From Roseobacter weihaiensis (GTDB lineage: Bacteria; Pseudomonadota; Alphaproteobacteria; Rhodobacterales; Rhodobacteraceae), in contig NZ_JACNMO010000008.1 in assembly GCF_020622345.1 (NCBI RefSeq), forward strand, positions 62,001 to 126,000: a stretch of DNA of 64,000 nt, written 5' to 3'. Of the stretch, positions 1 to 64,000 are shown piece after piece. Positions within the stretch are counted from its first letter, which is position 1; the number at the start of each line of letters is the position of its first letter. Below the pieces are notes generated by a model. It had not been told where the DNA came from and made no database searches. It worked only from the letters and a program-made list of their open reading frames with translations. A program made the translations under genes and the position numbers.

Positions 1-1
1 C

Positions 2-964
2 GTGGACGAAGACCGGTCGACCTTGTCGCGCAAGATCGCAACCGCGCTCTACCCGCCTTACTTCCGCGCACCCGAGGAGATTACCGCGGCAGAGATCGAC
101 CGCAGCATGGATCAGGACAAATACATGTTTGTGCTGAACATACCGCCCGATTTCGAGCGTGACGTCCGGCTGGGACGCCGCCCCGTTGTCCAATTGAACA
201 TCGACGCCACAGCGGTGGCACAGGCGGCCTTGGGGGCCCGCTATCTGGAATCCATCGTCGAGGGTGAAGTCATCCATTTTGCCCAGCAGTTCGGCGAAGA
301 ATACGACCCGCCTGTCACCCTGACTTTGCGGCGGGCGTTCAATCCCAATGGGGCGGAATCCTGGTTTCTGGCCATCAACGCGATCTTGAACAACCTGTCC
401 ATTCTGACGATCGTGCTGACGGGGGCCGCGCTCCTGCGCGAACGCGAACATGGCACAATCGAACATCTGCTGATCATGCCGTTGACCGCCTTCCAGATTG
501 CCCTGGCCAAGATCTGGGCAAATGTTTTCATTGTTCTTGTCGCTTTTGCCCTTTCAATGTTCATTGTTGTCGAAGGCTTTCTCAATGTTCCCATCGCAGG
601 CTCACGCCCGCTCTTGCTCTTTGGTGTGACGGTGTATCTTTTTGCCGCAGCAGCCATTGGTATTCTTCTGGGCACCCTGGCCCGTACAATGGCGCAGTTC
701 GCGCTTTTGATCCTGTTAACGATCATGCCGATGATGATGCTGTCAGGGGGCGTGGGCCCAATCGAAAGTCAGCCCGACTATATCCAGCCGTTCACATGGC
801 TTTTGCCGTCACGGCACTTCATGGAATTCGCGCAGGCCGTTGTCTTCCGCGGTGCCGACTTTGAAATCGTCTGGCGCACGCTGTTGACCATGGCAGGGCT
901 TGGGTTCGTGTTCTTCGCCATCAGCCTGCTGCTCTTTCGGCGATCCGTTACAGCTCAGCGGTGA
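2..964 (+). CDS. ABC-2 type transporter permease, 5'-truncated by window edge
   Basis: Membrane subunit of an ABC exporter of the YhhJ/ABC-2 class. The visible 320 residues hold a periplasmic domain (about 1-115), then six hydrophobic segments from about residue 121 to 312. The conserved cytoplasmic turn EREHGTIEHL lies at about 147-156, the motif that in this family follows the first transmembrane helix of the core. The reading frame is open to the window edge, so the first GTG is not necessarily the start, and the N-terminal helix and any ATPase partner lie outside. Substrate unknown. The family assignment is firm; the exact subfamily is inferred. Confidence 0.85.
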   Translation: MDEDRSTLSRKIATALYPPYFRAPEEITAAEIDRSMDQDKYMFVLNIPPDFERDVRLGRRPVVQLNIDATAVAQAALGARYLESIVEGEVIHFAQQFGEEYDPPVTLTLRRAFNPNGAESWFLAINAILNNLSILTIVLTGAALLREREHGTIEHLLIMPLTAFQIALAKIWANVFIVLVAFALSMFIVVEGFLNVPIAGSRPLLLFGVTVYLFAAAAIGILLGTLARTMAQFALLILLTIMPMMMLSGGVGPIESQPDYIQPFTWLLPSRHFMEFAQAVVFRGADFEIVWRTLLTMAGLGFVFFAISLLLFRRSVTAQR

Positions 965-1209
965 GCGCTGACACCGCAACCGCTTGGTTTTCAAAAGACC
1001 GTCAGATCCCGCATCCGGTGCGCCGCCTCCGGGTTGGGAGGATGTTTTCCCGCAGGGCAGAGAACAACGTGCCCGGCCACCCTTTAAAAAGGTGATACGC
1101 CTCGGCCCTTGCATAAAACATGACAAAACCCTCTTCACCCGGTGCCAACCGCCGTGCCCAACAAGGCCAGTGGCAAATGGCAAAATCGCGACAGACCGCA
1201 GGATCACAC
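965..1209. other. Gap with no supportable gene
   Basis: This stretch between the ABC permease and the YeeE remnant has short open frames on both strands. A minus-strand frame (about 1002-1130) reads plausibly as protein, but I do not recognise it and see no ribosome site. Given the broken genes that follow, it is probably debris. Confidence 0.4.
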
Positions 1210-1533
1210 ATGATCTTTCAGGCTAGTTGCATAGGTTTGAGGGGCGTCAAATTGGATTTCTTAGAAAATGTAGCCGGAATGATGCTTCTGGGTGGCCTCC
1301 TGAATGGCATTGCATCCGGTCTTCTGACCCTGCTGACAGGCCAGGTCATGAGCGCTTCTGGTATGATGGGACATCTTCTTGGCGGCGCCGAAGGGGTGGC
1401 CGCAACCAGTGTTGCTCTCATTGGCGGCATTTTTTCGGCGTCGCTGATCATGACAGGTCTTGGATTTTCGCCTCAGCAAGCGACCGAAGCGAGCTGGCCG
1501 TTTCTGATGGTCGGTGGGCTATCTTGGGTGTAA
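1210..1533 (+). pseudogene. YeeE/YedE-type membrane protein, N-terminal fragment
   Basis: The frame encodes a small-residue-rich hydrophobic stretch (glycine, alanine, leucine and methionine; about residues 17-105 from the ATG at 1210) typical of the first helices of YeeE/YedE sulfur-compound transporters. It stops after about 108 residues, whereas family members have 140 to 350. The end coincides with unrelated sequence in another frame (the sunset-domain remnant), so this is a truncated gene at a rearrangement junction. Family assignment rests on composition and pattern, not on a catalytic motif. Confidence 0.5.
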
Positions 1534-1673
1534 AGAACAAGCTGAGAATCTACCACACGCCTTGGTCGCCGAATTACACGAACACCAAGATTGACGTCAA
1601 AGACAGTCAACACTGGTTTTGTGATGAAGGCGAAGCGCTCGCTGCGGGCTGGCGTCCTGTTGCAGAGCGTTAG
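1530..1673 (+). pseudogene. Sunset-domain C-terminal remnant
   Basis: About 47 residues in a different frame from the YeeE fragment read as the short C-terminal 'sunset' domain: a YHTPWSPNY turn, a Lys-Ile-Asp step, and WFCDEGEALAAGWRP before the stop. This domain normally ends secreted or nuclease-type proteins. No start codon with a ribosome site precedes it, so it is a 3' remnant fused to other debris. Confidence 0.55.
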
Positions 1674-1761
1674 GACGGCAATCCTCTAAATGGAAACCAA
1701 TGTCTCCAAACCAGACACTGATGAACAGGCATCACTTACACCAACTGGCCCATGACACCAC

Positions 1762-2575
1762 TCACGGCGACGAAGCCTGTGCCAGTATTCCAGTGATTTG
1801 TGATGTCCAGTTCCTAGCATTGACCCAAGATCGCGCCCGTTTCGCGTTTCTTTGACGAGCCTTTGCAGCTGTTGGGTCGAAAAAATACTCCAGAGCGGCC
1901 TGCAACTGCGTTTCAACACCTTGCTGCGAATGGGACAGCACGGTGCCAAATCCATGTTCTTCAAGCCGCGCAGCCGTCATATGCGCTTCAACGTGCTTTG
2001 GAACCAGAAGCTGTGGCATCCCTGACAGCAAGCAGCCGGTTGATAGACCAAGCCCCGCTTGATGGAGTACCAGGCTGTAGCCCTCAAAAACTTCTGACAA
2101 GCCAAGCGGCTGGTTTAAGCACGAGATCCCGTCTGCCGGAGATATGTCAACGCCATCGCAATGCAGGTCAATATGATACCCGCTGTTCACCAAAGCTTCC
2201 ATGATGTGGCGATCCTTGTCCTTTACCGAATGGAGATAGGCGTACACGCGTCTGTTGCTTGGCCTTTCCCGATGTCTGCAGGGACGTTTTCCATCGGACC
2301 TATGTACTCTTTCGAGGGTCTGCCGGATGCAGGGTCGAGAAATGGAAGGCATGCAACGGCGTTCCAATCCCCCCGCAGACAATCACGGGCGTCTGCTATC
2401 TCTGCCGTGTTTGACTGTCGCAGAGCGTGGTTCACCTGGGACAAAATCCGTTGAGACAGATTGGTCGGGTCGCGTTGCTTTTCCGGCACTGCAAAAGGCA
2501 AGAACCCCTCAGATGTTGGTGGCGTATAGCCACTCCCAACCATAACAAAAGGCAAGCTCACAACCACCAGCGGTC
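1762..2575 (-). pseudogene. UDP-glycosyltransferase-like gene, frameshifted and 5'-truncated
   Basis: Two minus-strand frames together resemble a MGT/YjiC-type glycosyltransferase. The upstream part (about 2260-2575) carries the N-domain segment with SLPFVMVGSGYTPPTSEG. The downstream part (1762 to about 2255) carries the C-domain with the donor-site pattern HQAGLGLSTGCLLSG and PQLLVPKHVEAH. The switch between frames falls near 2250-2262, so a single indel broke the gene. The 5' end is replaced near 2575 by an AraC fragment on the other strand. Not expected to make an active enzyme. Confidence 0.6.
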
Positions 2576-2700
2576 CATCGACCAGATCGCCTATGCCTGC
2601 AACGTTGCCAATCAAGGGCATCTGACCAGCGTCTTTAAGAAGACGTTTGGCGTGACGCCGGGCGCTTTGCGGAACGACTGGCGTTCCAAATCGTTTCCGG
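2576..2700 (+). pseudogene. AraC-family HTH C-terminal fragment
   Basis: The frame reads IDQIAYACNVANQGHLTSVF followed by KKTFGVTPGALRNDW, the second helix-turn-helix of an AraC/XylS regulator. The first helix-turn-helix and the sensor domain are missing. It closely resembles the end of the intact AraC gene downstream, so it may be a leftover of a related regulator or of a partial duplication. Confidence 0.6.
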
Positions 2701-2982
2701 CCACGGCGTCAATTCCCGGCAATCCTGCATCCTGCCGGATCACCCGATGCTGTCAAACGAACGGTGTAATCTGTAAGCGCGTCGGCAGCGGAATCGGCAT
2801 GATTTGATCATGCTCAATACCATTCGCATCGTTGCCCGAAGCAGGCCTCCACGCCCGGCCTCTTCGCCCGAGGAACGCCCCTCGTGCGTGGAACGGCACT
2901 TCGGTGCGGCGTCGACCCGCGGTTCACGCTTCCCCGAACCTGCCCCCGAGCCGCGGGTCGCACAACGCGCGCGGCGGTAATA

Positions 2983-3936
2983 ATGCCTGAGCAAATCTAT
3001 CAGTCCTTTTCCGAGTACCATGTGCGCAGCGAACTGTCGAAATTTCCTCGCATCCACCGCTCCTGCGGTTCAGATAAAATCCAGCTTGTCAAAACCGAAC
3101 GATCCGCAAACGAAGTCTATTTTCCGGCGGTTCCGGAGCTCGTGGTTGGTATCGTCCTGGATGGAGATTTACCATTTCGTTTCGATCTTGGCGCGGGTTG
3201 GTCTTCCGCCTCCCGACTGCAGAAAGGTGATATTCGCCTTTGTCTGCCCAACACAGAAGCAAAATACGAATGCGGTGATGACTACAGTTTGCTGTTGGTA
3301 TGCCTTCCACAGGCGATGGTCGACTGCGTCCTGCAAGGAGCGCCGCAGACGGATTCGAACGCCTTCGAGCCGCTTCACACACAGTCGGCTTTTCGAGATA
3401 ATATTGTTCAAGAATTGGTCATGGGGCTTTGGTTTGAAAGCGAACAAAGCGCTGTCGCGTCTGATTTAATGGCCGATGGTCTTGCGTTATCGCTTGTCGC
3501 CCAATTGTTAAAACATGTGGGTCCCAAGATACGGAATATGCCTGCAACGAACGGCACCTGGCCCGGGCCGCCAGATCGCCCGGCGGCTATTGCCTCTCAA
3601 ATCAACCGCACCGGCTCACCAGCAGACAGGCGCATTGCACGCGCAATCGACTATGTTGAAGCGCACATCGGCGAACGCCTGAATGTCGCGGAACTCGCAG
3701 CCATCGCATGTCTGTCGGCCGGTCATTTTTCGCGCGCGTTCAAGGCTGCGATGGGCGAGCCGGTCTGGTCTTTCGTCCAGCGTCGGCGGGGCGAGAGAGC
3801 GATGGAAATGCTTCGGCACACAGATTTTCCCGTCGCCGATATCGCCTATGCATGCGGCTTCGCCCATCAGGGACATCTGACAGCCTGTTTCAAACGCCAG
3901 TTCGGCATAACGCCCGGCGTCGTGCGGCAGGCCTGA
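2983..3936 (+). CDS. AraC/XylS-family transcriptional regulator
   Basis: A 317-residue regulator with an N-terminal sensor region (about 1-180) and a C-terminal pair of helix-turn-helix motifs (about 215-315). The DNA-binding part shows LNVAELAAIACLSAGHFSRA and DIAYACGFAHQGHLTACFKR, then FGITPGVVR at the end. The frame extends upstream to 2884, but that extension is rich in arginine and cysteine and unlike the family, so the ATG at 2983 is preferred. It sits 156 bases upstream of the SnoaL half-gene on the same strand. If the inversion described below is undone, it heads a same-strand oxidoreductase cluster that it probably controls. Confidence 0.85.
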   Translation: MPEQIYQSFSEYHVRSELSKFPRIHRSCGSDKIQLVKTERSANEVYFPAVPELVVGIVLDGDLPFRFDLGAGWSSASRLQKGDIRLCLPNTEAKYECGDDYSLLLVCLPQAMVDCVLQGAPQTDSNAFEPLHTQSAFRDNIVQELVMGLWFESEQSAVASDLMADGLALSLVAQLLKHVGPKIRNMPATNGTWPGPPDRPAAIASQINRTGSPADRRIARAIDYVEAHIGERLNVAELAAIACLSAGHFSRAFKAAMGEPVWSFVQRRRGERAMEMLRHTDFPVADIAYACGFAHQGHLTACFKRQFGITPGVVRQA

Positions 3937-4092
3937 CACGTCTCTCTTTTCATCGAATGTTTCGATCTCGCTACCACTTGCGCGGATCGGGAAATATCCG
4001 CCGCTGAAAAAGTGCAATTCTTGTACCGGCTCGCGGGTCCTTCGCTTTAAAACGCGTCCGTCAGCCTAAATTTGTGTTGTCAGGAGATCCAG

Positions 4093-4382
4093 ATGACCAA
4101 TACGAAAACCGTCATCGAGCGTTTTCTCAAGTTTACCGAAACCCGAAATTCTGATGGTCATCGCGAGATTCTCGCTGAAGACTGCGTCTTTACCTCTCCC
4201 TACGCTGCTGAAGACGCGCCGACCCGCATTGAAGGCCGCGACGCGATCATTGAGCGCGCCCTGATCGGTGGATGGAAAACGCGTAAAAACATGAAAATCA
4301 TCGACTTCAGATATGATGTGCTCGCCGACCCGCAATGGGCGCTCATTCAGTGGAGCAACACCTCTACTACCGATGACGGTAA
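4093..4382 (+). pseudogene. SnoaL/NTF2-like protein, N-terminal half (split by inversion)
   Basis: Starts at ATG 4093 behind a GGAGAT ribosome site. It encodes about 96 residues of a SnoaL-like fold: an opening helix (VIERFLKFTETRN), the LAEDCVFTSPY strand, and IEGRDAIIER. Homology ends at 4382, where the frame runs into integrase sequence. The missing C-terminal half is on the minus strand at 25971-26169. Joining 4382 to 26169 gives one uninterrupted 162-residue frame. SnoaL-like proteins are small cyclases or isomerases or ligand-binding domains; the substrate cannot be told. Confidence 0.8.
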
Positions 4383-5175
4383 CGCAAGGCGTTTGAGCTG
4401 GAGGAGTTGAAGCGGGCGGAGTGGCATCTGCTTGAGCTGGGCGAAGAGGCGTTGGCGCATGAGAAGTTTGCCGCGGCGAAGCGGATGGCCGAAAGCCGCG
4501 GTTTTGACTACGTGCCGAGTGACATTCTGCTGCGGCGCTCCTTTGAGGAGAACCTACCCCGGCTGATGGCTGCGGCTGGCACAGAGACGCAGCCGACACC
4601 GCCCGAGGTGGCCAAGGCGATCCTGGGCGGCGTGGAGGTGGCCTTGCCGCCTCTACGGGAGGTGCTGCAAGAGTTCATCGCGCTGACCAAGACCAAGCAC
4701 ATGCGGAAGTCCGACCGCCAGCGGCATCTGTGGCGCCTGCCGAGAGAACGTGCGGTGTCTAACTTCGAAAAGGCCGTACCTCGGCGCGCGAAGGCTGGCA
4801 TTGATCGGATCACGCGGGAGGATGCGCTGGCCTTTCGGGCCTGGTGGGCGGCTCGGATCGAAGCGGGAGAGATCCGGGCCGAGACGGCGCACAAGGATTT
4901 TGGGCACCTGTCGCAGATCATTCGGCACTGGTGCGAGCTGAAGGGCCATACGGACCTTGAGAACCCTTTGCCAAGCTGCGGTTTGACAAGGCTATCGATC
5001 CGTTGGTCAGCCGCCCGCCCTTTTCGCGGCACTGGGTGGAGACGCGCTGCTCACCGCCGGGATCGATGATCGGGTGCGGGCAGACATTCTCGGTCACAAG
5101 TACAAAAGGCCGGTCTACGGGTCAGGCGGCGGGATGTCTTTGCGGCATCAGGCTTTGGCCGAGATCGCCCTGTGA
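4383..5175 (+). pseudogene. Tyrosine recombinase/integrase, C-terminal portion, frameshifted and internally deleted
   Basis: From 4383 the frame reads RKAFELEELKRAEWHLLELG and continues as the arm-binding/core-binding region of a DUF6538-type integrase (to about 4960). A one-base loss in a C run near 4966 shifts the frame. A second loss near 5046 shifts it again, and the last segment (5045-5175) carries the conserved ILGHKYKRPVYG box with the catalytic His and terminal Tyr. The central part with the first catalytic Arg is absent, implying an internal deletion. The first 41 residues lie at 26170-26292 on the minus strand. Confidence 0.8.
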
Positions 5176-5309
5176 TTTATCTTGCTGACGATTAACGAAA
5201 TCACCCCTTTTTTGGCCTGGTGTCTCCCGCCACCTGAGAGCCACCTTCATATCTTTCAATAGGTTATGCCCGGGAGGTGTTGCGCTTTGGGCAGGAACAG
5301 CGCGCGGGG

Positions 5310-5688
5310 ATAACCGCGCGCCATGTACGACCGTTTCGGCGCGCCGGGTTTCCTCGCCGCCTACAATGCGGGACCCGGACGCTACGCCGAACACCTCAGG
5401 ACGGGCCGCCCATTGCCCGCGAAACACGCGCCTATCTCGCGATGTTGACGCCGTTAGTCGGCGCGCCCTGCAGCGTCTCTGCAAACCGATTACAACAACT
5501 CTGCACCCGATTGGCGCGTTGCGCCTCTTTTTGTCCTGCAAGTCGACGGCAACACGACGCCCCCGCACGTGGACAATCTGGAGCTGCCGACGACGACTTC
5601 AGATGGTCCGTCACACACAGATGGTCCGCACATGCCAGAGCCATTGAACGAACTGTTCGTCCGCTTCGGTGCGGATATTTTGGAATGA
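5310..5688 (+). pseudogene. Lytic transglycosylase (conjugation type), C-terminal remnant with frameshifts
   Basis: Pieces in different frames read as the end of a lytic transglycosylase of conjugative elements. MYDRFGAPGFLAAYNAGPGR (from 5322) contains the AYNAG catalytic-domain signature. RETRAYLAML follows in a shifted frame, and the tail near 5510-5688 ends with EPLNELFVRFGADILE and a stop. At least two indels separate them. In integrative elements this gene opens the cell wall for DNA transfer. It lies between the integrase and relaxase remnants. Confidence 0.65.
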
Positions 5689-5934
5689 CGGTCCCGTTCG
5701 CAGATTGGCGCGTTCCGTCGTGCTCCATCGCATTCTTTGTCGGCTTGTGGAGAGCGGAGAGTGAACCAACAGCAGGACGGTGAGAAAAAAGGCCGCGCAC
5801 CAACTGATCCTACGGCGTTGCTATTGTTGAGCCTTTTATCCGCCTCGCAAGACGTCGCAGTGCCAAACACACTGCTCACTTACTGATTTCACAGCATTTC
5901 TGCTGTGCACCGCCTTTCGACAGGGGCGAACCGC

Positions 5935-7030
5935 ATGAGCAAGCGCGACAATGACCTCCGCATCAGACCGGGGCGCATTCGTGATCGCGGCGCCCGCGGC
6001 CAGAAGGCCAGGAGCTTCGTCGGCCAGGTCATGTGCACGGCGAAGAAAGCGGGACACACCGGCTATCGCTTCGACGGAGCCAAGCATAATGGCCGCGGTA
6101 AATCACGCTTCGGTCGCGGCCGCTTTGTCGGCGTCGCGCGCGGGCTTTCCCGCACCCAGCGGCGCGTGAGCATCAAGGCGCGGATCGTCCGCCATCGCGG
6201 CGCCCGTTATCGCTCCGCGCCGCTCGCCAAACGCATTGATTATCTGAAGCGCGACGGTGTCACCCGCGATGGCCGGGATGCAGCGATGTCCAACCGGGAC
6301 GGAAATGCTGCCGACGAACGCGCGTTCGCGTCAGCCTGTGAAGACGACCGGCACCATTTCCGCTTCATCATTTCGCCTGAGGACGCCGGGTCGATGGACG
6401 ATGTCCGCGCCTTCACGCGCGACCTCATGGACCAGGCCGAGCGCGATCTTGGAACGCAGCTCGATTGGATCGCCGTTGACCATTGGAACACCGATAATCC
6501 GCACATTCATGTTCTGATCCGCGACCGCGCTGACGACGGCAAGGACCTCGTCATCTCGCGCGATTACATCAGCCGCGGCTTTCGCGCCCGCGCCTAAGAA
6601 TTGGTCACGCTGGAACTCGGACCACGCACCGCGCGCGAGATCGCATCCGGTCTCGACGCAGAGGTGACGGCCGAACGCTGGACCGACCTCGACAAGGCGC
6701 TACGCAGCCGTGCTGACAACAACGCCGGCGTCGCAGACCTCCGGCCGGGATCGCCGCAACCGAGAGACCCCGATCTGCGCCAACGGCTGATCGGCCGCAC
6801 GCAGACCCTGGAGCGGCTCGGCGTCGTCGAAAAACTTGCATCAGCGGTCTGGACCCTCAAGCCGGGCGCCAAAGACACGCTACGCGATCTCACCGTGCGG
6901 GGTGACATCATCAAGACCATACACCGCGCAATGGGCGGGCGGGCTGAACAGCCAATTTCCGACTTCGCCATCGAGGCGGAGCCGTCCGAACCTAGCGGCC
7001 AGCGCGATCTGCACAGTCACATAGGGCGTG
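5935..7030 (+). pseudogene. VirD2-like relaxase (DUF3363 type), interrupted by a stop and 3'-truncated
   Basis: Starts at ATG 5935 and follows the family closely. It has a basic N-terminus, then RIDYLKRDGVTRDG (first nuclease motif), HHFRFIISPEDA, and the metal-binding histidines in VDHWNTDNPHIHVLIRD. A TAA at 6595-6597 interrupts RARA/EELVTLELGPR; a GAA-to-TAA change explains it, and the same frame continues as the family does (ELGPRTAREIASG) to about 7030. There it is cut off by unrelated sequence leading to the MFS gene. A full relaxase would be roughly twice as long. Confidence 0.8.
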
Positions 7031-7064
7031 GTAGGTCTCCCATTCTAGCTGGATGCTGGATGGA

Positions 7065-8204
7065 TCAACAACTTGTCGTGCGACGGGTCTGCCTGCGCGC
7101 GAGGCCGGCTATCAATGCGATCAACGCGAAGATGATCGTAGCCCCGTCAGGGCTGCTCATATCGAGAACTATGCCGAAGATTGGCGCTCCGGCGGTCTGG
7201 CCTATCGCGATGGCGAGGAATGCGGCCGTGAGCCCGCTTGCGGGCCGGTCGGGCAGCGCCGACACGCCCCAGACAAGATAGACGCCGGTCAGCAGGATGT
7301 AGGCCGCTCCGAACAACGCGCCTCCACCGATCACAAGGGGGGGAAAGGACGTTGACGAGCCTACCAACCAAATGCCGACCGCCAGACCGCCGAGGGACGC
7401 GAGGTGAACGACATTTACCCCGAACCACGAACAGAGCGGTCCCGCTATGGCACCTGCAATACCGGCGGCACCGATGACGATCCAAAGGGTTCCGATCACA
7501 CGTGCGTCCCAACCGTGATTCCGCGACACGAGTTCGCCGCCGAAGGACCAGATCGCCGTGCTAGCCGCGCCCATCAGAAACGCTGCGATAACAAGGATCA
7601 GGATATCGGCCGACATCCGGGGAAGACCGCGAGCGACGTCGGGGTCTCTGGTCCCAGCTCTCGGAACGGCCCAGAACGTCGCTATCGTGGCCGCCGCAGC
7701 CGTTACGGTGAAAGCTCCGTAGGCCAGCCGCCAATCGGCTCCGAGGTAGAGGGCGACGGGCCCCGAGAGCGCCACGCCAGCGCCGGTTCCGGAATTGATG
7801 ACCGTGTTCACGGTGTCTTGGCGTTGGCTCTCCACAGCCAGAACGACCGCTGCTGCGAGCGGCGGCGAGGCAAGACCGGTGCTCATTCCCGCGAAGAGCA
7901 CGGCTGCCGCTAGGACCGCAGGGGATTGGGCGATTGCGATCAGGGCCATACCGCTCCCGGCGACGATGCCGGCACCGATGGCGATCGGGCGCGGGCCATA
8001 CCATTCGACGAGCCCGGCAGAGGCGACGATCGCGAGGCAATACCCCAGGAACGATGCGCCCGCGATCATCCCGGCAAAGGTCGGCGTCAAAGACAGGTCG
8101 GCGCGGATTTCCGGAAGGAACAATCCGAAGGCGAACCGTGCGAGGCCATAGCACACCGCGATCAGGGCAAAGCCCGTTGCACCCAGTCGAAGCGTCGCAC
8201 TCAT
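7065..8204 (-). CDS. MFS transporter, YbfB/YjiJ-like
   Basis: A 379-residue major-facilitator protein with about twelve hydrophobic segments. The N-terminus shows YGLARFAFGLFLPEIRADL and the helix 2-3 loop region EWYGPRPIAIGAG, both typical of the YbfB/YjiJ group. Its ATG overlaps the stop of the upstream tetR by four bases (ATGA), so the two are transcribed and translated together. It is probably an efflux pump induced when the TetR repressor is released; the substrate is unknown. The C-terminus (LARRQTRRTTSC) lies beside the relaxase break, so this pair was probably inserted into the decayed element. Confidence 0.85.
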   Translation of the reverse strand: MSATLRLGATGFALIAVCYGLARFAFGLFLPEIRADLSLTPTFAGMIAGASFLGYCLAIVASAGLVEWYGPRPIAIGAGIVAGSGMALIAIAQSPAVLAAAVLFAGMSTGLASPPLAAAVVLAVESQRQDTVNTVINSGTGAGVALSGPVALYLGADWRLAYGAFTVTAAAATIATFWAVPRAGTRDPDVARGLPRMSADILILVIAAFLMGAASTAIWSFGGELVSRNHGWDARVIGTLWIVIGAAGIAGAIAGPLCSWFGVNVVHLASLGGLAVGIWLVGSSTSFPPLVIGGGALFGAAYILLTGVYLVWGVSALPDRPASGLTAAFLAIAIGQTAGAPIFGIVLDMSSPDGATIIFALIALIAGLARRQTRRTTSC

Positions 8205-8725
8205 TTTCTCGCGTTCGAGACGAGAATGTCCGCAGCCTCACGAGCCGCAGAGGCGACCTCCGGTCCGCGGTAGGCTGCTCCAGCCGTCGCGCCTTCGAAG
8301 AGGACGAGAAGTTGATCGACCAGGTCCTCGCGCGGTTCATCGAGTTGAACGCGAACGATGTCACCGATCCGCTCTCGAAGGAACGCCTTCTGCGTCTGGA
8401 CCGCCGCGACGATCTCGGGCGTATCCCCGCCGGTCTCGCCAAGTGCCCTCAGGAATAGACAGCCGCGCGCGCCCTCGATACGGATCCAGTCCTCAAGCGC
8501 GGCGAAGAACGCGTCGACCGTCTGGACATCGAGGCGAGAGCGAAACCGTCGGTCACGTTCGTCGAGTACCGCGGCCATTAGGCCGGTCTTGCTTCCGAAG
8601 TGTTTGTAGAGAGTCCGACTAGACACCCCCGCCGCATCGGTGAGCCGATCCATGCCGGAGGCCATGAAGCCGTTGCGATCGAAGAGCGGTTCGACGGCCT
8701 CGAGGATGGCTTTCTTGAAATCCAT
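8201..8725 (-). CDS. TetR/AcrR-family repressor
   Basis: A 174-residue regulator. The N-terminal helix-turn-helix shows MDRLTDAAGVSSRTLYKHFG with the family's typical YKHFGSK end (about residues 24-47), followed by an all-helical ligand domain. It ends inside the start of the MFS gene (ATGA overlap) and begins 8 bases from a perfect 22-bp palindrome. This is the usual layout of a self-regulating TetR-efflux pair. Confidence 0.9.
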   Translation of the reverse strand: MDFKKAILEAVEPLFDRNGFMASGMDRLTDAAGVSSRTLYKHFGSKTGLMAAVLDERDRRFRSRLDVQTVDAFFAALEDWIRIEGARGCLFLRALGETGGDTPEIVAAVQTQKAFLRERIGDIVRVQLDEPREDLVDQLLVLFEGATAGAAYRGPEVASAAREAADILVSNARK

Positions 8726-8732
8726 AAAGCCA

Positions 8733-8754
8733 ATGTAAAACGATCGTTTTACAT
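8733..8754. promoter_or_regulatory. Perfect 22-bp palindrome, TetR operator
   Basis: ATGTAAAACGA followed by its exact reverse complement, centred at 8743/8744. It lies just upstream of the tetR ATG (8723-8725). Size, perfection and position fit the binding site of the adjacent TetR repressor, which would shut off its own two-gene operon. Confidence 0.8.
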
Positions 8755-9398
8755 GTCAAGCTTAAAGGTGTGGTGGGCGGCGGCATATCTGAGAATGTGT
8801 GTGGCACCAAGCGGAACACTTCGCCCAGAAACAACGTATCCGCCAAAGCTGCCGTTAGTACACTGCACATCATCGGTCAAAGTTGGCTCGAAAGCCGTCG
8901 TAAGCAACAAGGCGCTCGGAAGGCTCACGGTTTCAGTGCGCCAGCGTAGTGCGCTTGCGTACCGCTTCGCAGAACTGTTCACTACAGCGCATCGGGCAGT
9001 CATCTCATCGTAGTGCGATGGCGAAGGAATAGTTCGCACATTCATCTCGCATGGCCCGCCACTTGCACAATGCAAACCGAAGATGAGGTCCTTAACGGGG
9101 CCTTTTTTCTTTTTGTCTCAAAGAACTTTAGCAAGACCAGCCAACCTTCGGAGACTGGCCGCAAGGCTGATTTCGGTCTCTAACGCCCCGTGTCTCTTTC
9201 CACCCGCCCTGCGGTTTCGGCGAGTCGGGTTCAAAAATCTTCATAATTTCAGGCAACTAGATTGTAGCGCCTGCGCATCTTTTGCGTTTGATCTTCTCGA
9301 TAACTTTGCATTTTGAACTCCAACACTTGCGTCGTGGTGCTGCGCAAGGGTGCGAAGTCTTTGATGAAAAAGGAACTTTCCATCCATAGCCTGGCACC
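8755..9398. other. Gene-free stretch with a low-copy repeat-like segment
   Basis: No frame here resembles a protein I know. Around 8836-8920 there is a segment similar to one at 10451-10545 (see the repeat entries). The rest (9000-9398) shows no recognisable RNA or gene. Confidence 0.4.
8836..8920 (-). repeat. Degenerate repeat, copy A
   Basis: Contains TCGGTCAAAGTTGGCTCGA, which matches copy B (TCGGTCAAAGTGGGCTCAA, from 10493) at nearly all of 19 positions. Both flanks keep weaker similarity, including a translated EPTLTD step on the minus strand of both. Function unknown. Confidence 0.35.
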
Positions 9399-9587
9399 AT
9401 GTCAAACGGGCCTTGGACAAATAAAGAGAACGACCTGATCGTCGCGGATTACTTCGCGATGCTGGCCGATGACATCGCCGGGAATGCGCGCGTGGTTCGG
9501 TATCTGATGCAGACGCGTCCGGAATTTCTATCCGAATTTCAGACCACCGCCGAGATGGAGTCGGTGGTGCCGGTGGAGGCTAAGTAG
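9399..9587 (+). pseudogene. Short remnant with a DUF3883-type N-terminus
   Basis: The 62-residue frame begins SNGPWTNKENDLIVADYFAM, which resembles the opening of larger DUF3883-type proteins. After DDIAG it changes to RYLMQTRPEFLSEFQT, which does not fit that family. It is most likely a deletion-fused leftover. It overlaps the end of the convergent minus-strand remnant. Confidence 0.35.
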
Positions 9588-10085
9588 CCGATACGGTCGA
9601 GCAACGGGTACCCGAACCCGATAAGCCTGGGGACCGCAGGAGACGCCGCACTGTACCAGGCTTTGAGATCGGCGTGTTCAGGGTGCTTGGGGTCGCCTAT
9701 GGCTTCCAGGAACTCTTCGTAACCAGGGAAGCCGCCCACGTCTTCGGGCGGGCAGCGGCCAGCAATGTCTGTGAGGCGGGGGTAGAGTTCGCCGGGGACA
9801 GGAGCGCTGATCTTGCCGATCTTGATCTTGTGGTCCCAGCTGTCGCCGAAGTCGTAGAGATAGTTGATCGTGCGTGCGCCGGTGTCTTTGATCAGCTCGG
9901 CCAGAGTGGTCTTGTTGGCGGGCAGGTCATCGCCGTCGAAGTCCGGGTCCGGCAGCCCCCAGGTCGCGCCACCAGCCTCGAACATGTAGAGATGTGAGTT
10001 GGTCCAGCCCATGGCCGCCTGGATGGTCAGGTGGAAGCGGTCGAGGCGGATATGGCCGACACCTGCAGGGTGATGTATGGCTTTC
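9539..10085 (-). pseudogene. Plasmid pRiA4b ORF-3-like protein, both ends truncated
   Basis: The central part matches the pRiA4b ORF-3 family: IRLDRFHLTIQAAMGWTNSH, then LYMFEAGG, then YLYDFGDSWDHKIKI and CPPEDVGGFPGYEEFL. The N-terminus is fused to a resolvase fragment on the same strand near 10085. The C-terminus after LKAWY runs into unrelated sequence. This family is common on plasmids and mobile elements; its function is unknown. Confidence 0.7.
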
Positions 10086-10350
10086 CAAGGTTCCACCCAT
10101 CTCTTTGAGCCTGCGCCGCAGTGCCCAATGGCTTTCAATGTCTCGGGCCAAGCGGCTGATATCATCAATGACAACAACCACAGGCCCGCTTTGGGATTTG
10201 ATCAAGCCAAGCATGGCATTGAAGGACGGCCTGTCCGCCACCCCGCCTGAGACAGCGCGCTCATAGAAAGACTCAATGACCGCGTAATTTTTCCGGGAGG
10301 CATATTCGCGGCAGCGTGGTTCCTGGTTTTCGAGCCCAGACGACAGCCTT
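10086..10350 (-). pseudogene. Serine recombinase (resolvase) N-terminal fragment
   Basis: The minus-strand frame reads GLENQEPRCREYASRKNY, then VIESFYERAVSGG, RPSFNAMLGLIKS and IDDISRLARD, the middle of a resolvase catalytic domain. The catalytic serine near the N-terminus and the DNA-binding end are missing. It joins the pRiA4b ORF-3 remnant near 10085. Confidence 0.65.
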
Positions 10351-10450
10351 CTGAAACGCTTTGTGCGTCGCAGTGGGGTCAGTGGGGCGGCTTCTGAGTA
10401 TTTGAAAAGACCTCAGATGAGGGTTTAAGGGCTATTGGAGTGGCCTTGTG

Positions 10451-10545
10451 TAGCCGCTGTCGCCGAAGCAGGCATCCGTGTGGCGCTCAGCGTCGGTCAA
10501 AGTGGGCTCAACGGGAACTGCAGTATTGCGCAGCAACTGTCCGAG
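10451..10545 (-). repeat. Degenerate repeat, copy B
   Basis: Shares about 17 of 19 bases of its core (from 10493) with copy A near 8836-8920, in the same orientation. It lies in the otherwise gene-free stretch 10351-10637 between the resolvase fragment and the sensor kinase gene. Confidence 0.35.
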
Positions 10546-10637
10546 GGCGCGTCGCACCCCGACCATTCCTCGTCTTCGCATAGAAACCATGCATGACTGG
10601 TACTCTAGTGATGGCTCCTCACCCAGCTGCGGTACCT

Positions 10638-11975
10638 TCAATGTGCGAGTGGAAGCCTTACAGTTGCGCGTAATCCGGCTGCCGGCAGGTTGGCGAGCGT
10701 CACTGTTCCGCCATGGGCCGCGATGACGTCACGAACGATGGCCAGTCCAAGTCCAGCCCCGCCTGTATTGGTATTGCGGCTGTCTTCGCCCCGTACGAAG
10801 GGTTCGAACACCTCTGCAAGTTTTTCCTCGGGAATACCGGGGCCGCCATCGTCTATCGTTACAACCGCTGTCTCCGCCGCGCGGGTCATGACCGTGCGGG
10901 CCTCCTTTCCGTATTGCAAGGCATTGTCGAGCAGGTTCCCGACTGCTCGGCTGAGCGCCACAGGACGGCCACGCACAGTGGCAGGGTCAACACATTCGAA
11001 TGATACGCCCCGCTCCGCACAGGCCCGTTCAACCAGCGCGCCGAGGTCTATGTCGCACATGCCCTCGCTCTCACCAGCTCCACGGGCATAGGCCACAAGG
11101 CCGTCAGCCATCACCGTCATTTCCTCTAGGGTGCGGATCATCGGATCGCTGTCCTCGGGCTCGAGCATCTCGGCCCGGATGCGCAAGCTGGTGATTGGTG
11201 TGCGCAGATCATGACCCACGGCAGCCAGCATGCGCATGCGTTCTGCATCGAAGCGAGCGATGCGCACCTGCATATCGTTGAAGGCCGTCGCTGCGTCGCG
11301 CATCTCGCGCGGTCCTTCCGTCTTGACAAGAACCGTTCGGTCCCCGCGGCCTGCTGCGCGGGCGGCTGTGGCAAGCGTGGCCAGCGGTTGCGTCAAGCGG
11401 CGGACAAAGATCAGCCCGACGCCCAATATAGCGGCCAGTGACAGCCCGAGGATCAAGAGGAATGCACCTTCTTCGATCCACGGGGGCGGTGGCCGCCTGC
11501 CACGGGACCGAATGTTCAGCCATTGTGTAGCCTCCCCCTCGGCGACGACAAGGCGCACGGATGCAACAACAGCCACCTTTTTGCCGCCCTTTCCGTCATC
11601 CCGTTGGACGCGGATCGCAGCCCTTACGTCACGCCCGCCAAGGGCCTCGGTCAGTGCGTCGGCAAGGGCGAGCGCGCGCGGTGTGTCGCGCTGGGTCCTG
11701 ACCAGCGGTGTCGGATCGACCGTCACTTCGGAGGATCGGGTCGAGGCGGAGTTGGCCAGGCCGGGGCGGGCCTGTGGCAGAGCCGCTTCCAGGGCAGGCA
11801 CCAGCGAGACAATGCGTTCCTGTTCGCGGGCGATCAAAGCCGCGCGATCCAGGCGGGTCCGCTCGTAGGACAGGACCGCAAGCGCCAGCAAGTTCGCACT
11901 GACAAGCGATGCGGTCAAAAGCAGCGCAAAGCGGCCTGCGATGCCATCCGGCAAAAGTCTTTTCAGCGTTTTCAA
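10638..11975 (-). CDS. Sensor histidine kinase (EnvZ-like)
   Basis: A 445-residue membrane kinase. Two membrane helices (about 16-36 and 170-192) flank a periplasmic domain, then come a HAMP region (about 193-245) and the dimerisation box AAVGHDLRTPITSL with phospho-acceptor His255. The ATP-binding part has the N box (GNLLDNALQYG, Asn347/351), DDGGPGIP (375-382) and GAGLGLAI (406-413). The TTG at 11973-11975 overlaps the stop of the upstream response regulator, which favours this start over the ATG at 12017. It phosphorylates that regulator; the signal is unknown. Confidence 0.9.
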   Translation of the reverse strand: MKTLKRLLPDGIAGRFALLLTASLVSANLLALAVLSYERTRLDRAALIAREQERIVSLVPALEAALPQARPGLANSASTRSSEVTVDPTPLVRTQRDTPRALALADALTEALGGRDVRAAIRVQRDDGKGGKKVAVVASVRLVVAEGEATQWLNIRSRGRRPPPPWIEEGAFLLILGLSLAAILGVGLIFVRRLTQPLATLATAARAAGRGDRTVLVKTEGPREMRDAATAFNDMQVRIARFDAERMRMLAAVGHDLRTPITSLRIRAEMLEPEDSDPMIRTLEEMTVMADGLVAYARGAGESEGMCDIDLGALVERACAERGVSFECVDPATVRGRPVALSRAVGNLLDNALQYGKEARTVMTRAAETAVVTIDDGGPGIPEEKLAEVFEPFVRGEDSRNTNTGGAGLGLAIVRDVIAAHGGTVTLANLPAAGLRATVRLPLAH

Positions 11976-12685
11976 ACCTGTTCCACATCTGCAGTGAGCC
12001 GGTAGCCCCCGCCCCATTCGGTGACGATCAGGCGCGGAGATGACGCATCCACTTCGATCTTTCTGCGCAATCGGCTCACGCTGTTGTCGATGGCCCGATC
12101 ATATGCCTTGGCGTCACGACCGGCTGTCAGGTCCAGCAGCCTGTTGCGGGACATCACCGTTTGCGGATGGTCCAGCAGGACGCCCAGCAACCGGCTTTCC
12201 CCGGATGTCAGGGCGACGACGCGGCCGTCGGTATGCCGCACTTCCTGCGCGTCCGGGTCGTGCGTCCAGGGGCCAAACCTTCTGAGGCCCTTGGGCGTCT
12301 GCGGCACGGGTGGTGGTCTGCGCCGCAACACGGCGCGGATGCGCGCCACCAACTCGCGCGGGTTGAACGGTTTCACGACATAGTCGTCTGCGCCAAGTTC
12401 CAACCCCACGATGCGGTCGGTTTCGTCCGCCATGGCTGTCAGCAGGATCACGGGCGGGCCGCCCCGCGCCACCAACCATCGACACAGGCTCAGCCCGTCT
12501 TCACCCGGCATCATCACGTCCAGCACGATCAGAGCCGGCTCGCTTTCTTCAAGCAAACAACGCGCCTCCATGGCATTGGCGGCCATCTGCGTGCGCAGGC
12601 CCTGCTTGCGCAGATACTTGTCCAGCGGTTCGCGGATATCGCGGGCATCGTCCACGATCATCACCTGGGGGGCCGTCTGCTCCAT
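11972..12685 (-). CDS. OmpR-family response regulator
   Basis: A 237-residue regulator with a receiver domain (about 8-120; acidic pair Asp12/13, phospho-acceptor Asp56 in LDVMMPG, Thr83, Lys105 in VVKPF) and a winged-helix domain (about 135-233). The ATG at 12685 follows a strong AGGAGGTG site, so it is preferred over 12736. Its stop overlaps the kinase start. It is divergent from the EF-hand gene, and direct repeats in the shared upstream region are likely binding sites. Confidence 0.92.
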   Translation of the reverse strand: MEQTAPQVMIVDDARDIREPLDKYLRKQGLRTQMAANAMEARCLLEESEPALIVLDVMMPGEDGLSLCRWLVARGGPPVILLTAMADETDRIVGLELGADDYVVKPFNPRELVARIRAVLRRRPPPVPQTPKGLRRFGPWTHDPDAQEVRHTDGRVVALTSGESRLLGVLLDHPQTVMSRNRLLDLTAGRDAKAYDRAIDNSVSRLRRKIEVDASSPRLIVTEWGGGYRLTADVEQV

Positions 12686-12764
12686 TTCACCTCCTGTACC
12701 GGACCGGTTTGTGCCTCTTTTAGCGGCAAGGGACACTCACTCCGAGTCTAGGCGCTATTTTATT

Positions 12765-12809
12765 TGTCGCAATTTGTATCAGCACAGGCCATTGCGACAG
12801 ATCGCGACA
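12765..12809. promoter_or_regulatory. GCGACA repeats, candidate response-regulator binding site
   Basis: GCGACA occurs at 12794-12799 and again at 12804-12809, a 10-base period typical of OmpR-family direct repeats. A reversed copy, TGTCGC, lies at 12765-12770. The cluster sits between the divergent regulator and EF-hand genes. The role is inferred. Confidence 0.45.
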
Positions 12810-12908
12810 AACAAGATCCCCGCCTGACAAACCTTTCTGGCACGAGGTGTCCATATGGAAATCAGACGAGGCGAATGGGCGCCTCGATTTCCAAGGAAAG
12901 GATACCCA

Positions 12909-13439
12909 ATGAACCGACCGAAAATACTGGCTGTGACTGCACTGGCCCTGAGCATCTTCGGCGTTGGTGCCGTCGTCGCCACTGCGCAAGACGGCGCGAA
13001 CCCAACCCCACCCCCCGCAGCCGAAGGCAAGATGGCCCGGGCCGACGCCCGTGATCATCACGGTGCAAAGCACAGGCGGGGCCACGGCGGCAAGATGCGC
13101 GGCGGCGAGATGCTGCGCGATATCTTTGATGAAGCCGACGCCGACAGCGATGGCGCCGTCACACCAGAGGAGATCGAAACCTACCGCGCCGCGCTGGTGG
13201 CAGACGTGGACGCATCTGGCGATGGCGCGCTCTCCATAGAAGAGTTCGACACGCTCTACCGCAGCCTCACGCGCGCGCGCATGGTTGATGCTTTCCAGGC
13301 GCTTGACGCAGACGGCGACGGTCAGATCGCACCCGAAGAGATGGAGCGCAGAGTTGCGCGCTTTGTCGAGCGGATGGACCGCGACGGGGACGGAACGCTG
13401 ACCCTGCAACGGCGCGGTCGGCCTGCACCGCAGGAGTGA
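12909..13439 (+). CDS. Exported EF-hand protein
   Basis: A 176-residue protein with a signal peptide (about 1-26, cleavage after VVATA), a His/Lys/Gly-rich linker (about 48-66), and four EF-hand loops: 77-88 (DADSDGAVTPEE), 101-112, 133-144 and 157-168. The last loop ends in Arg instead of Glu and may bind calcium poorly. It is likely a periplasmic calcium- or metal-sensing or buffering protein. It is the first gene of a plus-strand cluster divergent from the two-component pair, so it is a probable regulator target. Confidence 0.85.
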   Translation: MNRPKILAVTALALSIFGVGAVVATAQDGANPTPPPAAEGKMARADARDHHGAKHRRGHGGKMRGGEMLRDIFDEADADSDGAVTPEEIETYRAALVADVDASGDGALSIEEFDTLYRSLTRARMVDAFQALDADGDGQIAPEEMERRVARFVERMDRDGDGTLTLQRRGRPAPQE

Positions 13440-13539
13440 CCGGCTGCGGGGCGGCGCGGGTCGCCCCGGCCTTATCGCCAAAGGTGCCGCCGGAGTTTGC
13501 GTGAATAGGCGGCACCTCTCAAAACGAACAGGGAGACAG

Positions 13540-14535
13540 ATGCAATCAGGATCCTCAATCACGTCGATCTTTCTGACACTTACCCTTCTCTCTACTTCCG
13601 TCGACGTCACGTCGGGCGCTGCACTTGCCCACGGTGCAGAAGATCACTGCGGGTTTGTCATCGCGTCGGTCGAAGAGGCGGGGTTCTCTGACGTTGTGAC
13701 CGTCACCTGCGAGAACGGTACAGCCGTGATTTCTTCAAACATGTATCCCGATCACGAATTGATGACAGGCATCGTCGGGACCAATGAACAGGTGCCGGTG
13801 CCAGCCCTGGACTATAATGCGCCGATCCCTCTGGCCCCGGTGTTGGGCAATACACCGCAAACACGCGACGCAGCGCTCGGGGTGGCGGTGAACGGCGTGC
13901 CGATTTTTGACTACACGGGCGGTGGAGAGATGACGGAGGCGGACCTTTATCACCACCAGACCCAACACGATACGCTGCAAACGCAGCAACTCGATGTCTG
14001 CGGCGGCCATGCCGGGCGCGGAGATGACTACCACTATCACGTCAAACCCATTTGCATGATCGCGCAGATGGAGAATGCCGGGCACAGTGCGATCATCGGC
14101 TGGGCATTCGACGGCTTCCCGATCTATGGCGACACCAACCCCGATGGCACTGCCATTCCCGACGGGGTGCTTGATGTCTGCAACGGCCAGCCGGATGAGA
14201 CATTCGGCTATCGGTACCACACCTCCGAGGGTGCGCCCTACATCGTGCAGTGCCTCATGGGCGAGGTCGCTGATATCCGCGAGTTGCCCCGTATCTCCCC
14301 TCTCGTTGATGCGGAAACGGGCCGTGGCGTGGCCCCGGGCCACCCGCCGCACGGCGGTGTCGAAAACCTTGTCTTCACCGAGGGCGCGGATGGCACCCGT
14401 AGCATGGATTACAGCTACGAGGACGAGAATTATTACATCCGCTACACCCCGTCCGACACGCCTGACTGCTACTTGTTCAAGATCCGGACCGTGACCAATG
14501 GTGGCGACATCGTCACCGGCGAGTATTGCCGATGA
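13540..14535 (+). CDS. YHYH-domain secreted protein
   Basis: A 331-residue exported protein. It has an N-terminal hydrophobic signal (about 8-30) and a DDYHYHVKP segment with the naming motif at 164-167, followed by IIGWAFDGFPIYGD, both typical of the YHYH family. ATG 13540 follows GGGAGAC and is preferred over the GTG at 13501. Several cysteines suggest disulfides in the periplasm. The family has no established biochemical role. The last bases overlap an in-frame ATG (14532) of the next gene's frame. Confidence 0.85.
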   Translation: MQSGSSITSIFLTLTLLSTSVDVTSGAALAHGAEDHCGFVIASVEEAGFSDVVTVTCENGTAVISSNMYPDHELMTGIVGTNEQVPVPALDYNAPIPLAPVLGNTPQTRDAALGVAVNGVPIFDYTGGGEMTEADLYHHQTQHDTLQTQQLDVCGGHAGRGDDYHYHVKPICMIAQMENAGHSAIIGWAFDGFPIYGDTNPDGTAIPDGVLDVCNGQPDETFGYRYHTSEGAPYIVQCLMGEVADIRELPRISPLVDAETGRGVAPGHPPHGGVENLVFTEGADGTRSMDYSYEDENYYIRYTPSDTPDCYLFKIRTVTNGGDIVTGEYCR

Positions 14536-14651
14536 AGAGCGCCGCGCCCTCGTTTCTGGCGGATCTCCTGAGCCGTCTTGGGGACGGCGGGCAGTATGAT
14601 CTCATCTGCGCGCCTTCCGTTTCTGAACTGGCACCCAATAAGGAGAAGACC

Positions 14652-15299
14652 ATGATGCGCCTCATCCTCGCTACACCCCTTGTCCTGGCCGTCACGCCAG
14701 CTCTTGCTGAGACTCGCACAATCACTGCGGACATCTGGGCGGACAATTGGTTCGAGATGTCGGTGAACGGCAGCGAGGTGATCGAAGACAGCGTTCCCAT
14801 CACAACCGAGCGATCCTTCAACGCGGAAACAATCACCTTCACCGTTGACCTACCGATGACCATTGCCATCAAGGCGATGGATTTCAAAGAGAATAACAGT
14901 GGCTTGGAGTACATCGGATCACGGCGTCAGCAGATGGGGGATGGCGGCCTGATCGCCCAGTTTGCAGACGCCGAAACAGGCGAAACCGTTGCCGTGACAG
15001 ATAACAACATGCGCTGCCTTGTGGTGCACCGCGCCCCGGTTGATCGGTCTTGCGCGGCGTCCACCAATCCGGTGGCAGGCGAAGGTGCCTGCGCGTTTGA
15101 AAGGGCCGAAGCGCCAGCTGGCTGGACCGCCCCGGGCTTTGACGCGGCGGACTGGCCGCACGCCACGCTTCATTCCGCCCGCGCTGTTGATCCGAAGGAT
15201 GGTTACGACACCGTGAGCTGGTCCGAAGCGGCCCGGTTCATCTGGGGCCCCGACCTTGAGCGGGACAACACCATCCTTTGCCGTGTCACCATCAATTAG
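14652..15299 (+). CDS. Secreted protein with a galactose-binding-like pattern, function unknown
   Basis: A 215-residue protein with a clear signal peptide (MMRLILATPLVLAVTPALA) behind an AAGGAGAAG ribosome site. The mature part shows WADNWFEMSVNGSEV and, later, GWTAPGFDAADWPHATL, patterns seen in jelly-roll/galactose-binding-like domains. Four cysteines in the second half could form disulfides. The frame is open upstream to 14532, but that extension would bury the signal peptide. It follows the YHYH gene on the same strand and probably works with it in the periplasm. Confidence 0.75.
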   Translation: MMRLILATPLVLAVTPALAETRTITADIWADNWFEMSVNGSEVIEDSVPITTERSFNAETITFTVDLPMTIAIKAMDFKENNSGLEYIGSRRQQMGDGGLIAQFADAETGETVAVTDNNMRCLVVHRAPVDRSCAASTNPVAGEGACAFERAEAPAGWTAPGFDAADWPHATLHSARAVDPKDGYDTVSWSEAARFIWGPDLERDNTILCRVTIN

Positions 15300-15336
15300 C
15301 GGTCCGATCCCCGCACACCCAGCAAAGGAGGCTGAC

Positions 15337-15498
15337 GTGAAAACAGGAACAGACATGAAAGGACGCGTGATCGCAGAACCGCTGGGCGCGTGCGCGAAGC
15401 GTGACGGAAATGCCTTAAGGTTTAGAGCCGGACGGTCTGAAGGAAGCCGTTCGATGCACCGGTTCAAATCGTCCCATACACGATGGGCACAGTCATGA
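15337..15498 (+). CDS. Small basic ORF coupled to the RND adaptor gene
   Basis: A 53-residue frame with a GTG start behind AAAGGAGG. Its TGA overlaps the ATG of the next gene (ATGA at 15495-15498). The peptide is rich in Arg, Ser and Gly and matches no family I know. The ribosome site and stop-start overlap suggest it is translated, perhaps only as a leader that couples translation of the adaptor. Confidence 0.35.
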   Translation: MKTGTDMKGRVIAEPLGACAKRDGNALRFRAGRSEGSRSMHRFKSSHTRWAQS

Positions 15499-16712
15499 AC
15501 GTGGCAAAGCAAGTCCTCGCCACACTCGCGCTTGTTTCATGCTCAACGCTTGTCGCGGCGCACTACTCAGCTGATGTCCACACCGTCTTGGGCAGGTTAG
15601 GTGTTCCCCCGACTTTACTTCAACCGATAGCCAGATCAGACGATCAGACGGCGGAGGCAAATGGTGCCAGAGATCCGCGTGGGCAAGGTGGCAGGCCGGC
15701 TGCGATTGTGGATACTGCTGCGGTGTCCACGGAGACGATCAGCGACACAGCTCAGGCCATCGGCTCTGCCGAGGCGGTGCGATCTGTGTCGGTTGTTCCT
15801 TTCGAGAGCGGTGTACTGACGCGTGTGGCGGTCACCTCCGGAGATATGGTTGCCGCCGGTGACCTGTTGGCGCAACTGGATGCGGAGACAGAGGAAATCG
15901 CCCGAGATCGGGCGGCTGTGGCCCTGCGTTTGGCGGAAGCGGAATATGCGCGTTATGAAAGTCTGGTGCGGTCCAATGTGGCGTCACAGACGGAACTGGA
16001 CACGCTGCGCGCGGAACGGGACGATGCCGAACTCGCGTTGCGCGAGGCGGACGTCGCGTTGCAGCGTCGGTCGATCTTTTCACCGATTGGCGGTGTTGTG
16101 GGCATCGTTCCAGTCGAGATGGGGGATTATGTGTCCACCTCCACTGAAATCGCCACGGTCGACGACAGATCGCAGGTGGTTGTCGATTTCTGGCTGCCCG
16201 AAAGATTCGTAAGCCTGCTGACCCTCGGACAGCGGGTTACGGCGACACCTTTGGCCGTGTCCGGCACGCAATTCGACGGGCAGATCAGCGCAATCGGCAG
16301 CCGGGTGCAGGTCGACAGCCGAACCATCCAGGTGCGGGCCTTGATCGACAACCCGGAGGATCTGATCCGCCCTGGCATGTCGTTCAGCGTCACAATGAAT
16401 TTCGACGGCGAGACCTATCCCGCCGTTGACCCGCTGGCGGTGAACTGGGACGCCGACGGGTCCTATATCTGGGTTGTCGACGACGGTGTTGCCACGCGCA
16501 CAAGTGTCGAGATCATTCAACGCAATGTCGATCACATCCTGATCGCCTCGGACATTGGTACTGGCGCACAGGTGGTCACCGAGGGTGGGTTGAACGTGCG
16601 CAACGGCGCGCCTGTCGTTGTGCAAGGCGATGCTGTGCAAGGCGACACTGCGCCTCCCCGCGAGGACAGCGCCGACCTGCCCGCACCATCCGTGCCCGAA
16701 ACGGAAGGGTAG
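15495..16712 (+). CDS. RND efflux periplasmic adaptor (membrane fusion protein)
   Basis: A 405-residue HlyD/AcrA-type adaptor. It has an N-terminal membrane anchor (about 5-22), a lipoyl/hairpin region (VVPFESGVLTRVAVTSGDMV, then a coiled coil rich in Ala/Glu/Arg), a beta-barrel (VVVDFWLPERFVSLL) and a membrane-proximal domain. The ATG at 15495 overlaps the preceding small ORF. It bridges the RND pump encoded 4 bases downstream to an outer-membrane channel, which is not encoded nearby. Confidence 0.9.
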   Translation: MNVAKQVLATLALVSCSTLVAAHYSADVHTVLGRLGVPPTLLQPIARSDDQTAEANGARDPRGQGGRPAAIVDTAAVSTETISDTAQAIGSAEAVRSVSVVPFESGVLTRVAVTSGDMVAAGDLLAQLDAETEEIARDRAAVALRLAEAEYARYESLVRSNVASQTELDTLRAERDDAELALREADVALQRRSIFSPIGGVVGIVPVEMGDYVSTSTEIATVDDRSQVVVDFWLPERFVSLLTLGQRVTATPLAVSGTQFDGQISAIGSRVQVDSRTIQVRALIDNPEDLIRPGMSFSVTMNFDGETYPAVDPLAVNWDADGSYIWVVDDGVATRTSVEIIQRNVDHILIASDIGTGAQVVTEGGLNVRNGAPVVVQGDAVQGDTAPPREDSADLPAPSVPETEG

Positions 16713-16716
16713 GCAC

Positions 16717-19700
16717 ATGGCTCAAAATACACCCGCAACGGCCCCGTCCAACCTGTCTGACATGACGGCGCTTTTTGTGCGACGCCCCGTTCTGGCCATT
16801 GTCGTCAACATGTTGATCCTTGTTGGCGGTCTTGCCGCGCTTGCCGGGGTCGCCGTTCGGGAACTGCCGGAAGTGGACAGCCCGACCATCACGATCAGAA
16901 CGTCCTACTCCGGCGCCTCGGCAGAGACCATGGATCAGGAGGTCACGGGCATTGTGGAATCTGCAGCGGCGCAGGTGGCCGGTGTCAAATCGATGTCGTC
17001 GTCTTCGTCCTATGAGGAAAGCCGCGTGACGGTCGAGTTCACCACCAGCACCGACCTGAACGTCGCCGCCTCGGACCTGCGGGACGAGGTCAGCCGGATC
17101 AGCAGCAGCCTGCCCGACGAGATCGACGATGGCCCGACAATTGTGAAGGCGGATGCGGATGCTGAACCGATCATGCGGTTGGCCGTGACGTCCGAGACCA
17201 TGGAGATCGACGCGCTGACCGATCTGGTCGATGACGAAGTGGTTGATCGCCTGTCCGCGGTCGAGGGCGTGGCGGAGGTCGAGGTCTTTGGTGAGCGTGA
17301 ACAGACATTCCTGATTGACATAGATCAGGCGCAGCTGGCCACACGCGGTCTGACGGTGGCCGATCTGATTGATGCGTTGGACACCGTGGCGCTGGACGTG
17401 CCTGCCGGCTCACTGGAAAGCAGCGCGCAGGATTTCACGGTGCGGGCGACGGCCTCTTTGCGCACACCGGAGGATTTCGACCGTCTGATCATCGCCGATA
17501 ACGTCCGGTTGGCGGATGTCGCTGTGGTGACGCTGGGGCCTGATGCGGAATCCTCGGTGCTTTTGGCCAATGGTCGTCCAGGGCTTGGGCTCAACATCAT
17601 CCGGCAAGCCGGTTCGAATACGCTGAGTATCTCGAACGGTGTGCATGATGTCGTGGCCGTCATGCAGGAGACGTTACCCGAGGGCGTCACCATCGCTGTG
17701 ACCAGCGACGATGCGACCTTCATCAACGGCTCGATTGTGGAGGTGCTGAAATCGCTCGGCCTGGCCATCGCGATTGTGGTTGGGGTGATCTTTGTATTCC
17801 TGCGCAACGTGCAGGCCACGCTGATCCCTGCGCTGACACTGCCGGTGGCCTTGATTGGGACGATTGGCGGCATCTGGCTGGCCGGCTTTTCGATCAACAT
17901 CATAACGCTGCTGGCGCTGGTGCTGGCAACCGGCATGGTCGTGGATGACGCCATCGTCGTTCTGGAAAATATCGTGAAGAAACGCGATGCGGGTGAGCCT
18001 GTCCGCGCCGCCGCGGTGCGCGGCACGCGCGAGGTGTTCTTTGCGGTGATCACGACAACGGCGACGCTGGCGGCTGTCTTTATCCCGCTTTCGTTCCTGC
18101 CGGGCACTTCAGGGGGCCTGTTCCGGGAGTTCGGCTTTGTCCTTGCCATTGCGGTCACGATTTCCTCCTTCGTGGCGCTGTCGCTCTGTCCGATGTTGGC
18201 CTCGCGCCTGCTGTCCAATCGCCCGCCCGGGGAGGCTGAAGTCAAAATCGGCGTTATTGGCCGGATCGGCTCATGGGGCAGCCGCCGCTACGCAGCGGTT
18301 CTGCGCGCCTCTCTCTCCGCCCCGCTTGTGGTCATCACGGCTGCGGTTATCTGCTCCGGGGCTGCGTGGGTCATATACGGCACATTGGAAGAGGAGTTGA
18401 CCCCGCCCGAGGACCGTGGCGTCGCACTGCTGCGGATCAACGCGCCCGAGGGCGTCAGCCTGGCCTACACCGAAAGACAGCAGCGCGAGATCGCGGCGCT
18501 CCTTCAACCGTTTCAGGACAGCGGCGAGATCGACTACATCTTCTCTCTCGTTGGGCGTGGCGGCAGCAACGAGGGGCGTATGGTCATGAGATTGGCGCCC
18601 TGGGGCGAACGTGCCCGCAGCCAGAACGAGATCGTGGCCGACATGAACCAGCTGATCGCCTCGGTGAACGGTGTGCGCGCTTTCGTCATCCAACCCAACT
18701 CGCTCGGGATCAGGGGCGGTGGCCAAGGGCTGCGCATGGCCCTGACGGGCAGCGACTATGACGTGCTTGCAACAGCGGCCAACGCGCTCCGGACCGAGCT
18801 GGAGGCGGACGCGGAGATGGGCCGCATTCAGCTGTCTTATGAAACCACGCAACCGCAGATCCTGATCGAGGTGGATCGCGAGCGCGCGGAGGATCTGGGT
18901 ATAGATATCAGCGGACTGTCAGCCGCGATGCGTGCCCTGCTGGATGGCGACGAGGTTGGCGAGGTCTTTATCGATGGCGATGCGATCCCGGTGAAACTGA
19001 TCTCGACAACCCACCCGGTTGACGACCCCACGGATCTGGAGAACATCTTTCTCAAGGCGTCCGACAACCGGATTGTGCCAATGTCCTCCATCGTGTCGAT
19101 TGAGGAAATGGCGGTTGCCCCCTCGCTTGATCGCGAGGAACAGCTGCGGGCGATCACCTTATCAGCAGAGCTGTCCGATGACATGGCCTTGCGCGACGGG
19201 ATCGAGCGGATCGAAGCGGCAGCAGAACGCATCCTGCCGCCTGATGTCGGGCTGATCCCGCTGTCCGAAGCGGCGACGCTGGAGGAGACATCCAGCGGTC
19301 TTGGCATGGTCTTCGGCTTTGCCATCGTGATCGTCATCCTTGTGCTGGCCGCCCAGTTCGAAAGCTTTCTCTCCAGCCTGATCATCGTGGGAACCGTGCC
19401 GCTTGGCCTTGCCTGTGCGGTGTTTGCGCTGGCCTTCACCAGCATCAGCCTGAATGTCTACAGCCAGATCGGTCTTGTGCTGCTGGTGGGCATCATGGCC
19501 AAGAACGGGATTCTGATCGTGGAGTTTGCGAACCAGTTGCGCGACACCGGCCTGACCGTGCAGGACGCGATTGAGCGTGCAGCCTTGCAACGCCTGCGAC
19601 CGGTCATGATGACAATGGTGTCAACCGTGCTGGGCGGTGTGCCACTGGTCATATCGACAGGCGCGGGGGCCGAGGCGCGGGTATCCCTCGGTTGGGTGAT

Positions 19701-19830
19701 TGTGGGGGGCCTGGGTCTGGCGACGGTGGCCACCCTGTTTGTCACGCCTGTTGTCTACAAGCTCCTTGCCGGTTTCTCGAAACCGCAGGCAGAAGAGATG
19801 CGGCGACTTGAAGCTGAGCTTGCATCATGA
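16717..19830 (+). CDS. RND (AcrB/MexF-type HAE1) efflux pump permease
   Basis: A 1037-residue inner-membrane pump with the standard twelve-helix, two-loop RND layout. The proton-relay residues are present: Asp410/Asp411 in GMVVDDAIVV of helix 4 and Lys929/Asn930 in GIMAKNGILIVEF of helix 10. The N-terminus (FVRRPVLAIVVNMLILVGG) is typical. The ATG at 16717 is 4 bases after the adaptor stop. It probably exports hydrophobic compounds or envelope material; the neighbours do not reveal which. Confidence 0.93.
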   Translation: MAQNTPATAPSNLSDMTALFVRRPVLAIVVNMLILVGGLAALAGVAVRELPEVDSPTITIRTSYSGASAETMDQEVTGIVESAAAQVAGVKSMSSSSSYEESRVTVEFTTSTDLNVAASDLRDEVSRISSSLPDEIDDGPTIVKADADAEPIMRLAVTSETMEIDALTDLVDDEVVDRLSAVEGVAEVEVFGEREQTFLIDIDQAQLATRGLTVADLIDALDTVALDVPAGSLESSAQDFTVRATASLRTPEDFDRLIIADNVRLADVAVVTLGPDAESSVLLANGRPGLGLNIIRQAGSNTLSISNGVHDVVAVMQETLPEGVTIAVTSDDATFINGSIVEVLKSLGLAIAIVVGVIFVFLRNVQATLIPALTLPVALIGTIGGIWLAGFSINIITLLALVLATGMVVDDAIVVLENIVKKRDAGEPVRAAAVRGTREVFFAVITTTATLAAVFIPLSFLPGTSGGLFREFGFVLAIAVTISSFVALSLCPMLASRLLSNRPPGEAEVKIGVIGRIGSWGSRRYAAVLRASLSAPLVVITAAVICSGAAWVIYGTLEEELTPPEDRGVALLRINAPEGVSLAYTERQQREIAALLQPFQDSGEIDYIFSLVGRGGSNEGRMVMRLAPWGERARSQNEIVADMNQLIASVNGVRAFVIQPNSLGIRGGGQGLRMALTGSDYDVLATAANALRTELEADAEMGRIQLSYETTQPQILIEVDRERAEDLGIDISGLSAAMRALLDGDEVGEVFIDGDAIPVKLISTTHPVDDPTDLENIFLKASDNRIVPMSSIVSIEEMAVAPSLDREEQLRAITLSAELSDDMALRDGIERIEAAAERILPPDVGLIPLSEAATLEETSSGLGMVFGFAIVIVILVLAAQFESFLSSLIIVGTVPLGLACAVFALAFTSISLNVYSQIGLVLLVGIMAKNGILIVEFANQLRDTGLTVQDAIERAALQRLRPVMMTMVSTVLGGVPLVISTGAGAEARVSLGWVIVGGLGLATVATLFVTPVVYKLLAGFSKPQAEEMRRLEAELAS

Positions 19831-19877
19831 CTGCCACACCCACCCGCTTGCCCGCATCACATCGGAGGATCTGACAC

Positions 19878-20447
19878 ATGCACTATGATTTCATCTCGCG
19901 CCTGAACCACTGGATCATCGCCATCGCCATGATCGGGATGCTGCTGTTTGGTCTTTACCTCGCATACGGCGGGTTGGAGCGTGAGGCGCGGGGCCCTCTG
20001 ATCGGTATCCACCGCTCCATCGGGGTGCTTGTTCTGATCTACGGCACCTGGCGTGTGATTTGGCGGGTCGTTCAAGGCTTTCCCGACCCGGTCGCCCAGA
20101 TGTCACCTTTGCAGCACCGGCTGTCGAAAGGGGCGCACTGGGGTCTGTTGGCAGGCATTCTGATCATGCCGCTTTCGGGCATCGGCTTCACCGTGTTTCG
20201 CGGGCGTGACGTTGATGTGTTTGGCATGTTCTCGATCCCCGGTGTGGCAGAGGTGCCCTGGATCGTGTCGCTATGCTCCGCACTTCACCACTATGTCGGG
20301 CTTGGCTTCTGTGCGATTGTGGTGCTGCACATCGCGGCCGCCTTCAAACACCATCTGGTAGACGGGGACGCAACGCTGACGCGCATGATCTCGGGCCGAC
20401 CTGGCCTAGCCTCTGACCGCGTGTCAATGTCGGCGGACAAACAATGA
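19878..20447 (+). CDS. Cytochrome b561-type membrane protein
   Basis: A 189-residue four-helix protein. Candidate haem ligands are His11 in SRLNHWIIA, the histidine in IGIHRSIGVL, those in SALHHYVGLGF, and that in VVLHIAAAF. This fits bacterial YodB/CybB-type cytochrome b561, which passes electrons between quinol and periplasmic partners. The start follows CGGAGGA, 47 bases after the RND gene. It gives this cluster a redox component. Confidence 0.9.
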   Translation: MHYDFISRLNHWIIAIAMIGMLLFGLYLAYGGLEREARGPLIGIHRSIGVLVLIYGTWRVIWRVVQGFPDPVAQMSPLQHRLSKGAHWGLLAGILIMPLSGIGFTVFRGRDVDVFGMFSIPGVAEVPWIVSLCSALHHYVGLGFCAIVVLHIAAAFKHHLVDGDATLTRMISGRPGLASDRVSMSADKQ

Positions 20448-20538
20448 CCCCTTGTCCAGACACCCGTCATCATGAAGGGCACGTTGCCCCAAGGCAAACC
20501 TCACTTCACACTACCACTCACCAAAAGGGAGACGTTCA

Positions 20539-21426
20539 ATGAAACGCATGACAGCCAAGGACTTCGATCAGGACCTTCTCGATCTTTATGATTTCTACGC
20601 CCACGGAAAGATCACCAAACGGGAGTTCCTGGACCGCGCCGGCAAGTTCGCCGTCGGTGGGTTGACTGCCATGGCCCTGCTGGACATGCTCAGCCCCAAC
20701 TACGCGATGGCCCAGCAAGTGTCGTTCAATGACGCTGACATCCACGCCGACTACATCATGTATCCCTCACCGAACGGCACAGGCGATGTGCGCGGCTATC
20801 TGGTGCGGCCCGCTGATGTGGAGGGCCCGCTACCAGCGGTGCTGGTCATCCACGAAAACCGCGGGCTAAATCCTTACATCGAAGACGTTGCGCGCCGTCT
20901 GGCCAAGGCGGGGTTCATGGCGCTGGCGCCGGATGGTCTCACTTCGGTCGGCGGGTATCCGGGCAATGATGCCGACGGTCGTGAGCTGCAACGGACTGTC
21001 GACGGCGTTGCACTGATGAATGACTTCTTCGCGGGCTTCGAACATCTGCTTTCGCGCGAGGACAGCACAGGCCGCGTTGGCGCTGTCGGCTTTTGCTATG
21101 GCGGCGGCGTGGTCGGCGCAATTGCCGTGGCATACCCGGAGCTGGCCGCCGGGGTGCCCTTTTACGGGCGGCAACCGGCGTCAGAGGATGTGCCCAAGAT
21201 CGAAGCCCCGCTTCTGATCCAGATGGGAGAGCTTGACGAGCGCATCAACGCCGGATGGCCGGCCTTCGAGGCGGCCCTGAAAGCAAATGACAAAGTCTAC
21301 GAGGCCTATATCTACGAAGGCGCGAACCACGGGTTCCACAACGACAGCACGCCGCGCTATGATGAGGCTATGGCTGAACTGGCATGGGAGCGTACAATCG
21401 GGTGGTTCAGCAGCTATCTGTCGTAA
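20539..21426 (+). CDS. Dienelactone hydrolase-family protein (YghX-like)
   Basis: A 295-residue alpha/beta hydrolase. The catalytic triad is visible as Cys186 in GFCYGGG, Asp233 in GELDERI and His264 in GANHGFH. The N-terminus carries a conserved [20 protein letters not shown] segment followed by a hydrophobic stretch (about 37-55), as in YghX-type enzymes. That segment may be a Tat-like or anchor signal, though the twin arginine is replaced by KR. It ends the plus-strand cluster begun by the EF-hand gene. Substrate unknown. Confidence 0.88.
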
Positions 21427-21727
21427 TGTCTGATACCATCGGGCAATCAGATGAGCCACCCGCCTTCCAATCCTTTTCCGCGTTTGGGTGGCTCGTCCGA
21501 CGAACGGTTCGCTCGCCAAACCCGCTTACATGCCGCGCACGCAACCTTGGCTTTTTGCGTTGGGATCTGGGGATCTGTTAAGCCCGCTTTTACGCGTGCC
21601 TGGCCCGCGAAACCGCTGGGTCTATTTGGGTATTGCGGGGTGGAGTGGAAAAGCAAGTGCGCCTTGCAAGAAATAGGGAGGAAATGCAAAGGCTCATGCT
21701 CGCTTTGCTGCAACAAAAACGCTACGA
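21427..21727. other. Gap with no recognisable gene
   Basis: Open frames exist on both strands, but their translations are not protein-like to my eye. The next sequence is a broken CMD gene, so this is probably part of the same decayed region. Confidence 0.4.
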
Positions 21728-22000
21728 ATGGCCCTTTGCCGGCATTCGCGAGGCCATATGGCCAACACCATGATCGCCGCGGATTGGGGTTGCGAGATCG
21801 CAGCATTACCTGACTTGGGTGGGCAAACGGTCCCGCAGCTCCGCATTCACATCGCCGGAGGACTGAAAGCCGGTCTACCCCAAACCGAGATAGCAGACGT
21901 AATCTGGCAAATGTCGCTGTGCTGAGGATGCCCAGCGGCAATCAACGCACTGAACATAGCTTTGGATGCTTTCAAGGAAGAGGGCGAAGATGGAGAATAA
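21728..22000 (+). pseudogene. Carboxymuconolactone decarboxylase (CMD)-family C-terminal remnant
   Basis: The frame reads VPQLRIHIAGGLKAGLPQTE then IADVIWQMSLC, a TGA at 21923-21925, and continues in frame as GCPAAINALNIALDAFKEEG to a stop at 21998. This fits the end of a CMD/AhpD-fold protein (usually QMxxYGGFPAA), with point changes making Cys and stop codons. The N-terminal part is absent. Confidence 0.6.
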
Positions 22001-22084
22001 TCCCTAGCCAATTCCTGGCAGCTGCAAAAGGGCCGATACTGGTGAAAAACTCGACCTACCAGATGTTGTGCTTAGTCGGGATGG

Positions 22085-22260
22085 GCCTTCCCAACCCGCT
22101 GCCATTGCGGCCAAGGCCAAAGCCCACGCACTTTTCAAAAACGCTCTCGAACAGTCGGTGCATCAAATCGCCATCAGCGAAGTGCCCGTGCCGGTTATCG
22201 GAAAAGGTCGAGCGGTCCGGCACATGGCCTTCCAAGCCCAGCTTGCAAAACCACCTGTAC
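22085..22260 (-). mobile_element. IS1182-family transposase fragment
   Basis: The minus strand reads YRWFCKLGLEGHVPDRSTFS then DNRHGHFADGDLMHRLFESV, matching the segment RWFCKLDLTDPVPDPSTFSK of the larger IS1182-type element at 38-39 kb but clearly a different copy. Only about 60 residues remain, and the upstream edge abuts the NAD-binding remnant at 22261. Confidence 0.7.
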
Positions 22261-22498
22261 CCGCCAGATCGTCCGCCGGCAGATCGAAGGCCGCCTTAAA
22301 CGGCACGGCCTCTAGAAGTACGTTGCCAAAGGCGATGGCCTCTTTCGGTGTTCCTACCAGCGCGCCGGGCGGGCGTTCCGTAAGAGATGCAATCGATACC
22401 GGGTTGCGGGAGGAAAAGAAAACCTCATGGCCTGCCTGCGCCCAAAGGCCTCCAAGCGGAATTTCTATATTGCCACTGCCGATAATGCCGACTTTCAT
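22261..22498 (-). pseudogene. NADP-binding (F420-reductase-like) N-terminal fragment
   Basis: Starts at ATG 22498 and reads MKVGIIGSGNIEIPLGGLWA then QAGHEVFFSSRNP, a Rossmann start typical of NADPH-dependent F420 reductase-like proteins (normally GxGxxG; here the third glycine is replaced). After about 78 residues it is cut by the IS1182 fragment. Confidence 0.6.
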
Positions 22499-22605
22499 TT
22501 CGCCCTGCTTTCTCTGCCAACTGAACATCAATGAAATCATTCTCGCACACGATTGTTACGTTCATGGCCAGATCGCCCGAACCAGAGATAGCGACAACGA
22601 CACCA

Positions 22606-22942
22606 TCAGTTTTCAAATGCCTTCCGCTGCAGGGAATCAAAGAATTCCAGGAACAGGGAAATTCTGGAATCCCGGATCTGAACAACAACGATGTACTCGT
22701 TGCCATAGTCTTCTCCGGTCTTGGTGTTTGTCAGATGGCCTTGAAACTCAATGATTACCCATTCCGAATCGGCGACAGGATAGACCGCCTTTACTGGAAA
22801 TCCTTTCGGCTTCTTGTAGCCTTTTGGTCCCCACGAAATAGTCGCGCAGATCATCGATGCCAATGATCGGCACCCTTCCATCTGGCGCGACCGGAAACTC
22901 CAAGCGTGCCTCATTATGCCAAAGCGTCATGACCGCTTCCAT
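22606..22942 (-). pseudogene. SnoaL/NTF2-like protein, frameshifted
   Basis: Two minus-strand frames join near 22820. The upstream part reads MTLWHNEARLEFPVAPDGRV then IIGIDDLRDYFVG. The downstream part reads KGFPVKAVYPVADSEWVIIE and ends RISLFLEFFDS. Together they make a SnoaL-like domain resembling the middle of the intact ABM-NTF2-ABM protein (LEFPFAPEGF...EKYFRDAL). A single indel separates them. Confidence 0.6.
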
Positions 22943-22944
22943 GT

Positions 22945-23285
22945 CGCAACGTCCGCACGGGCGATCACCACGCTTTCACCGGGTGTATCGCGAAGTTTGA
23001 TAAAGCCAGAACCCTGTCCATTGTCGACAGAACCGGGCCGCAGAATGGTCCAGGCAAGGGATCGTGCACGCACAGCGCGCTCACAAGAAGGAAGCGTCGA
23101 ATAGCCGTGGCAACCGCCGCCTGGACCAGAGTTTGACAGCGCGGTGTTCAATGGCGTCCTCGTAACCGGATGGACCGGCAGCGGCAAAGATGACGGCGTC
23201 GACCCCATCGAGCCATTGATCAGAGGTGTCGGACGTCAGATCGCCAATGACAACAGTCGCTGATTTGGTATCGGGCGCGCCGTTT
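22945..23285 (-). pseudogene. NAD(P)H-binding (SDR/NmrA-like) remnant, frameshifted
   Basis: The upstream frame reads TVVIGDLTSDTSDQWLDGVD then AVIFAAAGPSGYEDAIEHRAVK. The downstream frame reads LAWTILRPGSVDNGQGSGFI then SVVIARADVA, the family's conserved WTILRPG motif. The switch is near 23100. The N-terminal glycine motif is missing and the 5' end abuts another NmrA-like fragment. Confidence 0.6.
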
Positions 23286-23575
23286 CGAGGACCACCTTCT
23301 GCCAACCAACCATATCGTCGCCAAGCGGCGTGATCAGGCACAAGCGATTGACGCCGTCGGAGAAAGCTTTAGCGAGATCGTTCGGATCAAGAGAAAACCG
23401 TACCGGAAGCACCAGCGCCGGATCGATCGTTGTCAGCAACCGCGCCGCCGGGCCGTCAGGATCACGTGTCGCGACCCGGATTTCGCCGATCCGTGGGTCA
23501 AGCGACAAGAGACAAGAGATGCGCAACTTCACGCCCGATGTTTCCAGTGGCGCCTGTGACGAGAACGGTTGGCAT
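23286..23575 (-). pseudogene. NmrA-like NAD(P)-binding protein, N-terminal fragment with frameshift
   Basis: From ATG 23575 the frame reads MPTVLVTGATGNIGREVAHL, a textbook GATGNIG nucleotide-binding start, then hits a stop. The continuation is in another frame (IGEIRVATRDPDGPAARLL, later NRLCLITPLGDDMV). It ends near 23286 against a different NAD-binding remnant. Confidence 0.65.
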
Positions 23576-23674
23576 GAGAGATGATTCCCTTCAATTCAGA
23601 TCGGCGTTGCCTGTCGTCTAGGGCCGTCGCATATTCAGCGTGAACATAAGGCAGCTCCGGGTCTTTGTTCGGTT

Positions 23675-23724
23675 GCGCTTTCGAACCGCATAACCGGTGT
23701 CCACTTATGCTGAAAGTGCTCTAA
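23675..23724 (-). repeat. Partial copy of an alphaproteobacterial palindromic repeat
   Basis: On the minus strand it reads TAGAGCACTTTCAGCATAAG then TGGACACCGGTTATGCGG, the same pattern as one arm of the 25865-25974 element (CTAGAGTGTTTCCAGGTGAA then GTGGATACCGGTTCACC). Such intergenic repeats are frequent in Rhizobiales genomes. Confidence 0.5.
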
Positions 23725-24761
23725 AGTTCGACGTGCGATTGCGCGGCGACCTCGCCGTCAACGAGCGCGGCGATCTTGCCATTGACCTCGGCCACCCACT
23801 CCGCCGCCATATGCGCATTGAAGGCGGCCTCGGTGTCCCAAGCCTCAAAGATCGTGAACAGCGCCGGGTCGGCTTGCGCGCGAAAAACCCGGTAGAACTG
23901 ACAACCGGCGTCCTTGGCCGCGCGAGCACGCACTTGCCGCATCAAGGCCGCCAAGTCATCGGCGGCGTCCGCGCGGGCGCGGAGGTTGACCGTCACCGTG
24001 TGGGCGGACGCCGCATCGCCAGCGACCTCGTCGGCGGAAGGAAAGCCAGCCACCCGCTTTACAGAGTCGTAGTGTTCCTTGAAATGCGCAATCTTGCCAT
24101 TGCGCACACGAACGATGGTTATGTAGCTGTTTTCCTGCACGGTCGGATCGTCGCCGACAGTCAACTGGCTGTCGAATTCAATGACGCACGCATTCGGATC
24201 TGCCAGCGGTGTGATGACACGATTGGGATATCCTATCGGGACGACCACCGCCAAGGCGTCGCGGAAGTATTTCTCAATGGCGGGTTGACCTTCGACGCAT
24301 TCCGTAAACCCCTCAGGGGCAAATGGAAACTCCAGAACAGCGTCCTCGGTCCACATTCCAGCGATGGCGTCCGCGTCCGAAATCGCCAATGCGTCCAAGA
24401 AGGCGGTGGCCGCAATGGCAGCCTGATTATCTTCGATCACACTGATCATCTCCCATTGCTGGGAAACATCTTCGGGCGCCTCAGTGAGAAGGTCACCCGC
24501 TTCCTCCAAGAACGAAGAGAGCTCAGGCGGGCGATGAGCGCGGTGGTATTCGTCAAACCCTGATTTCGTCTTCCAGGTTTCATAGAGCAGAAACTGTGAC
24601 GGGTTTGCCTTGTTCTGGTGAAGGTCGAAACGGGTCATAGTGAAACCGGGTCCGACACGGCGCTCGCCGTCCGTTACGGCAAGCAGCTTTCTGCGAACTT
24701 CCTCCTCCTTTCCGGGAACAGCTTCGAGAATGTCGGTGATTATAAGCTCTGGGTTTGTCAC
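23721..24761 (-). CDS. Three-domain ABM-NTF2-ABM fusion protein
   Basis: A 346-residue soluble protein. Residues about 1-97 form an antibiotic biosynthesis monooxygenase (ABM)-type ferredoxin-like domain (SQFLLYETWKTKSGFDEYHR). Residues about 110-240 form a SnoaL/NTF2-like domain (FLDALAISDADAIAGMWTED, then LEFPFAPEGF). Residues about 252-346 form a second ABM domain (GCQFYRVFRAQADPALFTIF, EAWDTEAAFNAHM). The start at 24761 follows CGAGGAG. It lies 35 bases downstream of the SDR gene on the same strand, so the two form an operon. ABM and SnoaL domains often act on quinone- or polyketide-like compounds; the actual reaction is unknown. Confidence 0.8.
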   Translation of the reverse strand: MTNPELIITDILEAVPGKEEEVRRKLLAVTDGERRVGPGFTMTRFDLHQNKANPSQFLLYETWKTKSGFDEYHRAHRPPELSSFLEEAGDLLTEAPEDVSQQWEMISVIEDNQAAIAATAFLDALAISDADAIAGMWTEDAVLEFPFAPEGFTECVEGQPAIEKYFRDALAVVVPIGYPNRVITPLADPNACVIEFDSQLTVGDDPTVQENSYITIVRVRNGKIAHFKEHYDSVKRVAGFPSADEVAGDAASAHTVTVNLRARADAADDLAALMRQVRARAAKDAGCQFYRVFRAQADPALFTIFEAWDTEAAFNAHMAAEWVAEVNGKIAALVDGEVAAQSHVEL

Positions 24762-24796
24762 AGGTAAATCTCCTCGTTCTTGAGCTGTGGTGCCGA

Positions 24797-25573
24797 TTAG
24801 TTGGCGACGTAGCCGCCGTCGACGGACAGCGCGATGCCGACGATGTTGGAGGCTTTGGGTGAACAGAGAAAAACGACGGCTTCCGCGACCTCGTCGGCCG
24901 TGCCGGTCCGGCCAATCGGATGGGATTTGTCAAAGCCCGCTCTCGCAGTTTTGCGCTCACCCTCGTCTGGTATGGACTCGAAGAATTTGCGCAGCATTGG
25001 CGTATCAATGCCGCCGGGATTGACCGCGTTCACCCGAATGCCCTGCTTGGCATAATCGATCGCGGCAACCTTGGTCAGCCCCATGATGGCGTGCTTGGAT
25101 GCGCAATACACCGACGCCCCCGGGACCCCGACAAGACCGCCGCCGGAAGAGAGATTGACGATAGCGCCGCCGCCCTGTTTCAGAAGATGCGGGATGGCAT
25201 GCTTCATGACCAGGAATGTCCCGCGAACATTGGTTGCGAAGACCTCCTCATAGCTTTCCAGACGCTGGTCTGCGAAGATGTTCACTTCGCCCTGTGTGCC
25301 AGCACTGTTGATCACATAGTCCAACTGGCCGAAAGCTGACGCGGCATCTGCAACAAGGCGCTCGATAGACGCCGGATCCATCAGATCCGCTTCGATCGAC
25401 TGGATCTTACCGCCAGCAGCGTTGACCTCAGAGATGGTCTTTTTAAGGCCCGCGCTACTGCGTCCCGAGATAACGGTTTTCACACCTTCTTTCGCGAGCG
25501 CGACCGCCGTCGCCTGTCCGATGCCGGAGCTTCCTCCGGTGATCAACGCGACTTTTCCTTGCATTGACGTCAT
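24797..25573 (-). CDS. SDR-family oxidoreductase (classical)
   Basis: A 258-residue classical short-chain dehydrogenase: nucleotide motif TGGSSGIG (12-19), NSAG (89-92), Asn115, catalytic Ser142/143, Tyr156 and Lys160 (YCASK), and PGGIDTPM after the active site. Arg38 after the second strand (ISGRSS) suggests NADP preference. It is the first gene of an operon with the ABM-NTF2-ABM gene. Before the inversion it would have followed the SnoaL gene and AraC regulator on one strand. Confidence 0.9.
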   Translation of the reverse strand: MTSMQGKVALITGGSSGIGQATAVALAKEGVKTVISGRSSAGLKKTISEVNAAGGKIQSIEADLMDPASIERLVADAASAFGQLDYVINSAGTQGEVNIFADQRLESYEEVFATNVRGTFLVMKHAIPHLLKQGGGAIVNLSSGGGLVGVPGASVYCASKHAIMGLTKVAAIDYAKQGIRVNAVNPGGIDTPMLRKFFESIPDEGERKTARAGFDKSHPIGRTGTADEVAEAVVFLCSPKASNIVGIALSVDGGYVAN

Positions 25574-25864
25574 TTCCGTCTCCCGTTCACTTCAGTTGAA
25601 GGAGCTTGTTCGAAGCTACCTCTGTTCTGAGTGAAAATAGGAAACGGCTGGATCAGGGTATTGCACAAAGCGGATGAGTGATGACGAGATCCAAACAAAA
25701 GCAAATATCGCGCCACGCCGCGCCGCTGAAGCTTTTTGAAAGCCATCTTCAGAAAGAAATGAAATGCGCTGTGCCAAAACCTCGACTGGAATTCAATCAG
25801 GCAGCGGGATAGACAGTATTGTGCAAAGATTCTGGCGCGCCGGTCATAACTCTGCGAATGCGCG

Positions 25865-25974
25865 CTAGAGTGTTTCCAGGTGAAGTGGATACCGGTTCAC
25901 CGTCCGTCCGGAAACGCGTTCAAACAAAAAGTTAGAGCCGTTTCGCGATTTCATGTAAAGCAAAACGACTCTAG
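25865..25974. repeat. 110-bp palindromic intergenic repeat
   Basis: Bounded by CTAGAGT (25865-25871) and ACTCTAG (25968-25974), with inner GTTTCCAGGTGAAGTGG / ACCGGTTCACC arms and GAGCCGTTTCGCGATTTC. This matches the general form of the dispersed palindromic repeats of Rhizobiales. It overlaps the 3' end of the SnoaL half-gene and supplies its stop codon. It suggests this cargo came from, or passed through, that group. Confidence 0.6.
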
Positions 25975-26169
25975 TGACCGTCTATTGCTCGTGCTTCACT
26001 GACCGCGGCGAATGCAAAAAAATGAGCGTGGTAGGTGACGGTCGATATTATGGTCGGGCGCGTGGGTCGCCCGGGGGCCAGTTCGCGCAAGGGGTTATAA
26101 TATTCGATAACTTCCTTCATCTTACCGTCCACCACTCGAATGACATCGACATAGTCTTGAGCATAGAGC
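25971..26169 (-). pseudogene. SnoaL/NTF2-like protein, C-terminal half (split by inversion)
   Basis: The minus strand from 26169 reads LYAQDYVDVIRVVDGKMKEV then IEYYNPLRELAPG, and ends at TAG 25973-25971. DYVDVIRVVDGKxxxxxEYYNP is the typical last strand pair of SnoaL-like proteins. There is no start; upstream sequence is the integrase front. Joined to 4093-4382, the total is 489 bases, a single in-frame gene. Confidence 0.8.
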
Positions 26170-26292
26170 TTTGGCCACGCTCAGATCAGCCGTCCGCAAC
26201 GCCTGCCCGGTCTTGCCCAGAACCTTCCCAAAGAGATGCTTTGGCACGTTCATCGCAAAGTAGTACCGCCCCCGATCCAACGTCAGCCCCAT
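26170..26292 (-). pseudogene. Integrase N-terminal fragment (DUF6538)
   Basis: From ATG 26292 it encodes 41 residues, MGLTLDRGRYYFAMNVPKHL then FGKVLGKTGQALRTADLSVAK, the N-terminal DUF6538 domain of tyrosine integrases. At 26170 it switches to the SnoaL back half. Its own continuation is at 4383 on the plus strand, and joining the two stays in frame (AKRKAFELEE). The ATG is about 150 bases from the 3' end of tRNA-Ser, pointing away from it. Confidence 0.8.
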
Positions 26293-26442
26293 GCGCAATC
26301 CTTCTGCAACACACCCGTCACTATGCGGGAATTCATGCGGGATTTTATGGGGGAAACGCCCGTTCCAGCGCGTAAACACTCCATACGGTCATTGAAATCA
26401 TTGGGGTTTTTAGAAAAATCATAGCTCATAAGGCCAGCCTAG

Positions 26443-26532
26443 TGGCGGAGCGACAGGGATTCGAACCCTGGAGACGGTCTCCCGCCTACACACTTTCCAG
26501 GCGTGCGCCTTCGACCACTCGGCCACCGCTCC
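26443..26532 (-). tRNA. tRNA-Ser (anticodon GGA)
   Basis: A 90-nt type II tRNA with encoded CCA: 5' acceptor GGAGCGG (26532-26526), a long variable arm (GGCGGGAGACCGTC), T loop GGGTTCGAATCCC, and 3' acceptor CGCTCCG plus CCA. The anticodon in CTGGAAA is GGA, reading UCC/UCU serine codons. The nearby integrase front suggests it was the integration site of the decayed element. Confidence 0.95.
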
Positions 26533-26697
26533 GTTCGGGCGGTGTACCGCGCCGGACAGGTTCTTTGCAAGAGGCAAAATACCCCCCCGAAGACACTGTT
26601 TTCAGGCCGCAGGCAAACAGCGAATTCGGATGAGGCTGTCAGTAAATGCGCAGGTCTGATGCATCCAGGCACGCGACCGTGCGGTGCAGCCTCTGCG

Positions 26698-29031
26698 TCA
26701 CTCCTGCGTGCCGTCCTTTTCAGGGCGCAGCGCCTCTGGGTTGCGCAACCAGATGTCCCGCTGGGCAAAGGGTATCTCGATCCCCTCTTCGGCAAAGCGG
26801 GCCGCAATTGCATGATTGATATCGTTGCGAACGGTGAGGATCCAATTCACATCCCGCAGGATCGCCCTGATTTCGAAATCAAGCGAATCCGCTCCGAAAC
26901 CCATGAACAACACACTTGGGGGCGGGTTGTTCAGGATCATCGGCTGTGCCTCTGCCACCTCGCGCAGGATTTTGTCCACGTGCTTGGTATCCGTGCCATA
27001 GGCCACCCCTACCGGAACAATCAGACGCCCGACCGTATTGCCGCGCGTGTAGTTGGTCACCGTCCCCGAGATCAGATCGGAATTCGGCACGATCACATCC
27101 GTGCGGTCGAAGGTCTCGATCCGGGTGGAGCGCACAGAGATGTGTTTGACGTAGCCCATCTGCCCGCCAACCTCGATCCAGTCGCCTTCGGAAATCGGAC
27201 GTTCCACCAACAGGATGATACCGGAGACGAAATTCGACACGATGGTCTGAAGGCCAAAGCCGATCCCCACCGAAAGCGCCCCGGCAACAATTGCAAACGC
27301 CGAAAGATCAACCCCCGCCACCGTGACCGCGATCAGCGCAGACAGGAATATCCCGACATATCCCAGCCCCGAAACCATGGCGTTTTGCCCGCCAATATCG
27401 AGCCGCGTTTTTGGCAGGACATTCTGGCGCAGCGTGCCCTGCAAGACCCGTGTAATCGTGTACCCGACGACAAAGACAATTGCGAAGGTCAGAAAGTCCG
27501 AGGGCGAGATACGGGTGCCGCCGATTTCAAAACCGCGCAGAAACCGGCTCCAGAGCTCGGTCAGATCGGTGACCCGCACCCCCCATGTCAGCGCCAGCAA
27601 GGGCAAGGCGATCAACACAAGCACGAAGCCCGCCAGAATCGCCGCCAGACCGTCCCGGGCCTCGCTGCCCTGCCCGCTCACCAGACCGTAGACATCCGCC
27701 GTAAAGCGTTGCAGCACCAGCACAAGCCCCAGAAGCACAAGGCTCAGCACAGTGGGATACAGCAGCGCGTTGCCTGCCTCTGAATAGCCGATACCCGCCA
27801 TGATCGGTGCGGCAACACCGACCACGATCATGCCGGTGCCAACGATACGCAGAAAGCGCGCAAGCCCCCCACCTTTGGTCTCGCTCGCCGCTTCCCCGGT
27901 TTCGACAGGCCAGCTTTTGCGCAACATCAGCCCCTTGATAAAAAGGATAGCACCCATGAGAACCACAATCGGAAACGCCACGACAGCAATCGTTTCAGGC
28001 TGTGCATCCTCAAGATCGAAGATCACGGCAATGATCCCCCGCGAGACAAAAAGCAGCGACAGGATCATCATGTAAAAGCGCGATGCCTTACGTTTCTCGG
28101 ACGCAAGACCGATCAGCACATCGTCGTCGTTACGGGCGTAGAGGCGCTCTGCCAGCCAGCGAAAGCCCAGCAGGATCAGGCCCCAGACCGGCAAAAGCCC
28201 GACCAGATTGTCGATCTTTTCGCCCAGAACGCCGGTCAGGCGCAGGGCGTAGGCCAGCAGCATCAATCCGATCAGCGGCAGGAAAATGCGCAGCAGGGAA
28301 ACCAGAAAACTCCAGACGCCAGACCCGCGCCCGCCCCAGCGCCGCATATATTCGACGGCGATGCTCGCCCAGCGGCCGCCCTTGACGATGAGCGTCACCG
28401 CCATCAGGAGCAGCAAAAGCACCAAAGGGGCCTGATCGCGGAATTGCTGCTGCACACCCGGTTCCGAGAGATCGTAGGCGTCGTTTCGAATGTCAAGGAA
28501 GATGCGGCGCGTATCCTCGACCGCCACGGGCCAGTTGCGCGGATCAAGCGGTGACGGACCAAGCGCCAGCAGCCGCCTGGTCTGACGCTCGCGGACAATT
28601 GCATCGATTTCGCCGATCAACCCGTCAGCACGTCGAAAGGCTGAATCCGCGACCCGTACCGGGGCCTGCAGTTCTTCGAGCTGCTGTTCCAGATTCGTGC
28701 GCCGCGCCGTGATCTCTTCCGCTTCGGTGCCGGTCTCGGGCACCGGCCCCAATGCTGCGATCTGGGACTGCAATGTCGCGATACGGTCAGCATTGGCCTG
28801 ACGCCCATTGGCAAATTCCGTGCGAAAGATGACGATCCGCGACCGCAGGTCTTCGAGCTCTTCAACGCTGCTGTCATCGGCCCCGTCGATCCGCTGTTCG
28901 GCTGTTTCCGCAAATTCGTCCCAAAACGGATAAAGCGGGTCATTTTCATCGCGCGCACTGTCCTGCGCCTGGACCATGGCCGACCAAACAACCAGCAGAC
29001 CAACCAGAAAGACCCGCAGAACCTGTCTCAT
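26698..29031 (-). CDS. Mechanosensitive channel, MscS family with DUF3772 domain
   Basis: A 777-residue membrane protein. It has a signal peptide (about 1-22), a coiled-coil-rich periplasmic DUF3772-like region (about 28-200), about ten membrane helices, then the MscS pore helix (AIVAGALSVGIGFGLQTIVS, followed by NFVSGIILLVERPISEGDWI) and the cytoplasmic beta domain (VPNSDLISGTVTNYTR). This is the size class of MscK/YbiO-type channels that relieve osmotic pressure. Its ATG overlaps the stop of cysK by four bases, so it is the last gene of the trgA-trgB-cysK run. Confidence 0.9.
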   Translation of the reverse strand: MRQVLRVFLVGLLVVWSAMVQAQDSARDENDPLYPFWDEFAETAEQRIDGADDSSVEELEDLRSRIVIFRTEFANGRQANADRIATLQSQIAALGPVPETGTEAEEITARRTNLEQQLEELQAPVRVADSAFRRADGLIGEIDAIVRERQTRRLLALGPSPLDPRNWPVAVEDTRRIFLDIRNDAYDLSEPGVQQQFRDQAPLVLLLLLMAVTLIVKGGRWASIAVEYMRRWGGRGSGVWSFLVSLLRIFLPLIGLMLLAYALRLTGVLGEKIDNLVGLLPVWGLILLGFRWLAERLYARNDDDVLIGLASEKRKASRFYMMILSLLFVSRGIIAVIFDLEDAQPETIAVVAFPIVVLMGAILFIKGLMLRKSWPVETGEAASETKGGGLARFLRIVGTGMIVVGVAAPIMAGIGYSEAGNALLYPTVLSLVLLGLVLVLQRFTADVYGLVSGQGSEARDGLAAILAGFVLVLIALPLLALTWGVRVTDLTELWSRFLRGFEIGGTRISPSDFLTFAIVFVVGYTITRVLQGTLRQNVLPKTRLDIGGQNAMVSGLGYVGIFLSALIAVTVAGVDLSAFAIVAGALSVGIGFGLQTIVSNFVSGIILLVERPISEGDWIEVGGQMGYVKHISVRSTRIETFDRTDVIVPNSDLISGTVTNYTRGNTVGRLIVPVGVAYGTDTKHVDKILREVAEAQPMILNNPPPSVLFMGFGADSLDFEIRAILRDVNWILTVRNDINHAIAARFAEEGIEIPFAQRDIWLRNPEALRPEKDGTQE

Positions 29032-30080
29032 ACGTCCTCAAAAACGCCCGGAATGCTGGCAGGGGCGCGGTCGAGCCAGGCTGGCACGGGCAAGCCTTTG
29101 CTGGCGAGGAACTCAGGATTGAAGAGCTTGGATTGATACCGTGTGCCATAGTCACACAGGATCGTCACGAGGGTGTGCCCCGGCCCCATGTCGCGCGCCA
29201 TACGCATCGCGCCTGCGATATTGATCCCCGAGGACCCGCCCAGACACAGCCCCTCGTGCTGCAAAAGATCAAACACGATGGGCAGGGCTTCGGCATCATG
29301 CACGTTGTAGCAGTAGTCGGGCGTAAACCCTTCAAGGTTCTTGGTGATCCGGATCTGGCCAATGCCTTCATTGATTGATGAGCCCTCCGACATCTCAAGG
29401 GTGCCCTTGGTGTAATAGTTGTAAAGCGACGCCCCATCCGGATCGACGAGGCCGATCTTCACCCCCTTGGGCTTGAGCGCCTCGGACACCCCCGCAAGCG
29501 TGCCGCCGGAGCCCACCGCACAGATGAACCCGTCCACCTTGCCGGCAGTCTGGTCCCAGATTTCGGGCCCGGTGCCTTCCACATGGGCCTGGCGGTTGGC
29601 CACATTGTCAAATTGATTGGCCCAGATCACCCCTTCGTTGGTGCTGCGCGCCAGCTCGTGCGCCAGCCGCTCGGAGTACCGCACGAAATTGTTGGGGTTG
29701 CGGTAAGGGGCTGCGGGCACCTGCACCAGCTCTGCCCCGGCCAGCCTCAGCATGTCTTTCTTTTCCTGGCTTTGCGTCTCGGGGATGACGATCACGGTCT
29801 TGAAGCCCATCGAGGCCCCGACCAGCGCAAGGCCGATCCCGGTGTTGCCCGCCGTCCCTTCGACGATGGTACCGCCGGGCTTCAGCAGCCCCTTTGCGAC
29901 CGCATCCTTGATGATGAAAAGGGCCGCGCGATCCTTGACGGATTGGCCGGGGTTCATGAACTCCGCTTTGCCGAGGATTTCGCATCCCGTGGCTTCGCTC
30001 GCCGCTTTGAGACGGATCAACGGTGTGTTTCCGATGGCCTGCTCAAGATCCTGTGCGACACGCATGTGCTCGTTCCCCAT
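29028..30080 (-). CDS. cysK: Cysteine synthase A
   Basis: A 350-residue PLP-dependent O-acetylserine (thiol) lyase making cysteine from O-acetylserine and sulfide. The PLP lysine is Lys49 in NPGQSVKDRAAL. The family's EGTAGNTGIGLAL substrate loop and the GSGGT phosphate cradle (AVGSGGTLAG) are present. A start at the internal ATG (30065) is also possible. It is followed directly by mscS (ATGA overlap) and preceded by trgB. In Rhodobacter sphaeroides trgA, trgB and cysK form a tellurite-resistance locus, and this is the same order. Confidence 0.9.
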   Translation of the reverse strand: MGNEHMRVAQDLEQAIGNTPLIRLKAASEATGCEILGKAEFMNPGQSVKDRAALFIIKDAVAKGLLKPGGTIVEGTAGNTGIGLALVGASMGFKTVIVIPETQSQEKKDMLRLAGAELVQVPAAPYRNPNNFVRYSERLAHELARSTNEGVIWANQFDNVANRQAHVEGTGPEIWDQTAGKVDGFICAVGSGGTLAGVSEALKPKGVKIGLVDPDGASLYNYYTKGTLEMSEGSSINEGIGQIRITKNLEGFTPDYCYNVHDAEALPIVFDLLQHEGLCLGGSSGINIAGAMRMARDMGPGHTLVTILCDYGTRYQSKLFNPEFLASKGLPVPAWLDRAPASIPGVFEDV

Positions 30081-30165
30081 CTTTTATAATATGGTTTTAC
30101 CTCTATCGGGGCGGTCGCGCGACCTCAAGCGGACCTTGCCTTTCGCGACGAAAAAAGGAGAGCGG

Positions 30166-31284
30166 TTAAGAGATCATACCGCTTTCGCGCCGCAGCCTGT
30201 CCCGGTGACGCGCCAGCCAATAGGCGGCCATGACCAGCGGCGCATTCGCGATCTTCTGCGTGTCGCACATCTCCATCAATTTCTCGAAAGAAATGACATG
30301 AGAGCGGATGTCCTCGTGCTCGGACGCCAGCCCGCCAAGACCCGCGGCCCCATCGGGGAGGGCCGCCAACCCCACGTAAACATAGTAGAATTCCGAGGAA
30401 TTTCCGGGCGAGCAATAGGTCTCTGCTACGGGAGTGAGCGCCCCCATCTCAAGGCCGGCTTCCTCAAGCGCCTCGCGCCTTGCGGCGGTCTCCGGCGCCT
30501 CACCGGGATCAAGCCGCCCGGCGATGGGCTCCAACTGCCAAAGGGCGCAATCTCCGCGCGCCAAGGGCCCCATACGCATCTGTTCCACCAGCAGGACCCT
30601 GTCGCGCCGCGGATCATAGGGCAGGACAAGTGCCGCATCAGCGGCCAGAAACACCGCGCGCGTCACCTCTGGCGTCATACGGCCATCAAAGCGGGCATGG
30701 CGCAGATCATATTCGTCCAACGCAAAGTACCGCGCATAGGGGCGGCGTTGCGCCTTGATCTCGACGGAGCCTGAAAGGGTCATCTCCCCATGGCGACTCT
30801 GCCTGGCGTTCAACTGCGACCAGGCGCGGGCGCGGATCATCGGAAACATCTCCGCAACCTCCGAAGGCGGTTTGAGACCTTGGTAGCGCATCACCTCGCG
30901 GGCCGCCAGAACGCTGAGCCTGCCCCACTGCTCCGCCCAATTGTCCAACGACCACGGACCCTGCGGTGTCCAGCGATCAGCAGCGGGAAAATAGGCCTCG
31001 GCCGCACGGCCGTCCTCCAGGACCACAGGGGCCAAAGCGTAGTCGAACGCACCTTCGTAGTGGTCAAGACGTGCGTGATCCTTTGCGGTCAGGCCGGTGA
31101 CCAGCACACCGTCAGCTTTGGCCTCCGGAGCCTTTTCGATCACCGGAAAGGGACCTTCGACGGCGGCACACACCAAAACCCCCGACGCCCGCGCCGGTGT
31201 CAGCGCAAGGTGATCCAAAGGGCCAAGAACGGCCTCCAGCAAAGGCAGATAGCGCAGCGTTCCAAAAAGAAAAAGCGGTTTCAT
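30166..31284 (-). CDS. trgB: TrgB-like fusion: gamma-glutamylcyclotransferase-like plus Nudix hydrolase
   Basis: A 372-residue two-domain protein. The N-terminus (about 1-110) begins PLFLFGTLRYLPLL, the AIG2/GGCT-like fold. The C-terminal part (about 205-360) is an ADP-ribose-pyrophosphatase-type Nudix domain with a complete box from Gly256 (GRLDPGE...RREALEEAG, ending Gly277). Position between trgA and cysK matches TrgB of R. sphaeroides, implicated in tellurite resistance. The enzymatic link to tellurite is not established. Confidence 0.85.
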   Translation of the reverse strand: MKPLFLFGTLRYLPLLEAVLGPLDHLALTPARASGVLVCAAVEGPFPVIEKAPEAKADGVLVTGLTAKDHARLDHYEGAFDYALAPVVLEDGRAAEAYFPAADRWTPQGPWSLDNWAEQWGRLSVLAAREVMRYQGLKPPSEVAEMFPMIRARAWSQLNARQSRHGEMTLSGSVEIKAQRRPYARYFALDEYDLRHARFDGRMTPEVTRAVFLAADAALVLPYDPRRDRVLLVEQMRMGPLARGDCALWQLEPIAGRLDPGEAPETAARREALEEAGLEMGALTPVAETYCSPGNSSEFYYVYVGLAALPDGAAGLGGLASEHEDIRSHVISFEKLMEMCDTQKIANAPLVMAAYWLARHRDRLRRESGMIS

Positions 31285-31300
31285 GCCCGCCTGTTAGCGA

Positions 31301-31741
31301 CTATCGCCAGGTGCGCCAAGCATATTCCGTGGCAAGACCGGCAAGAACGCCGCCAGCCGCAAGGCTAAAGATCACCAGCGGATCAAGCATGACAAGGGCA
31401 TATTCGGCCATGAACTGGAAAATCGCCGCCATCGCGTCGAAGAAGCCGTTGTACCAATTGGACATCGCGCGGTCGAACATCTGATAGCAGGAATGCAGGA
31501 ACAGCCCCCAGATCACCAGAACCAGCGCCCCGCCGAGACCATTGTTGATTGCCGCCGCAATCCCACGTCCGGCCCGTTTGCCCATCACCGTCCAGCCACA
31601 GGCGATCCCGAGGATGGCGTTCATGTAGGCGAAGGCCCCGAAATCGGTACTCTCCGGCATCAGCGGCTTGATCTGCAGCGAGACCACATAGGCCACCGCG
31701 CCGATGCATATCGCAGCGATCAACCTGGCGGCGTCTGGCAT
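31301..31741 (-). CDS. trgA: TrgA family membrane protein (tellurite resistance)
   Basis: A 146-residue membrane protein with four hydrophobic segments (about 5-24, 35-53, 65-85, 120-138). It shows the family pattern LMPESTDFGAFAYMNAILG, then GWTVMGKRAGRG and TEYAWRTW at the C-terminus. Sixteen bases separate it from trgB, so the run trgA-trgB-cysK-mscS is probably one operon. The biochemical role is unknown. Confidence 0.85.
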   Translation of the reverse strand: MPDAARLIAAICIGAVAYVVSLQIKPLMPESTDFGAFAYMNAILGIACGWTVMGKRAGRGIAAAINNGLGGALVLVIWGLFLHSCYQMFDRAMSNWYNGFFDAMAAIFQFMAEYALVMLDPLVIFSLAAGGVLAGLATEYAWRTWR

Positions 31742-31864
31742 TGGGGACCTCGTCTACTCATCTGTTTTACCACATCGTGCCCGGAGACTATTGGGCAGCC
31801 ATACTGATAGAGGGCCTAAGTGGCGAAATGCAGAAGGAAATGAGGCGATTTTCGGGCGTCGTCC

Positions 31865-33073
31865 TCAGGCAGGACGGGTGACGGTGATTTGCGTGACGTC
31901 GCAATTTGCCGTTTCGAAAGCCGCAGCACAGGAGGTCAGGTAATAGTTCCACATGCGCCGGAACCGCTCATCAAACCCCAGCGCGCTGACCTGATCCCAC
32001 TTGTCATTGAAGGTCTCGTGCCAGCGTTTCAGGGTAACAGCATAGCTTTGGCCAAATTCGATGGACCGCTCAAATCCAAGACCTGCGCGCTGGACCTGAT
32101 CGCGCAGCGCAGCGGGGCTAGGCAGCATGCCACCGGGAAAAATGTATTTCTGGATAAAGTCCACATCATTGCGGTAGGCCTCCCACCGTTCATCTGCGAC
32201 AGTGATGATCTGCAGCGTCGCGGATTTCCCGGGCTTGAGCCGCTCTTTGACCCTGCCGAAATAGGTCGGCCAGTATTTTTCACCCACCGCTTCGAACATC
32301 TCGATGCTGACGATCCCGTCATAAAGCCCAACTTCGTCGCGGTAATCCTGCAGCTTGAACTCGACCCGATCAGAAAGCCCTGCCTTTTCAATGCGATCCG
32401 CCGCGTACTTAAACTGCTCCTTGCTGATCGTCAGGCAGGTGACCTTGAGGCCCCGCTCCTTTGCGGCGTATTCGGCAAATCCGCCCCACCCGCAGCCGAT
32501 CTCCAGGATATGATCGCCGGGCAGCGCCCCCATCTCGTCAACCATCTGCTTGTATTTCGCGGTCTGCGCGGCCTCCAGGCTTTCCTGCCCGGTCGAAAAC
32601 AGCGCGGAGGAATAGGTCATCGTGTCGTCCAGCCACAACCCATAGAAGTCATTGCCCAGATCATAGTGATAGCTGATGTTCTTGCGCGCCTGAGCCTTGT
32701 GATTGCGTTGCAGCCAAAACCGCATGCGCTCATACATCTGGATCAGCTTCTGACCCGGATACCCGTTATACATCTCGTCATTGTCGGCATTCACCAGATC
32801 CATGAAGGACTGCAGATCGGGCGTCGACCACCAGCCGTCCATATAGGCCTCTGAAAAGCCCACGTAGCCCTCGCGCACGAGACGGGCAAAGAGGTCACTG
32901 TTTTGCACCTCCAGCACGGCGATCGGCCCCGGCTTGGTCCCGCTGGCGGAAAACACACGCCCATCCGGTAAAACGATGTCGAGCCGTCCTGACTTGATCT
33001 TTTGGGCCACTTGTAAACTCTGGGCGAAGTACCGCGGGAGGTTCTTCTGGCCATCGGTAGAAGTCAGGATCAT
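31865..33073 (-). CDS. cfa: Cyclopropane-fatty-acyl-phospholipid synthase family protein
   Basis: A 402-residue SAM-dependent methyltransferase that adds a methylene bridge to unsaturated phospholipid acyl chains. It has the N-terminal lipid domain (FSEAYMDGWW, about 73-82), then ISYHYDLGNDFYGLWLDDTM (133-152) and the SAM motif EIGCGWGGFAEYAA (191-204), followed by SIEMFEAVGEKYW with the catalytic-region Glu. Full length for the family. It is separated from trgA by 123 bases. Confidence 0.9.
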   Translation of the reverse strand: MILTSTDGQKNLPRYFAQSLQVAQKIKSGRLDIVLPDGRVFSASGTKPGPIAVLEVQNSDLFARLVREGYVGFSEAYMDGWWSTPDLQSFMDLVNADNDEMYNGYPGQKLIQMYERMRFWLQRNHKAQARKNISYHYDLGNDFYGLWLDDTMTYSSALFSTGQESLEAAQTAKYKQMVDEMGALPGDHILEIGCGWGGFAEYAAKERGLKVTCLTISKEQFKYAADRIEKAGLSDRVEFKLQDYRDEVGLYDGIVSIEMFEAVGEKYWPTYFGRVKERLKPGKSATLQIITVADERWEAYRNDVDFIQKYIFPGGMLPSPAALRDQVQRAGLGFERSIEFGQSYAVTLKRWHETFNDKWDQVSALGFDERFRRMWNYYLTSCAAAFETANCDVTQITVTRPA

Positions 33074-33144
33074 GAATTGTGCGCTCGTTTTCTTAGGGGC
33101 GTTAACCGAATGTTAGGATAGAGATAGGGGATAGAGCAAGCTTG

Positions 33145-34563
33145 TCAAAATCCTCTGTTTTCATAGGCTTCAAGCGCAATCTTGCGCCCCTCGTCCGCAG
33201 CTACAACCGGAGCGGGATATGGCTCGGATGGATCCAGATTCCAGCTCTGCGGCACGGCCTCGAAATAGGACAGCGCGGTGTCCGACGGCGTCTTGCGGCC
33301 CTCGGCAATCCAGCGTTTGACATAGGCGCGGTCCTTGTCGAACTTGTCAAGCTGCGTGACCGGATTGAAGACGCGGAAATAGGGCGTGGCGTCCGGCCCG
33401 GAGCCTGCGGACCATTGCCAGCCCATGGCATTACTGGCCGGGTCCCAATCGATCAGGCAGTCTTCGAACCAGTTCAGACCGATCTTCCAGTGGCTCAGCA
33501 GATGTTTGGTCAGGTAGCTGGCCACGATCATCCGACCGCGGTTGTGCATGCGGCCCGTCACATACATCTCCCGCAGCGCGGCATCGACGAACTGGATGCC
33601 GGTGCGCCCCTGTTTCCAGCGCCGTACCTCGGCACGGCGCTCATCGGTGTTCCAGGGAAATCCGTCCCAGTCCTCTTTCCAGTTGTCGCTCAGAATACGC
33701 GGTGTGTGGTGCATCAGGTGATAGGCAAACTCACGCCAGACCAGTTCCTTGAGGAATGTCTCCGCCCCGCGTTTGCCTTCTTCGCGGGCCCTCAGGCCAG
33801 CATGCCAGCACTGATGCGGGCTGATCTCGCCCAGGCTGAGGTTTTCAGATAGCCCGGAGGTGCCATCCACCGAGGGCTGATCGCGCGTGATGTCGTAGCC
33901 ATCGACAATCCCCGCGATGAACCCCCCGAGACGCGCTTGCGCGGCCTGCTCGCCAAGACGCACGTGGGGGCGCACCACCTCTGCCCCCCGGTGCATGGCA
34001 GCCCCCATGGCCCAGGTCTCCAGATCGTCGCTTGCTGGCCAGATATCAGGGGCGGCAAGATCGCGCGGTGCAGACAGCGGCGCATCGACCTCGCAGTCCT
34101 TCACCATCTTCCAGAAAGGGGTATAGACCTTGTAGAAACCACCGGTCTTGGTCTCCACCGTCCAGGGTTCAAACATCAGATGGCCCCCAAAGGACCGTGC
34201 CTCGATGCCCCTCTCTTTCAGCGCGCTCTTGATCCGGGTGTCACGGTGAACCGCGCCCGGGTCATAGAGCCGGGACCAGTAGACCGCCCCTGCCCCGGTC
34301 TCTTCGATCAGGCGTTTGAGCACCTCGAATGCATCGCCCTTGCGCAGGATCAGACGGCTGCCCTTTTCTGTCAGGGCCTGCGCAAAATGCGCCAAACCGA
34401 GCCCGAGACGCCATTTTGGGGCGGCGCCCAGGGCAACAACCTGATCGTCGTGGACGAAGACCGGGATGACGGGTCTACCACTGGTGGCGGCGGCGTGCAG
34501 GGCGGGATGGTCGCTCAGACGCAGATCACGCCGAAACCAGACCAGAACGGGAGATGTGTTCAA
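33145..34563 (-). CDS. phrB: Deoxyribodipyrimidine photolyase (CPD class I)
   Basis: A 472-residue light-driven DNA repair enzyme. It has the N-terminal antenna domain (VLVWFRRDLRLSDHPAL) and the C-terminal FAD domain with WKQGRTGIQFVDAALREM, MHNRGRMIVASYL and the signature WDPASNAMGWQWSAGSGPDA (read in two steps). All regions expected for an active photolyase are intact. Sixty-eight bases separate it from the PLP enzyme upstream. Confidence 0.93.
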   Translation of the reverse strand: MNTSPVLVWFRRDLRLSDHPALHAAATSGRPVIPVFVHDDQVVALGAAPKWRLGLGLAHFAQALTEKGSRLILRKGDAFEVLKRLIEETGAGAVYWSRLYDPGAVHRDTRIKSALKERGIEARSFGGHLMFEPWTVETKTGGFYKVYTPFWKMVKDCEVDAPLSAPRDLAAPDIWPASDDLETWAMGAAMHRGAEVVRPHVRLGEQAAQARLGGFIAGIVDGYDITRDQPSVDGTSGLSENLSLGEISPHQCWHAGLRAREEGKRGAETFLKELVWREFAYHLMHHTPRILSDNWKEDWDGFPWNTDERRAEVRRWKQGRTGIQFVDAALREMYVTGRMHNRGRMIVASYLTKHLLSHWKIGLNWFEDCLIDWDPASNAMGWQWSAGSGPDATPYFRVFNPVTQLDKFDKDRAYVKRWIAEGRKTPSDTALSYFEAVPQSWNLDPSEPYPAPVVAADEGRKIALEAYENRGF

Positions 34564-34631
34564 ACTTGTTCCCCTTGGGCGTCTTTAAGGATGAATACGG
34601 CAGGGGGTGTGCATTGGATCAGAGATCATCC

Positions 34632-35876
34632 CTAAAGAACGCGATCAAGCGCGGCAATCAGGTGGTCGATCTCATCGCGGGTCGTGTAATGGGTAAAGCT
34701 GAGCCGCAAGACCCCTTTTGCGTCATCCACCCCCATGGCCGACAGGGCGCGCCCGGCATAAAAATCACCGCCGCCTGCCATGATACCCTGCGCGGCCAGC
34801 TCCGCCGCGACAGCCTCCCCGGACCGGTCCAGCGCCAATGCCACGGTGGGCGCGCGCAATGCCGCCTCAGCAGGTCCGATCAGGCGCACCGAATTGCGCC
34901 CCGCGACCGCTTCGAGCAGCGGGGCGAGCAGCTCTTCTTCGTGGGCGCGCATCAGGTCATGCACCGCGCGGCCCCGGTCGGCCGGGCCATCACCCGCCCC
35001 GATGTGGTGCGCATAAAGCGCGTCGATATAATCCGCCATCCCGGCACAGGCCGCCACTTGCGCATGATCGGGCCCGGCGGGGGTGAAACGTTTATAGAGC
35101 GTCCCCGCGTTAAAGCTGTGCCCCTGATTGGGCAAAAGCTCTGCCAATGTGCGGCGCACCACCATCACCCCCTGATGCGGCCCGTAGGTCTTGTAGGCCG
35201 AAAAGAGATAGATGTCCGGGCCCAGATCGCCCACATCCACAAACCCATGCGGCGCATAAGAGACCCCGTCAACGCAGGTAAACGCCCCTGCCGCATGGGC
35301 CAGCGCCGTGATCTCGGTGACCGGGTTCACTTCCCCCACCACGTTGGAGCAATGGGGAAAACAGACCAGACGGACCCGCTCGTCGAGCAGCACCTCGAGA
35401 TCATCGGGGGTCAGATGGCCGGTAACGGGATCAATCTTCCATTCGCGGATCTCGATGCCCCGCTGCGCCAACCGCCGCCAGGGGCCGCTGTTGGCCTCAT
35501 GATCCTGGTTGGTCACCACAATCGCCTCACCCGGGGTCATCATCTCGGCAAAGGCCTGCGCCAGCACGTAAGCATTTTGCGTGGTGGAGGGGCCAAAGCT
35601 CAACTCATCCGACTGCACCCCGAGGATCGCCGCCATTCGGTTGCGCGCCTCGTCCATTTCCGCGCCCGCCAGCCTGCTTGCCTCGTAGGGGGCATAGGGC
35701 TGGACTTTGCGTTCCGTGTAAAATCGCGTCAGCCGGTCGATCACCTGCCTGCAGGTATAGGACCCACCTGCATTCTCGAAAAACGCCTTGCCCTCAAGCG
35801 CAGGCACCTGAAACGCCGGGAACTGCGCCCGGACGAAGTCGGTATCAAGTCTCATCTGCGCAAGGTTGTCCGGCAT
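34632..35876 (-). CDS. Aminotransferase class V (cysteine desulfurase-like)
   Basis: A 414-residue PLP enzyme of fold type I. The cofactor lysine is Lys229 in YLFSAYKTYGPHQG, the PLP-stacking region is FGPSTTQNAY (94-103), and SNVVGE plus CVDGVSYAPHG follow. It resembles CsdA/SufS-type and related proteins, but lacks an obvious SufS catalytic-cysteine loop. Its true reaction (desulfurase, lyase or transaminase) is uncertain. Starts at 35876 or 35855 are both possible. A strong terminator lies between it and the BCCT gene. Confidence 0.8.
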   Translation of the reverse strand: MPDNLAQMRLDTDFVRAQFPAFQVPALEGKAFFENAGGSYTCRQVIDRLTRFYTERKVQPYAPYEASRLAGAEMDEARNRMAAILGVQSDELSFGPSTTQNAYVLAQAFAEMMTPGEAIVVTNQDHEANSGPWRRLAQRGIEIREWKIDPVTGHLTPDDLEVLLDERVRLVCFPHCSNVVGEVNPVTEITALAHAAGAFTCVDGVSYAPHGFVDVGDLGPDIYLFSAYKTYGPHQGVMVVRRTLAELLPNQGHSFNAGTLYKRFTPAGPDHAQVAACAGMADYIDALYAHHIGAGDGPADRGRAVHDLMRAHEEELLAPLLEAVAGRNSVRLIGPAEAALRAPTVALALDRSGEAVAAELAAQGIMAGGGDFYAGRALSAMGVDDAKGVLRLSFTHYTTRDEIDHLIAALDRVL

Positions 35877-35919
35877 CTTCAGCGCGTCAAGACCCGAACG
35901 CCTTTCCGCCAGGTCATTT

Positions 35920-35954
35920 CAAACGAAAACGGGCCACAGGTCTCCCTGCGGCCC
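35920..35954 (-). terminator. Rho-independent terminator of the BCCT gene
   Basis: On the minus strand, GGGCCGCAGG and CCTGTGGCCC form a 10-bp stem with one G-U pair and a four-base GAGA loop. GTTTTCGTTT follows. It lies just after the BCCT stop. Confidence 0.75.
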
Positions 35955-35969
35955 GCGTTCAGTATGCCG

Positions 35970-37643
35970 TTACTCGGCGGGCGTGGCCTCCGGGTCGATC
36001 ACGGCGCGAATGCCCGCCGCTTCACGACGGCCATCGTTGTAGATGGCTTTGATCAGCGAGATACACATCAGCACCATCACAATGGAGAATGGCAAGGCGC
36101 CGATCACCATTGCCGTCTGGATGGCAGATGTTCCGCCCGACAGCAGCAGACCGCCGACCACCAAACCCAGGGCTGCCCCCCAGAACAGGATGTGCGGACG
36201 CGCCTTGGGGCCTTCGTCGCCGGCTGCGTTGATCGTGTTGACGATCAGCACGGCAGAGTCAGCCGAGGTGACGAGGAAGGTCATCAGCAGAACCACGATC
36301 AGCAAGGCCATTCCCCAGGCCAGGAACTGTGCGATGGGGGCCAGCATGAACTCGGTCATGGCAAAGATCTTGTCGCCGTTGGCCGCGTCAAAGATGATGC
36401 CGTTTGCGCCGCCGTTAAGCTCCAGATCGATGGCGGTGCCACCGGCCCAGGCAAACCAGACAAAGCACATCAGCGAAGGGACGATCATCGCACCCAGTAC
36501 GAATTCACGGATGCTGCGGCCGCGCGAAATACGCGCAAGAAACAGCCCCACGAAAGGCGCAAAAGCGATCCACCAGGCCCAGTAGAACACCGGCCACCAG
36601 CCTTGCCATTGTGCCAGCAGGAAGGCTTCGGACCCTTCCACACCATCGGACTGGAAGACGTTGAAGCTCATTGCCGGCAGGGCGATCAGATAGTCCCAAA
36701 GGCCCACGAACATCGCTGTTGCGCCGAACCATGTCGCCCCAAACAGGATGAAGAAGCCCAGCAGGAAGATCGACAGGACCATGTTGATGTTGGACAGCCA
36801 CTTGATGCCCTTGCCAACGCCCGACAAGGCCGAAAGCGTCGAGGCCCCCATGATCACGAGCAAGGCCACGACAATCCCAACAAAGGTCGCCCCGCCATCC
36901 TCATTCATCAATCCGCCGATACCGATCCGCGTGAGGCCGGCCACGAATTGCTCGACCCCGAAGCCCAAGGTCTGCGCCACACCAAGAATGGTGGCCACAA
37001 CGGCAACGATGTCGATCAGGTGCCCAAGCTTGCCCGACAGGGATTTGCCGAACAAAGGCGTCAGCGCCGACCGGATCGTGAGCGGCAAACCGCGCCGGTA
37101 GCTAAAGAAGGCCAAGGACAAGCCGCAAACCGCATAACAGGCCCAGGCGCCCAATCCCCAATGCAGGAAAGACCATTTATAAGCCATGCGCACGTTGTCT
37201 GCGGCGCCCCCTGTGGTAATCCCCTGGATGGTTTCGGGGTTGCTGCCAAAATGCGCAACCGGTTCCGCCACGGCCCAGGTCAGCATACCGACCCCGATCC
37301 CGGCACCGAACATCATCGAGAACCAGGAAAAGTTGGAAAATTCGGGTTTCTCGCCATCGACACCCAGATTCATCCGACCCGCCGTCGGCCAAATCGCGAG
37401 CCCGAGACAAATGATGATGAAAAAGGCGACCGTCCAGATATACCAGGCCGCAGCATTTTCCAGAATGATGCTGTTGAGATCGCCAAGCACCCGGCCCGAT
37501 TGTGTGGGCCAAAAGATGCACCAGACCACGAGCACGCTGATGATGAGTTTACTAATCACCGTCACATCGACGCTGAAGCCGCGATAAAAGCCTTTATCTG
37601 CCGTCTTGATCGGCAGATCAGAAAGCGGTGGTTTGAGAGCCAT
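35970..37643 (-). CDS. BCCT-family transporter (betaine/choline/DMSP type)
   Basis: A 557-residue, twelve-helix sodium- or proton-coupled transporter for trimethylammonium or sulfonium osmolytes. Family marks are the flexible glycine stretch FGAGIGVGMLTWAVAEP, KWSFLHWGLGAWA, and the aromatic helix FYWAWWIAFAPFVGLFLARI with SRGRSIREF. The start follows AGGGAA. DMSP demethylase genes 6 kb away make DMSP or glycine betaine plausible substrates, but this is inference. Confidence 0.9.
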   Translation of the reverse strand: MALKPPLSDLPIKTADKGFYRGFSVDVTVISKLIISVLVVWCIFWPTQSGRVLGDLNSIILENAAAWYIWTVAFFIIICLGLAIWPTAGRMNLGVDGEKPEFSNFSWFSMMFGAGIGVGMLTWAVAEPVAHFGSNPETIQGITTGGAADNVRMAYKWSFLHWGLGAWACYAVCGLSLAFFSYRRGLPLTIRSALTPLFGKSLSGKLGHLIDIVAVVATILGVAQTLGFGVEQFVAGLTRIGIGGLMNEDGGATFVGIVVALLVIMGASTLSALSGVGKGIKWLSNINMVLSIFLLGFFILFGATWFGATAMFVGLWDYLIALPAMSFNVFQSDGVEGSEAFLLAQWQGWWPVFYWAWWIAFAPFVGLFLARISRGRSIREFVLGAMIVPSLMCFVWFAWAGGTAIDLELNGGANGIIFDAANGDKIFAMTEFMLAPIAQFLAWGMALLIVVLLMTFLVTSADSAVLIVNTINAAGDEGPKARPHILFWGAALGLVVGGLLLSGGTSAIQTAMVIGALPFSIVMVLMCISLIKAIYNDGRREAAGIRAVIDPEATPAE

Positions 37644-38054
37644 AAAGCTATATTCCCTGTTGTTTATTATTTCGTAAGGCTACTTTAAACAGCCTTGGGT
37701 CAACGAATAGAAACGACAAATCGGGGTTCTAAAACGCCGCAATCTGCGATGCGACGGATCAGGGACCGCTATGAGAATCGCATATTCTGTTTCGTTTGCC
37801 CCTTCGTTCATAGGTTTCCTAGTTTGCACGGAATACGAACATCTGTCACGCCCTTTGGCTTACAAGTCACCCAGCGGGGCACAGGTGAAACATCATCTTG
37901 CAGCCTGAAGAACGACAAGAGCCGCCGCGCAAGATGGCTCGCCGTTCAAAACGCAAATAGAAGCGCGTCGGTCAAAACTCCATTCGCGGATATTGATATC
38001 AAAACTCAGACCCCCGGTTTCTCAACCGGCGACAACCTGCCCATCGCGCGGATT
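37644..38054. other. Gap: BCCT promoter side and eroded IS end
   Basis: No gene recognised. The part nearest 38054 should hold the 3' end of the IS1182-type transposase, but the expected AHLKR...LAATAQNL region is not there, so the element's end has been replaced or deleted. Confidence 0.4.
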
Positions 38055-39267
38055 TCAAAGACGAGCATGGCCCTTTTGCTGCTTCGGGCCCGCGCGGCGA
38101 TGCTGTCGGCAAGGGTCACCAGAGCAGCATTGCGGTTTCAAAGGGCATGCATCCCAGTCGTGTTTCGAGGCGCGGTATCGGATGAAGCCGTCTTTGCCAC
38201 CGTTGGGCTTTCGCGGTTTAGAGAAGTTCCGGCGATATGTCCGCAGTTTCTTGTTGCCTGGGCCTATATAGCTGTCAGCCACAGGGTCATAGACAAAGTC
38301 TTCACGTGAGAACGTGCCGTCCGTCCGTTTCGATTTGTTCCAGACTGGAAGGCGCGGGGCGATGCCGCGCTCCTCGACCAACCACCCCAACATCTCGGCT
38401 GATCCGTAGCCCGTATCCATTGCCCGTCAGGCGATGCTTGCATCGCTGAGAGGGGCCAACCAGCTTATCCGGTGTCATATCGAAGCGTTCTGTGATCCGA
38501 TCAATCATGCGCCGCGCGGCAAAGGTCTCAGCGGTTCGGATTGGAACCGAGGGCTCAACGTCAACGATCACAGCGTTGTCCAAATCCACCATATAGTTGG
38601 TGGAATATGCGAAGAATGCAGCGCCACTGTCTGCCCCGGTCCAGCGTGCCGCGGGATCAACCGGCGAGATGTATTTGGAAACGACTTTTGTGGACGCACC
38701 GAAAGCGGCATCATCCAGTGTCTCAAGGTATTCGTCGATGACACCGGCGGTCAGGTCTGGTGGTAAGCCTTCCTTGTTGTCAATGCCACGTGTCTGGTTC
38801 GCGTTGGCAGGGATCAGGCTGGCGCCGACGCCAAAGCTCTCGCCACCGACCAAGCCCTCATCGATGCATCGCTGTAGCACCGTCTCAAACAGGTGGCGGA
38901 ACAATCCGCTCTCCCGGACACGCCCGTGCCGGTTCTTGGAAAAGGTAGAAGGGTCTGGTACAGGATCAGTCAGATCCAGTTTGCAAAACCACCGATACGC
39001 CAGATTGACATGCACCTCTTTGCACAGCCGACGCTCAGAACGAATACCCTGGCAGTATCCCAACAACAGCATTCTGATCATCAGCTCAGGGTCAATCGAA
39101 GGCCGACCATAGGAGCTATACGATGGCGCGAGAAGCGGTCGAACGTCAGACAGATCAAGAAAACGATCAATGCCGCGCAAGGGATGATCAGCAGGCACAA
39201 ACTCCTCAATCGAGAACTCATAGAACAGCGCGCTTTGCGCAACCTGCCTCGGTCCCATCATCGCCAC
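38055..39267 (-). mobile_element. IS1182-type insertion sequence remnant (inactive transposase)
   Basis: The N-terminal frame (about 38425-39267) has the family start (LFYEFSIEEFVPADHPLRGI), RWFCKLDLTDPVPDPSTFSK and VGGESFGVGASLI. In active relatives the last motif is VDASLI, so the first catalytic Asp is Gly here. Near 38425 the frame shifts to MDTGYGSAEMLGWLVEERGI and continues to about 38055, where it ends without the usual C-terminal AHLKR/LAATAQNL part. Substitution, frameshift and truncation make it non-functional. I see no convincing terminal inverted repeats. Confidence 0.8.
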
Positions 39268-39459
39268 ACCTCCACTCTCAATTCAAGTGAATCAGCGACG
39301 CACCGACCAATCAATGAACTTTTCAACAGGATCCGGACTTTGCTGACCTCTGTCGCTCTTGTTCAAATGTCCGCTTTTTCTGCTTCTCAAAAGACTGCGA
39401 TATCCCTCAGCACGCGGCATCTTCGTTGTACGCCTGCGCCGGGCAAGGGTCTTGCCTGC

Positions 39460-39840
39460 TCATGGTGTGTGACAAACTGCTTCGATATTATGTCCGTCGG
39501 TATCAAAGACGAAGGCTGCATAGTAATCTGCGTGGTAATGCGGTCGAAGACCTGGCGCTCCGTTGTCCTTTCCACCCGCACGAATAGCGGCCGCATGAAA
39601 GGCATCCACGTCAGCGCGGCTTTTCGCTTGCAGGGCGATGTGCATCAATCCAGTTGTGGCATTCTCCTCGGCCAGCCAAAACCAAGGCCGATCATCACCG
39701 TAACCAGTCACTTTAACTCCACCCGAATGGTCTTCGGGTACGTCAAACAAGCGCTTGACCCCCAAGGGGGCCAACGCTTGATCGTAGAAAGCTGTAGACC
39801 GAGCGAAATCGCTGACGCCAAAAGTAATGTGATCAATCAT
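39460..39840 (-). CDS. VOC-family (glyoxalase-like) protein
   Basis: A 126-residue single-domain vicinal-oxygen-chelate protein: IDHITFGVSDFARSTAFYDQ at the start and ADYYAAFVFDTDGHNIEAVC at the end. Metal-site candidates are His3 and the Glu in NIEAV. ATG 39840 follows GGAGGGAAGAG, so the in-frame ATG at 39855 is less likely. Members include glyoxalases, dioxygenases and resistance proteins; the role here is unknown. Confidence 0.85.
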   Translation of the reverse strand: MIDHITFGVSDFARSTAFYDQALAPLGVKRLFDVPEDHSGGVKVTGYGDDRPWFWLAEENATTGLMHIALQAKSRADVDAFHAAAIRAGGKDNGAPGLRPHYHADYYAAFVFDTDGHNIEAVCHTP

Positions 39841-40642
39841 CTCTTCCCTCCACACACCGGATTGCAGTCTATTACATATCGCAATGAATGGGTCGACCGC
39901 TCGAGAAATGCTTCATCCTCTTTTTTAAATCCGGTTTCACAGACGCAGACATTGGTCGAACGCGCAGCAACGGTCGATCCTGGCTCAAGGCCGACATCAG
40001 GTCCGTTCTTTGCCGTGAAGGTCAAGGTTACCTGACGTTCCGAATTTGCCGCGGCTTGGCCGTTAGAAGTCGACCCCGGTTGTCGTTGTCGGCGGTGTTG
40101 CGGGCAGCACGCCCGAAGCGCCGCAGCCCACCTTTCGCCATATCTTTCTATTGGACGGCTTTCACGCCTGGGCCATCTACTTGGCGACCAGGCTGGGCCT
40201 GGCCTGGATGACCATCCACGGCAGCACCGCCACCGATCTGGAGATGGCCGGCGGGGCGAAAGGCATGATGATGGCAGTCGCGGGCTCCGCCAAGTTCTTT
40301 CTAATGCTGGAGAGGTACTCTCACGCGCTGCTGAAGAAACCGGTGTAGAGCGCCCCATCGTCCGGGGCGTAGTCCTGACGGTGGTGACCGGCAGTCTTTG
40401 CGGGCTGACGGCGGTCTTTCGGCATTGCAAAACGCGACGAACTTCGGCGCTTTGCCTGCTGGGATCCTGAAAGCGCCGACGGTGCTGACGCTTGTCAAAG
40501 CGCTCTTTAACCAGGGGCAGCACGAAAAAACGGGTCTGACCAAGGGCGAAGCTGCGGGGCAGCCCGGCGCAGACAAAGGCGTCATGCGATTGCCGTATTT
40601 CAGCGCTATTTCAGGCGCTCAGGTTGATCGGAGAGATATCGC
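39841..40642. other. Long stretch without a supportable gene
   Basis: About 800 bases. Around 39940-40030 there is a segment vaguely like repeats A and B. Around 40090-40440 the plus strand reads like an eroded membrane protein in two frames (LATRLGLAWMTIHG; after a shift VRGVVLTVVTGSLCGLTAVF). I cannot name the family. There is no intact frame with a ribosome site. Confidence 0.35.
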
Positions 40643-40876
40643 ATGATGCAGATAATGGACCATTATATTTGGATCGTCGCCGCGATGGCGCTGCTGGCCG
40701 TGGTGGATGTTAAGCGGATCCAAAGAGCGCATGACATCCGGGGGCTTGCAGTGATTTCGGGCCCGACCGAGAACCGCCGCGCGCGGCTGTCGCTGCAGGT
40801 TCGCATCGTGACTTATGTGCTGTGCATCGCGGCGCTGGTCTGGATCGGGTGGACGCTTGGGTATGTTGCACTGTAA
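40643..40876 (+). CDS. Small two-helix membrane protein, function unknown
   Basis: A 77-residue protein with hydrophobic segments at about 7-21 and 54-74, joined by a basic, polar loop. ATG 40643 follows GGAGAG. No family recognised. Codon use fits the region, so it is probably real. Confidence 0.5.
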   Translation: MMQIMDHYIWIVAAMALLAVVDVKRIQRAHDIRGLAVISGPTENRRARLSLQVRIVTYVLCIAALVWIGWTLGYVAL

Positions 40877-41108
40877 GAAACGCCCCGCGCGCTGATTTGG
40901 ACCTTTGGGCGTATTTGGCTTTCCGTCACACCACTTGATCCGGCAGACAATGTCGTGTGGCGCAGACGGGCTTCGTTTCCGCAAACGAAAACCTCCACTT
41001 TGGCGACAGCTAAAGTCAGCATAGAGCCCATTGCTACCTCGATGAAGTTGCTGCAAATCTCCATGACTGTGCTTGCCGATCCACGCAGTTATCCTTACCA
41101 ATCTTGTC

Positions 41109-42065
41109 ATGAATACTGCCGCAGGGGCACCGACTCCACCAAACACTAGAAATGGGCTTCTCGGGGGCGGGCTGGTCATCCTGTCCGCGCTGGCCTTCAG
41201 CATGTCCGGCGTTCTGACCAAGGTAATTGAGTCAGACGGATGGACGATTTTGTGTTGGCGCGGGCTGGTCGGCGGTCTCCTTGTGGCGCTCTATGTTGAG
41301 TTGCGGCGTGGCGCGCATTCCCGGGGTTCCGCCTTTGGCCTAGGTAAAGAGGGATGGCTACTTGCTACGGTCGGCAGCCTCGCCAGCATCACATTCATTT
41401 ATGCATTTAAGCTGACCTATGTGGCGAATGTCGCCGTGATCTATGCAACGGCTCCCTTCTTCGCCGCTTTGCTCGCCTGGGCGCTGATGCGCGAGGAGGT
41501 GTCATCGAGAACCATGGTTGCAGCGATGGGTTCTGCAATCGGGGTAGGCATCATCGTTTGGGGAGGCTTCGGTGGCGTGAGCCTATCCGGGGATTTGATG
41601 GCCGTGTTGATGACCGTTCTCAATGTCCTCTACATTGTTCTGATCCGCAAGTTCACCGCCGCGCCGGTTGTTTGGGCCGCAGGAGCGACATCATTCCAAC
41701 TCGTATTTATTGGATTGCTGTTTTCGAACCCTCTTGCTGCTCCAAGCGATGATTTTTTCTTGATGATGTGTTTTGGTGCAGTCTTCGCCCTAGCCGTTAT
41801 TCTCTGGACCGAAGGAACCCGCTTGATTGCGGCGTCGCAGTCGGCGCTTTTCGGAACCACGGAAATTCCATTTGCGACACTGCTCGCATTTGTGTTTCTG
41901 TCGGACGTACCGATACTAGCTGGATTCATAGGCGGCGGAATTGTCATTGCCGTGGTGCTGACACACGCTTTGCTGGACTTGCGAGAACTCAAAAACCACT
42001 GCGCTCTAAATGATTGCGCCGAACGGCAGCAAAGTCCCGCTGAGCTACCCTTTTGGGCGGTTTAG
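41109..42065 (+). CDS. EamA/DMT-family transporter
   Basis: A 318-residue, ten-helix drug/metabolite transporter with two EamA repeats (about 13-150 and 160-300). The first begins LLGGGLVILSALAFSMSGVL and the second shows GDLMAVLMTVLNVLYIVLIR. The last 20 residues after ELKN look like read-through into non-family sequence, so the original C-terminus may have been lost. It probably exports an amino acid or metabolite; substrate unknown. Confidence 0.85.
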   Translation: MNTAAGAPTPPNTRNGLLGGGLVILSALAFSMSGVLTKVIESDGWTILCWRGLVGGLLVALYVELRRGAHSRGSAFGLGKEGWLLATVGSLASITFIYAFKLTYVANVAVIYATAPFFAALLAWALMREEVSSRTMVAAMGSAIGVGIIVWGGFGGVSLSGDLMAVLMTVLNVLYIVLIRKFTAAPVVWAAGATSFQLVFIGLLFSNPLAAPSDDFFLMMCFGAVFALAVILWTEGTRLIAASQSALFGTTEIPFATLLAFVFLSDVPILAGFIGGGIVIAVVLTHALLDLRELKNHCALNDCAERQQSPAELPFWAV

Positions 42066-42208
42066 GTATGTCCGTTACAGGCCTTGTTTTACTTGACTTT
42101 TGGCAAAATACTGACGGGCTGATCGCCGCAACGGACGTCAGTAAGCCCCAGCGTCAAGGCAAACGCCCGGTGCGGGGGCGCCGGGCAGTCTGACCTCTGT
42201 CTGCGGCC

Positions 42209-43201
42209 TCAGGCGTTCACATCAACGACCACGCGCCCCTTGACCTGACCTTTCAGGATATCCGCGCCCAGCTGCGGCAGGTCAGCCAAGGTCGCAGGCT
42301 GAACCATCGCGTCGAGCTTGTCCATCGGCAGATCGCGGGCAATCCGCTCCCAGGCCCTTACCCGGTTGTCATAAGGCTGCATGACGCTGTCGATGCCCAG
42401 AAGGTTCACACCGCGCAGCAGGAACGGAATGACCGTCGCCGGCAGCCCTGCCCCGCCGGCCAGACCCACCGCCGACACCGAGGCTCCGTATTTCATCTGG
42501 CCCAGTACACGGGCGAGCATCGCCCCGCCGACCGCATCAACGCAGCCGGCCCAGGTCTCGCCTTCGAGCGGGCGTTTGACGGTTTCGTTGATCTCATCCC
42601 GCGCCACGATCTGGGTGGCCCCGAGCGATGTCAGGTAATCCGCCGTTTCCGGACGGCCGGTGACACCCGCAACCTCATGGCCGAGATTGGCCAGAATGGC
42701 CACGGCGACAGAGCCGACGCCGCCCGCAGCTCCGGTGACCAGCACCGGGCCGTTGCCAACCGTCAGACCGTGATCTTCCAAAGCCATCACCGCCAGCATG
42801 GAGGTGAACCCGGCGGTCCCGACGGCCATGGCCTGGCGCGTGTCCAGCCCCTTGGGCAAGGGTACAAGCCAGTCCGCCTTGACGCGGGCTTTTTGCGCGT
42901 AGCCTCCCCAATGCGCCTCGCCAACCCGCCAGCCGGTCAGCACGACCTTGTCGCCGGGACTGTAGCGCGCGTCCTCTGAGGCCTCCACGGTGCCAGCAAA
43001 GTCGATGCCGGGCACATGCGGGTATTTGCGCACCAGCCCGCCACCGGGGCCAATGCAGAGCCCGTCCTTGTAGTTCACCGTCGAATACTCCACCGCGACG
43101 GTGACATCACCCGAGGGCAAGCGGTCCGCGCTGATCTCTTCAACGGCCGCCGAGGTCTTGCCGCTTTCTTCATCCTTGTTGACCACAAGTGCCTTGAACA
43201 T
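42209..43201 (-). CDS. acuI: Acrylyl-CoA reductase (MDR family)
   Basis: A 330-residue medium-chain dehydrogenase of the YhdH/AcuI group. It lacks the zinc ligands of alcohol dehydrogenases and has VLVTGAAGGVGSVAVAILA for NADPH binding. AcuI reduces acryloyl-CoA to propionyl-CoA, the detoxifying step after DMSP cleavage. It starts behind AAAGGAG and lies 87 bases downstream of dmdA on the same strand, the arrangement known from roseobacters. Function follows from context plus family. Confidence 0.88.
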   Translation of the reverse strand: MFKALVVNKDEESGKTSAAVEEISADRLPSGDVTVAVEYSTVNYKDGLCIGPGGGLVRKYPHVPGIDFAGTVEASEDARYSPGDKVVLTGWRVGEAHWGGYAQKARVKADWLVPLPKGLDTRQAMAVGTAGFTSMLAVMALEDHGLTVGNGPVLVTGAAGGVGSVAVAILANLGHEVAGVTGRPETADYLTSLGATQIVARDEINETVKRPLEGETWAGCVDAVGGAMLARVLGQMKYGASVSAVGLAGGAGLPATVIPFLLRGVNLLGIDSVMQPYDNRVRAWERIARDLPMDKLDAMVQPATLADLPQLGADILKGQVKGRVVVDVNA

Positions 43202-43288
43202 CGTCGTCTCCTTTCGGGCATATCGCCCTGTCTACTCTGGCTGTCAGATATCGTGGCCGGAGCCGCTTGCACGGCCCCTGACCTGTGT

Positions 43289-44392
43289 TCAGATCCAGAA
43301 CCCTGCCTGAACGGTCGTGTCGCGCAGCCCCTCCGGTGTGGCCACCTTGAGCTGCGTTCCGGTCTCCCAATGGGTCATGCGGACCATGCCGATCGCCACA
43401 TTGGTCTGGTGATCCGGGCTCCACGCGGCAGAGGTCACCTGCCCGACCCGGGTATCGCCTGCAAACAAGGGCCATGCGCGGTCGCATCCGGGCACCGGAT
43501 CGCCCTCGATCACCAGGGCACGGACCTGCTGCACGGGTCCTTCCTTGGCGACCCGCAACAGCGCATCGCGCCCGATACAGCCAATTGCCGTCTGCGTGTC
43601 GCAGAACCGGCCCAGCCCGCATTCATGCGGCGTGTTGTCATCGGTCATGTCGTTCCCGTAGGACAGCAGACCGCCCTCTATCCGTTCGATCGCGTTGGGA
43701 CAGCCCGCGCGCACATTGAGGTCCGCGCCCGCCCGAAAGAGCGCGTCCCAAAGCGGCATGGCGATATCTGCCCCTTCCACGTAGACCTCGAACCCGCCCT
43801 GCTTGGAATAGCCCGAGCGGGCCACGACCATCTCGCGGCCCTCGAACTCGAAAAGCCCGAAGCGGAAGAATTTGATATCGCGGACGCCATCGCCAAAGAC
43901 CCGCGCCGCCAGATCATCGGCTTTGGGCCCTTGGATGGCCAGCGGGCTCACGTCGGGCTCATCCACCAGAACATCCAGCCGGTAGCCGTTTGCAATCCCC
44001 TTGACCCAGAGCAGCAGGTCACTGTCGGCGATGGAAATCCACCAGCGGTCCTCGGCCAGCTTGACGGCCACCGGATCATTGAGCATGCCCCCCGTCTCAT
44101 CCACGATGGGGATGTAAAAGCACCGCCCCGGCAACATGCCCCGCAGATCGCGCGGCGTCAGCATCTGCATCAGCCGGGCCGCATCGGGACCCCTCAGCTC
44201 GACCTGCCGCTCGACCGAGACATCCCAGACCTGTACATGGTCCTTGAGGTGCCGGTAATCGGCCTCGACACTCTCGAAAACGGTTGGCAGCAGCATCCGG
44301 TTGTAGACTGTGTAGGCCTTGACCCCTGCGGCCTCGACACCCTCGGAGAAAGGCGTGCGGCGCAGCCTGCGCGACGGGGATATGAGCGCCAT
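43289..44392 (-). CDS. dmdA: DMSP demethylase
   Basis: A 367-residue, GcvT-fold tetrahydrofolate-dependent enzyme that transfers a methyl group from dimethylsulfoniopropionate to THF, giving methylmercaptopropionate. The DmdA-type N-terminus (RRLRRTPFSEGVEAAGVKAY) and the strings VWDVSVERQVELRGPDA and GYSKQGGFEVYVEGAD distinguish it from glycine-cleavage T proteins. Its ATG follows the DinB stop by one base, so it is the fourth gene of a five-gene operon. Confidence 0.88.
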   Translation of the reverse strand: MALISPSRRLRRTPFSEGVEAAGVKAYTVYNRMLLPTVFESVEADYRHLKDHVQVWDVSVERQVELRGPDAARLMQMLTPRDLRGMLPGRCFYIPIVDETGGMLNDPVAVKLAEDRWWISIADSDLLLWVKGIANGYRLDVLVDEPDVSPLAIQGPKADDLAARVFGDGVRDIKFFRFGLFEFEGREMVVARSGYSKQGGFEVYVEGADIAMPLWDALFRAGADLNVRAGCPNAIERIEGGLLSYGNDMTDDNTPHECGLGRFCDTQTAIGCIGRDALLRVAKEGPVQQVRALVIEGDPVPGCDRAWPLFAGDTRVGQVTSAAWSPDHQTNVAIGMVRMTHWETGTQLKVATPEGLRDTTVQAGFWI

Positions 44393-44393
44393 C

Positions 44394-44903
44394 TCAGCCC
44401 CCCTCCGGCATGAAGATCAAATCAGACACCGGGGCCTTTTGACCCGCGGCGGTCAGCATCGCGTGGAGTTGCCCGCGATGATGTGTCTGGTGATTGAAAA
44501 ACTGCATCACCGCCATGGCCATTGGTTTTGTCATCTGTCCGCCCAGGGTGCCGGAATACCAGCTCAGGTCGCCCTTGAGGTCCAGCGCGCGAACCCCGTC
44601 CGCCCAGAAACGGATCTTGCCATCCATGCGAAACCGGTCCGCCGCCCAGGAGGCTGCCGTCGGATGCAGGGTTGTATGACCCTCCGGGCCGACCTTGGGG
44701 GCCTCCACAGAAGGGTCAAAGCGGCTCATCCAGAGGGTGTCGCCCCACAGCAGGTGGTTGGCAGTGGCCAGAAGGCTGCCGAAAAACGCGCCCCTGTCCT
44801 GGGTCACCTCCTCTCGCGACATGGCTTCCAACACCGGCATCAACTGGTTGTTCTGCCAGCTGTTGTAGCGCGCCATGGTCTGCACATAGCGCGGGTCGAT
44901 CAT
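44394..44903 (-). CDS. DinB-family protein
   Basis: A 169-residue DinB/YfiT-type four-helix protein. The conserved metal-site histidines are in LLATANHLLWGD and FFNHQTHHRGQLHAM. These proteins often act as thiol-dependent (mycothiol, bacillithiol or glutathione) transferases. Its ATG overlaps the DUF1326 stop by four bases and its stop is one base from dmdA. A thiol- or methyl-handling role beside dmdA is possible but unproven. Confidence 0.85.
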   Translation of the reverse strand: MIDPRYVQTMARYNSWQNNQLMPVLEAMSREEVTQDRGAFFGSLLATANHLLWGDTLWMSRFDPSVEAPKVGPEGHTTLHPTAASWAADRFRMDGKIRFWADGVRALDLKGDLSWYSGTLGGQMTKPMAMAVMQFFNHQTHHRGQLHAMLTAAGQKAPVSDLIFMPEGG

Positions 44904-45607
44904 GGCTTTGGACCCTTCCAGTCAATCGGGCAGATCTCGGCCGATTTACCGCCAAAGTCCCAGACCCGCCCGTAGTCCCGCACGCGGCTTTTCAGCCCGG
45001 TCGCGGCGATGATATCCGGCCCCATCCAGTATTTCGAATTGCTGACCATCACCGGATGCTCGGGGTCCTTGCCTGCCAGCATCTCGATCTCGCCCTGGAT
45101 CTTGCGCCCGATCATGATGCTTCGACGGTTGCCCTCGCGCACAATCTCAACCGGCGCGCGCTCGGCCCCGATGATTTCGCTGACCAGCATGGTGAAGAGC
45201 CCGGTGGTGCCACCCGCAGCACCCGAGAATATCTGCAAAATGCCGTTATAGGCCTTACCCGTCGCACGCTCGTCCACGTAAGCCGCAACCTTCCAGTTGC
45301 CCTCCCCCATGCGGCCCGGGATATCGACCAGCAGCCCGATGTTCAGACCGCCCAGGTCTTCCCCCTCGTAATGCCCCTCGTCGATGGCAATCGCCATCCA
45401 GGCGTGACAATGCCCCTCGGTCGGCGGGTGTGCGCCCAGCGAGACAACACAAGGGCAAAACACCGTGCAGGAACAGTTGAGAAACAGCTCCCCCTTGATC
45501 GCCCATTCCGTCGGGCTGGTCTGGCGCCGCTTGGGGTTCGGCATCCGCTGGTCGATGCGCTGGCTGATCGGCAAGCGATCCGCATCCGCTTTCTTGTTCC
45601 TCGCCAT
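44900..45607 (-). CDS. DUF1326 protein
   Basis: A 235-residue soluble protein with the family's cysteine cluster near the N-terminus (LFLNCSCTVFCPCVVSLG). The rest is beta-rich (GLNIGLLVDIPGRMGEGNWK). ATG 45607 lies 4 bases after the DUF2182 stop. DUF1326 and DUF2182 genes often sit together, and the cysteines suggest metal binding. No biochemical function is known. Confidence 0.85.
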   Translation of the reverse strand: MARNKKADADRLPISQRIDQRMPNPKRRQTSPTEWAIKGELFLNCSCTVFCPCVVSLGAHPPTEGHCHAWMAIAIDEGHYEGEDLGGLNIGLLVDIPGRMGEGNWKVAAYVDERATGKAYNGILQIFSGAAGGTTGLFTMLVSEIIGAERAPVEIVREGNRRSIMIGRKIQGEIEMLAGKDPEHPVMVSNSKYWMGPDIIAATGLKSRVRDYGRVWDFGGKSAEICPIDWKGPKP

Positions 45608-45611
45608 AGGT

Positions 45612-46424
45612 TTATCCTCCCGCAAAAAGGGGCCAGCCCAGCACCGCGATACCTGCGATGAGGAGGGCAAACCCCATTGGTTTTGTGACGTAATGCCCCA
45701 GTTGAGGCAGCTTTTCGATGACCATGAACAGCGTGGCCAGTCCCATCCAGGCCAGGTTCATCACCCCGCCGACAAAGCCCAGAGCCATAAAGCCCCAGCA
45801 GCAGCCGACGCAAAAGGCGCCCAACCCCAGCCCCATGCGCAAGCCCCCGGCAAAACCCGTCCGCCAGTGCCCCAGAAAATACATCGCAGGGGCATGGCAG
45901 ACACCGTGGCAGACCTGCTTGGCGCGGGTGAACTGGAAGGCGCCGACCGCAATCAGCAGCCCGCCCGCCAGCCAGGAGCTCTTGGCAATGCCGAGCATAT
46001 CGACCAGGCCGCCGAAAAGCAGCGCAAGCTGCGCGCCGGTGATCAGCGCGGCAAAGCCAACCCAGACCAAAAGGTAGCCCAGCAAGACCCCCAACCACCC
46101 GGCGCGGGTGCCCGTGGCGCTAACCATCAGGTCCTCATAAGCCCGCAGCGTCGGCACCAGCGTCGGCAACATCATCGCGGCCATCATGATGGCCCACATC
46201 CAAAAAAGCGGTCCGAAATGCGCCATCGGCATATACATCGGCATGCGCGGATCCATCGCGGCCATGCGTTCGCCCCTCTCTCCCGGACGGCCCAGAAGGT
46301 CAAGGTCCATGTCGATGCTCATCACATACATCACCCACCACGCCGCCAGAATGGCACCGAAAAAACCAAGCCAGAGGGTGGAGCGGAGAATTGCGTGCAA
46401 GGTGAATCCTCTTTTTCTTGCCAA
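45612..46424 (-). CDS. DUF2182 integral membrane protein
   Basis: A 270-residue predicted metal-binding membrane protein with about seven helices. Family marks are MMAAMMLPTLVPTLRAYE and the cysteine motif FCVGCCWGFMALGFVGGVMN. First gene of the DUF2182-DUF1326-DinB-dmdA-acuI run and divergent from the GntR regulator, whose ATG is 48 bases away. Function unknown. Confidence 0.85.
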   Translation of the reverse strand: MARKRGFTLHAILRSTLWLGFFGAILAAWWVMYVMSIDMDLDLLGRPGERGERMAAMDPRMPMYMPMAHFGPLFWMWAIMMAAMMLPTLVPTLRAYEDLMVSATGTRAGWLGVLLGYLLVWVGFAALITGAQLALLFGGLVDMLGIAKSSWLAGGLLIAVGAFQFTRAKQVCHGVCHAPAMYFLGHWRTGFAGGLRMGLGLGAFCVGCCWGFMALGFVGGVMNLAWMGLATLFMVIEKLPQLGHYVTKPMGFALLIAGIAVLGWPLFAGG

Positions 46425-46461
46425 TCAAATGCCAGACAATTAGAACTCGGGCAAACATTAA

Positions 46462-46472
46462 ATGTAAGACAT
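46462..46472. promoter_or_regulatory. Candidate GntR operator
   Basis: ATGT-AAG-ACAT, an 11-bp imperfect palindrome in the 48-base space between the divergent DUF2182 and gntR genes, touching the gntR ATG. Size and spacing fit FadR/GntR-type sites. Speculative. Confidence 0.3.
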
Positions 46473-47246
46473 ATGAAAATTGACCCTGCCAGCCCTGCCG
46501 ATCTGTCGGCCCAAATCGCTGCTGCGATCCGTGATGCCATCGTCGCGGGCACGCTGATTGTGGATGAGCGGCTGCCGTCCGAGGCGGAACTGGCCGAGCA
46601 GTTCGACGTCTCCCGCCCCACGGTGCGCGAAGCGCTGAAACGGCTGGCGGCGCAATCGCTGATCCGCACCCAGCGCGGGGCCACCGGCGGGGCCTTTGTG
46701 AACCGGCTGAGCTTTGAAGAAGCCTATCCGCAGCAGATCACCACCTCGACGCTGCTGTTGTCGATGAACGCGGTCAGCTTTGGCACCGCCTGCGAGGCCC
46801 GCTACGCGCTGGAGCGCGCCTGTGCGCCGCTGGCCGCCGCCCGGCGCAGTGCCGATCATCTGGCCACCATGCGCGCCGAGATCCACCGCCAGGCCCAGCC
46901 GGGTCTGACGGATGAGGCCTTTTGCGCCTCTGACGTGGCGTTTCACCGCGCGCTGGTGGACGGGGCGGGCAATCCGGTGCTGAGCTACCAGCTTGCCGGC
47001 GCTGTCGAGGCGATGCAGCCCTTGATGAACATGATCACCTTTACCGCCCGTGATCGCGCCAGGATCGTTGATCTGCACACGGACATCGCCGACGCGGTGG
47101 AACGCCAGGACAGCGCGGCGACCTCCGACGCGCTGACAGCGCTTGAGCACGAAACGCAAGCTCTAGCGCAGAGCGTATTCGCCGCAAAGGCAGTCGGCGG
47201 CACGGGTTTGCGGCGTGCCAAACCAGTACCGCACGCGCGCGGCTGA
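46473..47246 (+). CDS. GntR/FadR-family transcriptional regulator
   Basis: A 257-residue regulator. The winged helix (about 5-75) shows ERLPSEAELAEQFDVSRPTV and REALKRLAAQSLIRTQRG. The C-terminal FCD ligand domain (about 95-230) holds metal-site residues such as Asp and His in DVAFHRALVDGAGN. ATG 46473 is internal to a longer open frame whose upstream part is only the antisense of DUF2182. A GntR regulator is also found beside dmdA in other roseobacters; it probably controls the divergent operon. Confidence 0.9.
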   Translation: MKIDPASPADLSAQIAAAIRDAIVAGTLIVDERLPSEAELAEQFDVSRPTVREALKRLAAQSLIRTQRGATGGAFVNRLSFEEAYPQQITTSTLLLSMNAVSFGTACEARYALERACAPLAAARRSADHLATMRAEIHRQAQPGLTDEAFCASDVAFHRALVDGAGNPVLSYQLAGAVEAMQPLMNMITFTARDRARIVDLHTDIADAVERQDSAATSDALTALEHETQALAQSVFAAKAVGGTGLRRAKPVPHARG

Positions 47247-47485
47247 TCCAATCAAGCGGCCTTCTTCAGCCAACCTCTGACCGCCTCTTTGACGTACCAC
47301 AGCGTATGACTTTGGTGGTCGGACCTTCTCAGGCTCTGGCGGCCTCAGCCTGGGCTGGCCTTGCGAAAATGCGGTTTCTCCCCCTCGCCATCTTGGAATG
47401 GCCCAGATCATACATAAATGGGCCAGAGTAAATAGTTGACTGTTTTAGTATACTTTTGACCTTACAGCGAGAGGAGAACAGTTTG
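47247..47485. other. Intergenic stretch, 239 bases
   Basis: Separates the gntR gene from the next plus-strand gene. It must hold that gene's promoter. The AT-rich part 47405-47460 is the likeliest site. No RNA gene seen. Confidence 0.4.
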
Positions 47486-48136
47486 ATGATGCCAAGTTCA
47501 GAACTGAGGCGCGATCCGGGATTACCGTCGAGCCTCAAAATCCTTGGAGCGGCCTGCCTGGCGGCCTTGACCCTTCCCGCCCAAGCGCAGGCCAACGCGG
47601 AGATGGACCCCCCGGCGCTTGTCGACGCGCTAAAGGGCGGTGGCCACGTTGTCTTTATCAGACATGCCACAACAGAAAAGGATTACGCGGATCAGATCGA
47701 AGCGGTCATGGGCGACTGCTCGACCCAGCGCGTCCTGAGTGAGGCGGGCTGGGCCGAGGCAAAAGCCATAGGCGCAGCTTTCGCGCGGTTGGACATACCG
47801 GTCGGCGATGTGATCAGCAGCGAATACTGCCGCGCATGGCAAACCGCGGATCTCGCCTTTGGCACGTTCGAAAAAAACGCCGACCTCAACTTCGAACCGG
47901 CAGAGACCTACAGCGAGGCGCAGCTTGCGGCGATGTCAGAGCGTATGTCACCCCATCTCTCCACCGTTCCTCAAGAGGCCAACACGATCCTTGTCGGCCA
48001 CGACGACCCTTTCGAGGCCGCGACTGGTATCTACCCTGAACCGATGGGCATCACCTTCGTCCTCGAGCCACAGGAAGACGGCACCTTCGAGATCCTTGGC
48101 TCCATCGCGCCGGATGCCTGGGCCGACCTCCCCTGA
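47486..48136 (+). CDS. Exported histidine phosphatase-family protein
   Basis: A 216-residue protein. It has an N-terminal signal (about 17-36, LGAACLAALTLPAQAQA) and then the phosphoglycerate-mutase-like fold with the catalytic GHVVFIRHATTEKD (RHAT) near residue 60 and GHDDPFEA near the end, carrying the second catalytic His. ATG 47486 follows GAGAGGAGA. It is likely a periplasmic phosphatase with unknown substrate. Confidence 0.85.
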   Translation: MMPSSELRRDPGLPSSLKILGAACLAALTLPAQAQANAEMDPPALVDALKGGGHVVFIRHATTEKDYADQIEAVMGDCSTQRVLSEAGWAEAKAIGAAFARLDIPVGDVISSEYCRAWQTADLAFGTFEKNADLNFEPAETYSEAQLAAMSERMSPHLSTVPQEANTILVGHDDPFEAATGIYPEPMGITFVLEPQEDGTFEILGSIAPDAWADLP

Positions 48137-48180
48137 AAGACCCTCAAGGTCAGTGAAATATTCAACAGAAAGGAAAAACG

Positions 48181-48480
48181 ATGTCAGAGACTTTCATGCA
48201 TATCGGGAAATTCGTCGTCAAGCCGGACAACAGAAGTAAATTTCTGGAGGTGATGCGGGAATACGAAAACGCGTCGAAACCCAAAGGGTTGACCCAGTCC
48301 AACGTGATCGAGGATGAAAACGCCGAAGGCACATTCATGCACGTCACACTTTGGGATAAGCGTGACGATTGGGTCGCCGTCGAAAAGGCCGACATCCATA
48401 AGAAGATGCACGAAAGGCGCAACGCCTTGTTGGCGACCCCAATGGAGCACGACTTTGTCTGTGGCAAGGTGGAAATCTGA
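48181..48480 (+). CDS. Antibiotic biosynthesis monooxygenase (ABM)-domain protein
   Basis: A 99-residue single ABM domain (MHIGKFVVKPDNRSKFLEVM at the start, FMHVTLWDKRDDW in the middle). Small ABM proteins form dimeric ferredoxin-like barrels and include quinol and haem-type monooxygenases. It begins 44 bases after the phosphatase gene, behind AAAGGA. Function unknown. A hairpin terminator follows. Confidence 0.85.
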   Translation: MSETFMHIGKFVVKPDNRSKFLEVMREYENASKPKGLTQSNVIEDENAEGTFMHVTLWDKRDDWVAVEKADIHKKMHERRNALLATPMEHDFVCGKVEI

Positions 48481-48519
48481 GCCTGAGAAGGCTCTGACAA
48501 AGCCCATCAGAACGCAAAG

Positions 48520-48546
48520 ACTGCCGACCCCGTGGCCGGCAGTTTC
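48520..48546 (+). terminator. Rho-independent terminator
   Basis: ACTGCCG and CGGCAGT pair around a ten-base loop, followed by TTT. Lies 40 bases after the ABM gene. Confidence 0.6.
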
Positions 48547-48753
48547 CCCGGAAAAGGAAATCTGTTGCAAACTGCGGTCTTCAAGGGCCACACTCATGAC
48601 GGGAGGGGCCATACGCCAATTCCCGCCAGCGCCTGAGGGGCTTTTCCGCAGGTCTTTGCTGACTGAAGGCTGGCGGCTTTTCTGACCCGCGCCCCTTGCT
48701 TAGGTCATCGCCAGAGGCGCATCCCGCGTCCAGGAGCAGGAGGCAGCACAGCT

Positions 48754-49497
48754 ATGATAACAGTTGAATTCACCGAACCGGTTTCTGCGGAGCGACAGAG
48801 CGTTTTCACGCAGGCCGCTGCGCGTTGGGACACAATTCTGGATACCAGCCTTGAACCGGTCACCGTGGATGGGCAGCAGATTGACGGCATTCTGATCGAA
48901 GCCGCCATTCTGCCCATCGACGGGGCCGCAGGCGTGCTGGGCCAGGCCGGCCCGACCGTCTTGCGTGCGGGCAGCGAGTTGCCCGCCAAGGGCATCATGC
49001 AATTTGACACAGCCGACACCGAACGGCTTGAACAGGATGCAAGCTTTGCCGATGTGGTCCTGCATGAAATGGCGCATGTGCTTGGCTTTGGCACCCTTTG
49101 GGCCCGCGCAGGGCTTGTGCAGGGCAGCGGCGGGGCAAATCCGCGCTTTACCGGCACCGGGGCAAGCCGCGAATACCAAGCGCTTACGGACAGCGCCGGG
49201 ACCTCTGCGGTGCCCATTGCCAACACCGGCGGGCCGGGCACCCGTGAAGGCCATTGGCGCGAACTCATTTTCGGGGATGAACTGCTGACCGGGTTTTTAT
49301 CCGGGGCGCAGCGCCCCATAAGCCGCCTGTCGGTCGCCTCTTTTGCCGATCTGGGGTACAGCGTTGATATCACGGCCGCGGACAACTATGCGCTGCCCTC
49401 CTTTCGGGAACTGGCCGAAATGGGGATCACCGAGGCGGTGCGCATCTGCGATCTTTGCCGCATGGGCCGGCCAGAGCCCGTGGTTCTGGCCCCCTAA
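48754..49497 (+). CDS. Leishmanolysin (M8)-like zinc metalloprotease
   Basis: A 247-residue protease. The zinc motif HEMAHVLGFGTLW lies at about residues 107-119. A downstream His (GHWRELIFGDELLTGF) is the probable third ligand, and SRLSVASFADLGYSVD fits the family's late segment. There is no signal peptide, and the protein begins directly in the mature fold (MITVEFTEP). Either it is exported by another route or the real N-terminus has been lost. The ribosome site is CAGGAGGC. Confidence 0.8.
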   Translation: MITVEFTEPVSAERQSVFTQAAARWDTILDTSLEPVTVDGQQIDGILIEAAILPIDGAAGVLGQAGPTVLRAGSELPAKGIMQFDTADTERLEQDASFADVVLHEMAHVLGFGTLWARAGLVQGSGGANPRFTGTGASREYQALTDSAGTSAVPIANTGGPGTREGHWRELIFGDELLTGFLSGAQRPISRLSVASFADLGYSVDITAADNYALPSFRELAEMGITEAVRICDLCRMGRPEPVVLAP

Positions 49498-49551
49498 AAC
49501 AACGCAGGCCGCGTGCTTGCCGGTGGTGCCCACCGGTCTACCTGCTCTGGC

Positions 49552-49905
49552 ATGACGGATATCGTGAACACAGTGGCCAGCCTGCTGACCATCGCTTTCG
49601 GGCTTTTCGGGTTTCTGGCACCTCGCTATACCGCGAGTGTGCTGGACCTCGCGCCGACCGGGACAACCATGGGACTGTCGGAGATGCGCGCGTCCGTCGG
49701 CGGGCTTTTTGTCGTGGCAGGTCTGGCGGCCCTTTGGCTTGGCGATCCCCTGGCCTATGCAATGATTGGCTTTGCTTTTGCGGGCGCGGCATTGGGGCGC
49801 GCGATCTCCTTTGTGCTCGACGACCCGCCCCGGCGCAAAGTGCTGATCTTTGGAGGCATCGAAGCCGCGCTGGCCGGATGGTTTATAGGGGCAAATCTGG
49901 GCTGA
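49552..49905 (+). CDS. Small membrane protein, DUF4345-like
   Basis: A 117-residue protein with four hydrophobic segments. MRASVGGLFVVAGLAALWLG and GRAISFVLDDPPRRKVL are the features shared with DUF4345-type proteins. ATG 49552 is chosen because the upstream extension is polar and unlike the family. Function unknown. Confidence 0.7.
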   Translation: MTDIVNTVASLLTIAFGLFGFLAPRYTASVLDLAPTGTTMGLSEMRASVGGLFVVAGLAALWLGDPLAYAMIGFAFAGAALGRAISFVLDDPPRRKVLIFGGIEAALAGWFIGANLG

Positions 49906-49964
49906 GCTTATGCACGCGGGGCCTTGAGATTTCTGCACAGCCCCCTTATGTTAGACCTGTTCGC

Positions 49965-50290
49965 AAGAACTATGGACATAAACGCGCTCGTAATAAGCGG
50001 ATCGGACCCGGGGGCGGTACCCGGCGGCTCCACCAAACATCCTTCATTTGGGGATCATGGGGCCGAAACAGGATCGACGAACGTCTAAAGGGGTTTGCTT
50101 TGTTTCGGCTGTCTGCCACCGTTATCGGCGAAACATGTACAATTGCAAATGACAATCGTGCTCCAGTAGCAATGGCCGCGTAAGCGACCGGAGATACTGA
50201 AATCTAAGTCCTCTCGCTTTGCAGCGTTTGGCGGGGTTCGCAGGCACCTGGCAACAGAAGCCTGCACTTTCACTCCCTCCGCAAAACAAC
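49965..50290 (+). ncRNA. ssrA: Permuted two-piece tmRNA
   Basis: Circularly permuted, alphaproteobacterial type. The acceptor piece comes first and ends GGCGGCTCCACCA (CCA at 50033-50035). A short spacer follows. The coding piece begins GGGGCC (50059), which pairs with GGCTCC. The tag frame (50145-50183) encodes ANDNRAPVAMAA then TAA. Outer ends are approximate. The RNA rescues stalled ribosomes and marks the peptide for ClpXP. Confidence 0.92.
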
Positions 50291-50358
50291 CGAGATCATT
50301 AAGGGTTCCTCAAGGAGCTGTCGGCTATGCATAACCTGAAGTTGATTGGGCCTGTGCG

Positions 50359-50784
50359 GTGACAAAAGCGGATATTCTGAAAAAATGGTATGAAACCGTC
50401 TGGGAAGACGGTCGGCTTGACGTGATCGAAGACTACTTCGTGTCAGAGCCGCATCACCAGTACATCGCCCAGAACTTTGGGATTGAGCCGTCTGAGGTCC
50501 GTGAATGGGTCTCCGTTCTGCGCAGCTTTGTGACCGACATCAAGGTTGAAATCCTCCATTCCATCGAAGAGGGCGATTGGCTCAGCGCCATGCTGGAAAT
50601 CAACTGCCGTTCCGTTGCGACCAATGACCCTTTGAAAGTCTACCAGCAGATCATGTTGCGCTTTGACGGCGACCGCAAGGCAGAGAGCTATCCGGCCTTT
50701 GACTTCATTCGCTTCTTTGAACAGCTTGGCCAGCTTCCGGAAAATACCCATGCGCTGCTTTTGGGCGGCACCGTTCTGCGCTGA
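50359..50784 (+). CDS. SnoaL-like (NTF2-fold) protein
   Basis: A 141-residue protein of the polyketide-cyclase/SnoaL type (ILKKWYETVWEDGRLDVIED at the start, later YPAFDFIRFFEQLGQL). It starts with GTG. A solitary gene just after ssrA. Reaction unknown. Confidence 0.75.
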   Translation: MTKADILKKWYETVWEDGRLDVIEDYFVSEPHHQYIAQNFGIEPSEVREWVSVLRSFVTDIKVEILHSIEEGDWLSAMLEINCRSVATNDPLKVYQQIMLRFDGDRKAESYPAFDFIRFFEQLGQLPENTHALLLGGTVLR

Positions 50785-50971
50785 ACATTGCTGATTGACC
50801 GCTGCTGCGCGGCTGTGGCATCCCCTCGGTGAAAGAGGTCGGCAACCTTTTTTGCCGCGCCAGACCAATCCCCAGGACCTTCCTCGTCAGAAAGGATGAG
50901 GCCATCGCCTTTTTGCAGCCTTTCCCGCGCCAATCCCCCGCGGCGGATTGGATACGGACCTCGGGCCCGGC

Positions 50972-52219
50972 ATGAGCACACCTTCAACCCGCGCGCTTTT
51001 TTCGGTCTTTGGCCGCATCGGTCTGCTGTCCTTTGGCGGGCCGGCCGCCCAGATCGCCCTGATGCACCGGGAGCTGGTTGAAGAGCGCAACTGGCTGACC
51101 GAGGAGAGTTTCCTGCGGGCCTTGTCGCTCTGCATGCTCCTGCCCGGTCCCGAAGCGATGCAACTGGCAACCTACGCCGGATGGCGGTTGCGCGGGGTGC
51201 CGGGCGGGTTGATCGCAGGCCTGCTTTTTGTCGGGCCCGGCGCGCTGGTGATCCTGACGCTGGCGCTGATCTACGCGTCATTCGGGCAGGTCCCGCTGGT
51301 TCAGGCCGCCTTTACCGGGGTCAAGGCAGCGGTCATCGTCATCGTACTGCAGGCGCTGCTGAAGGTCGCAGGCAAGGCGCTCAAGACCTCAGGGGCGGTG
51401 ACGCTCGCCGCCCTCGCCTTTCTGGGCCTGTTTTTCTTTGCGGTCCCCTACCCGCTCATCATCGCGGGGGCCGCTCTCCTTGGAGCCTGTTTCCAGAGCG
51501 GGGTACAGCCGCCCCCGCCAGCCCCGCCCCGCTCGCGCGGCAACCCGGTCCCGGTGATCCTGATCTGGGGCGCGCTCTGGGCCGCGCCTGTCGGGGTGCT
51601 CGCCCTGATCGATCATGTGTTCCTGATGCAGATCGCGCTCTTTTTCTCCAAGCTGGCCGTGGTCACCTTTGGCGGTGCCTATGCGGTGCTGGCCTACATG
51701 ACGCAGACGGTGGTGGCGGATTATGGCTGGATCACCACCGCCCAGATGATGGACGCGCTCGGTCTGGCCGAAACCACACCAGGCCCGTTGATCCTTGTGA
51801 CGCAGTTTGTCGCGATGCTCGCAGGTTTTGCCCAAGACGGTGTGGGGCTTGCCCTTGCCGCAGGTGCCGTGGCCCTTTGGGTGACCTTCGTGCCTTGTTT
51901 TTTGTGGATTTTTCTGGCCGGCCCCTATCTTGACCTGATCGCGACACGTCCCCGGCTGTCGGCAGCCCTCAACGCCATAACGGCCGCCGTGGTGGGCGTT
52001 ATCCTCAATCTGGCCCTGTGGTTTGCCATCCACGTGCTTTTCACCAACGTCGGCGAGGTCACGTGGCTGGCCGCCCCCGTCCCGACACTTGCATCTTTGG
52101 ATGTCAAAGCGCTGGCCTTGACCGGTCTCGCCGCCCTGCTGCTGCTCGGCCTCAAACGTGGCGTTGCTGAAACACTGGGCATTTTGGCCGTCGCCGGTCT
52201 CAGCCTTTCTGCAATCTGA
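50972..52219 (+). CDS. chrA: Chromate transporter family protein
   Basis: A 415-residue ChrA of the long two-domain form. The first CHR domain (about 10-175) has SFGGPAAQIALMHRELVEER. The second (about 205-395) has TFGGAYAVLAYMTQTVVADY and the motif AETTPGPLILVTQFVAMLAG. It probably exports chromate by proton antiport. It is preceded by no regulator and stands alone. Confidence 0.9.
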   Translation: MSTPSTRALFSVFGRIGLLSFGGPAAQIALMHRELVEERNWLTEESFLRALSLCMLLPGPEAMQLATYAGWRLRGVPGGLIAGLLFVGPGALVILTLALIYASFGQVPLVQAAFTGVKAAVIVIVLQALLKVAGKALKTSGAVTLAALAFLGLFFFAVPYPLIIAGAALLGACFQSGVQPPPPAPPRSRGNPVPVILIWGALWAAPVGVLALIDHVFLMQIALFFSKLAVVTFGGAYAVLAYMTQTVVADYGWITTAQMMDALGLAETTPGPLILVTQFVAMLAGFAQDGVGLALAAGAVALWVTFVPCFLWIFLAGPYLDLIATRPRLSAALNAITAAVVGVILNLALWFAIHVLFTNVGEVTWLAAPVPTLASLDVKALALTGLAALLLLGLKRGVAETLGILAVAGLSLSAI

Positions 52220-52312
52220 GGTCAAAGTACGGATTGCGCAGAGACCTCTTTTATCCGGCAGGGAATCGGCTATGCTCACCTTGTAACTTCTTCTTTGCTC
52301 AGAGGGTCTCTG

Positions 52313-52807
52313 ATGAGCCGCTCCATTGATTATGGCAACTTGATGCACGAGGCCATGCGTGGCCTCATCCGCAAGGTGCTCTTGGATGTGCGCGACAATG
52401 GCTTGCCAGGCGATCACCACTTTTTCATCACCTTCGACACAAGCCACCCCGATGCAGAGCTCGCGGACTGGCTGTTTGACCGCTACCCCGGAGAAATGAC
52501 CGTGGTGATGCAGCATTGGTACGACAATCTGGATGTCTCGGAAGAAGGGTTTTCGGTGACCCTGAATTTCGGTGATGCCCCCGAGCCCTTGTACATCCCT
52601 TATGACGCGATCAAGACCTTCGTTGATCCGTCGGTGGAGTTCGGCCTGCGGTTTGAGACCCAGAGTGGGGACGAGGAAGAAGGCGAGGCAACACCGGCCC
52701 AGATGCCCGCGACAAACCCGGCCCCGGTCCCGCTGGCAGATATCGAAACGGTCGAAGAAACCCCCAAAGACGCCGAAATCGTCTCTCTCGACAGTTTCCG
52801 TAAATAG
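52313..52807 (+). CDS. sspB: ClpXP adaptor SspB (alphaproteobacterial)
   Basis: A 164-residue protein. The N-terminal substrate-binding domain (IDYGNLMHEAMRGLIRKVLL, LPGDHHFFITFDT, EMTVVMQHWYDNL) is followed by an acidic linker and a short C-terminal ClpX-binding tail (IVSLDSFRK). SspB delivers ssrA-tagged proteins to ClpXP, and ssrA lies about 2 kb upstream. It is divergent from no gene and has its own promoter region. Confidence 0.92.
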   Translation: MSRSIDYGNLMHEAMRGLIRKVLLDVRDNGLPGDHHFFITFDTSHPDAELADWLFDRYPGEMTVVMQHWYDNLDVSEEGFSVTLNFGDAPEPLYIPYDAIKTFVDPSVEFGLRFETQSGDEEEGEATPAQMPATNPAPVPLADIETVEETPKDAEIVSLDSFRK

Positions 52808-52817
52808 GCCGCCTCGC

Positions 52818-53381
52818 TTACTTGCGCCTCAAAAAAGTCGAGACGGTCCGCTGTATATCCCCGTTTCTGACCCGTTGGAAATCCAGGTTCAGCCCGCCCG
52901 GCGCCAGCGTTCTGTCGAACTCCTGTATCTCGTAGCCCCCGTCTTCGGTGACATAGAGCGAATAGACACTCAGTGTATCTCCGACAATTCGGCTCCAGAC
53001 GTAGGGCTCGCCCTTCATGGGATTGAGCTGCACGCTATGACCAAAGACATTGCGGGTCATGGCGGAGGAGAAAACGCCTGTCCGGTCGCTCGGCACAAAT
53101 TCGATCGTGTAGGATTTATCCTTGGAGGAGCCGTCCCCGCGGTAGGAGGTCGATGTCCAGCTGACTGTGAAAGCCTCGTCTGTTCCGCGAATCTGAACGC
53201 TCATATCGCGCGGCTGCGTTGTACCATCTGCCGAGATCAAATCTGCCGATCCGACATAATCCCCAACAAAGCGCGAGATATCTGCCTGTGCCGCTGCGGC
53301 GACCATCACAACGGCAGCAGCAAGAATGCCGCGCACCACGGCGCGCCCCGCCCCGATCATCCTCTGAGTCATTGTGCCCAT
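52818..53381 (-). CDS. Exported protein of unknown function
   Basis: A 187-residue protein with a signal peptide (about 12-33, ending AAAAQA). The mature part is beta-rich (FVGDYVGSADL, YTIEFVPSDRTGVF, DTLSVYSLYVTEDGGYEIQE). I recognise no family. It converges on sspB with 10 bases between the stops. Confidence 0.7.
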   Translation of the reverse strand: MGTMTQRMIGAGRAVVRGILAAAVVMVAAAAQADISRFVGDYVGSADLISADGTTQPRDMSVQIRGTDEAFTVSWTSTSYRGDGSSKDKSYTIEFVPSDRTGVFSSAMTRNVFGHSVQLNPMKGEPYVWSRIVGDTLSVYSLYVTEDGGYEIQEFDRTLAPGGLNLDFQRVRNGDIQRTVSTFLRRK

Positions 53382-53552
53382 CCTCCTGTCTTTCTTCGGG
53401 TCCGGTCAGGCACCACCCTGAACCGTCCTTCTCCGGATACAAGATAATGCTTGCTCATTTGCTTACAACGCATGATACGCCCTTCGTCCTGCCCTGTTGC
53501 GCCCGCGCCCGTGCAGGGCTACACCGCTTTTGACTTTATAGAGACGGAGCGC

Positions 53553-54947
<1,395 letters not shown>

Positions 54948-54956
54948 GGAGCAGCC

Positions 54957-55133
54957 ATGAGCACGCCCATCAATCTCAACAAGATCCGAAAGGAACGCGA
55001 CAGGTCATCCCGCAAAGCGCGCGCGGCCGAAAACACGGTCGCTTTTGGGCAAACCAAATCCCAAAAGGAACTGCTGAAGGCCAAAGCGGCCAAGATCGCC
55101 CGCAACCTTGAGGCGCATAAGCGCGAAACATGA
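54957..55133 (+). CDS. DUF4169 small protein
   Basis: A 58-residue basic protein starting TPINLNKIRKERDRSSRKAR, with ENTVAFGQTK in the middle; this is the DUF4169 pattern. A good AAGGAG site precedes ATG 54957. Its stop overlaps the RHH gene start (ATGA), so fumC, DUF4169 and RHH are one operon. Function unknown. Confidence 0.85.
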   Translation: MSTPINLNKIRKERDRSSRKARAAENTVAFGQTKSQKELLKAKAAKIARNLEAHKRET

Positions 55134-55360
55134 GCGGGCGACCGGTGAAACACTCGGTGACCTTGAAAGGTCACCGCACATCGATCTCTCTTGAAGATGA
55201 ATTCTGGCTCGCCCTGCGGGACATCGCCGCGGAAAGAAACAGGCCCATCAACGCGTTAGTCGCAGAAATTGATGTAGAGCGCGGCGCAGATCTGGGCCTC
55301 GCCTCTGCACTGCGCCTGTTTGTTTTACAAGACCTGCAGGCGAAACTGGCGCGCGGTTAA
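55130..55360 (+). CDS. Ribbon-helix-helix domain protein
   Basis: A 76-residue RHH_4-type protein (HRTSISLEDEFWLALRDIAA then ERNRPINALVAEID). RHH folds bind DNA as dimers, so it may be a small regulator. It is translationally coupled to DUF4169. Its stop overlaps that of the convergent aldolase gene. Confidence 0.85.
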   Translation: MSGRPVKHSVTLKGHRTSISLEDEFWLALRDIAAERNRPINALVAEIDVERGADLGLASALRLFVLQDLQAKLARG

Positions 55361-56247
55361 ATCGACGCCTGGTAAATCTGGTCGATGTTGCGGCCCAACG
55401 CCGCGTCAAACTCCGCCTCCGTCATTTTGACGTTCAACCCTTCGGTCAATGCGCGGCTGAAGCTTGCGATCATATGTGTGTTCTCCGCCAGCTTGGCCGA
55501 GGCGACATCGGTCGAATAGCCCCCTGAGAGCGCCACCACGCGCAGCACACGCGGATGCTGGGCCAGCGCGTCATAAAGCCCCGGCTGATCTGGCAATGTC
55601 AGCTTAAGCATAACATCAACACCATCCTCCAGAGCATTCAAATGCTTTGCAATTTCAGCTTCCAGGATTTCTTCTGCAGCGGCTTTGCTCTCCGAGTGGA
55701 TGTTCACTTCGGGCTCCAGGATCGGCACAAGACCCGCGGCAATCACCTTTTTGGCCACCTCGAATTGCTGCGCCACGATGGCCGCAATGCCAGCCGGATC
55801 CGCTTCGTGAATGACAGAACGTTCTTTGGTGCCAAAGATGCCTTTGCCCTTGGCCTCGGCCAGCAGCGCGTCGAGACCGGGCATGGGTTTGAGCATCTGC
55901 ACCCCGTCGCCCTGCTCTTCAAGCCCCTTGTCGATCTTCAGAAACGGGACAATCCCGCGATCCTGCCACAACAGCTCGGCCACGGGCTTTCCGTTGATCG
56001 TGTCATTCATCGTGCGCTCAAAGAGGATGGCCCCGATCACCTTGGCGCTGGTAAAATCGCGCGACAGGATAATCCGGGCGCGCATGTCATGCATGGCGCG
56101 GAACATCTCCTCGTCGCCTGAATAATCAGACGGTTCGACCCCGTAAAGGCTCAGCGCTTTCGGTGTGGAACCGCCAGACTGGTCCAGCGCCGCGATAAAC
56201 CCTGCACCCGATTTCATTTGCTCACGCATCTTCATATGGTCTGACAT
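55357..56247 (-). CDS. Class I fructose-bisphosphate aldolase
   Basis: A 296-residue bacterial class I aldolase: GAGFIAALDQSGGSTPKALS near the start, Schiff-base lysine in VDVMLKLTLPDQPG, and VVALSGGYSTDVASAKL for phosphate binding. It splits fructose-1,6-bisphosphate in glycolysis and gluconeogenesis. ATG 56247 follows AAGGAAA. Confidence 0.92.
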   Translation of the reverse strand: MSDHMKMREQMKSGAGFIAALDQSGGSTPKALSLYGVEPSDYSGDEEMFRAMHDMRARIILSRDFTSAKVIGAILFERTMNDTINGKPVAELLWQDRGIVPFLKIDKGLEEQGDGVQMLKPMPGLDALLAEAKGKGIFGTKERSVIHEADPAGIAAIVAQQFEVAKKVIAAGLVPILEPEVNIHSESKAAAEEILEAEIAKHLNALEDGVDVMLKLTLPDQPGLYDALAQHPRVLRVVALSGGYSTDVASAKLAENTHMIASFSRALTEGLNVKMTEAEFDAALGRNIDQIYQASI

Positions 56248-56316
56248 TTGAGATTTTCCTTCTGATTCCGCCCCTTGCCCCCGTGCATAAATCAAGCGAC
56301 CGGGGGATGGTACATG

Positions 56317-57669
56317 TTAGCGCCGGACAATCCGCAGCCAGATGCCATTCTGCGCCCGGACGGTCAGATGTGCCACAGGCACCGGGGCGGGCCTCTGCGT
56401 GAGGACTACCCGATGCTCCTTGAGGATATGGGCCAGCATCAAGACCCCCTCCAGCATGGCAAACCCCGCGCCCGGACAGACGCGGCGGCCCGCGCTGAAG
56501 GGCAGATAGGCCTCGCGGGCGCAGTATCTGCCGTTCTCCGTGTACCAGCGCCCCGGATCAAAGCCATCCGGATCCTCCCACATACGGTTATGGCGATGGA
56601 TGTGCCAGGGGCTTATCACCACCTGCGCCCGAAGCGGAATGTCGCGCTTTCGGAACACTTCGGGTTGCGTTGTCTCGCGCACCATCATCGGCACCGGGGG
56701 GTAGAGCCGCAGGGTTTCGCGAAACACATCCCGCGTCACCTTGAGCTTTGACATCACGGCAAAATCCGGGGTGTCGAGCTGCTGTGCTTCTTCGGCCACC
56801 TTGTCTTGCCACTCGGGGAACAGCGCCAAAAGATAGAGCGACCACGCCAGCGACGAAGCGCTGGTTTCATGCCCCGCAAGAAAGAAGATCGCCACCTGGT
56901 CGACCATCTCATCCACATCGAAGATATCCCCGGTTTCGGGGTCGGCGGTGGTCATGATTTTCGTGGCCAGATCATCCGGGGCGGTGCCGGTGTCGATCTC
57001 GGATTGTCGCGCGTCCGTGAGCCCGTGGATCAGGGTGCGGATTTCGGCCGCACTTTCACGGGTCCCGCGCCGAAACCCGCGGGGCATCCAGCGCGGCAGG
57101 GGGATGAAGGCCGCGATGTTCAGGATAGGCTGCGTGCGCTGATAGCGCCGAAAGGCATGATAGGTCTGATCGGCAATCCGGTGGTCTATGGGGATGGAAA
57201 ACAGCGTGCGAAAAATCACATCTGCCGCGGCATGGCTGGCTTCGGCCTCGATCTCCACCTCGTGGCCCGCCTGTGCTGCGATGCGGGCCGCCGCTGCTTC
57301 TGAGGCCTGCCAGATGGCGTCGAAACTGTCGCGCAACCGCCCCCCTTCGAAGGCCGGATCAATGATCCGCCGCTGCCTTTCCCAGAGCGCGCCATTGGTC
57401 AGAAACACCGATTTGCCAAGAATGGGCCGCAACCCTTCGCCCACACGATCAGATTTCGGGAAATCTCTGGGCCGTTCCTTGAGCACCTTGCGTACCAGCG
57501 CCGGGTCGTTCGCAAGATAACTGCGAAAAAAGGGCGTCCGGAATTCGGCCATCCAGGCGCGGTAGAGCTTGGCCGGCTGGGCTGACAGAATGTCGTGCCG
57601 GAAGAGCCGCATGTACTGCCAGAGCGAGACCCGCTCCGCGCGGTCGGGCGGCTTTGGCGGCTGCGTCAC
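56317..57669 (-). CDS. Cytochrome P450
   Basis: A 450-residue soluble P450. I-helix oxygen motif FFLAGHETSASSLAWSLYLL, K-helix ETLRLYPPVP, and the haem loop FSAGRRVCPGAGFA with the Cys ligand are all complete. The GTG start overlaps the stop of the upstream serine-hydrolase-like gene (GTGA), so the two are coupled. Without a dedicated ferredoxin nearby it must use a general redox partner. Substrate unknown; a lipid or fatty-acid-type compound is a guess. Confidence 0.92.
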   Translation of the reverse strand: MTQPPKPPDRAERVSLWQYMRLFRHDILSAQPAKLYRAWMAEFRTPFFRSYLANDPALVRKVLKERPRDFPKSDRVGEGLRPILGKSVFLTNGALWERQRRIIDPAFEGGRLRDSFDAIWQASEAAAARIAAQAGHEVEIEAEASHAAADVIFRTLFSIPIDHRIADQTYHAFRRYQRTQPILNIAAFIPLPRWMPRGFRRGTRESAAEIRTLIHGLTDARQSEIDTGTAPDDLATKIMTTADPETGDIFDVDEMVDQVAIFFLAGHETSASSLAWSLYLLALFPEWQDKVAEEAQQLDTPDFAVMSKLKVTRDVFRETLRLYPPVPMMVRETTQPEVFRKRDIPLRAQVVISPWHIHRHNRMWEDPDGFDPGRWYTENGRYCAREAYLPFSAGRRVCPGAGFAMLEGVLMLAHILKEHRVVLTQRPAPVPVAHLTVRAQNGIWLRIVRR

Positions 57670-58910
57670 GAGCGCACCGAGGTATATCCGCTGACAGCCG
57701 TCTCAAGGCGGGATTTCGAGGGTCTGCGCCCTGCATATCGCTCCGACAGACGCAGGGGGCCCGCGGTGATCTGGAAGTAATCATAGTCCTTCGGCCGGTC
57801 AAAGGCGCAGAGATACTGAAAATGCAGGCGAAAAAACCGCCAGCGCAGGGCCCGCCACCGCGCGGGGGACAGGCTTTGAGTAAAGGCCGCTGAAAAGACC
57901 AGCGGGCCGCGCTTGCCCGATGTGGCCTGACCCGACACGGATACCGGGTCACACAGGGCAAAACAGCAGCCGTCCCCCGGTGCCGTGACATCGACCCACG
58001 TGACATCCGCGCGTTGGGACAGGGCCCGCAGGTCCGCACGCAGCCTCTCGGCCCGCGGCAGAAACGACACCATCGGCACCACATGGCCCAGCGACAAGAG
58101 CCCAAGCGCCGGGGCCTCTTTGGGCCGGGGCCCCTCGGCCAGCAGATCAGACAGCACGCTGACCGCCAGATAGGCCCCAGAGGAGTGGCCCACCACCAGC
58201 ACCTCTTGCACATCCTCGGCCAATGCCTCGGCAATCCGGCTGCGAAACAGGGTCAGTCGCGCCTCCAGCGCGGGAGGGTATGCGCCTTGTTCCGACGCGC
58301 TGAAGGCAAAATCATGCATCAGGTAATAGGCAAAGAACTTGCCGTCCTGATCGCGAAACCAGCGCAGGACCAAACCACCCAGAAGAAGGCCAAGCCCTGT
58401 GCCTGCCACAGCCACCATCGCCTCGTAAGCCGGGAGCACCTCGCGCCCCATCCGCGTGACGATCCGGTAGAACGCCGCCCCCAGCCCGAGCGCCAGCCCC
58501 GCCTGCGCCAAGAGCGCCACGACAGGATAAAGGGCTGCAATCACCGGCCCCTTGCGCAGCCGCATCAGGCGAAAGAGCGCGCCGGTCGAGATATAGATCC
58601 AGGCGGTCCGCAGCAGATCGGCATAGGTGGCCCGTACCGACCGCGGCCGGCTGTCCTGCACGATATCCGACCAGACCAGCACTTCGATCTCGGCCTCTGT
58701 CACCTGACCGTCGATATCCGAGCGAACGTGCCACCCGAACCGGTCGCGGTGCCTGCCGGGGCTCAAGGAGATATCATAGCCCGAGAGTGCGGCCTGTGCG
58801 GCAGCCTCTTTGCGGTAAAGCTCGCGGTACCGGCGGGGCGGAAAGGGGTCGTAGCCCGGAATGTAGAACACCTTGCGACGGCGAACGGGCGGGAGGGCGG
58901 TACTGCTCAT
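57666..58910 (-). CDS. Predicted membrane-anchored serine hydrolase of unknown type
   Basis: A 414-residue protein. The N-terminus has KVFYIPGYDPFPPRRYRELY. Two hydrophobic segments (about 122-145 and 158-178) follow. The nucleophile elbow is VLVVGHSSGAYLAV in the second half. This suggests an alpha/beta hydrolase held at the membrane. The ATG at 58910 is preferred over the upstream start. Its stop overlaps the P450 start, so the hydrolase and P450 probably act in one pathway. I know no named family. Confidence 0.75.
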   Translation of the reverse strand: MSSTALPPVRRRKVFYIPGYDPFPPRRYRELYRKEAAAQAALSGYDISLSPGRHRDRFGWHVRSDIDGQVTEAEIEVLVWSDIVQDSRPRSVRATYADLLRTAWIYISTGALFRLMRLRKGPVIAALYPVVALLAQAGLALGLGAAFYRIVTRMGREVLPAYEAMVAVAGTGLGLLLGGLVLRWFRDQDGKFFAYYLMHDFAFSASEQGAYPPALEARLTLFRSRIAEALAEDVQEVLVVGHSSGAYLAVSVLSDLLAEGPRPKEAPALGLLSLGHVVPMVSFLPRAERLRADLRALSQRADVTWVDVTAPGDGCCFALCDPVSVSGQATSGKRGPLVFSAAFTQSLSPARWRALRWRFFRLHFQYLCAFDRPKDYDYFQITAGPLRLSERYAGRRPSKSRLETAVSGYTSVRS

Positions 58911-58968
58911 CAGCGGGCCTTTTGCTGCCCGGCAGCACACGCCGGGATTGCAGACTACCTTAGAAGGT

Positions 58969-59721
58969 TTACCCCAAGGTTGCCAAGACCGGGAACTGTT
59001 CAAGCAGCCACCAGGAGAAGGTGGTGAACAGGCCCGTCAGCATCGCAAAACCAACCGCCAGCAGCAGCCCGCCCATGACCCGTTCAATGATTTTCATATG
59101 CCGCTTGAGCCGGTCCATCACCCCCATCGCGCGGGTGATGAACATCGCCGCCAGCAAGAAAGGCACGCCAAGTCCCATCGCGTAGACGCCCAGCAAAAAG
59201 GTGCCTCGCGCAACTGAGGCCTCGGACGCGGCCAGAGACAGGATCGCCCCCAGTTGCGGCCCGATGCAGGGGGTCCAGCCAAAGGCAAAGGCAAGCCCGA
59301 GAATATAGGCCCCAAAGCTTGAGCCGCCCTTGTCGCCTGCATCCATGCGCGCCTCCTGATCGAGGAACGGAATGCGGAAGACCCCCAGGAAATGCAGCCC
59401 AAAAATCATGATGACCACGCCGGAGGCCTGCGTGAACAAAACCTGGTTCTGCAGGAAAAACGCGCCAAAAGCCGAGGCCGTGAAGCCCAGGATCAGAAAG
59501 ACCGTACTGAGCCCCATGACAAAGAACAGCGCGGCAATGGTGGCCCGCCGGCGCGCGGCGGCCTCGCCCGACATCTCGTTCAGGCTCACACCGCTCATAT
59601 AGGCAAGATAGGGCGGGACAATCGGCAAGACGCAGGGGCTTAAAAAGCTGATGATTCCGGCCACTAGGGCCACGATCATCGCGGGCAGAAGGCCTGCATC
59701 TATGATTTCTATTCCGAACAT
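58969..59721 (-). CDS. ccdA: CcdA-type thiol-disulfide transporter
   Basis: A 250-residue, six-helix protein. The two membrane cysteines that carry electrons are in GIISFLSPCVLPIVPPYLAY and FGWTPCIGPQLGAIL. It moves reducing equivalents to the periplasm, chiefly for cytochrome c maturation. It is divergent from tusA. Confidence 0.92.
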   Translation of the reverse strand: MFGIEIIDAGLLPAMIVALVAGIISFLSPCVLPIVPPYLAYMSGVSLNEMSGEAAARRRATIAALFFVMGLSTVFLILGFTASAFGAFFLQNQVLFTQASGVVIMIFGLHFLGVFRIPFLDQEARMDAGDKGGSSFGAYILGLAFAFGWTPCIGPQLGAILSLAASEASVARGTFLLGVYAMGLGVPFLLAAMFITRAMGVMDRLKRHMKIIERVMGGLLLAVGFAMLTGLFTTFSWWLLEQFPVLATLG

Positions 59722-59814
59722 GTGCCCTCCCTAGACTATCCGCGGCAAGGCGTCACCCCGCCCGTGCTTCACATCCTTGTGGACAGGACGAAATATCGCA
59801 CGTATCTCAGAGCC

Positions 59815-60048
59815 ATGACCGAGATGCCGAACCTGCTGGATGCCACCGGGCTTTTGTGCCCCCTGCCCGTGCTCAAAGCACGCAAACGCCTGAACGGACT
59901 TGCCGCAGGCGAGACGCTGACGGTGATGGCCGATGATCCTGCCGCGATTGTGGATGTGCCGCATTTTTGCACCGAAACCGGGCATGAGCTGGTCTCCAGC
60001 ACCATCGACGGCGCGACGCAAACCTATGTGATCCGCAAGGCGGGATGA
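59815..60048 (+). CDS. tusA: TusA-family sulfur carrier protein
   Basis: A 77-residue SirA/TusA/YeeD fold protein. The active cysteine is in LLDATGLLCPLPVLKARKRL. It relays sulfur in tRNA thiolation or sulfur metabolism. ATG 59815 is chosen because the family start MTEMPNLLDATG begins there. A shared terminator separates it from rne. Confidence 0.9.
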   Translation: MTEMPNLLDATGLLCPLPVLKARKRLNGLAAGETLTVMADDPAAIVDVPHFCTETGHELVSSTIDGATQTYVIRKAG

Positions 60049-60049
60049 A

Positions 60050-60076
60050 AAAAGGCGGGCCTTGCACCCGCCTTTT
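60050..60076. terminator. Bidirectional terminator between tusA and rne
   Basis: AAAAGGCGGG and CCCGCCTTTT form a 10-bp perfect stem with a seven-base loop. The A and T runs at each side let it serve the plus-strand tusA and the minus-strand rne. Confidence 0.85.
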
Positions 60077-60097
60077 CTAGGTCTGTCGCAAGCCCGG

Positions 60098-62764
60098 TCA
60101 GCCGCCCAAGGACCACCAGCCCTTGCGCTTGGGTTTTTCGGGAGCGTCCGGCACCTCGGTGGCCACCGGATCAGGTTCTGCTGCGGCCGCAACCGGCGCT
60201 GGCTCTGGCGCGGGGGCAGTCTCGCTCGGGGCCGGGTTCGGGTCCGCCGCTTCAGGGGCCGTGGTGGCTTCTGCCGCTGCAGGGGTGGTTTCTTCTGCGG
60301 CCTCAGGTGTCACTTTCTTGGCCCGGCTTGCCCGCTTGCGCTTGGGTTTTGCTGGGGTTTCCTCTGCCGCCGCTGGCGCCTCGACAGGCTCTGCCGCTGG
60401 CGCTGCCGTGTCCTCGGGGGCTTCAGCGGAGGGCGCCGACTCTACAGGTTCAGCCTTGGGCTTGCGGCTGCGCGACCGGGTTCTCTTGGGTTTTTCGGGC
60501 TCTTTTTCGGGCACCGCCGCACTGGCCTCGGACGCAGGATCGACCGCGGGCTGCTCTTGCGCAACCTCACTGGCAGCCTCTGCGCTCACCGGCGTCTGCC
60601 CCTCATTGGGACTGTCTGTCGCCTCATGCGCTTCGCCCGCGTTGTTCTTGTTGCGGCTCCGACGCCGACGACGGCGACGGCGTTTCGGCTTGCCCTCTCC
60701 CTCGGCCTCAGGCGTCGCCTCATCGGCCGGTGCCGCCGGGGCATTATCAGCGGCATCGACCTGGTCATCGTCCGCATCGACCTCATCCATCAGGGACGTA
60801 TCGACAGAGACCACATGCGCTGGGATCGCCGCGACCACGCGGGTTGCGGTCTTGAACTTCTCCATGCTGAAATCAGGGCTGACCAGCATCGGGTCACCCT
60901 CAATCCGCACGGACAACCCGTAGCGCGCCTCGATATGGGCAATGTGTTCGCGTTTCTGGTTCATCAGGAAGTTCGCGATGCCCACGGGGGCCTTGATCAG
61001 CACCTCGCGCGAGCGTTTGCGGGTGCCTTCCTCTTCGATCTGGCGCAGGATCGAGAGCGCCAGATTGTCATCCGACCGAATCAGACCGGTGCCGTGGCAG
61101 GCCTGACAGGGCTGGGTCGTGGCCTCGATCATGCCCGGACGCAGACGCTGGCGCGACATCTCCATCAGGCCGAACCCGGAGATGCGGCCCACCTGGATGC
61201 GCGCGCGGTCGGTCTTGAGCTTGTCCTTCATGCGCTTTTCGACGGCGGCGTTGTTCTTGCGTTCGTCCATGTCGATGAAGTCGATCACGATCAGACCGGC
61301 AAGGTCCCGCAGGCGCAGCTGGCGGGCCACCTCGTCGGCGGCCTCCAGGTTGGTCTTGAGCGCCGTCTGCTCGATGGAGCCTTCCTTGGTGGCACGGCCT
61401 GAGTTCACATCCACAGCCACCAGCGCCTCGGTCACGCCGATCACGATATAGCCGCCCGAGGGGAGCTGAACGGTGGGGTTGAACATGCCCGCGAGATAGC
61501 TCTCGACCTGATGGCGCGCGAAAAGCGGCAGGCCTTCGCTGTAGAGCTTCACGTTCTTGGCGTGGGACGGCATGATCATCTTCATGAAGTCCTTGGCGAT
61601 GCGGTAGCCGCGATCGCCCTCGACAAAAACCTCATCAATGTCACGGTTATAAAGATCCCGGATTGAGCGTTTGATGAGGTCGCCCTCTTCGTAGATCTTC
61701 GCAGGGGCGATGGATTTCAGGGTCAGCTCGCGGATCTGTTCCCAGAGCCGCTGCAGGTATTCATAATCGCGCTTGATCTCTGCCTTGGTGCGTTTGGCCC
61801 CGGCCGTGCGTACAATGAGACCGGCGCCCTGTGGCACCTCGATCTCATTCGCAATCTCCTTGAGTTTCTTGCGGTCGGCAGCGTTGGTGATCTTGCGAGA
61901 AATCCCCCCCCCGCGCGCGGTATTGGGCATCAGCACACAGTACCGCCCGGCAAGGCTGAGGTAGGTGGTCAGGGCCGCGCCCTTGTTGCCACGTTCTTCC
62001 TTGACGACCTGCACCAGCAAGATCTGCCGGACCTTGATGACTTCCTGAATCTTGTAGCGCCGCGGCCGCGGCTTGCGCGCGGGGCGGATATCCTCCTGAT
62101 CATCGTCATCAGCCACGGATTCGATGCTGTCATCCTTGGCAGAGGCATCGGGCTTGCGCGGCGCGGCCTCATCGTCCTCATCGGTCTCTGCATCAGTGGC
62201 CTCAGCGGCCTCGCCATCGGATGCCTCCGCCTGAGTGGGCGGCTCATCGTCTTCGGGCTCTTCGACCGGCGTCTCGGCGACCCGCTCCATCGGAGAGGAG
62301 CCTTCCTCATCCTCCAGATCAATGGTCTGCATGCCTTCGATCTGATCGGATTCGACATCCCTGGTTGCCACTGCATCGTCCGATGCGGTCTCTTCGGCCT
62401 TGGCCTTGGGCCGGCTGCGCGAGCGACGGCGCTTGGGCTTTTCGTCCTCGTCTTCCTTGGCCTTCTGCGCTTCGGCATAGGCACGTTCTTCCTCCATCAG
62501 GGCCTGACGGTCGGCGACGGGGATCTGGTAGTAGTCGGGGTGTATCTCGGAAAACGCCAGAAACCCATGCCGGTTTCCGCCATAATCCACGAAGGCCGCC
62601 TGAAGCGACGGCTCGACCCGCGTTACTTTTGCAAGATAGATGTTGCCAGCAAGCTGGCGTTTGTTCTCGGATTCAAAGTCGAACTCCTCGACCTTGTTTC
62701 CGTCCACCACCACGACGCGGGTTTCCTCCGCGTGGGTGGCATCGATAAGCATTTTCTTAGCCAT
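60098..62764 (-). CDS. rne: Ribonuclease E
   Basis: An 888-residue endoribonuclease. The S1 domain starts GNIYLAKVTRVEPSLQAAFV and is interrupted (about residues 85-265) by a long acidic and Arg-rich insertion before it resumes at RYKIQEVIKVRQILLVQVVK. The catalytic DNase I-like domain has VIVIGVTEALVAVDVNSGR-type acidic residues (ALVAVDVNSGRATKEGS) and LIVIDFIDMDERKN. The zinc link is CQACHGTG. The C-terminal third is the disordered Ala/Pro/Glu and basic scaffold region ending KPKRKGWWSLGG. ATG 62764 gives the family start MAKKMLIDATHAEETRVVVV. Confidence 0.95.
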   Translation of the reverse strand: MAKKMLIDATHAEETRVVVVDGNKVEEFDFESENKRQLAGNIYLAKVTRVEPSLQAAFVDYGGNRHGFLAFSEIHPDYYQIPVADRQALMEEERAYAEAQKAKEDEDEKPKRRRSRSRPKAKAEETASDDAVATRDVESDQIEGMQTIDLEDEEGSSPMERVAETPVEEPEDDEPPTQAEASDGEAAEATDAETDEDDEAAPRKPDASAKDDSIESVADDDDQEDIRPARKPRPRRYKIQEVIKVRQILLVQVVKEERGNKGAALTTYLSLAGRYCVLMPNTARGGGISRKITNAADRKKLKEIANEIEVPQGAGLIVRTAGAKRTKAEIKRDYEYLQRLWEQIRELTLKSIAPAKIYEEGDLIKRSIRDLYNRDIDEVFVEGDRGYRIAKDFMKMIMPSHAKNVKLYSEGLPLFARHQVESYLAGMFNPTVQLPSGGYIVIGVTEALVAVDVNSGRATKEGSIEQTALKTNLEAADEVARQLRLRDLAGLIVIDFIDMDERKNNAAVEKRMKDKLKTDRARIQVGRISGFGLMEMSRQRLRPGMIEATTQPCQACHGTGLIRSDDNLALSILRQIEEEGTRKRSREVLIKAPVGIANFLMNQKREHIAHIEARYGLSVRIEGDPMLVSPDFSMEKFKTATRVVAAIPAHVVSVDTSLMDEVDADDDQVDAADNAPAAPADEATPEAEGEGKPKRRRRRRRRSRNKNNAGEAHEATDSPNEGQTPVSAEAASEVAQEQPAVDPASEASAAVPEKEPEKPKRTRSRSRKPKAEPVESAPSAEAPEDTAAPAAEPVEAPAAAEETPAKPKRKRASRAKKVTPEAAEETTPAAAEATTAPEAADPNPAPSETAPAPEPAPVAAAAEPDPVATEVPDAPEKPKRKGWWSLGG

Positions 62765-63187
62765 ATTTCCAAATTGCACAGCCGCGATCCAAGGGCCCCC
62801 GGGGGAGCCACACGATGCGGGATATGTCTTGTCAGGGCGATTTGTGACACAGGCACTGGCCGGGCCGCGGGGGCCCTTGCCATTCTGCTCGATGCATTTG
62901 CGCGCGTCATCGCGGTTCTTCTCCGACACGGGCGCACCTCGGTGGCTCCGTATCCATTTTTACTGCGCATCCCGGACCATCAGCCCATTGATACGTCAGC
63001 GGTTCTATTGCCGTTTCCGGCTCAATCGGTCTGCCTGAAAGATGCGTTTACGTCTCACATCGCTTCCAAAGCAGCGAATCTCACAAGGGAGTGCAGGCAA
63101 AGTCGCAATGCCTCCCATCTGTCTAGATAATGCGACCTTGGGCCAAATGACAATGGGCAATCTGTTATCCACAGGTTAATCCATGCT
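62765..63187. other. rne leader/promoter region, no gene seen
   Basis: About 420 bases upstream of rne. RNase E often controls its own mRNA through a long leader, and this stretch is long and GC-rich near the start codon. I see no small gene or defined RNA. Confidence 0.4.
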
Positions 63188-63226
63188 CAATCCATGCCGG
63201 ATCGGTCCAAAAACCGGCATGGATTG
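63188..63226 (-). terminator. Strong inverted repeat after dctD
   Basis: CAATCCATGCCGG (63188-63200) and CCGGCATGGATTG (63214-63226) form a 13-bp perfect stem 8 bases past the dctD stop. No clear T run follows, so it may act as a terminator or an mRNA-stabilising hairpin. Confidence 0.55.
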
Positions 63227-63233
63227 ACTTCAA

Positions 63234-64000
63234 CTACAGGTAGTCGGACCGCTGCAGCCCGTATTTGGCCATTTTCTCGTTCAGTGTCCGGCGTGGCAGG
63301 CAAAGCTCTTCCATCACACTGGCAATCGAACCGCGGTGGCGCCGCATCGTGTTATCGATCAGCATCCGTTCGAACGCCTCGACATATTCTTTCAGCGGCT
63401 TGCCTTCCGTGGTCATCACCGGCTGCATGTCTTCGTGATCGTTCATCAGCAGCGAGGCAATGGTGCCTGCCCCGCGACGCGACTGCAGCACCGCGCGCTC
63501 TGCCAGATTGATGAGCTGGCGCACGTTGCCGGGCCAGGGAGCCTGAAGCAACTGGGCGGCTTCCTGTGCGGTGACCTGCGGGCTGTCACAGCCGTATTCT
63601 TCGGCAAACTGCTCACTCAGGCGGGTAAAGAGCGTCAGGATATCCTCGCCGCGCATCCGCAAGGGTGGCACGGTGATCCGTAATGCTGCCAGCCGGTAGA
63701 AAAGATCCGACCGCAAGGCGTCTTCAGAGGTGCGTCCCGCCTCCTGCAGATTCGAGATGGCGACAATGCGGGTCTCTGCCGGGGTGCCCTGTTCGTTTAT
63801 CACGCTGAGCAGACGCGCCTGCAGGGTCTCTGACAGCGCCTCGATATCTTCGAGCACCAGCGTGCCGCCGCGCGCCTCTTCCATCGCGGGCAGTTGCGCA
63901 TCCTCGGGCATCATCGGCCCAAAGAGCCGCTTGACCAGCGCGTCCTCTTCATAGGCACTGCAGCTGACCAGCACGAACTTCTTGCCCGCGCGCGAGCCCA
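63234..64000 (-). CDS. dctD: Sigma-54-dependent response regulator DctD-type, cut by window edge
   Basis: C-terminal 255 residues of an NtrC-family activator. It has the end of the AAA+ domain (GGTLVLEDIEALSETLQARL, LRSDLFYRLAALRITVPPLR, APWPGNVRQLINLAERAVLQ) and a Fis-like helix-turn-helix (SIASVMEELCLPRRTLNEKM). The linker and DNA-binding sequence are typical of DctD, which activates C4-dicarboxylate uptake genes. The receiver domain and start lie beyond 64000. Confidence 0.85.
   Translation of the reverse strand, partial: GSRAGKKFVLVSCSAYEEDALVKRLFGPMMPEDAQLPAMEEARGGTLVLEDIEALSETLQARLLSVINEQGTPAETRIVAISNLQEAGRTSEDALRSDLFYRLAALRITVPPLRMRGEDILTLFTRLSEQFAEEYGCDSPQVTAQEAAQLLQAPWPGNVRQLINLAERAVLQSRRGAGTIASLLMNDHEDMQPVMTTEGKPLKEYVEAFERMLIDNTMRRHRGSIASVMEELCLPRRTLNEKMAKYGLQRSDYL

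Follow-up and report, generated by a model that had tools for sequence, protein, structure and literature searches.

What kind of event could have exchanged the halves of two genes between the ends of a segment more than 20 kb long, leaving each gene cut once and each half joined to the wrong partner? The locus that raises this question lies in Roseobacter weihaiensis, in a window of 64,000 bp comprising bases 62001-126000 of contig C90 (206,072 bp) of a draft genome of 5.35 Mb in 91 contigs. A preliminary description of this DNA had proposed a reciprocal inversion of about 21.8 kb cutting a SnoaL-like gene and an integrase gene, and that proposal is borne out to the single base, with outgroup sequences from Eilatimonas milleporae and from a genome of the same genus, G014, matching at the exact breakpoints. 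The segment 4383..26169 (21,787 bp, no strand assigned), delimited by both junctions and by its Pfam content, is inverted relative to the ancestral order, and the flip itself is very clear.

At the left breakpoint, the front 96 codons (plus 2 nt) of the SnoaL-like gene (4093..4382, plus strand; Pfam SnoaL_2, 2.8e-6) meet the back part of the integrase, now a pseudogene, at the left end of the inverted segment (4383..5175, plus strand). At the right breakpoint, the back part of the SnoaL-like gene (25971..26169, minus strand; 1 nt and 66 codons with the stop) occupies the right end of the segment, and the front 41 codons of the integrase, counted from its ATG, lie just to the right of the break (26170..26292, minus strand). 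The two SnoaL pieces add up to 290 + 199 = 489 nt, or 163 codons including the stop (TAG at 25973-25971), and neither contains an internal stop. This arithmetic, the strands and the common AA, all given in the preliminary description, are confirmed in the sequence, and comparison with relatives, a check that it had proposed, finds both genes unbroken, the SnoaL-like gene in Eilatimonas milleporae and the integrase in G014.

The alignments place the breaks precisely. In the Eilatimonas locus L041, positions 10013-10284 correspond to window positions 4111-4382 on the plus strand (78.8% DNA identity, E 3e-59) and positions 10283-10398 to 26171-26055 on the minus strand (E 2e-17), so that the two matches meet at the breakpoint. 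The Eilatimonas protein is 77% identical over residues 3-132 in a single uninterrupted frame; residues 133-162 are unmatched there, the Eilatimonas gene ending about 4 codons beyond the match. For the integrase, positions 1202-1502 of L005 in G014 correspond to window positions 26449-26170 on the minus strand (E 2e-77) and positions 1501-2182 to 4381-5060 on the plus strand (E 0). The G014 homologue, a tyrosine-recombinase integrase of 473 residues counted from the preceding stop, carries DUF6538 and Phage_integrase domains, and the window protein corresponds to its residues 1-83 and 84-277 with no gap between them. The breaks are thus 4382|4383 and 26169|26170, a placement that slides by 2 bp, and no base was gained or lost at either join. 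The overlap is AA alone, found at 4381..4382 on the plus strand at the left junction and at 26170..26171 on the minus strand at the right one. The ancestral SnoaL frame would read GGT-AAG-CTC (GGC-AAG-CCC in L041) and the ancestral integrase frame GCC-AAA-CGC (GCA-AAA-CGC in G014). Two genes that are continuous in relatives are therefore each cut once, with their halves swapped in opposite orientation, and since the genes serve as rulers, each join can be placed at a single base. The SnoaL-integrase union seen in the window is absent from every row of the DNA searches of the genus.

The order of the surrounding genes points the same way. On the plus strand of L041 there follow an AraC gene (with minus-strand frames behind it), OprB, SnoaL, aldehyde dehydrogenase, SDR, NmrA and an F420-type oxidoreductase. 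In the window, a partial NmrA-like gene (52% identity) and a truncated F420-type oxidoreductase (56%), together at 22163..23576 and colinear with L041 13568-15157, follow the SnoaL back half on the minus strand with decreasing coordinates, and turning the segment back gives them the Eilatimonas order and strand; the arrangement of these two genes fits the turned-back segment only. Together with the outgroup matches at the exact breakpoints, it supports a past reciprocal inversion as the reading that would cover both observations. The position of the SDR dehydrogenase adjoining the SnoaL back half (24797..25573, minus strand) also fits the turned-back order, but weakly, as it is only 26% identical to the SDR in the like position of the Eilatimonas cluster. 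On the other side, the left neighbour of the SnoaL front is an AraC-family regulator (2884..3936, plus strand) with an ambiguous Eilatimonas counterpart, as two AraC genes of L041 match it, the plus-strand gene at 65% over 101 residues and a minus-strand gene at 32% across almost its full length. At E <= 1e-6, C90 contains no match to OprB or aldehyde dehydrogenase. Rightwards from tRNA-Ser(GGA) (26443..26532, minus strand), the contig is for the most part colinear, though gapped, with three relatives in the stretches compared, over 26 kb in G006 and about 46 kb in G002 and G005, which suggests that the inner segment is the part that moved. Left of the tRNA, there is no match in the compared stretches of these three genomes, and plasmid relatives of the left junction were not found. 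The G002 sequence beyond the tRNA matches other contigs of the R. weihaiensis genome.

Would re-inversion restore the two genes, as the preliminary description had held? For the integrase this is true of the reading frame, which continues across the junction, but not of the gene, which would still be frameshifted near residue 278 and would still be without about residues 315-429 of the G014 homologue, that is, most of its Phage_integrase match (317-450). Its front also lacks seven residues found in G014. The frameshift and the loss of most of its catalytic domain would leave the integrase dead even with the segment turned back. The SnoaL-like gene presents a different record. Compared with Eilatimonas, both of its parts show purifying selection (front dN 0.14, dS 1.36; back dN 0.13, dS 2.9, the last value being saturated), and it was therefore probably functional through most of its existence. 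Its relatives are few. With the front half as query, 2 of the 19 genus genomes match, namely R. weihaiensis itself, through the window gene and, at 31% identity, a distant gene on C18, and G008 at 32%. The joined frame finds 2 of 394 genomes in the family at E <= 1e-10 (its own and G069, at 31%) and 1 of 385 in the class at E <= 1e-15, its own only. A scan of genome contigs returned a single locus, L041 of Eilatimonas milleporae, the sole close SnoaL outgroup found, and the plasmid relatives amount to 17 records, all below 60% identity and none covering 80%. The gene is rare and was probably acquired.

What could have turned the segment round? We consider the best explanation, with a probability of roughly 0.74, to be one illegitimate reciprocal inversion of 21,787 bp in the lineage of this genome, because we found no inverted repeats joining the breaks, no invertase-like symmetry and no Ku, and the 2-bp overlap is at chance level. 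Two or more shared bases occur at 17% of 200,000 random inversion breakpoints in the window (P = 0.17), so an overlap of this size is expected by chance. Within 500 bp of the joins, no inverted exact match exceeds 11 nt, a length equalled or exceeded in 26 of 87 random pairs, and within 2000 bp the longest has 12 nt; beyond the 2 bp at the joins themselves, matches linking the two breaks therefore stay at the level of chance. One 12-nt inverted pair covers the left join, its partner lying at 3481-3492, away from the right join. The four half-sites around the 2-bp core, where a serine invertase would be expected to act on two similar, imperfectly palindromic sites, have a summed identity of 16 (P = 0.79 against random AA sites), the best pair agreeing at 7 of 12 positions (P = 0.10). 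Nor was an intact invertase gene found in or beside the segment, the sole Resolvase match on the contig being a fragment, a frame at 9927-10412 that covers profile positions 15-100 of 145. The genome was negative for Ku (0 of 1), in a search whose control was positive in 1 of 14 genomes, that of Bacillus subtilis, a result at odds with a product of classical bacterial NHEJ, for which Ku would be expected.

We suppose that a decaying mobile region suffered two breaks, one within the SnoaL-like gene and the other within the integrase gene linked to tRNA-Ser, and that the broken ends were joined crosswise. The rejoining may have proceeded by illegitimate, Ku-independent end joining or by strand exchange of the topoisomerase type. 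Joining without loss at both ends is slightly unusual for end joining. The outcome would be the loss of the SnoaL-like gene, parted from its left-hand neighbour, and there is no sign of a regulated switch.

Several other explanations have to be set against the illegitimate inversion. A contig with its ends at the two breakpoints could have been joined in the wrong orientation during assembly, since plain concatenation would likewise give loss-free joins and the genome is a draft in 91 pieces; the window, however, contains zero N bases, both joins lie inside a 206-kb contig, and they share just 2 bp, so that there is no repeat to halt an assembler, all of which makes an artefact improbable. Reversible phase variation, with the two orientations present side by side and the inversion acting as a switch for the SnoaL-like gene, would account for the open frame kept in both of its pieces and for the purifying selection against Eilatimonas. 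Yet this signal may wholly predate the inversion, inverted repeats joining the two breaks are absent, and the genes downstream of SnoaL are themselves decayed, NmrA and the oxidoreductase being partial, so we give a switch of this kind very little credence. Scarcely credible is an inversion mediated by repeats or insertion sequences that were lost afterwards: relaxase-like and resolvase remnants are present in the region by Pfam, but the continuity of both genes to the base at the joins contradicts the insertion and later loss of an element there.

A further alternative arises from a second broken integrase in the genus. In G007, a copy of the window-type integrase, situated at tRNA-Ser(CGA), stops at residue 82; its DNA diverges from the family at L058 position 12210, and that of the window copy at 12213. 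The bases that follow the G007 break, GCTCTGCGCTC, agree with the continuation in the window, GCTCTATGCTC, at 9 of 11 positions, and the likeness ends after these 11 bases (13 of 40). The chance that a single broken copy ends within 4 bp is about 0.6%, and P for the 9-of-11 agreement is 0.0002 at the exact offset and 0.0016 with 3 bp of slack; both figures were calculated once the match was known. The G007 cut lies within 3 bp of the window break, which counts against a plain accident, since random breaks should not coincide in this way. Shared descent of the two junctions is unlikely, because the tRNA genes beside the two copies differ and the SnoaL frame has remained open. The gene next to the G007 break encodes an AraC/7TM sensor, and its relatives match as far as the gene end and not into the 196 bp beside the break; no SnoaL-like gene is found beside the cut integrase, and no plasmid relatives of the partner sequence were found.

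The G007 copy might indicate that this point of the integrase gene is the target of an enzyme making short staggered cuts, for example a serine recombinase whose 2-bp core is AA. Such a preference for a site would agree with the conservative exchange and its 2 bp in common, with the coincidence, in two species of the genus and at different tRNA-Ser genes, of the two breaks and the bases behind them (again by figures obtained after the fact), and with the eight Resolvase-family matches in the genome, one within the segment and seven on other contigs. Against it stand the half-sites, no more alike than random AA sites, the disappearance of the similarity to G007 after 11 bases, and the fragmentary state of the resolvase in the segment. 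Moreover, G010 has a third broken copy, near 141.7 kb, whose end lies about 160 bp from this point, so that one of the two other broken copies agrees, and a search for the rest of the integrase gene in G007 found nothing, so that the G007 event is not seen as an inversion. We regard action at a preferred site as unlikely. If it were true, an enzyme cutting with a 2-bp stagger, perhaps a serine recombinase belonging to another mobile element, would inactivate competing integrases through an exchange that leaves no scar, and could flip tens of kilobases. The matching break in G007 raises the question of whether integrases of the window's family have a preferred break base.

Genomic islands linked to tRNA genes and carrying a tyrosine-recombinase integrase are a known kind of element, and the window resembles them in that its integrase starts just past tRNA-Ser, the ATG lying about 150 bp beyond the 3' end of the tRNA, and in that homologues also stand beside tRNA genes. 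It differs in that the integrase is dead and cut and a second tRNA end is absent: in a search of the window for another copy of the tRNA-Ser end, only the tRNA itself was found. Serine invertases of the Hin/Gin type perform conservative inversion with a 2-bp overlap, the core of Hin being AA. The likeness to the window lies in exactly these properties, but the window is without paired half-sites and the resolvase in its segment is only a fragment. Comparable with the illegitimate inversion that we favour are chromosomal inversions in Helicobacter pylori, which are credited to illegitimate recombination (PMC3046158); their borders are described there as hard to fix, whereas the joins in the window are known to the base, with nothing duplicated. 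The spontaneous short-homology inversions of Salmonella are alike in occurring at a short shared sequence, but the confirmed ones have at least 12 bp of inverted homology, from a screen that selected for longer homologies (PMC3411829), against 2 bp in the window. Among the papers listed by literature searches, no like case appeared. Judged from the sequence, the event looks real, and it is of a known kind in unusually clear form. The locus documents an inversion free of repeats with unusual cleanness, in a genome without detected Ku, and to annotators it is a warning that the four gene pieces in the window are two genes.

The wider family of the integrase shows how commonly the cut position is spanned elsewhere. 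Matches occur in 31 of 198 family genomes, the R. weihaiensis genome included, and form 37 rows, 5 of them from that genome. Among the 32 rows from other genomes, 28 span residues 83|84 in one row and 4 start downstream. The gene is continuous in two copies in G010 (residues 2-462 and 2-472) and one in G012 (1-472), and a paralogue on C57 of the R. weihaiensis genome, beside tRNA-Ser(TGA), is continuous over residues 1-357. Plasmid relatives are limited to 5 records, all below 60%, and the viral contigs searched with the integrase gave no match. We looked for a tRNA near the intact G014 copy and found none; other homologues adjoin tRNA-Ser(TGA), tRNA-Ser(CGA) and tRNA-Arg(ACG). A tRNA-Ser with a neighbouring gene at contig position 170-171 kb was also considered, and it proved to be a separate tRNA-Ser(GCT).

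The family of the integrase cut by the inversion (breaks at 4382|4383 and 26169|26170) is also represented by a cut copy in a relative of the same genus, G007, where it adjoins tRNA-Ser(CGA) (locus L015, 1512-1883; contig C57, about 217.5-217.9 kb). This cut lies at most 3 bp from the position of the window's break, and 9 of the 11 bases just past it are identical to the window's continuation; the remainder of the gene was looked for in G007 and not found. A leader remnant, likewise without the remainder of the gene, occurs in another congeneric genome, G010 (contig C1; locus L110, 2619-2746); it departs from the family sequence some 160 bp away from where the window copy is broken. R. weihaiensis itself carries a second copy adjoining tRNA-Ser(TGA) on its contig C57 (locus L033, 6820-8239), which is frameshifted like the window copy, since residues 1-357 and 330-473 are in different frames.

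Neither window 1-26440 nor the preceding 1-62000 of the contig (C90) finds a match in the stretches compared past the same tRNA-Ser in the relatives G002, G005 and G006, so that the window's tRNA-Ser may be one boundary of a large foreign region. Within the inverted segment, a Resolvase N-terminal domain remnant (9927-10412, minus strand; profile positions 15-100 of 145) overlaps a pRiA4b ORF-3-like gene (9539-10177). Neighbouring plus-strand frames at 5905-7281 with Pfam matches to a relaxase (weak, slightly below the cut-off) and DUF3363 are probably a decayed mobilisation gene. The segment also includes a block encoding a two-component system, a YHYH protein, an HlyD-type adaptor and an AcrB-type pump (10638-19830).

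A single minus-strand frame matching both SnoaL_2 and ABM monooxygenase domains (23721-24761) is perhaps a fusion. Ahead of the full AraC gene (2884-3936, plus strand), a short AraC-type HTH frame (2427-2807, plus strand) looks like a duplicated remnant, sharing 72% identity over 107 bp with the 3' end of that gene.
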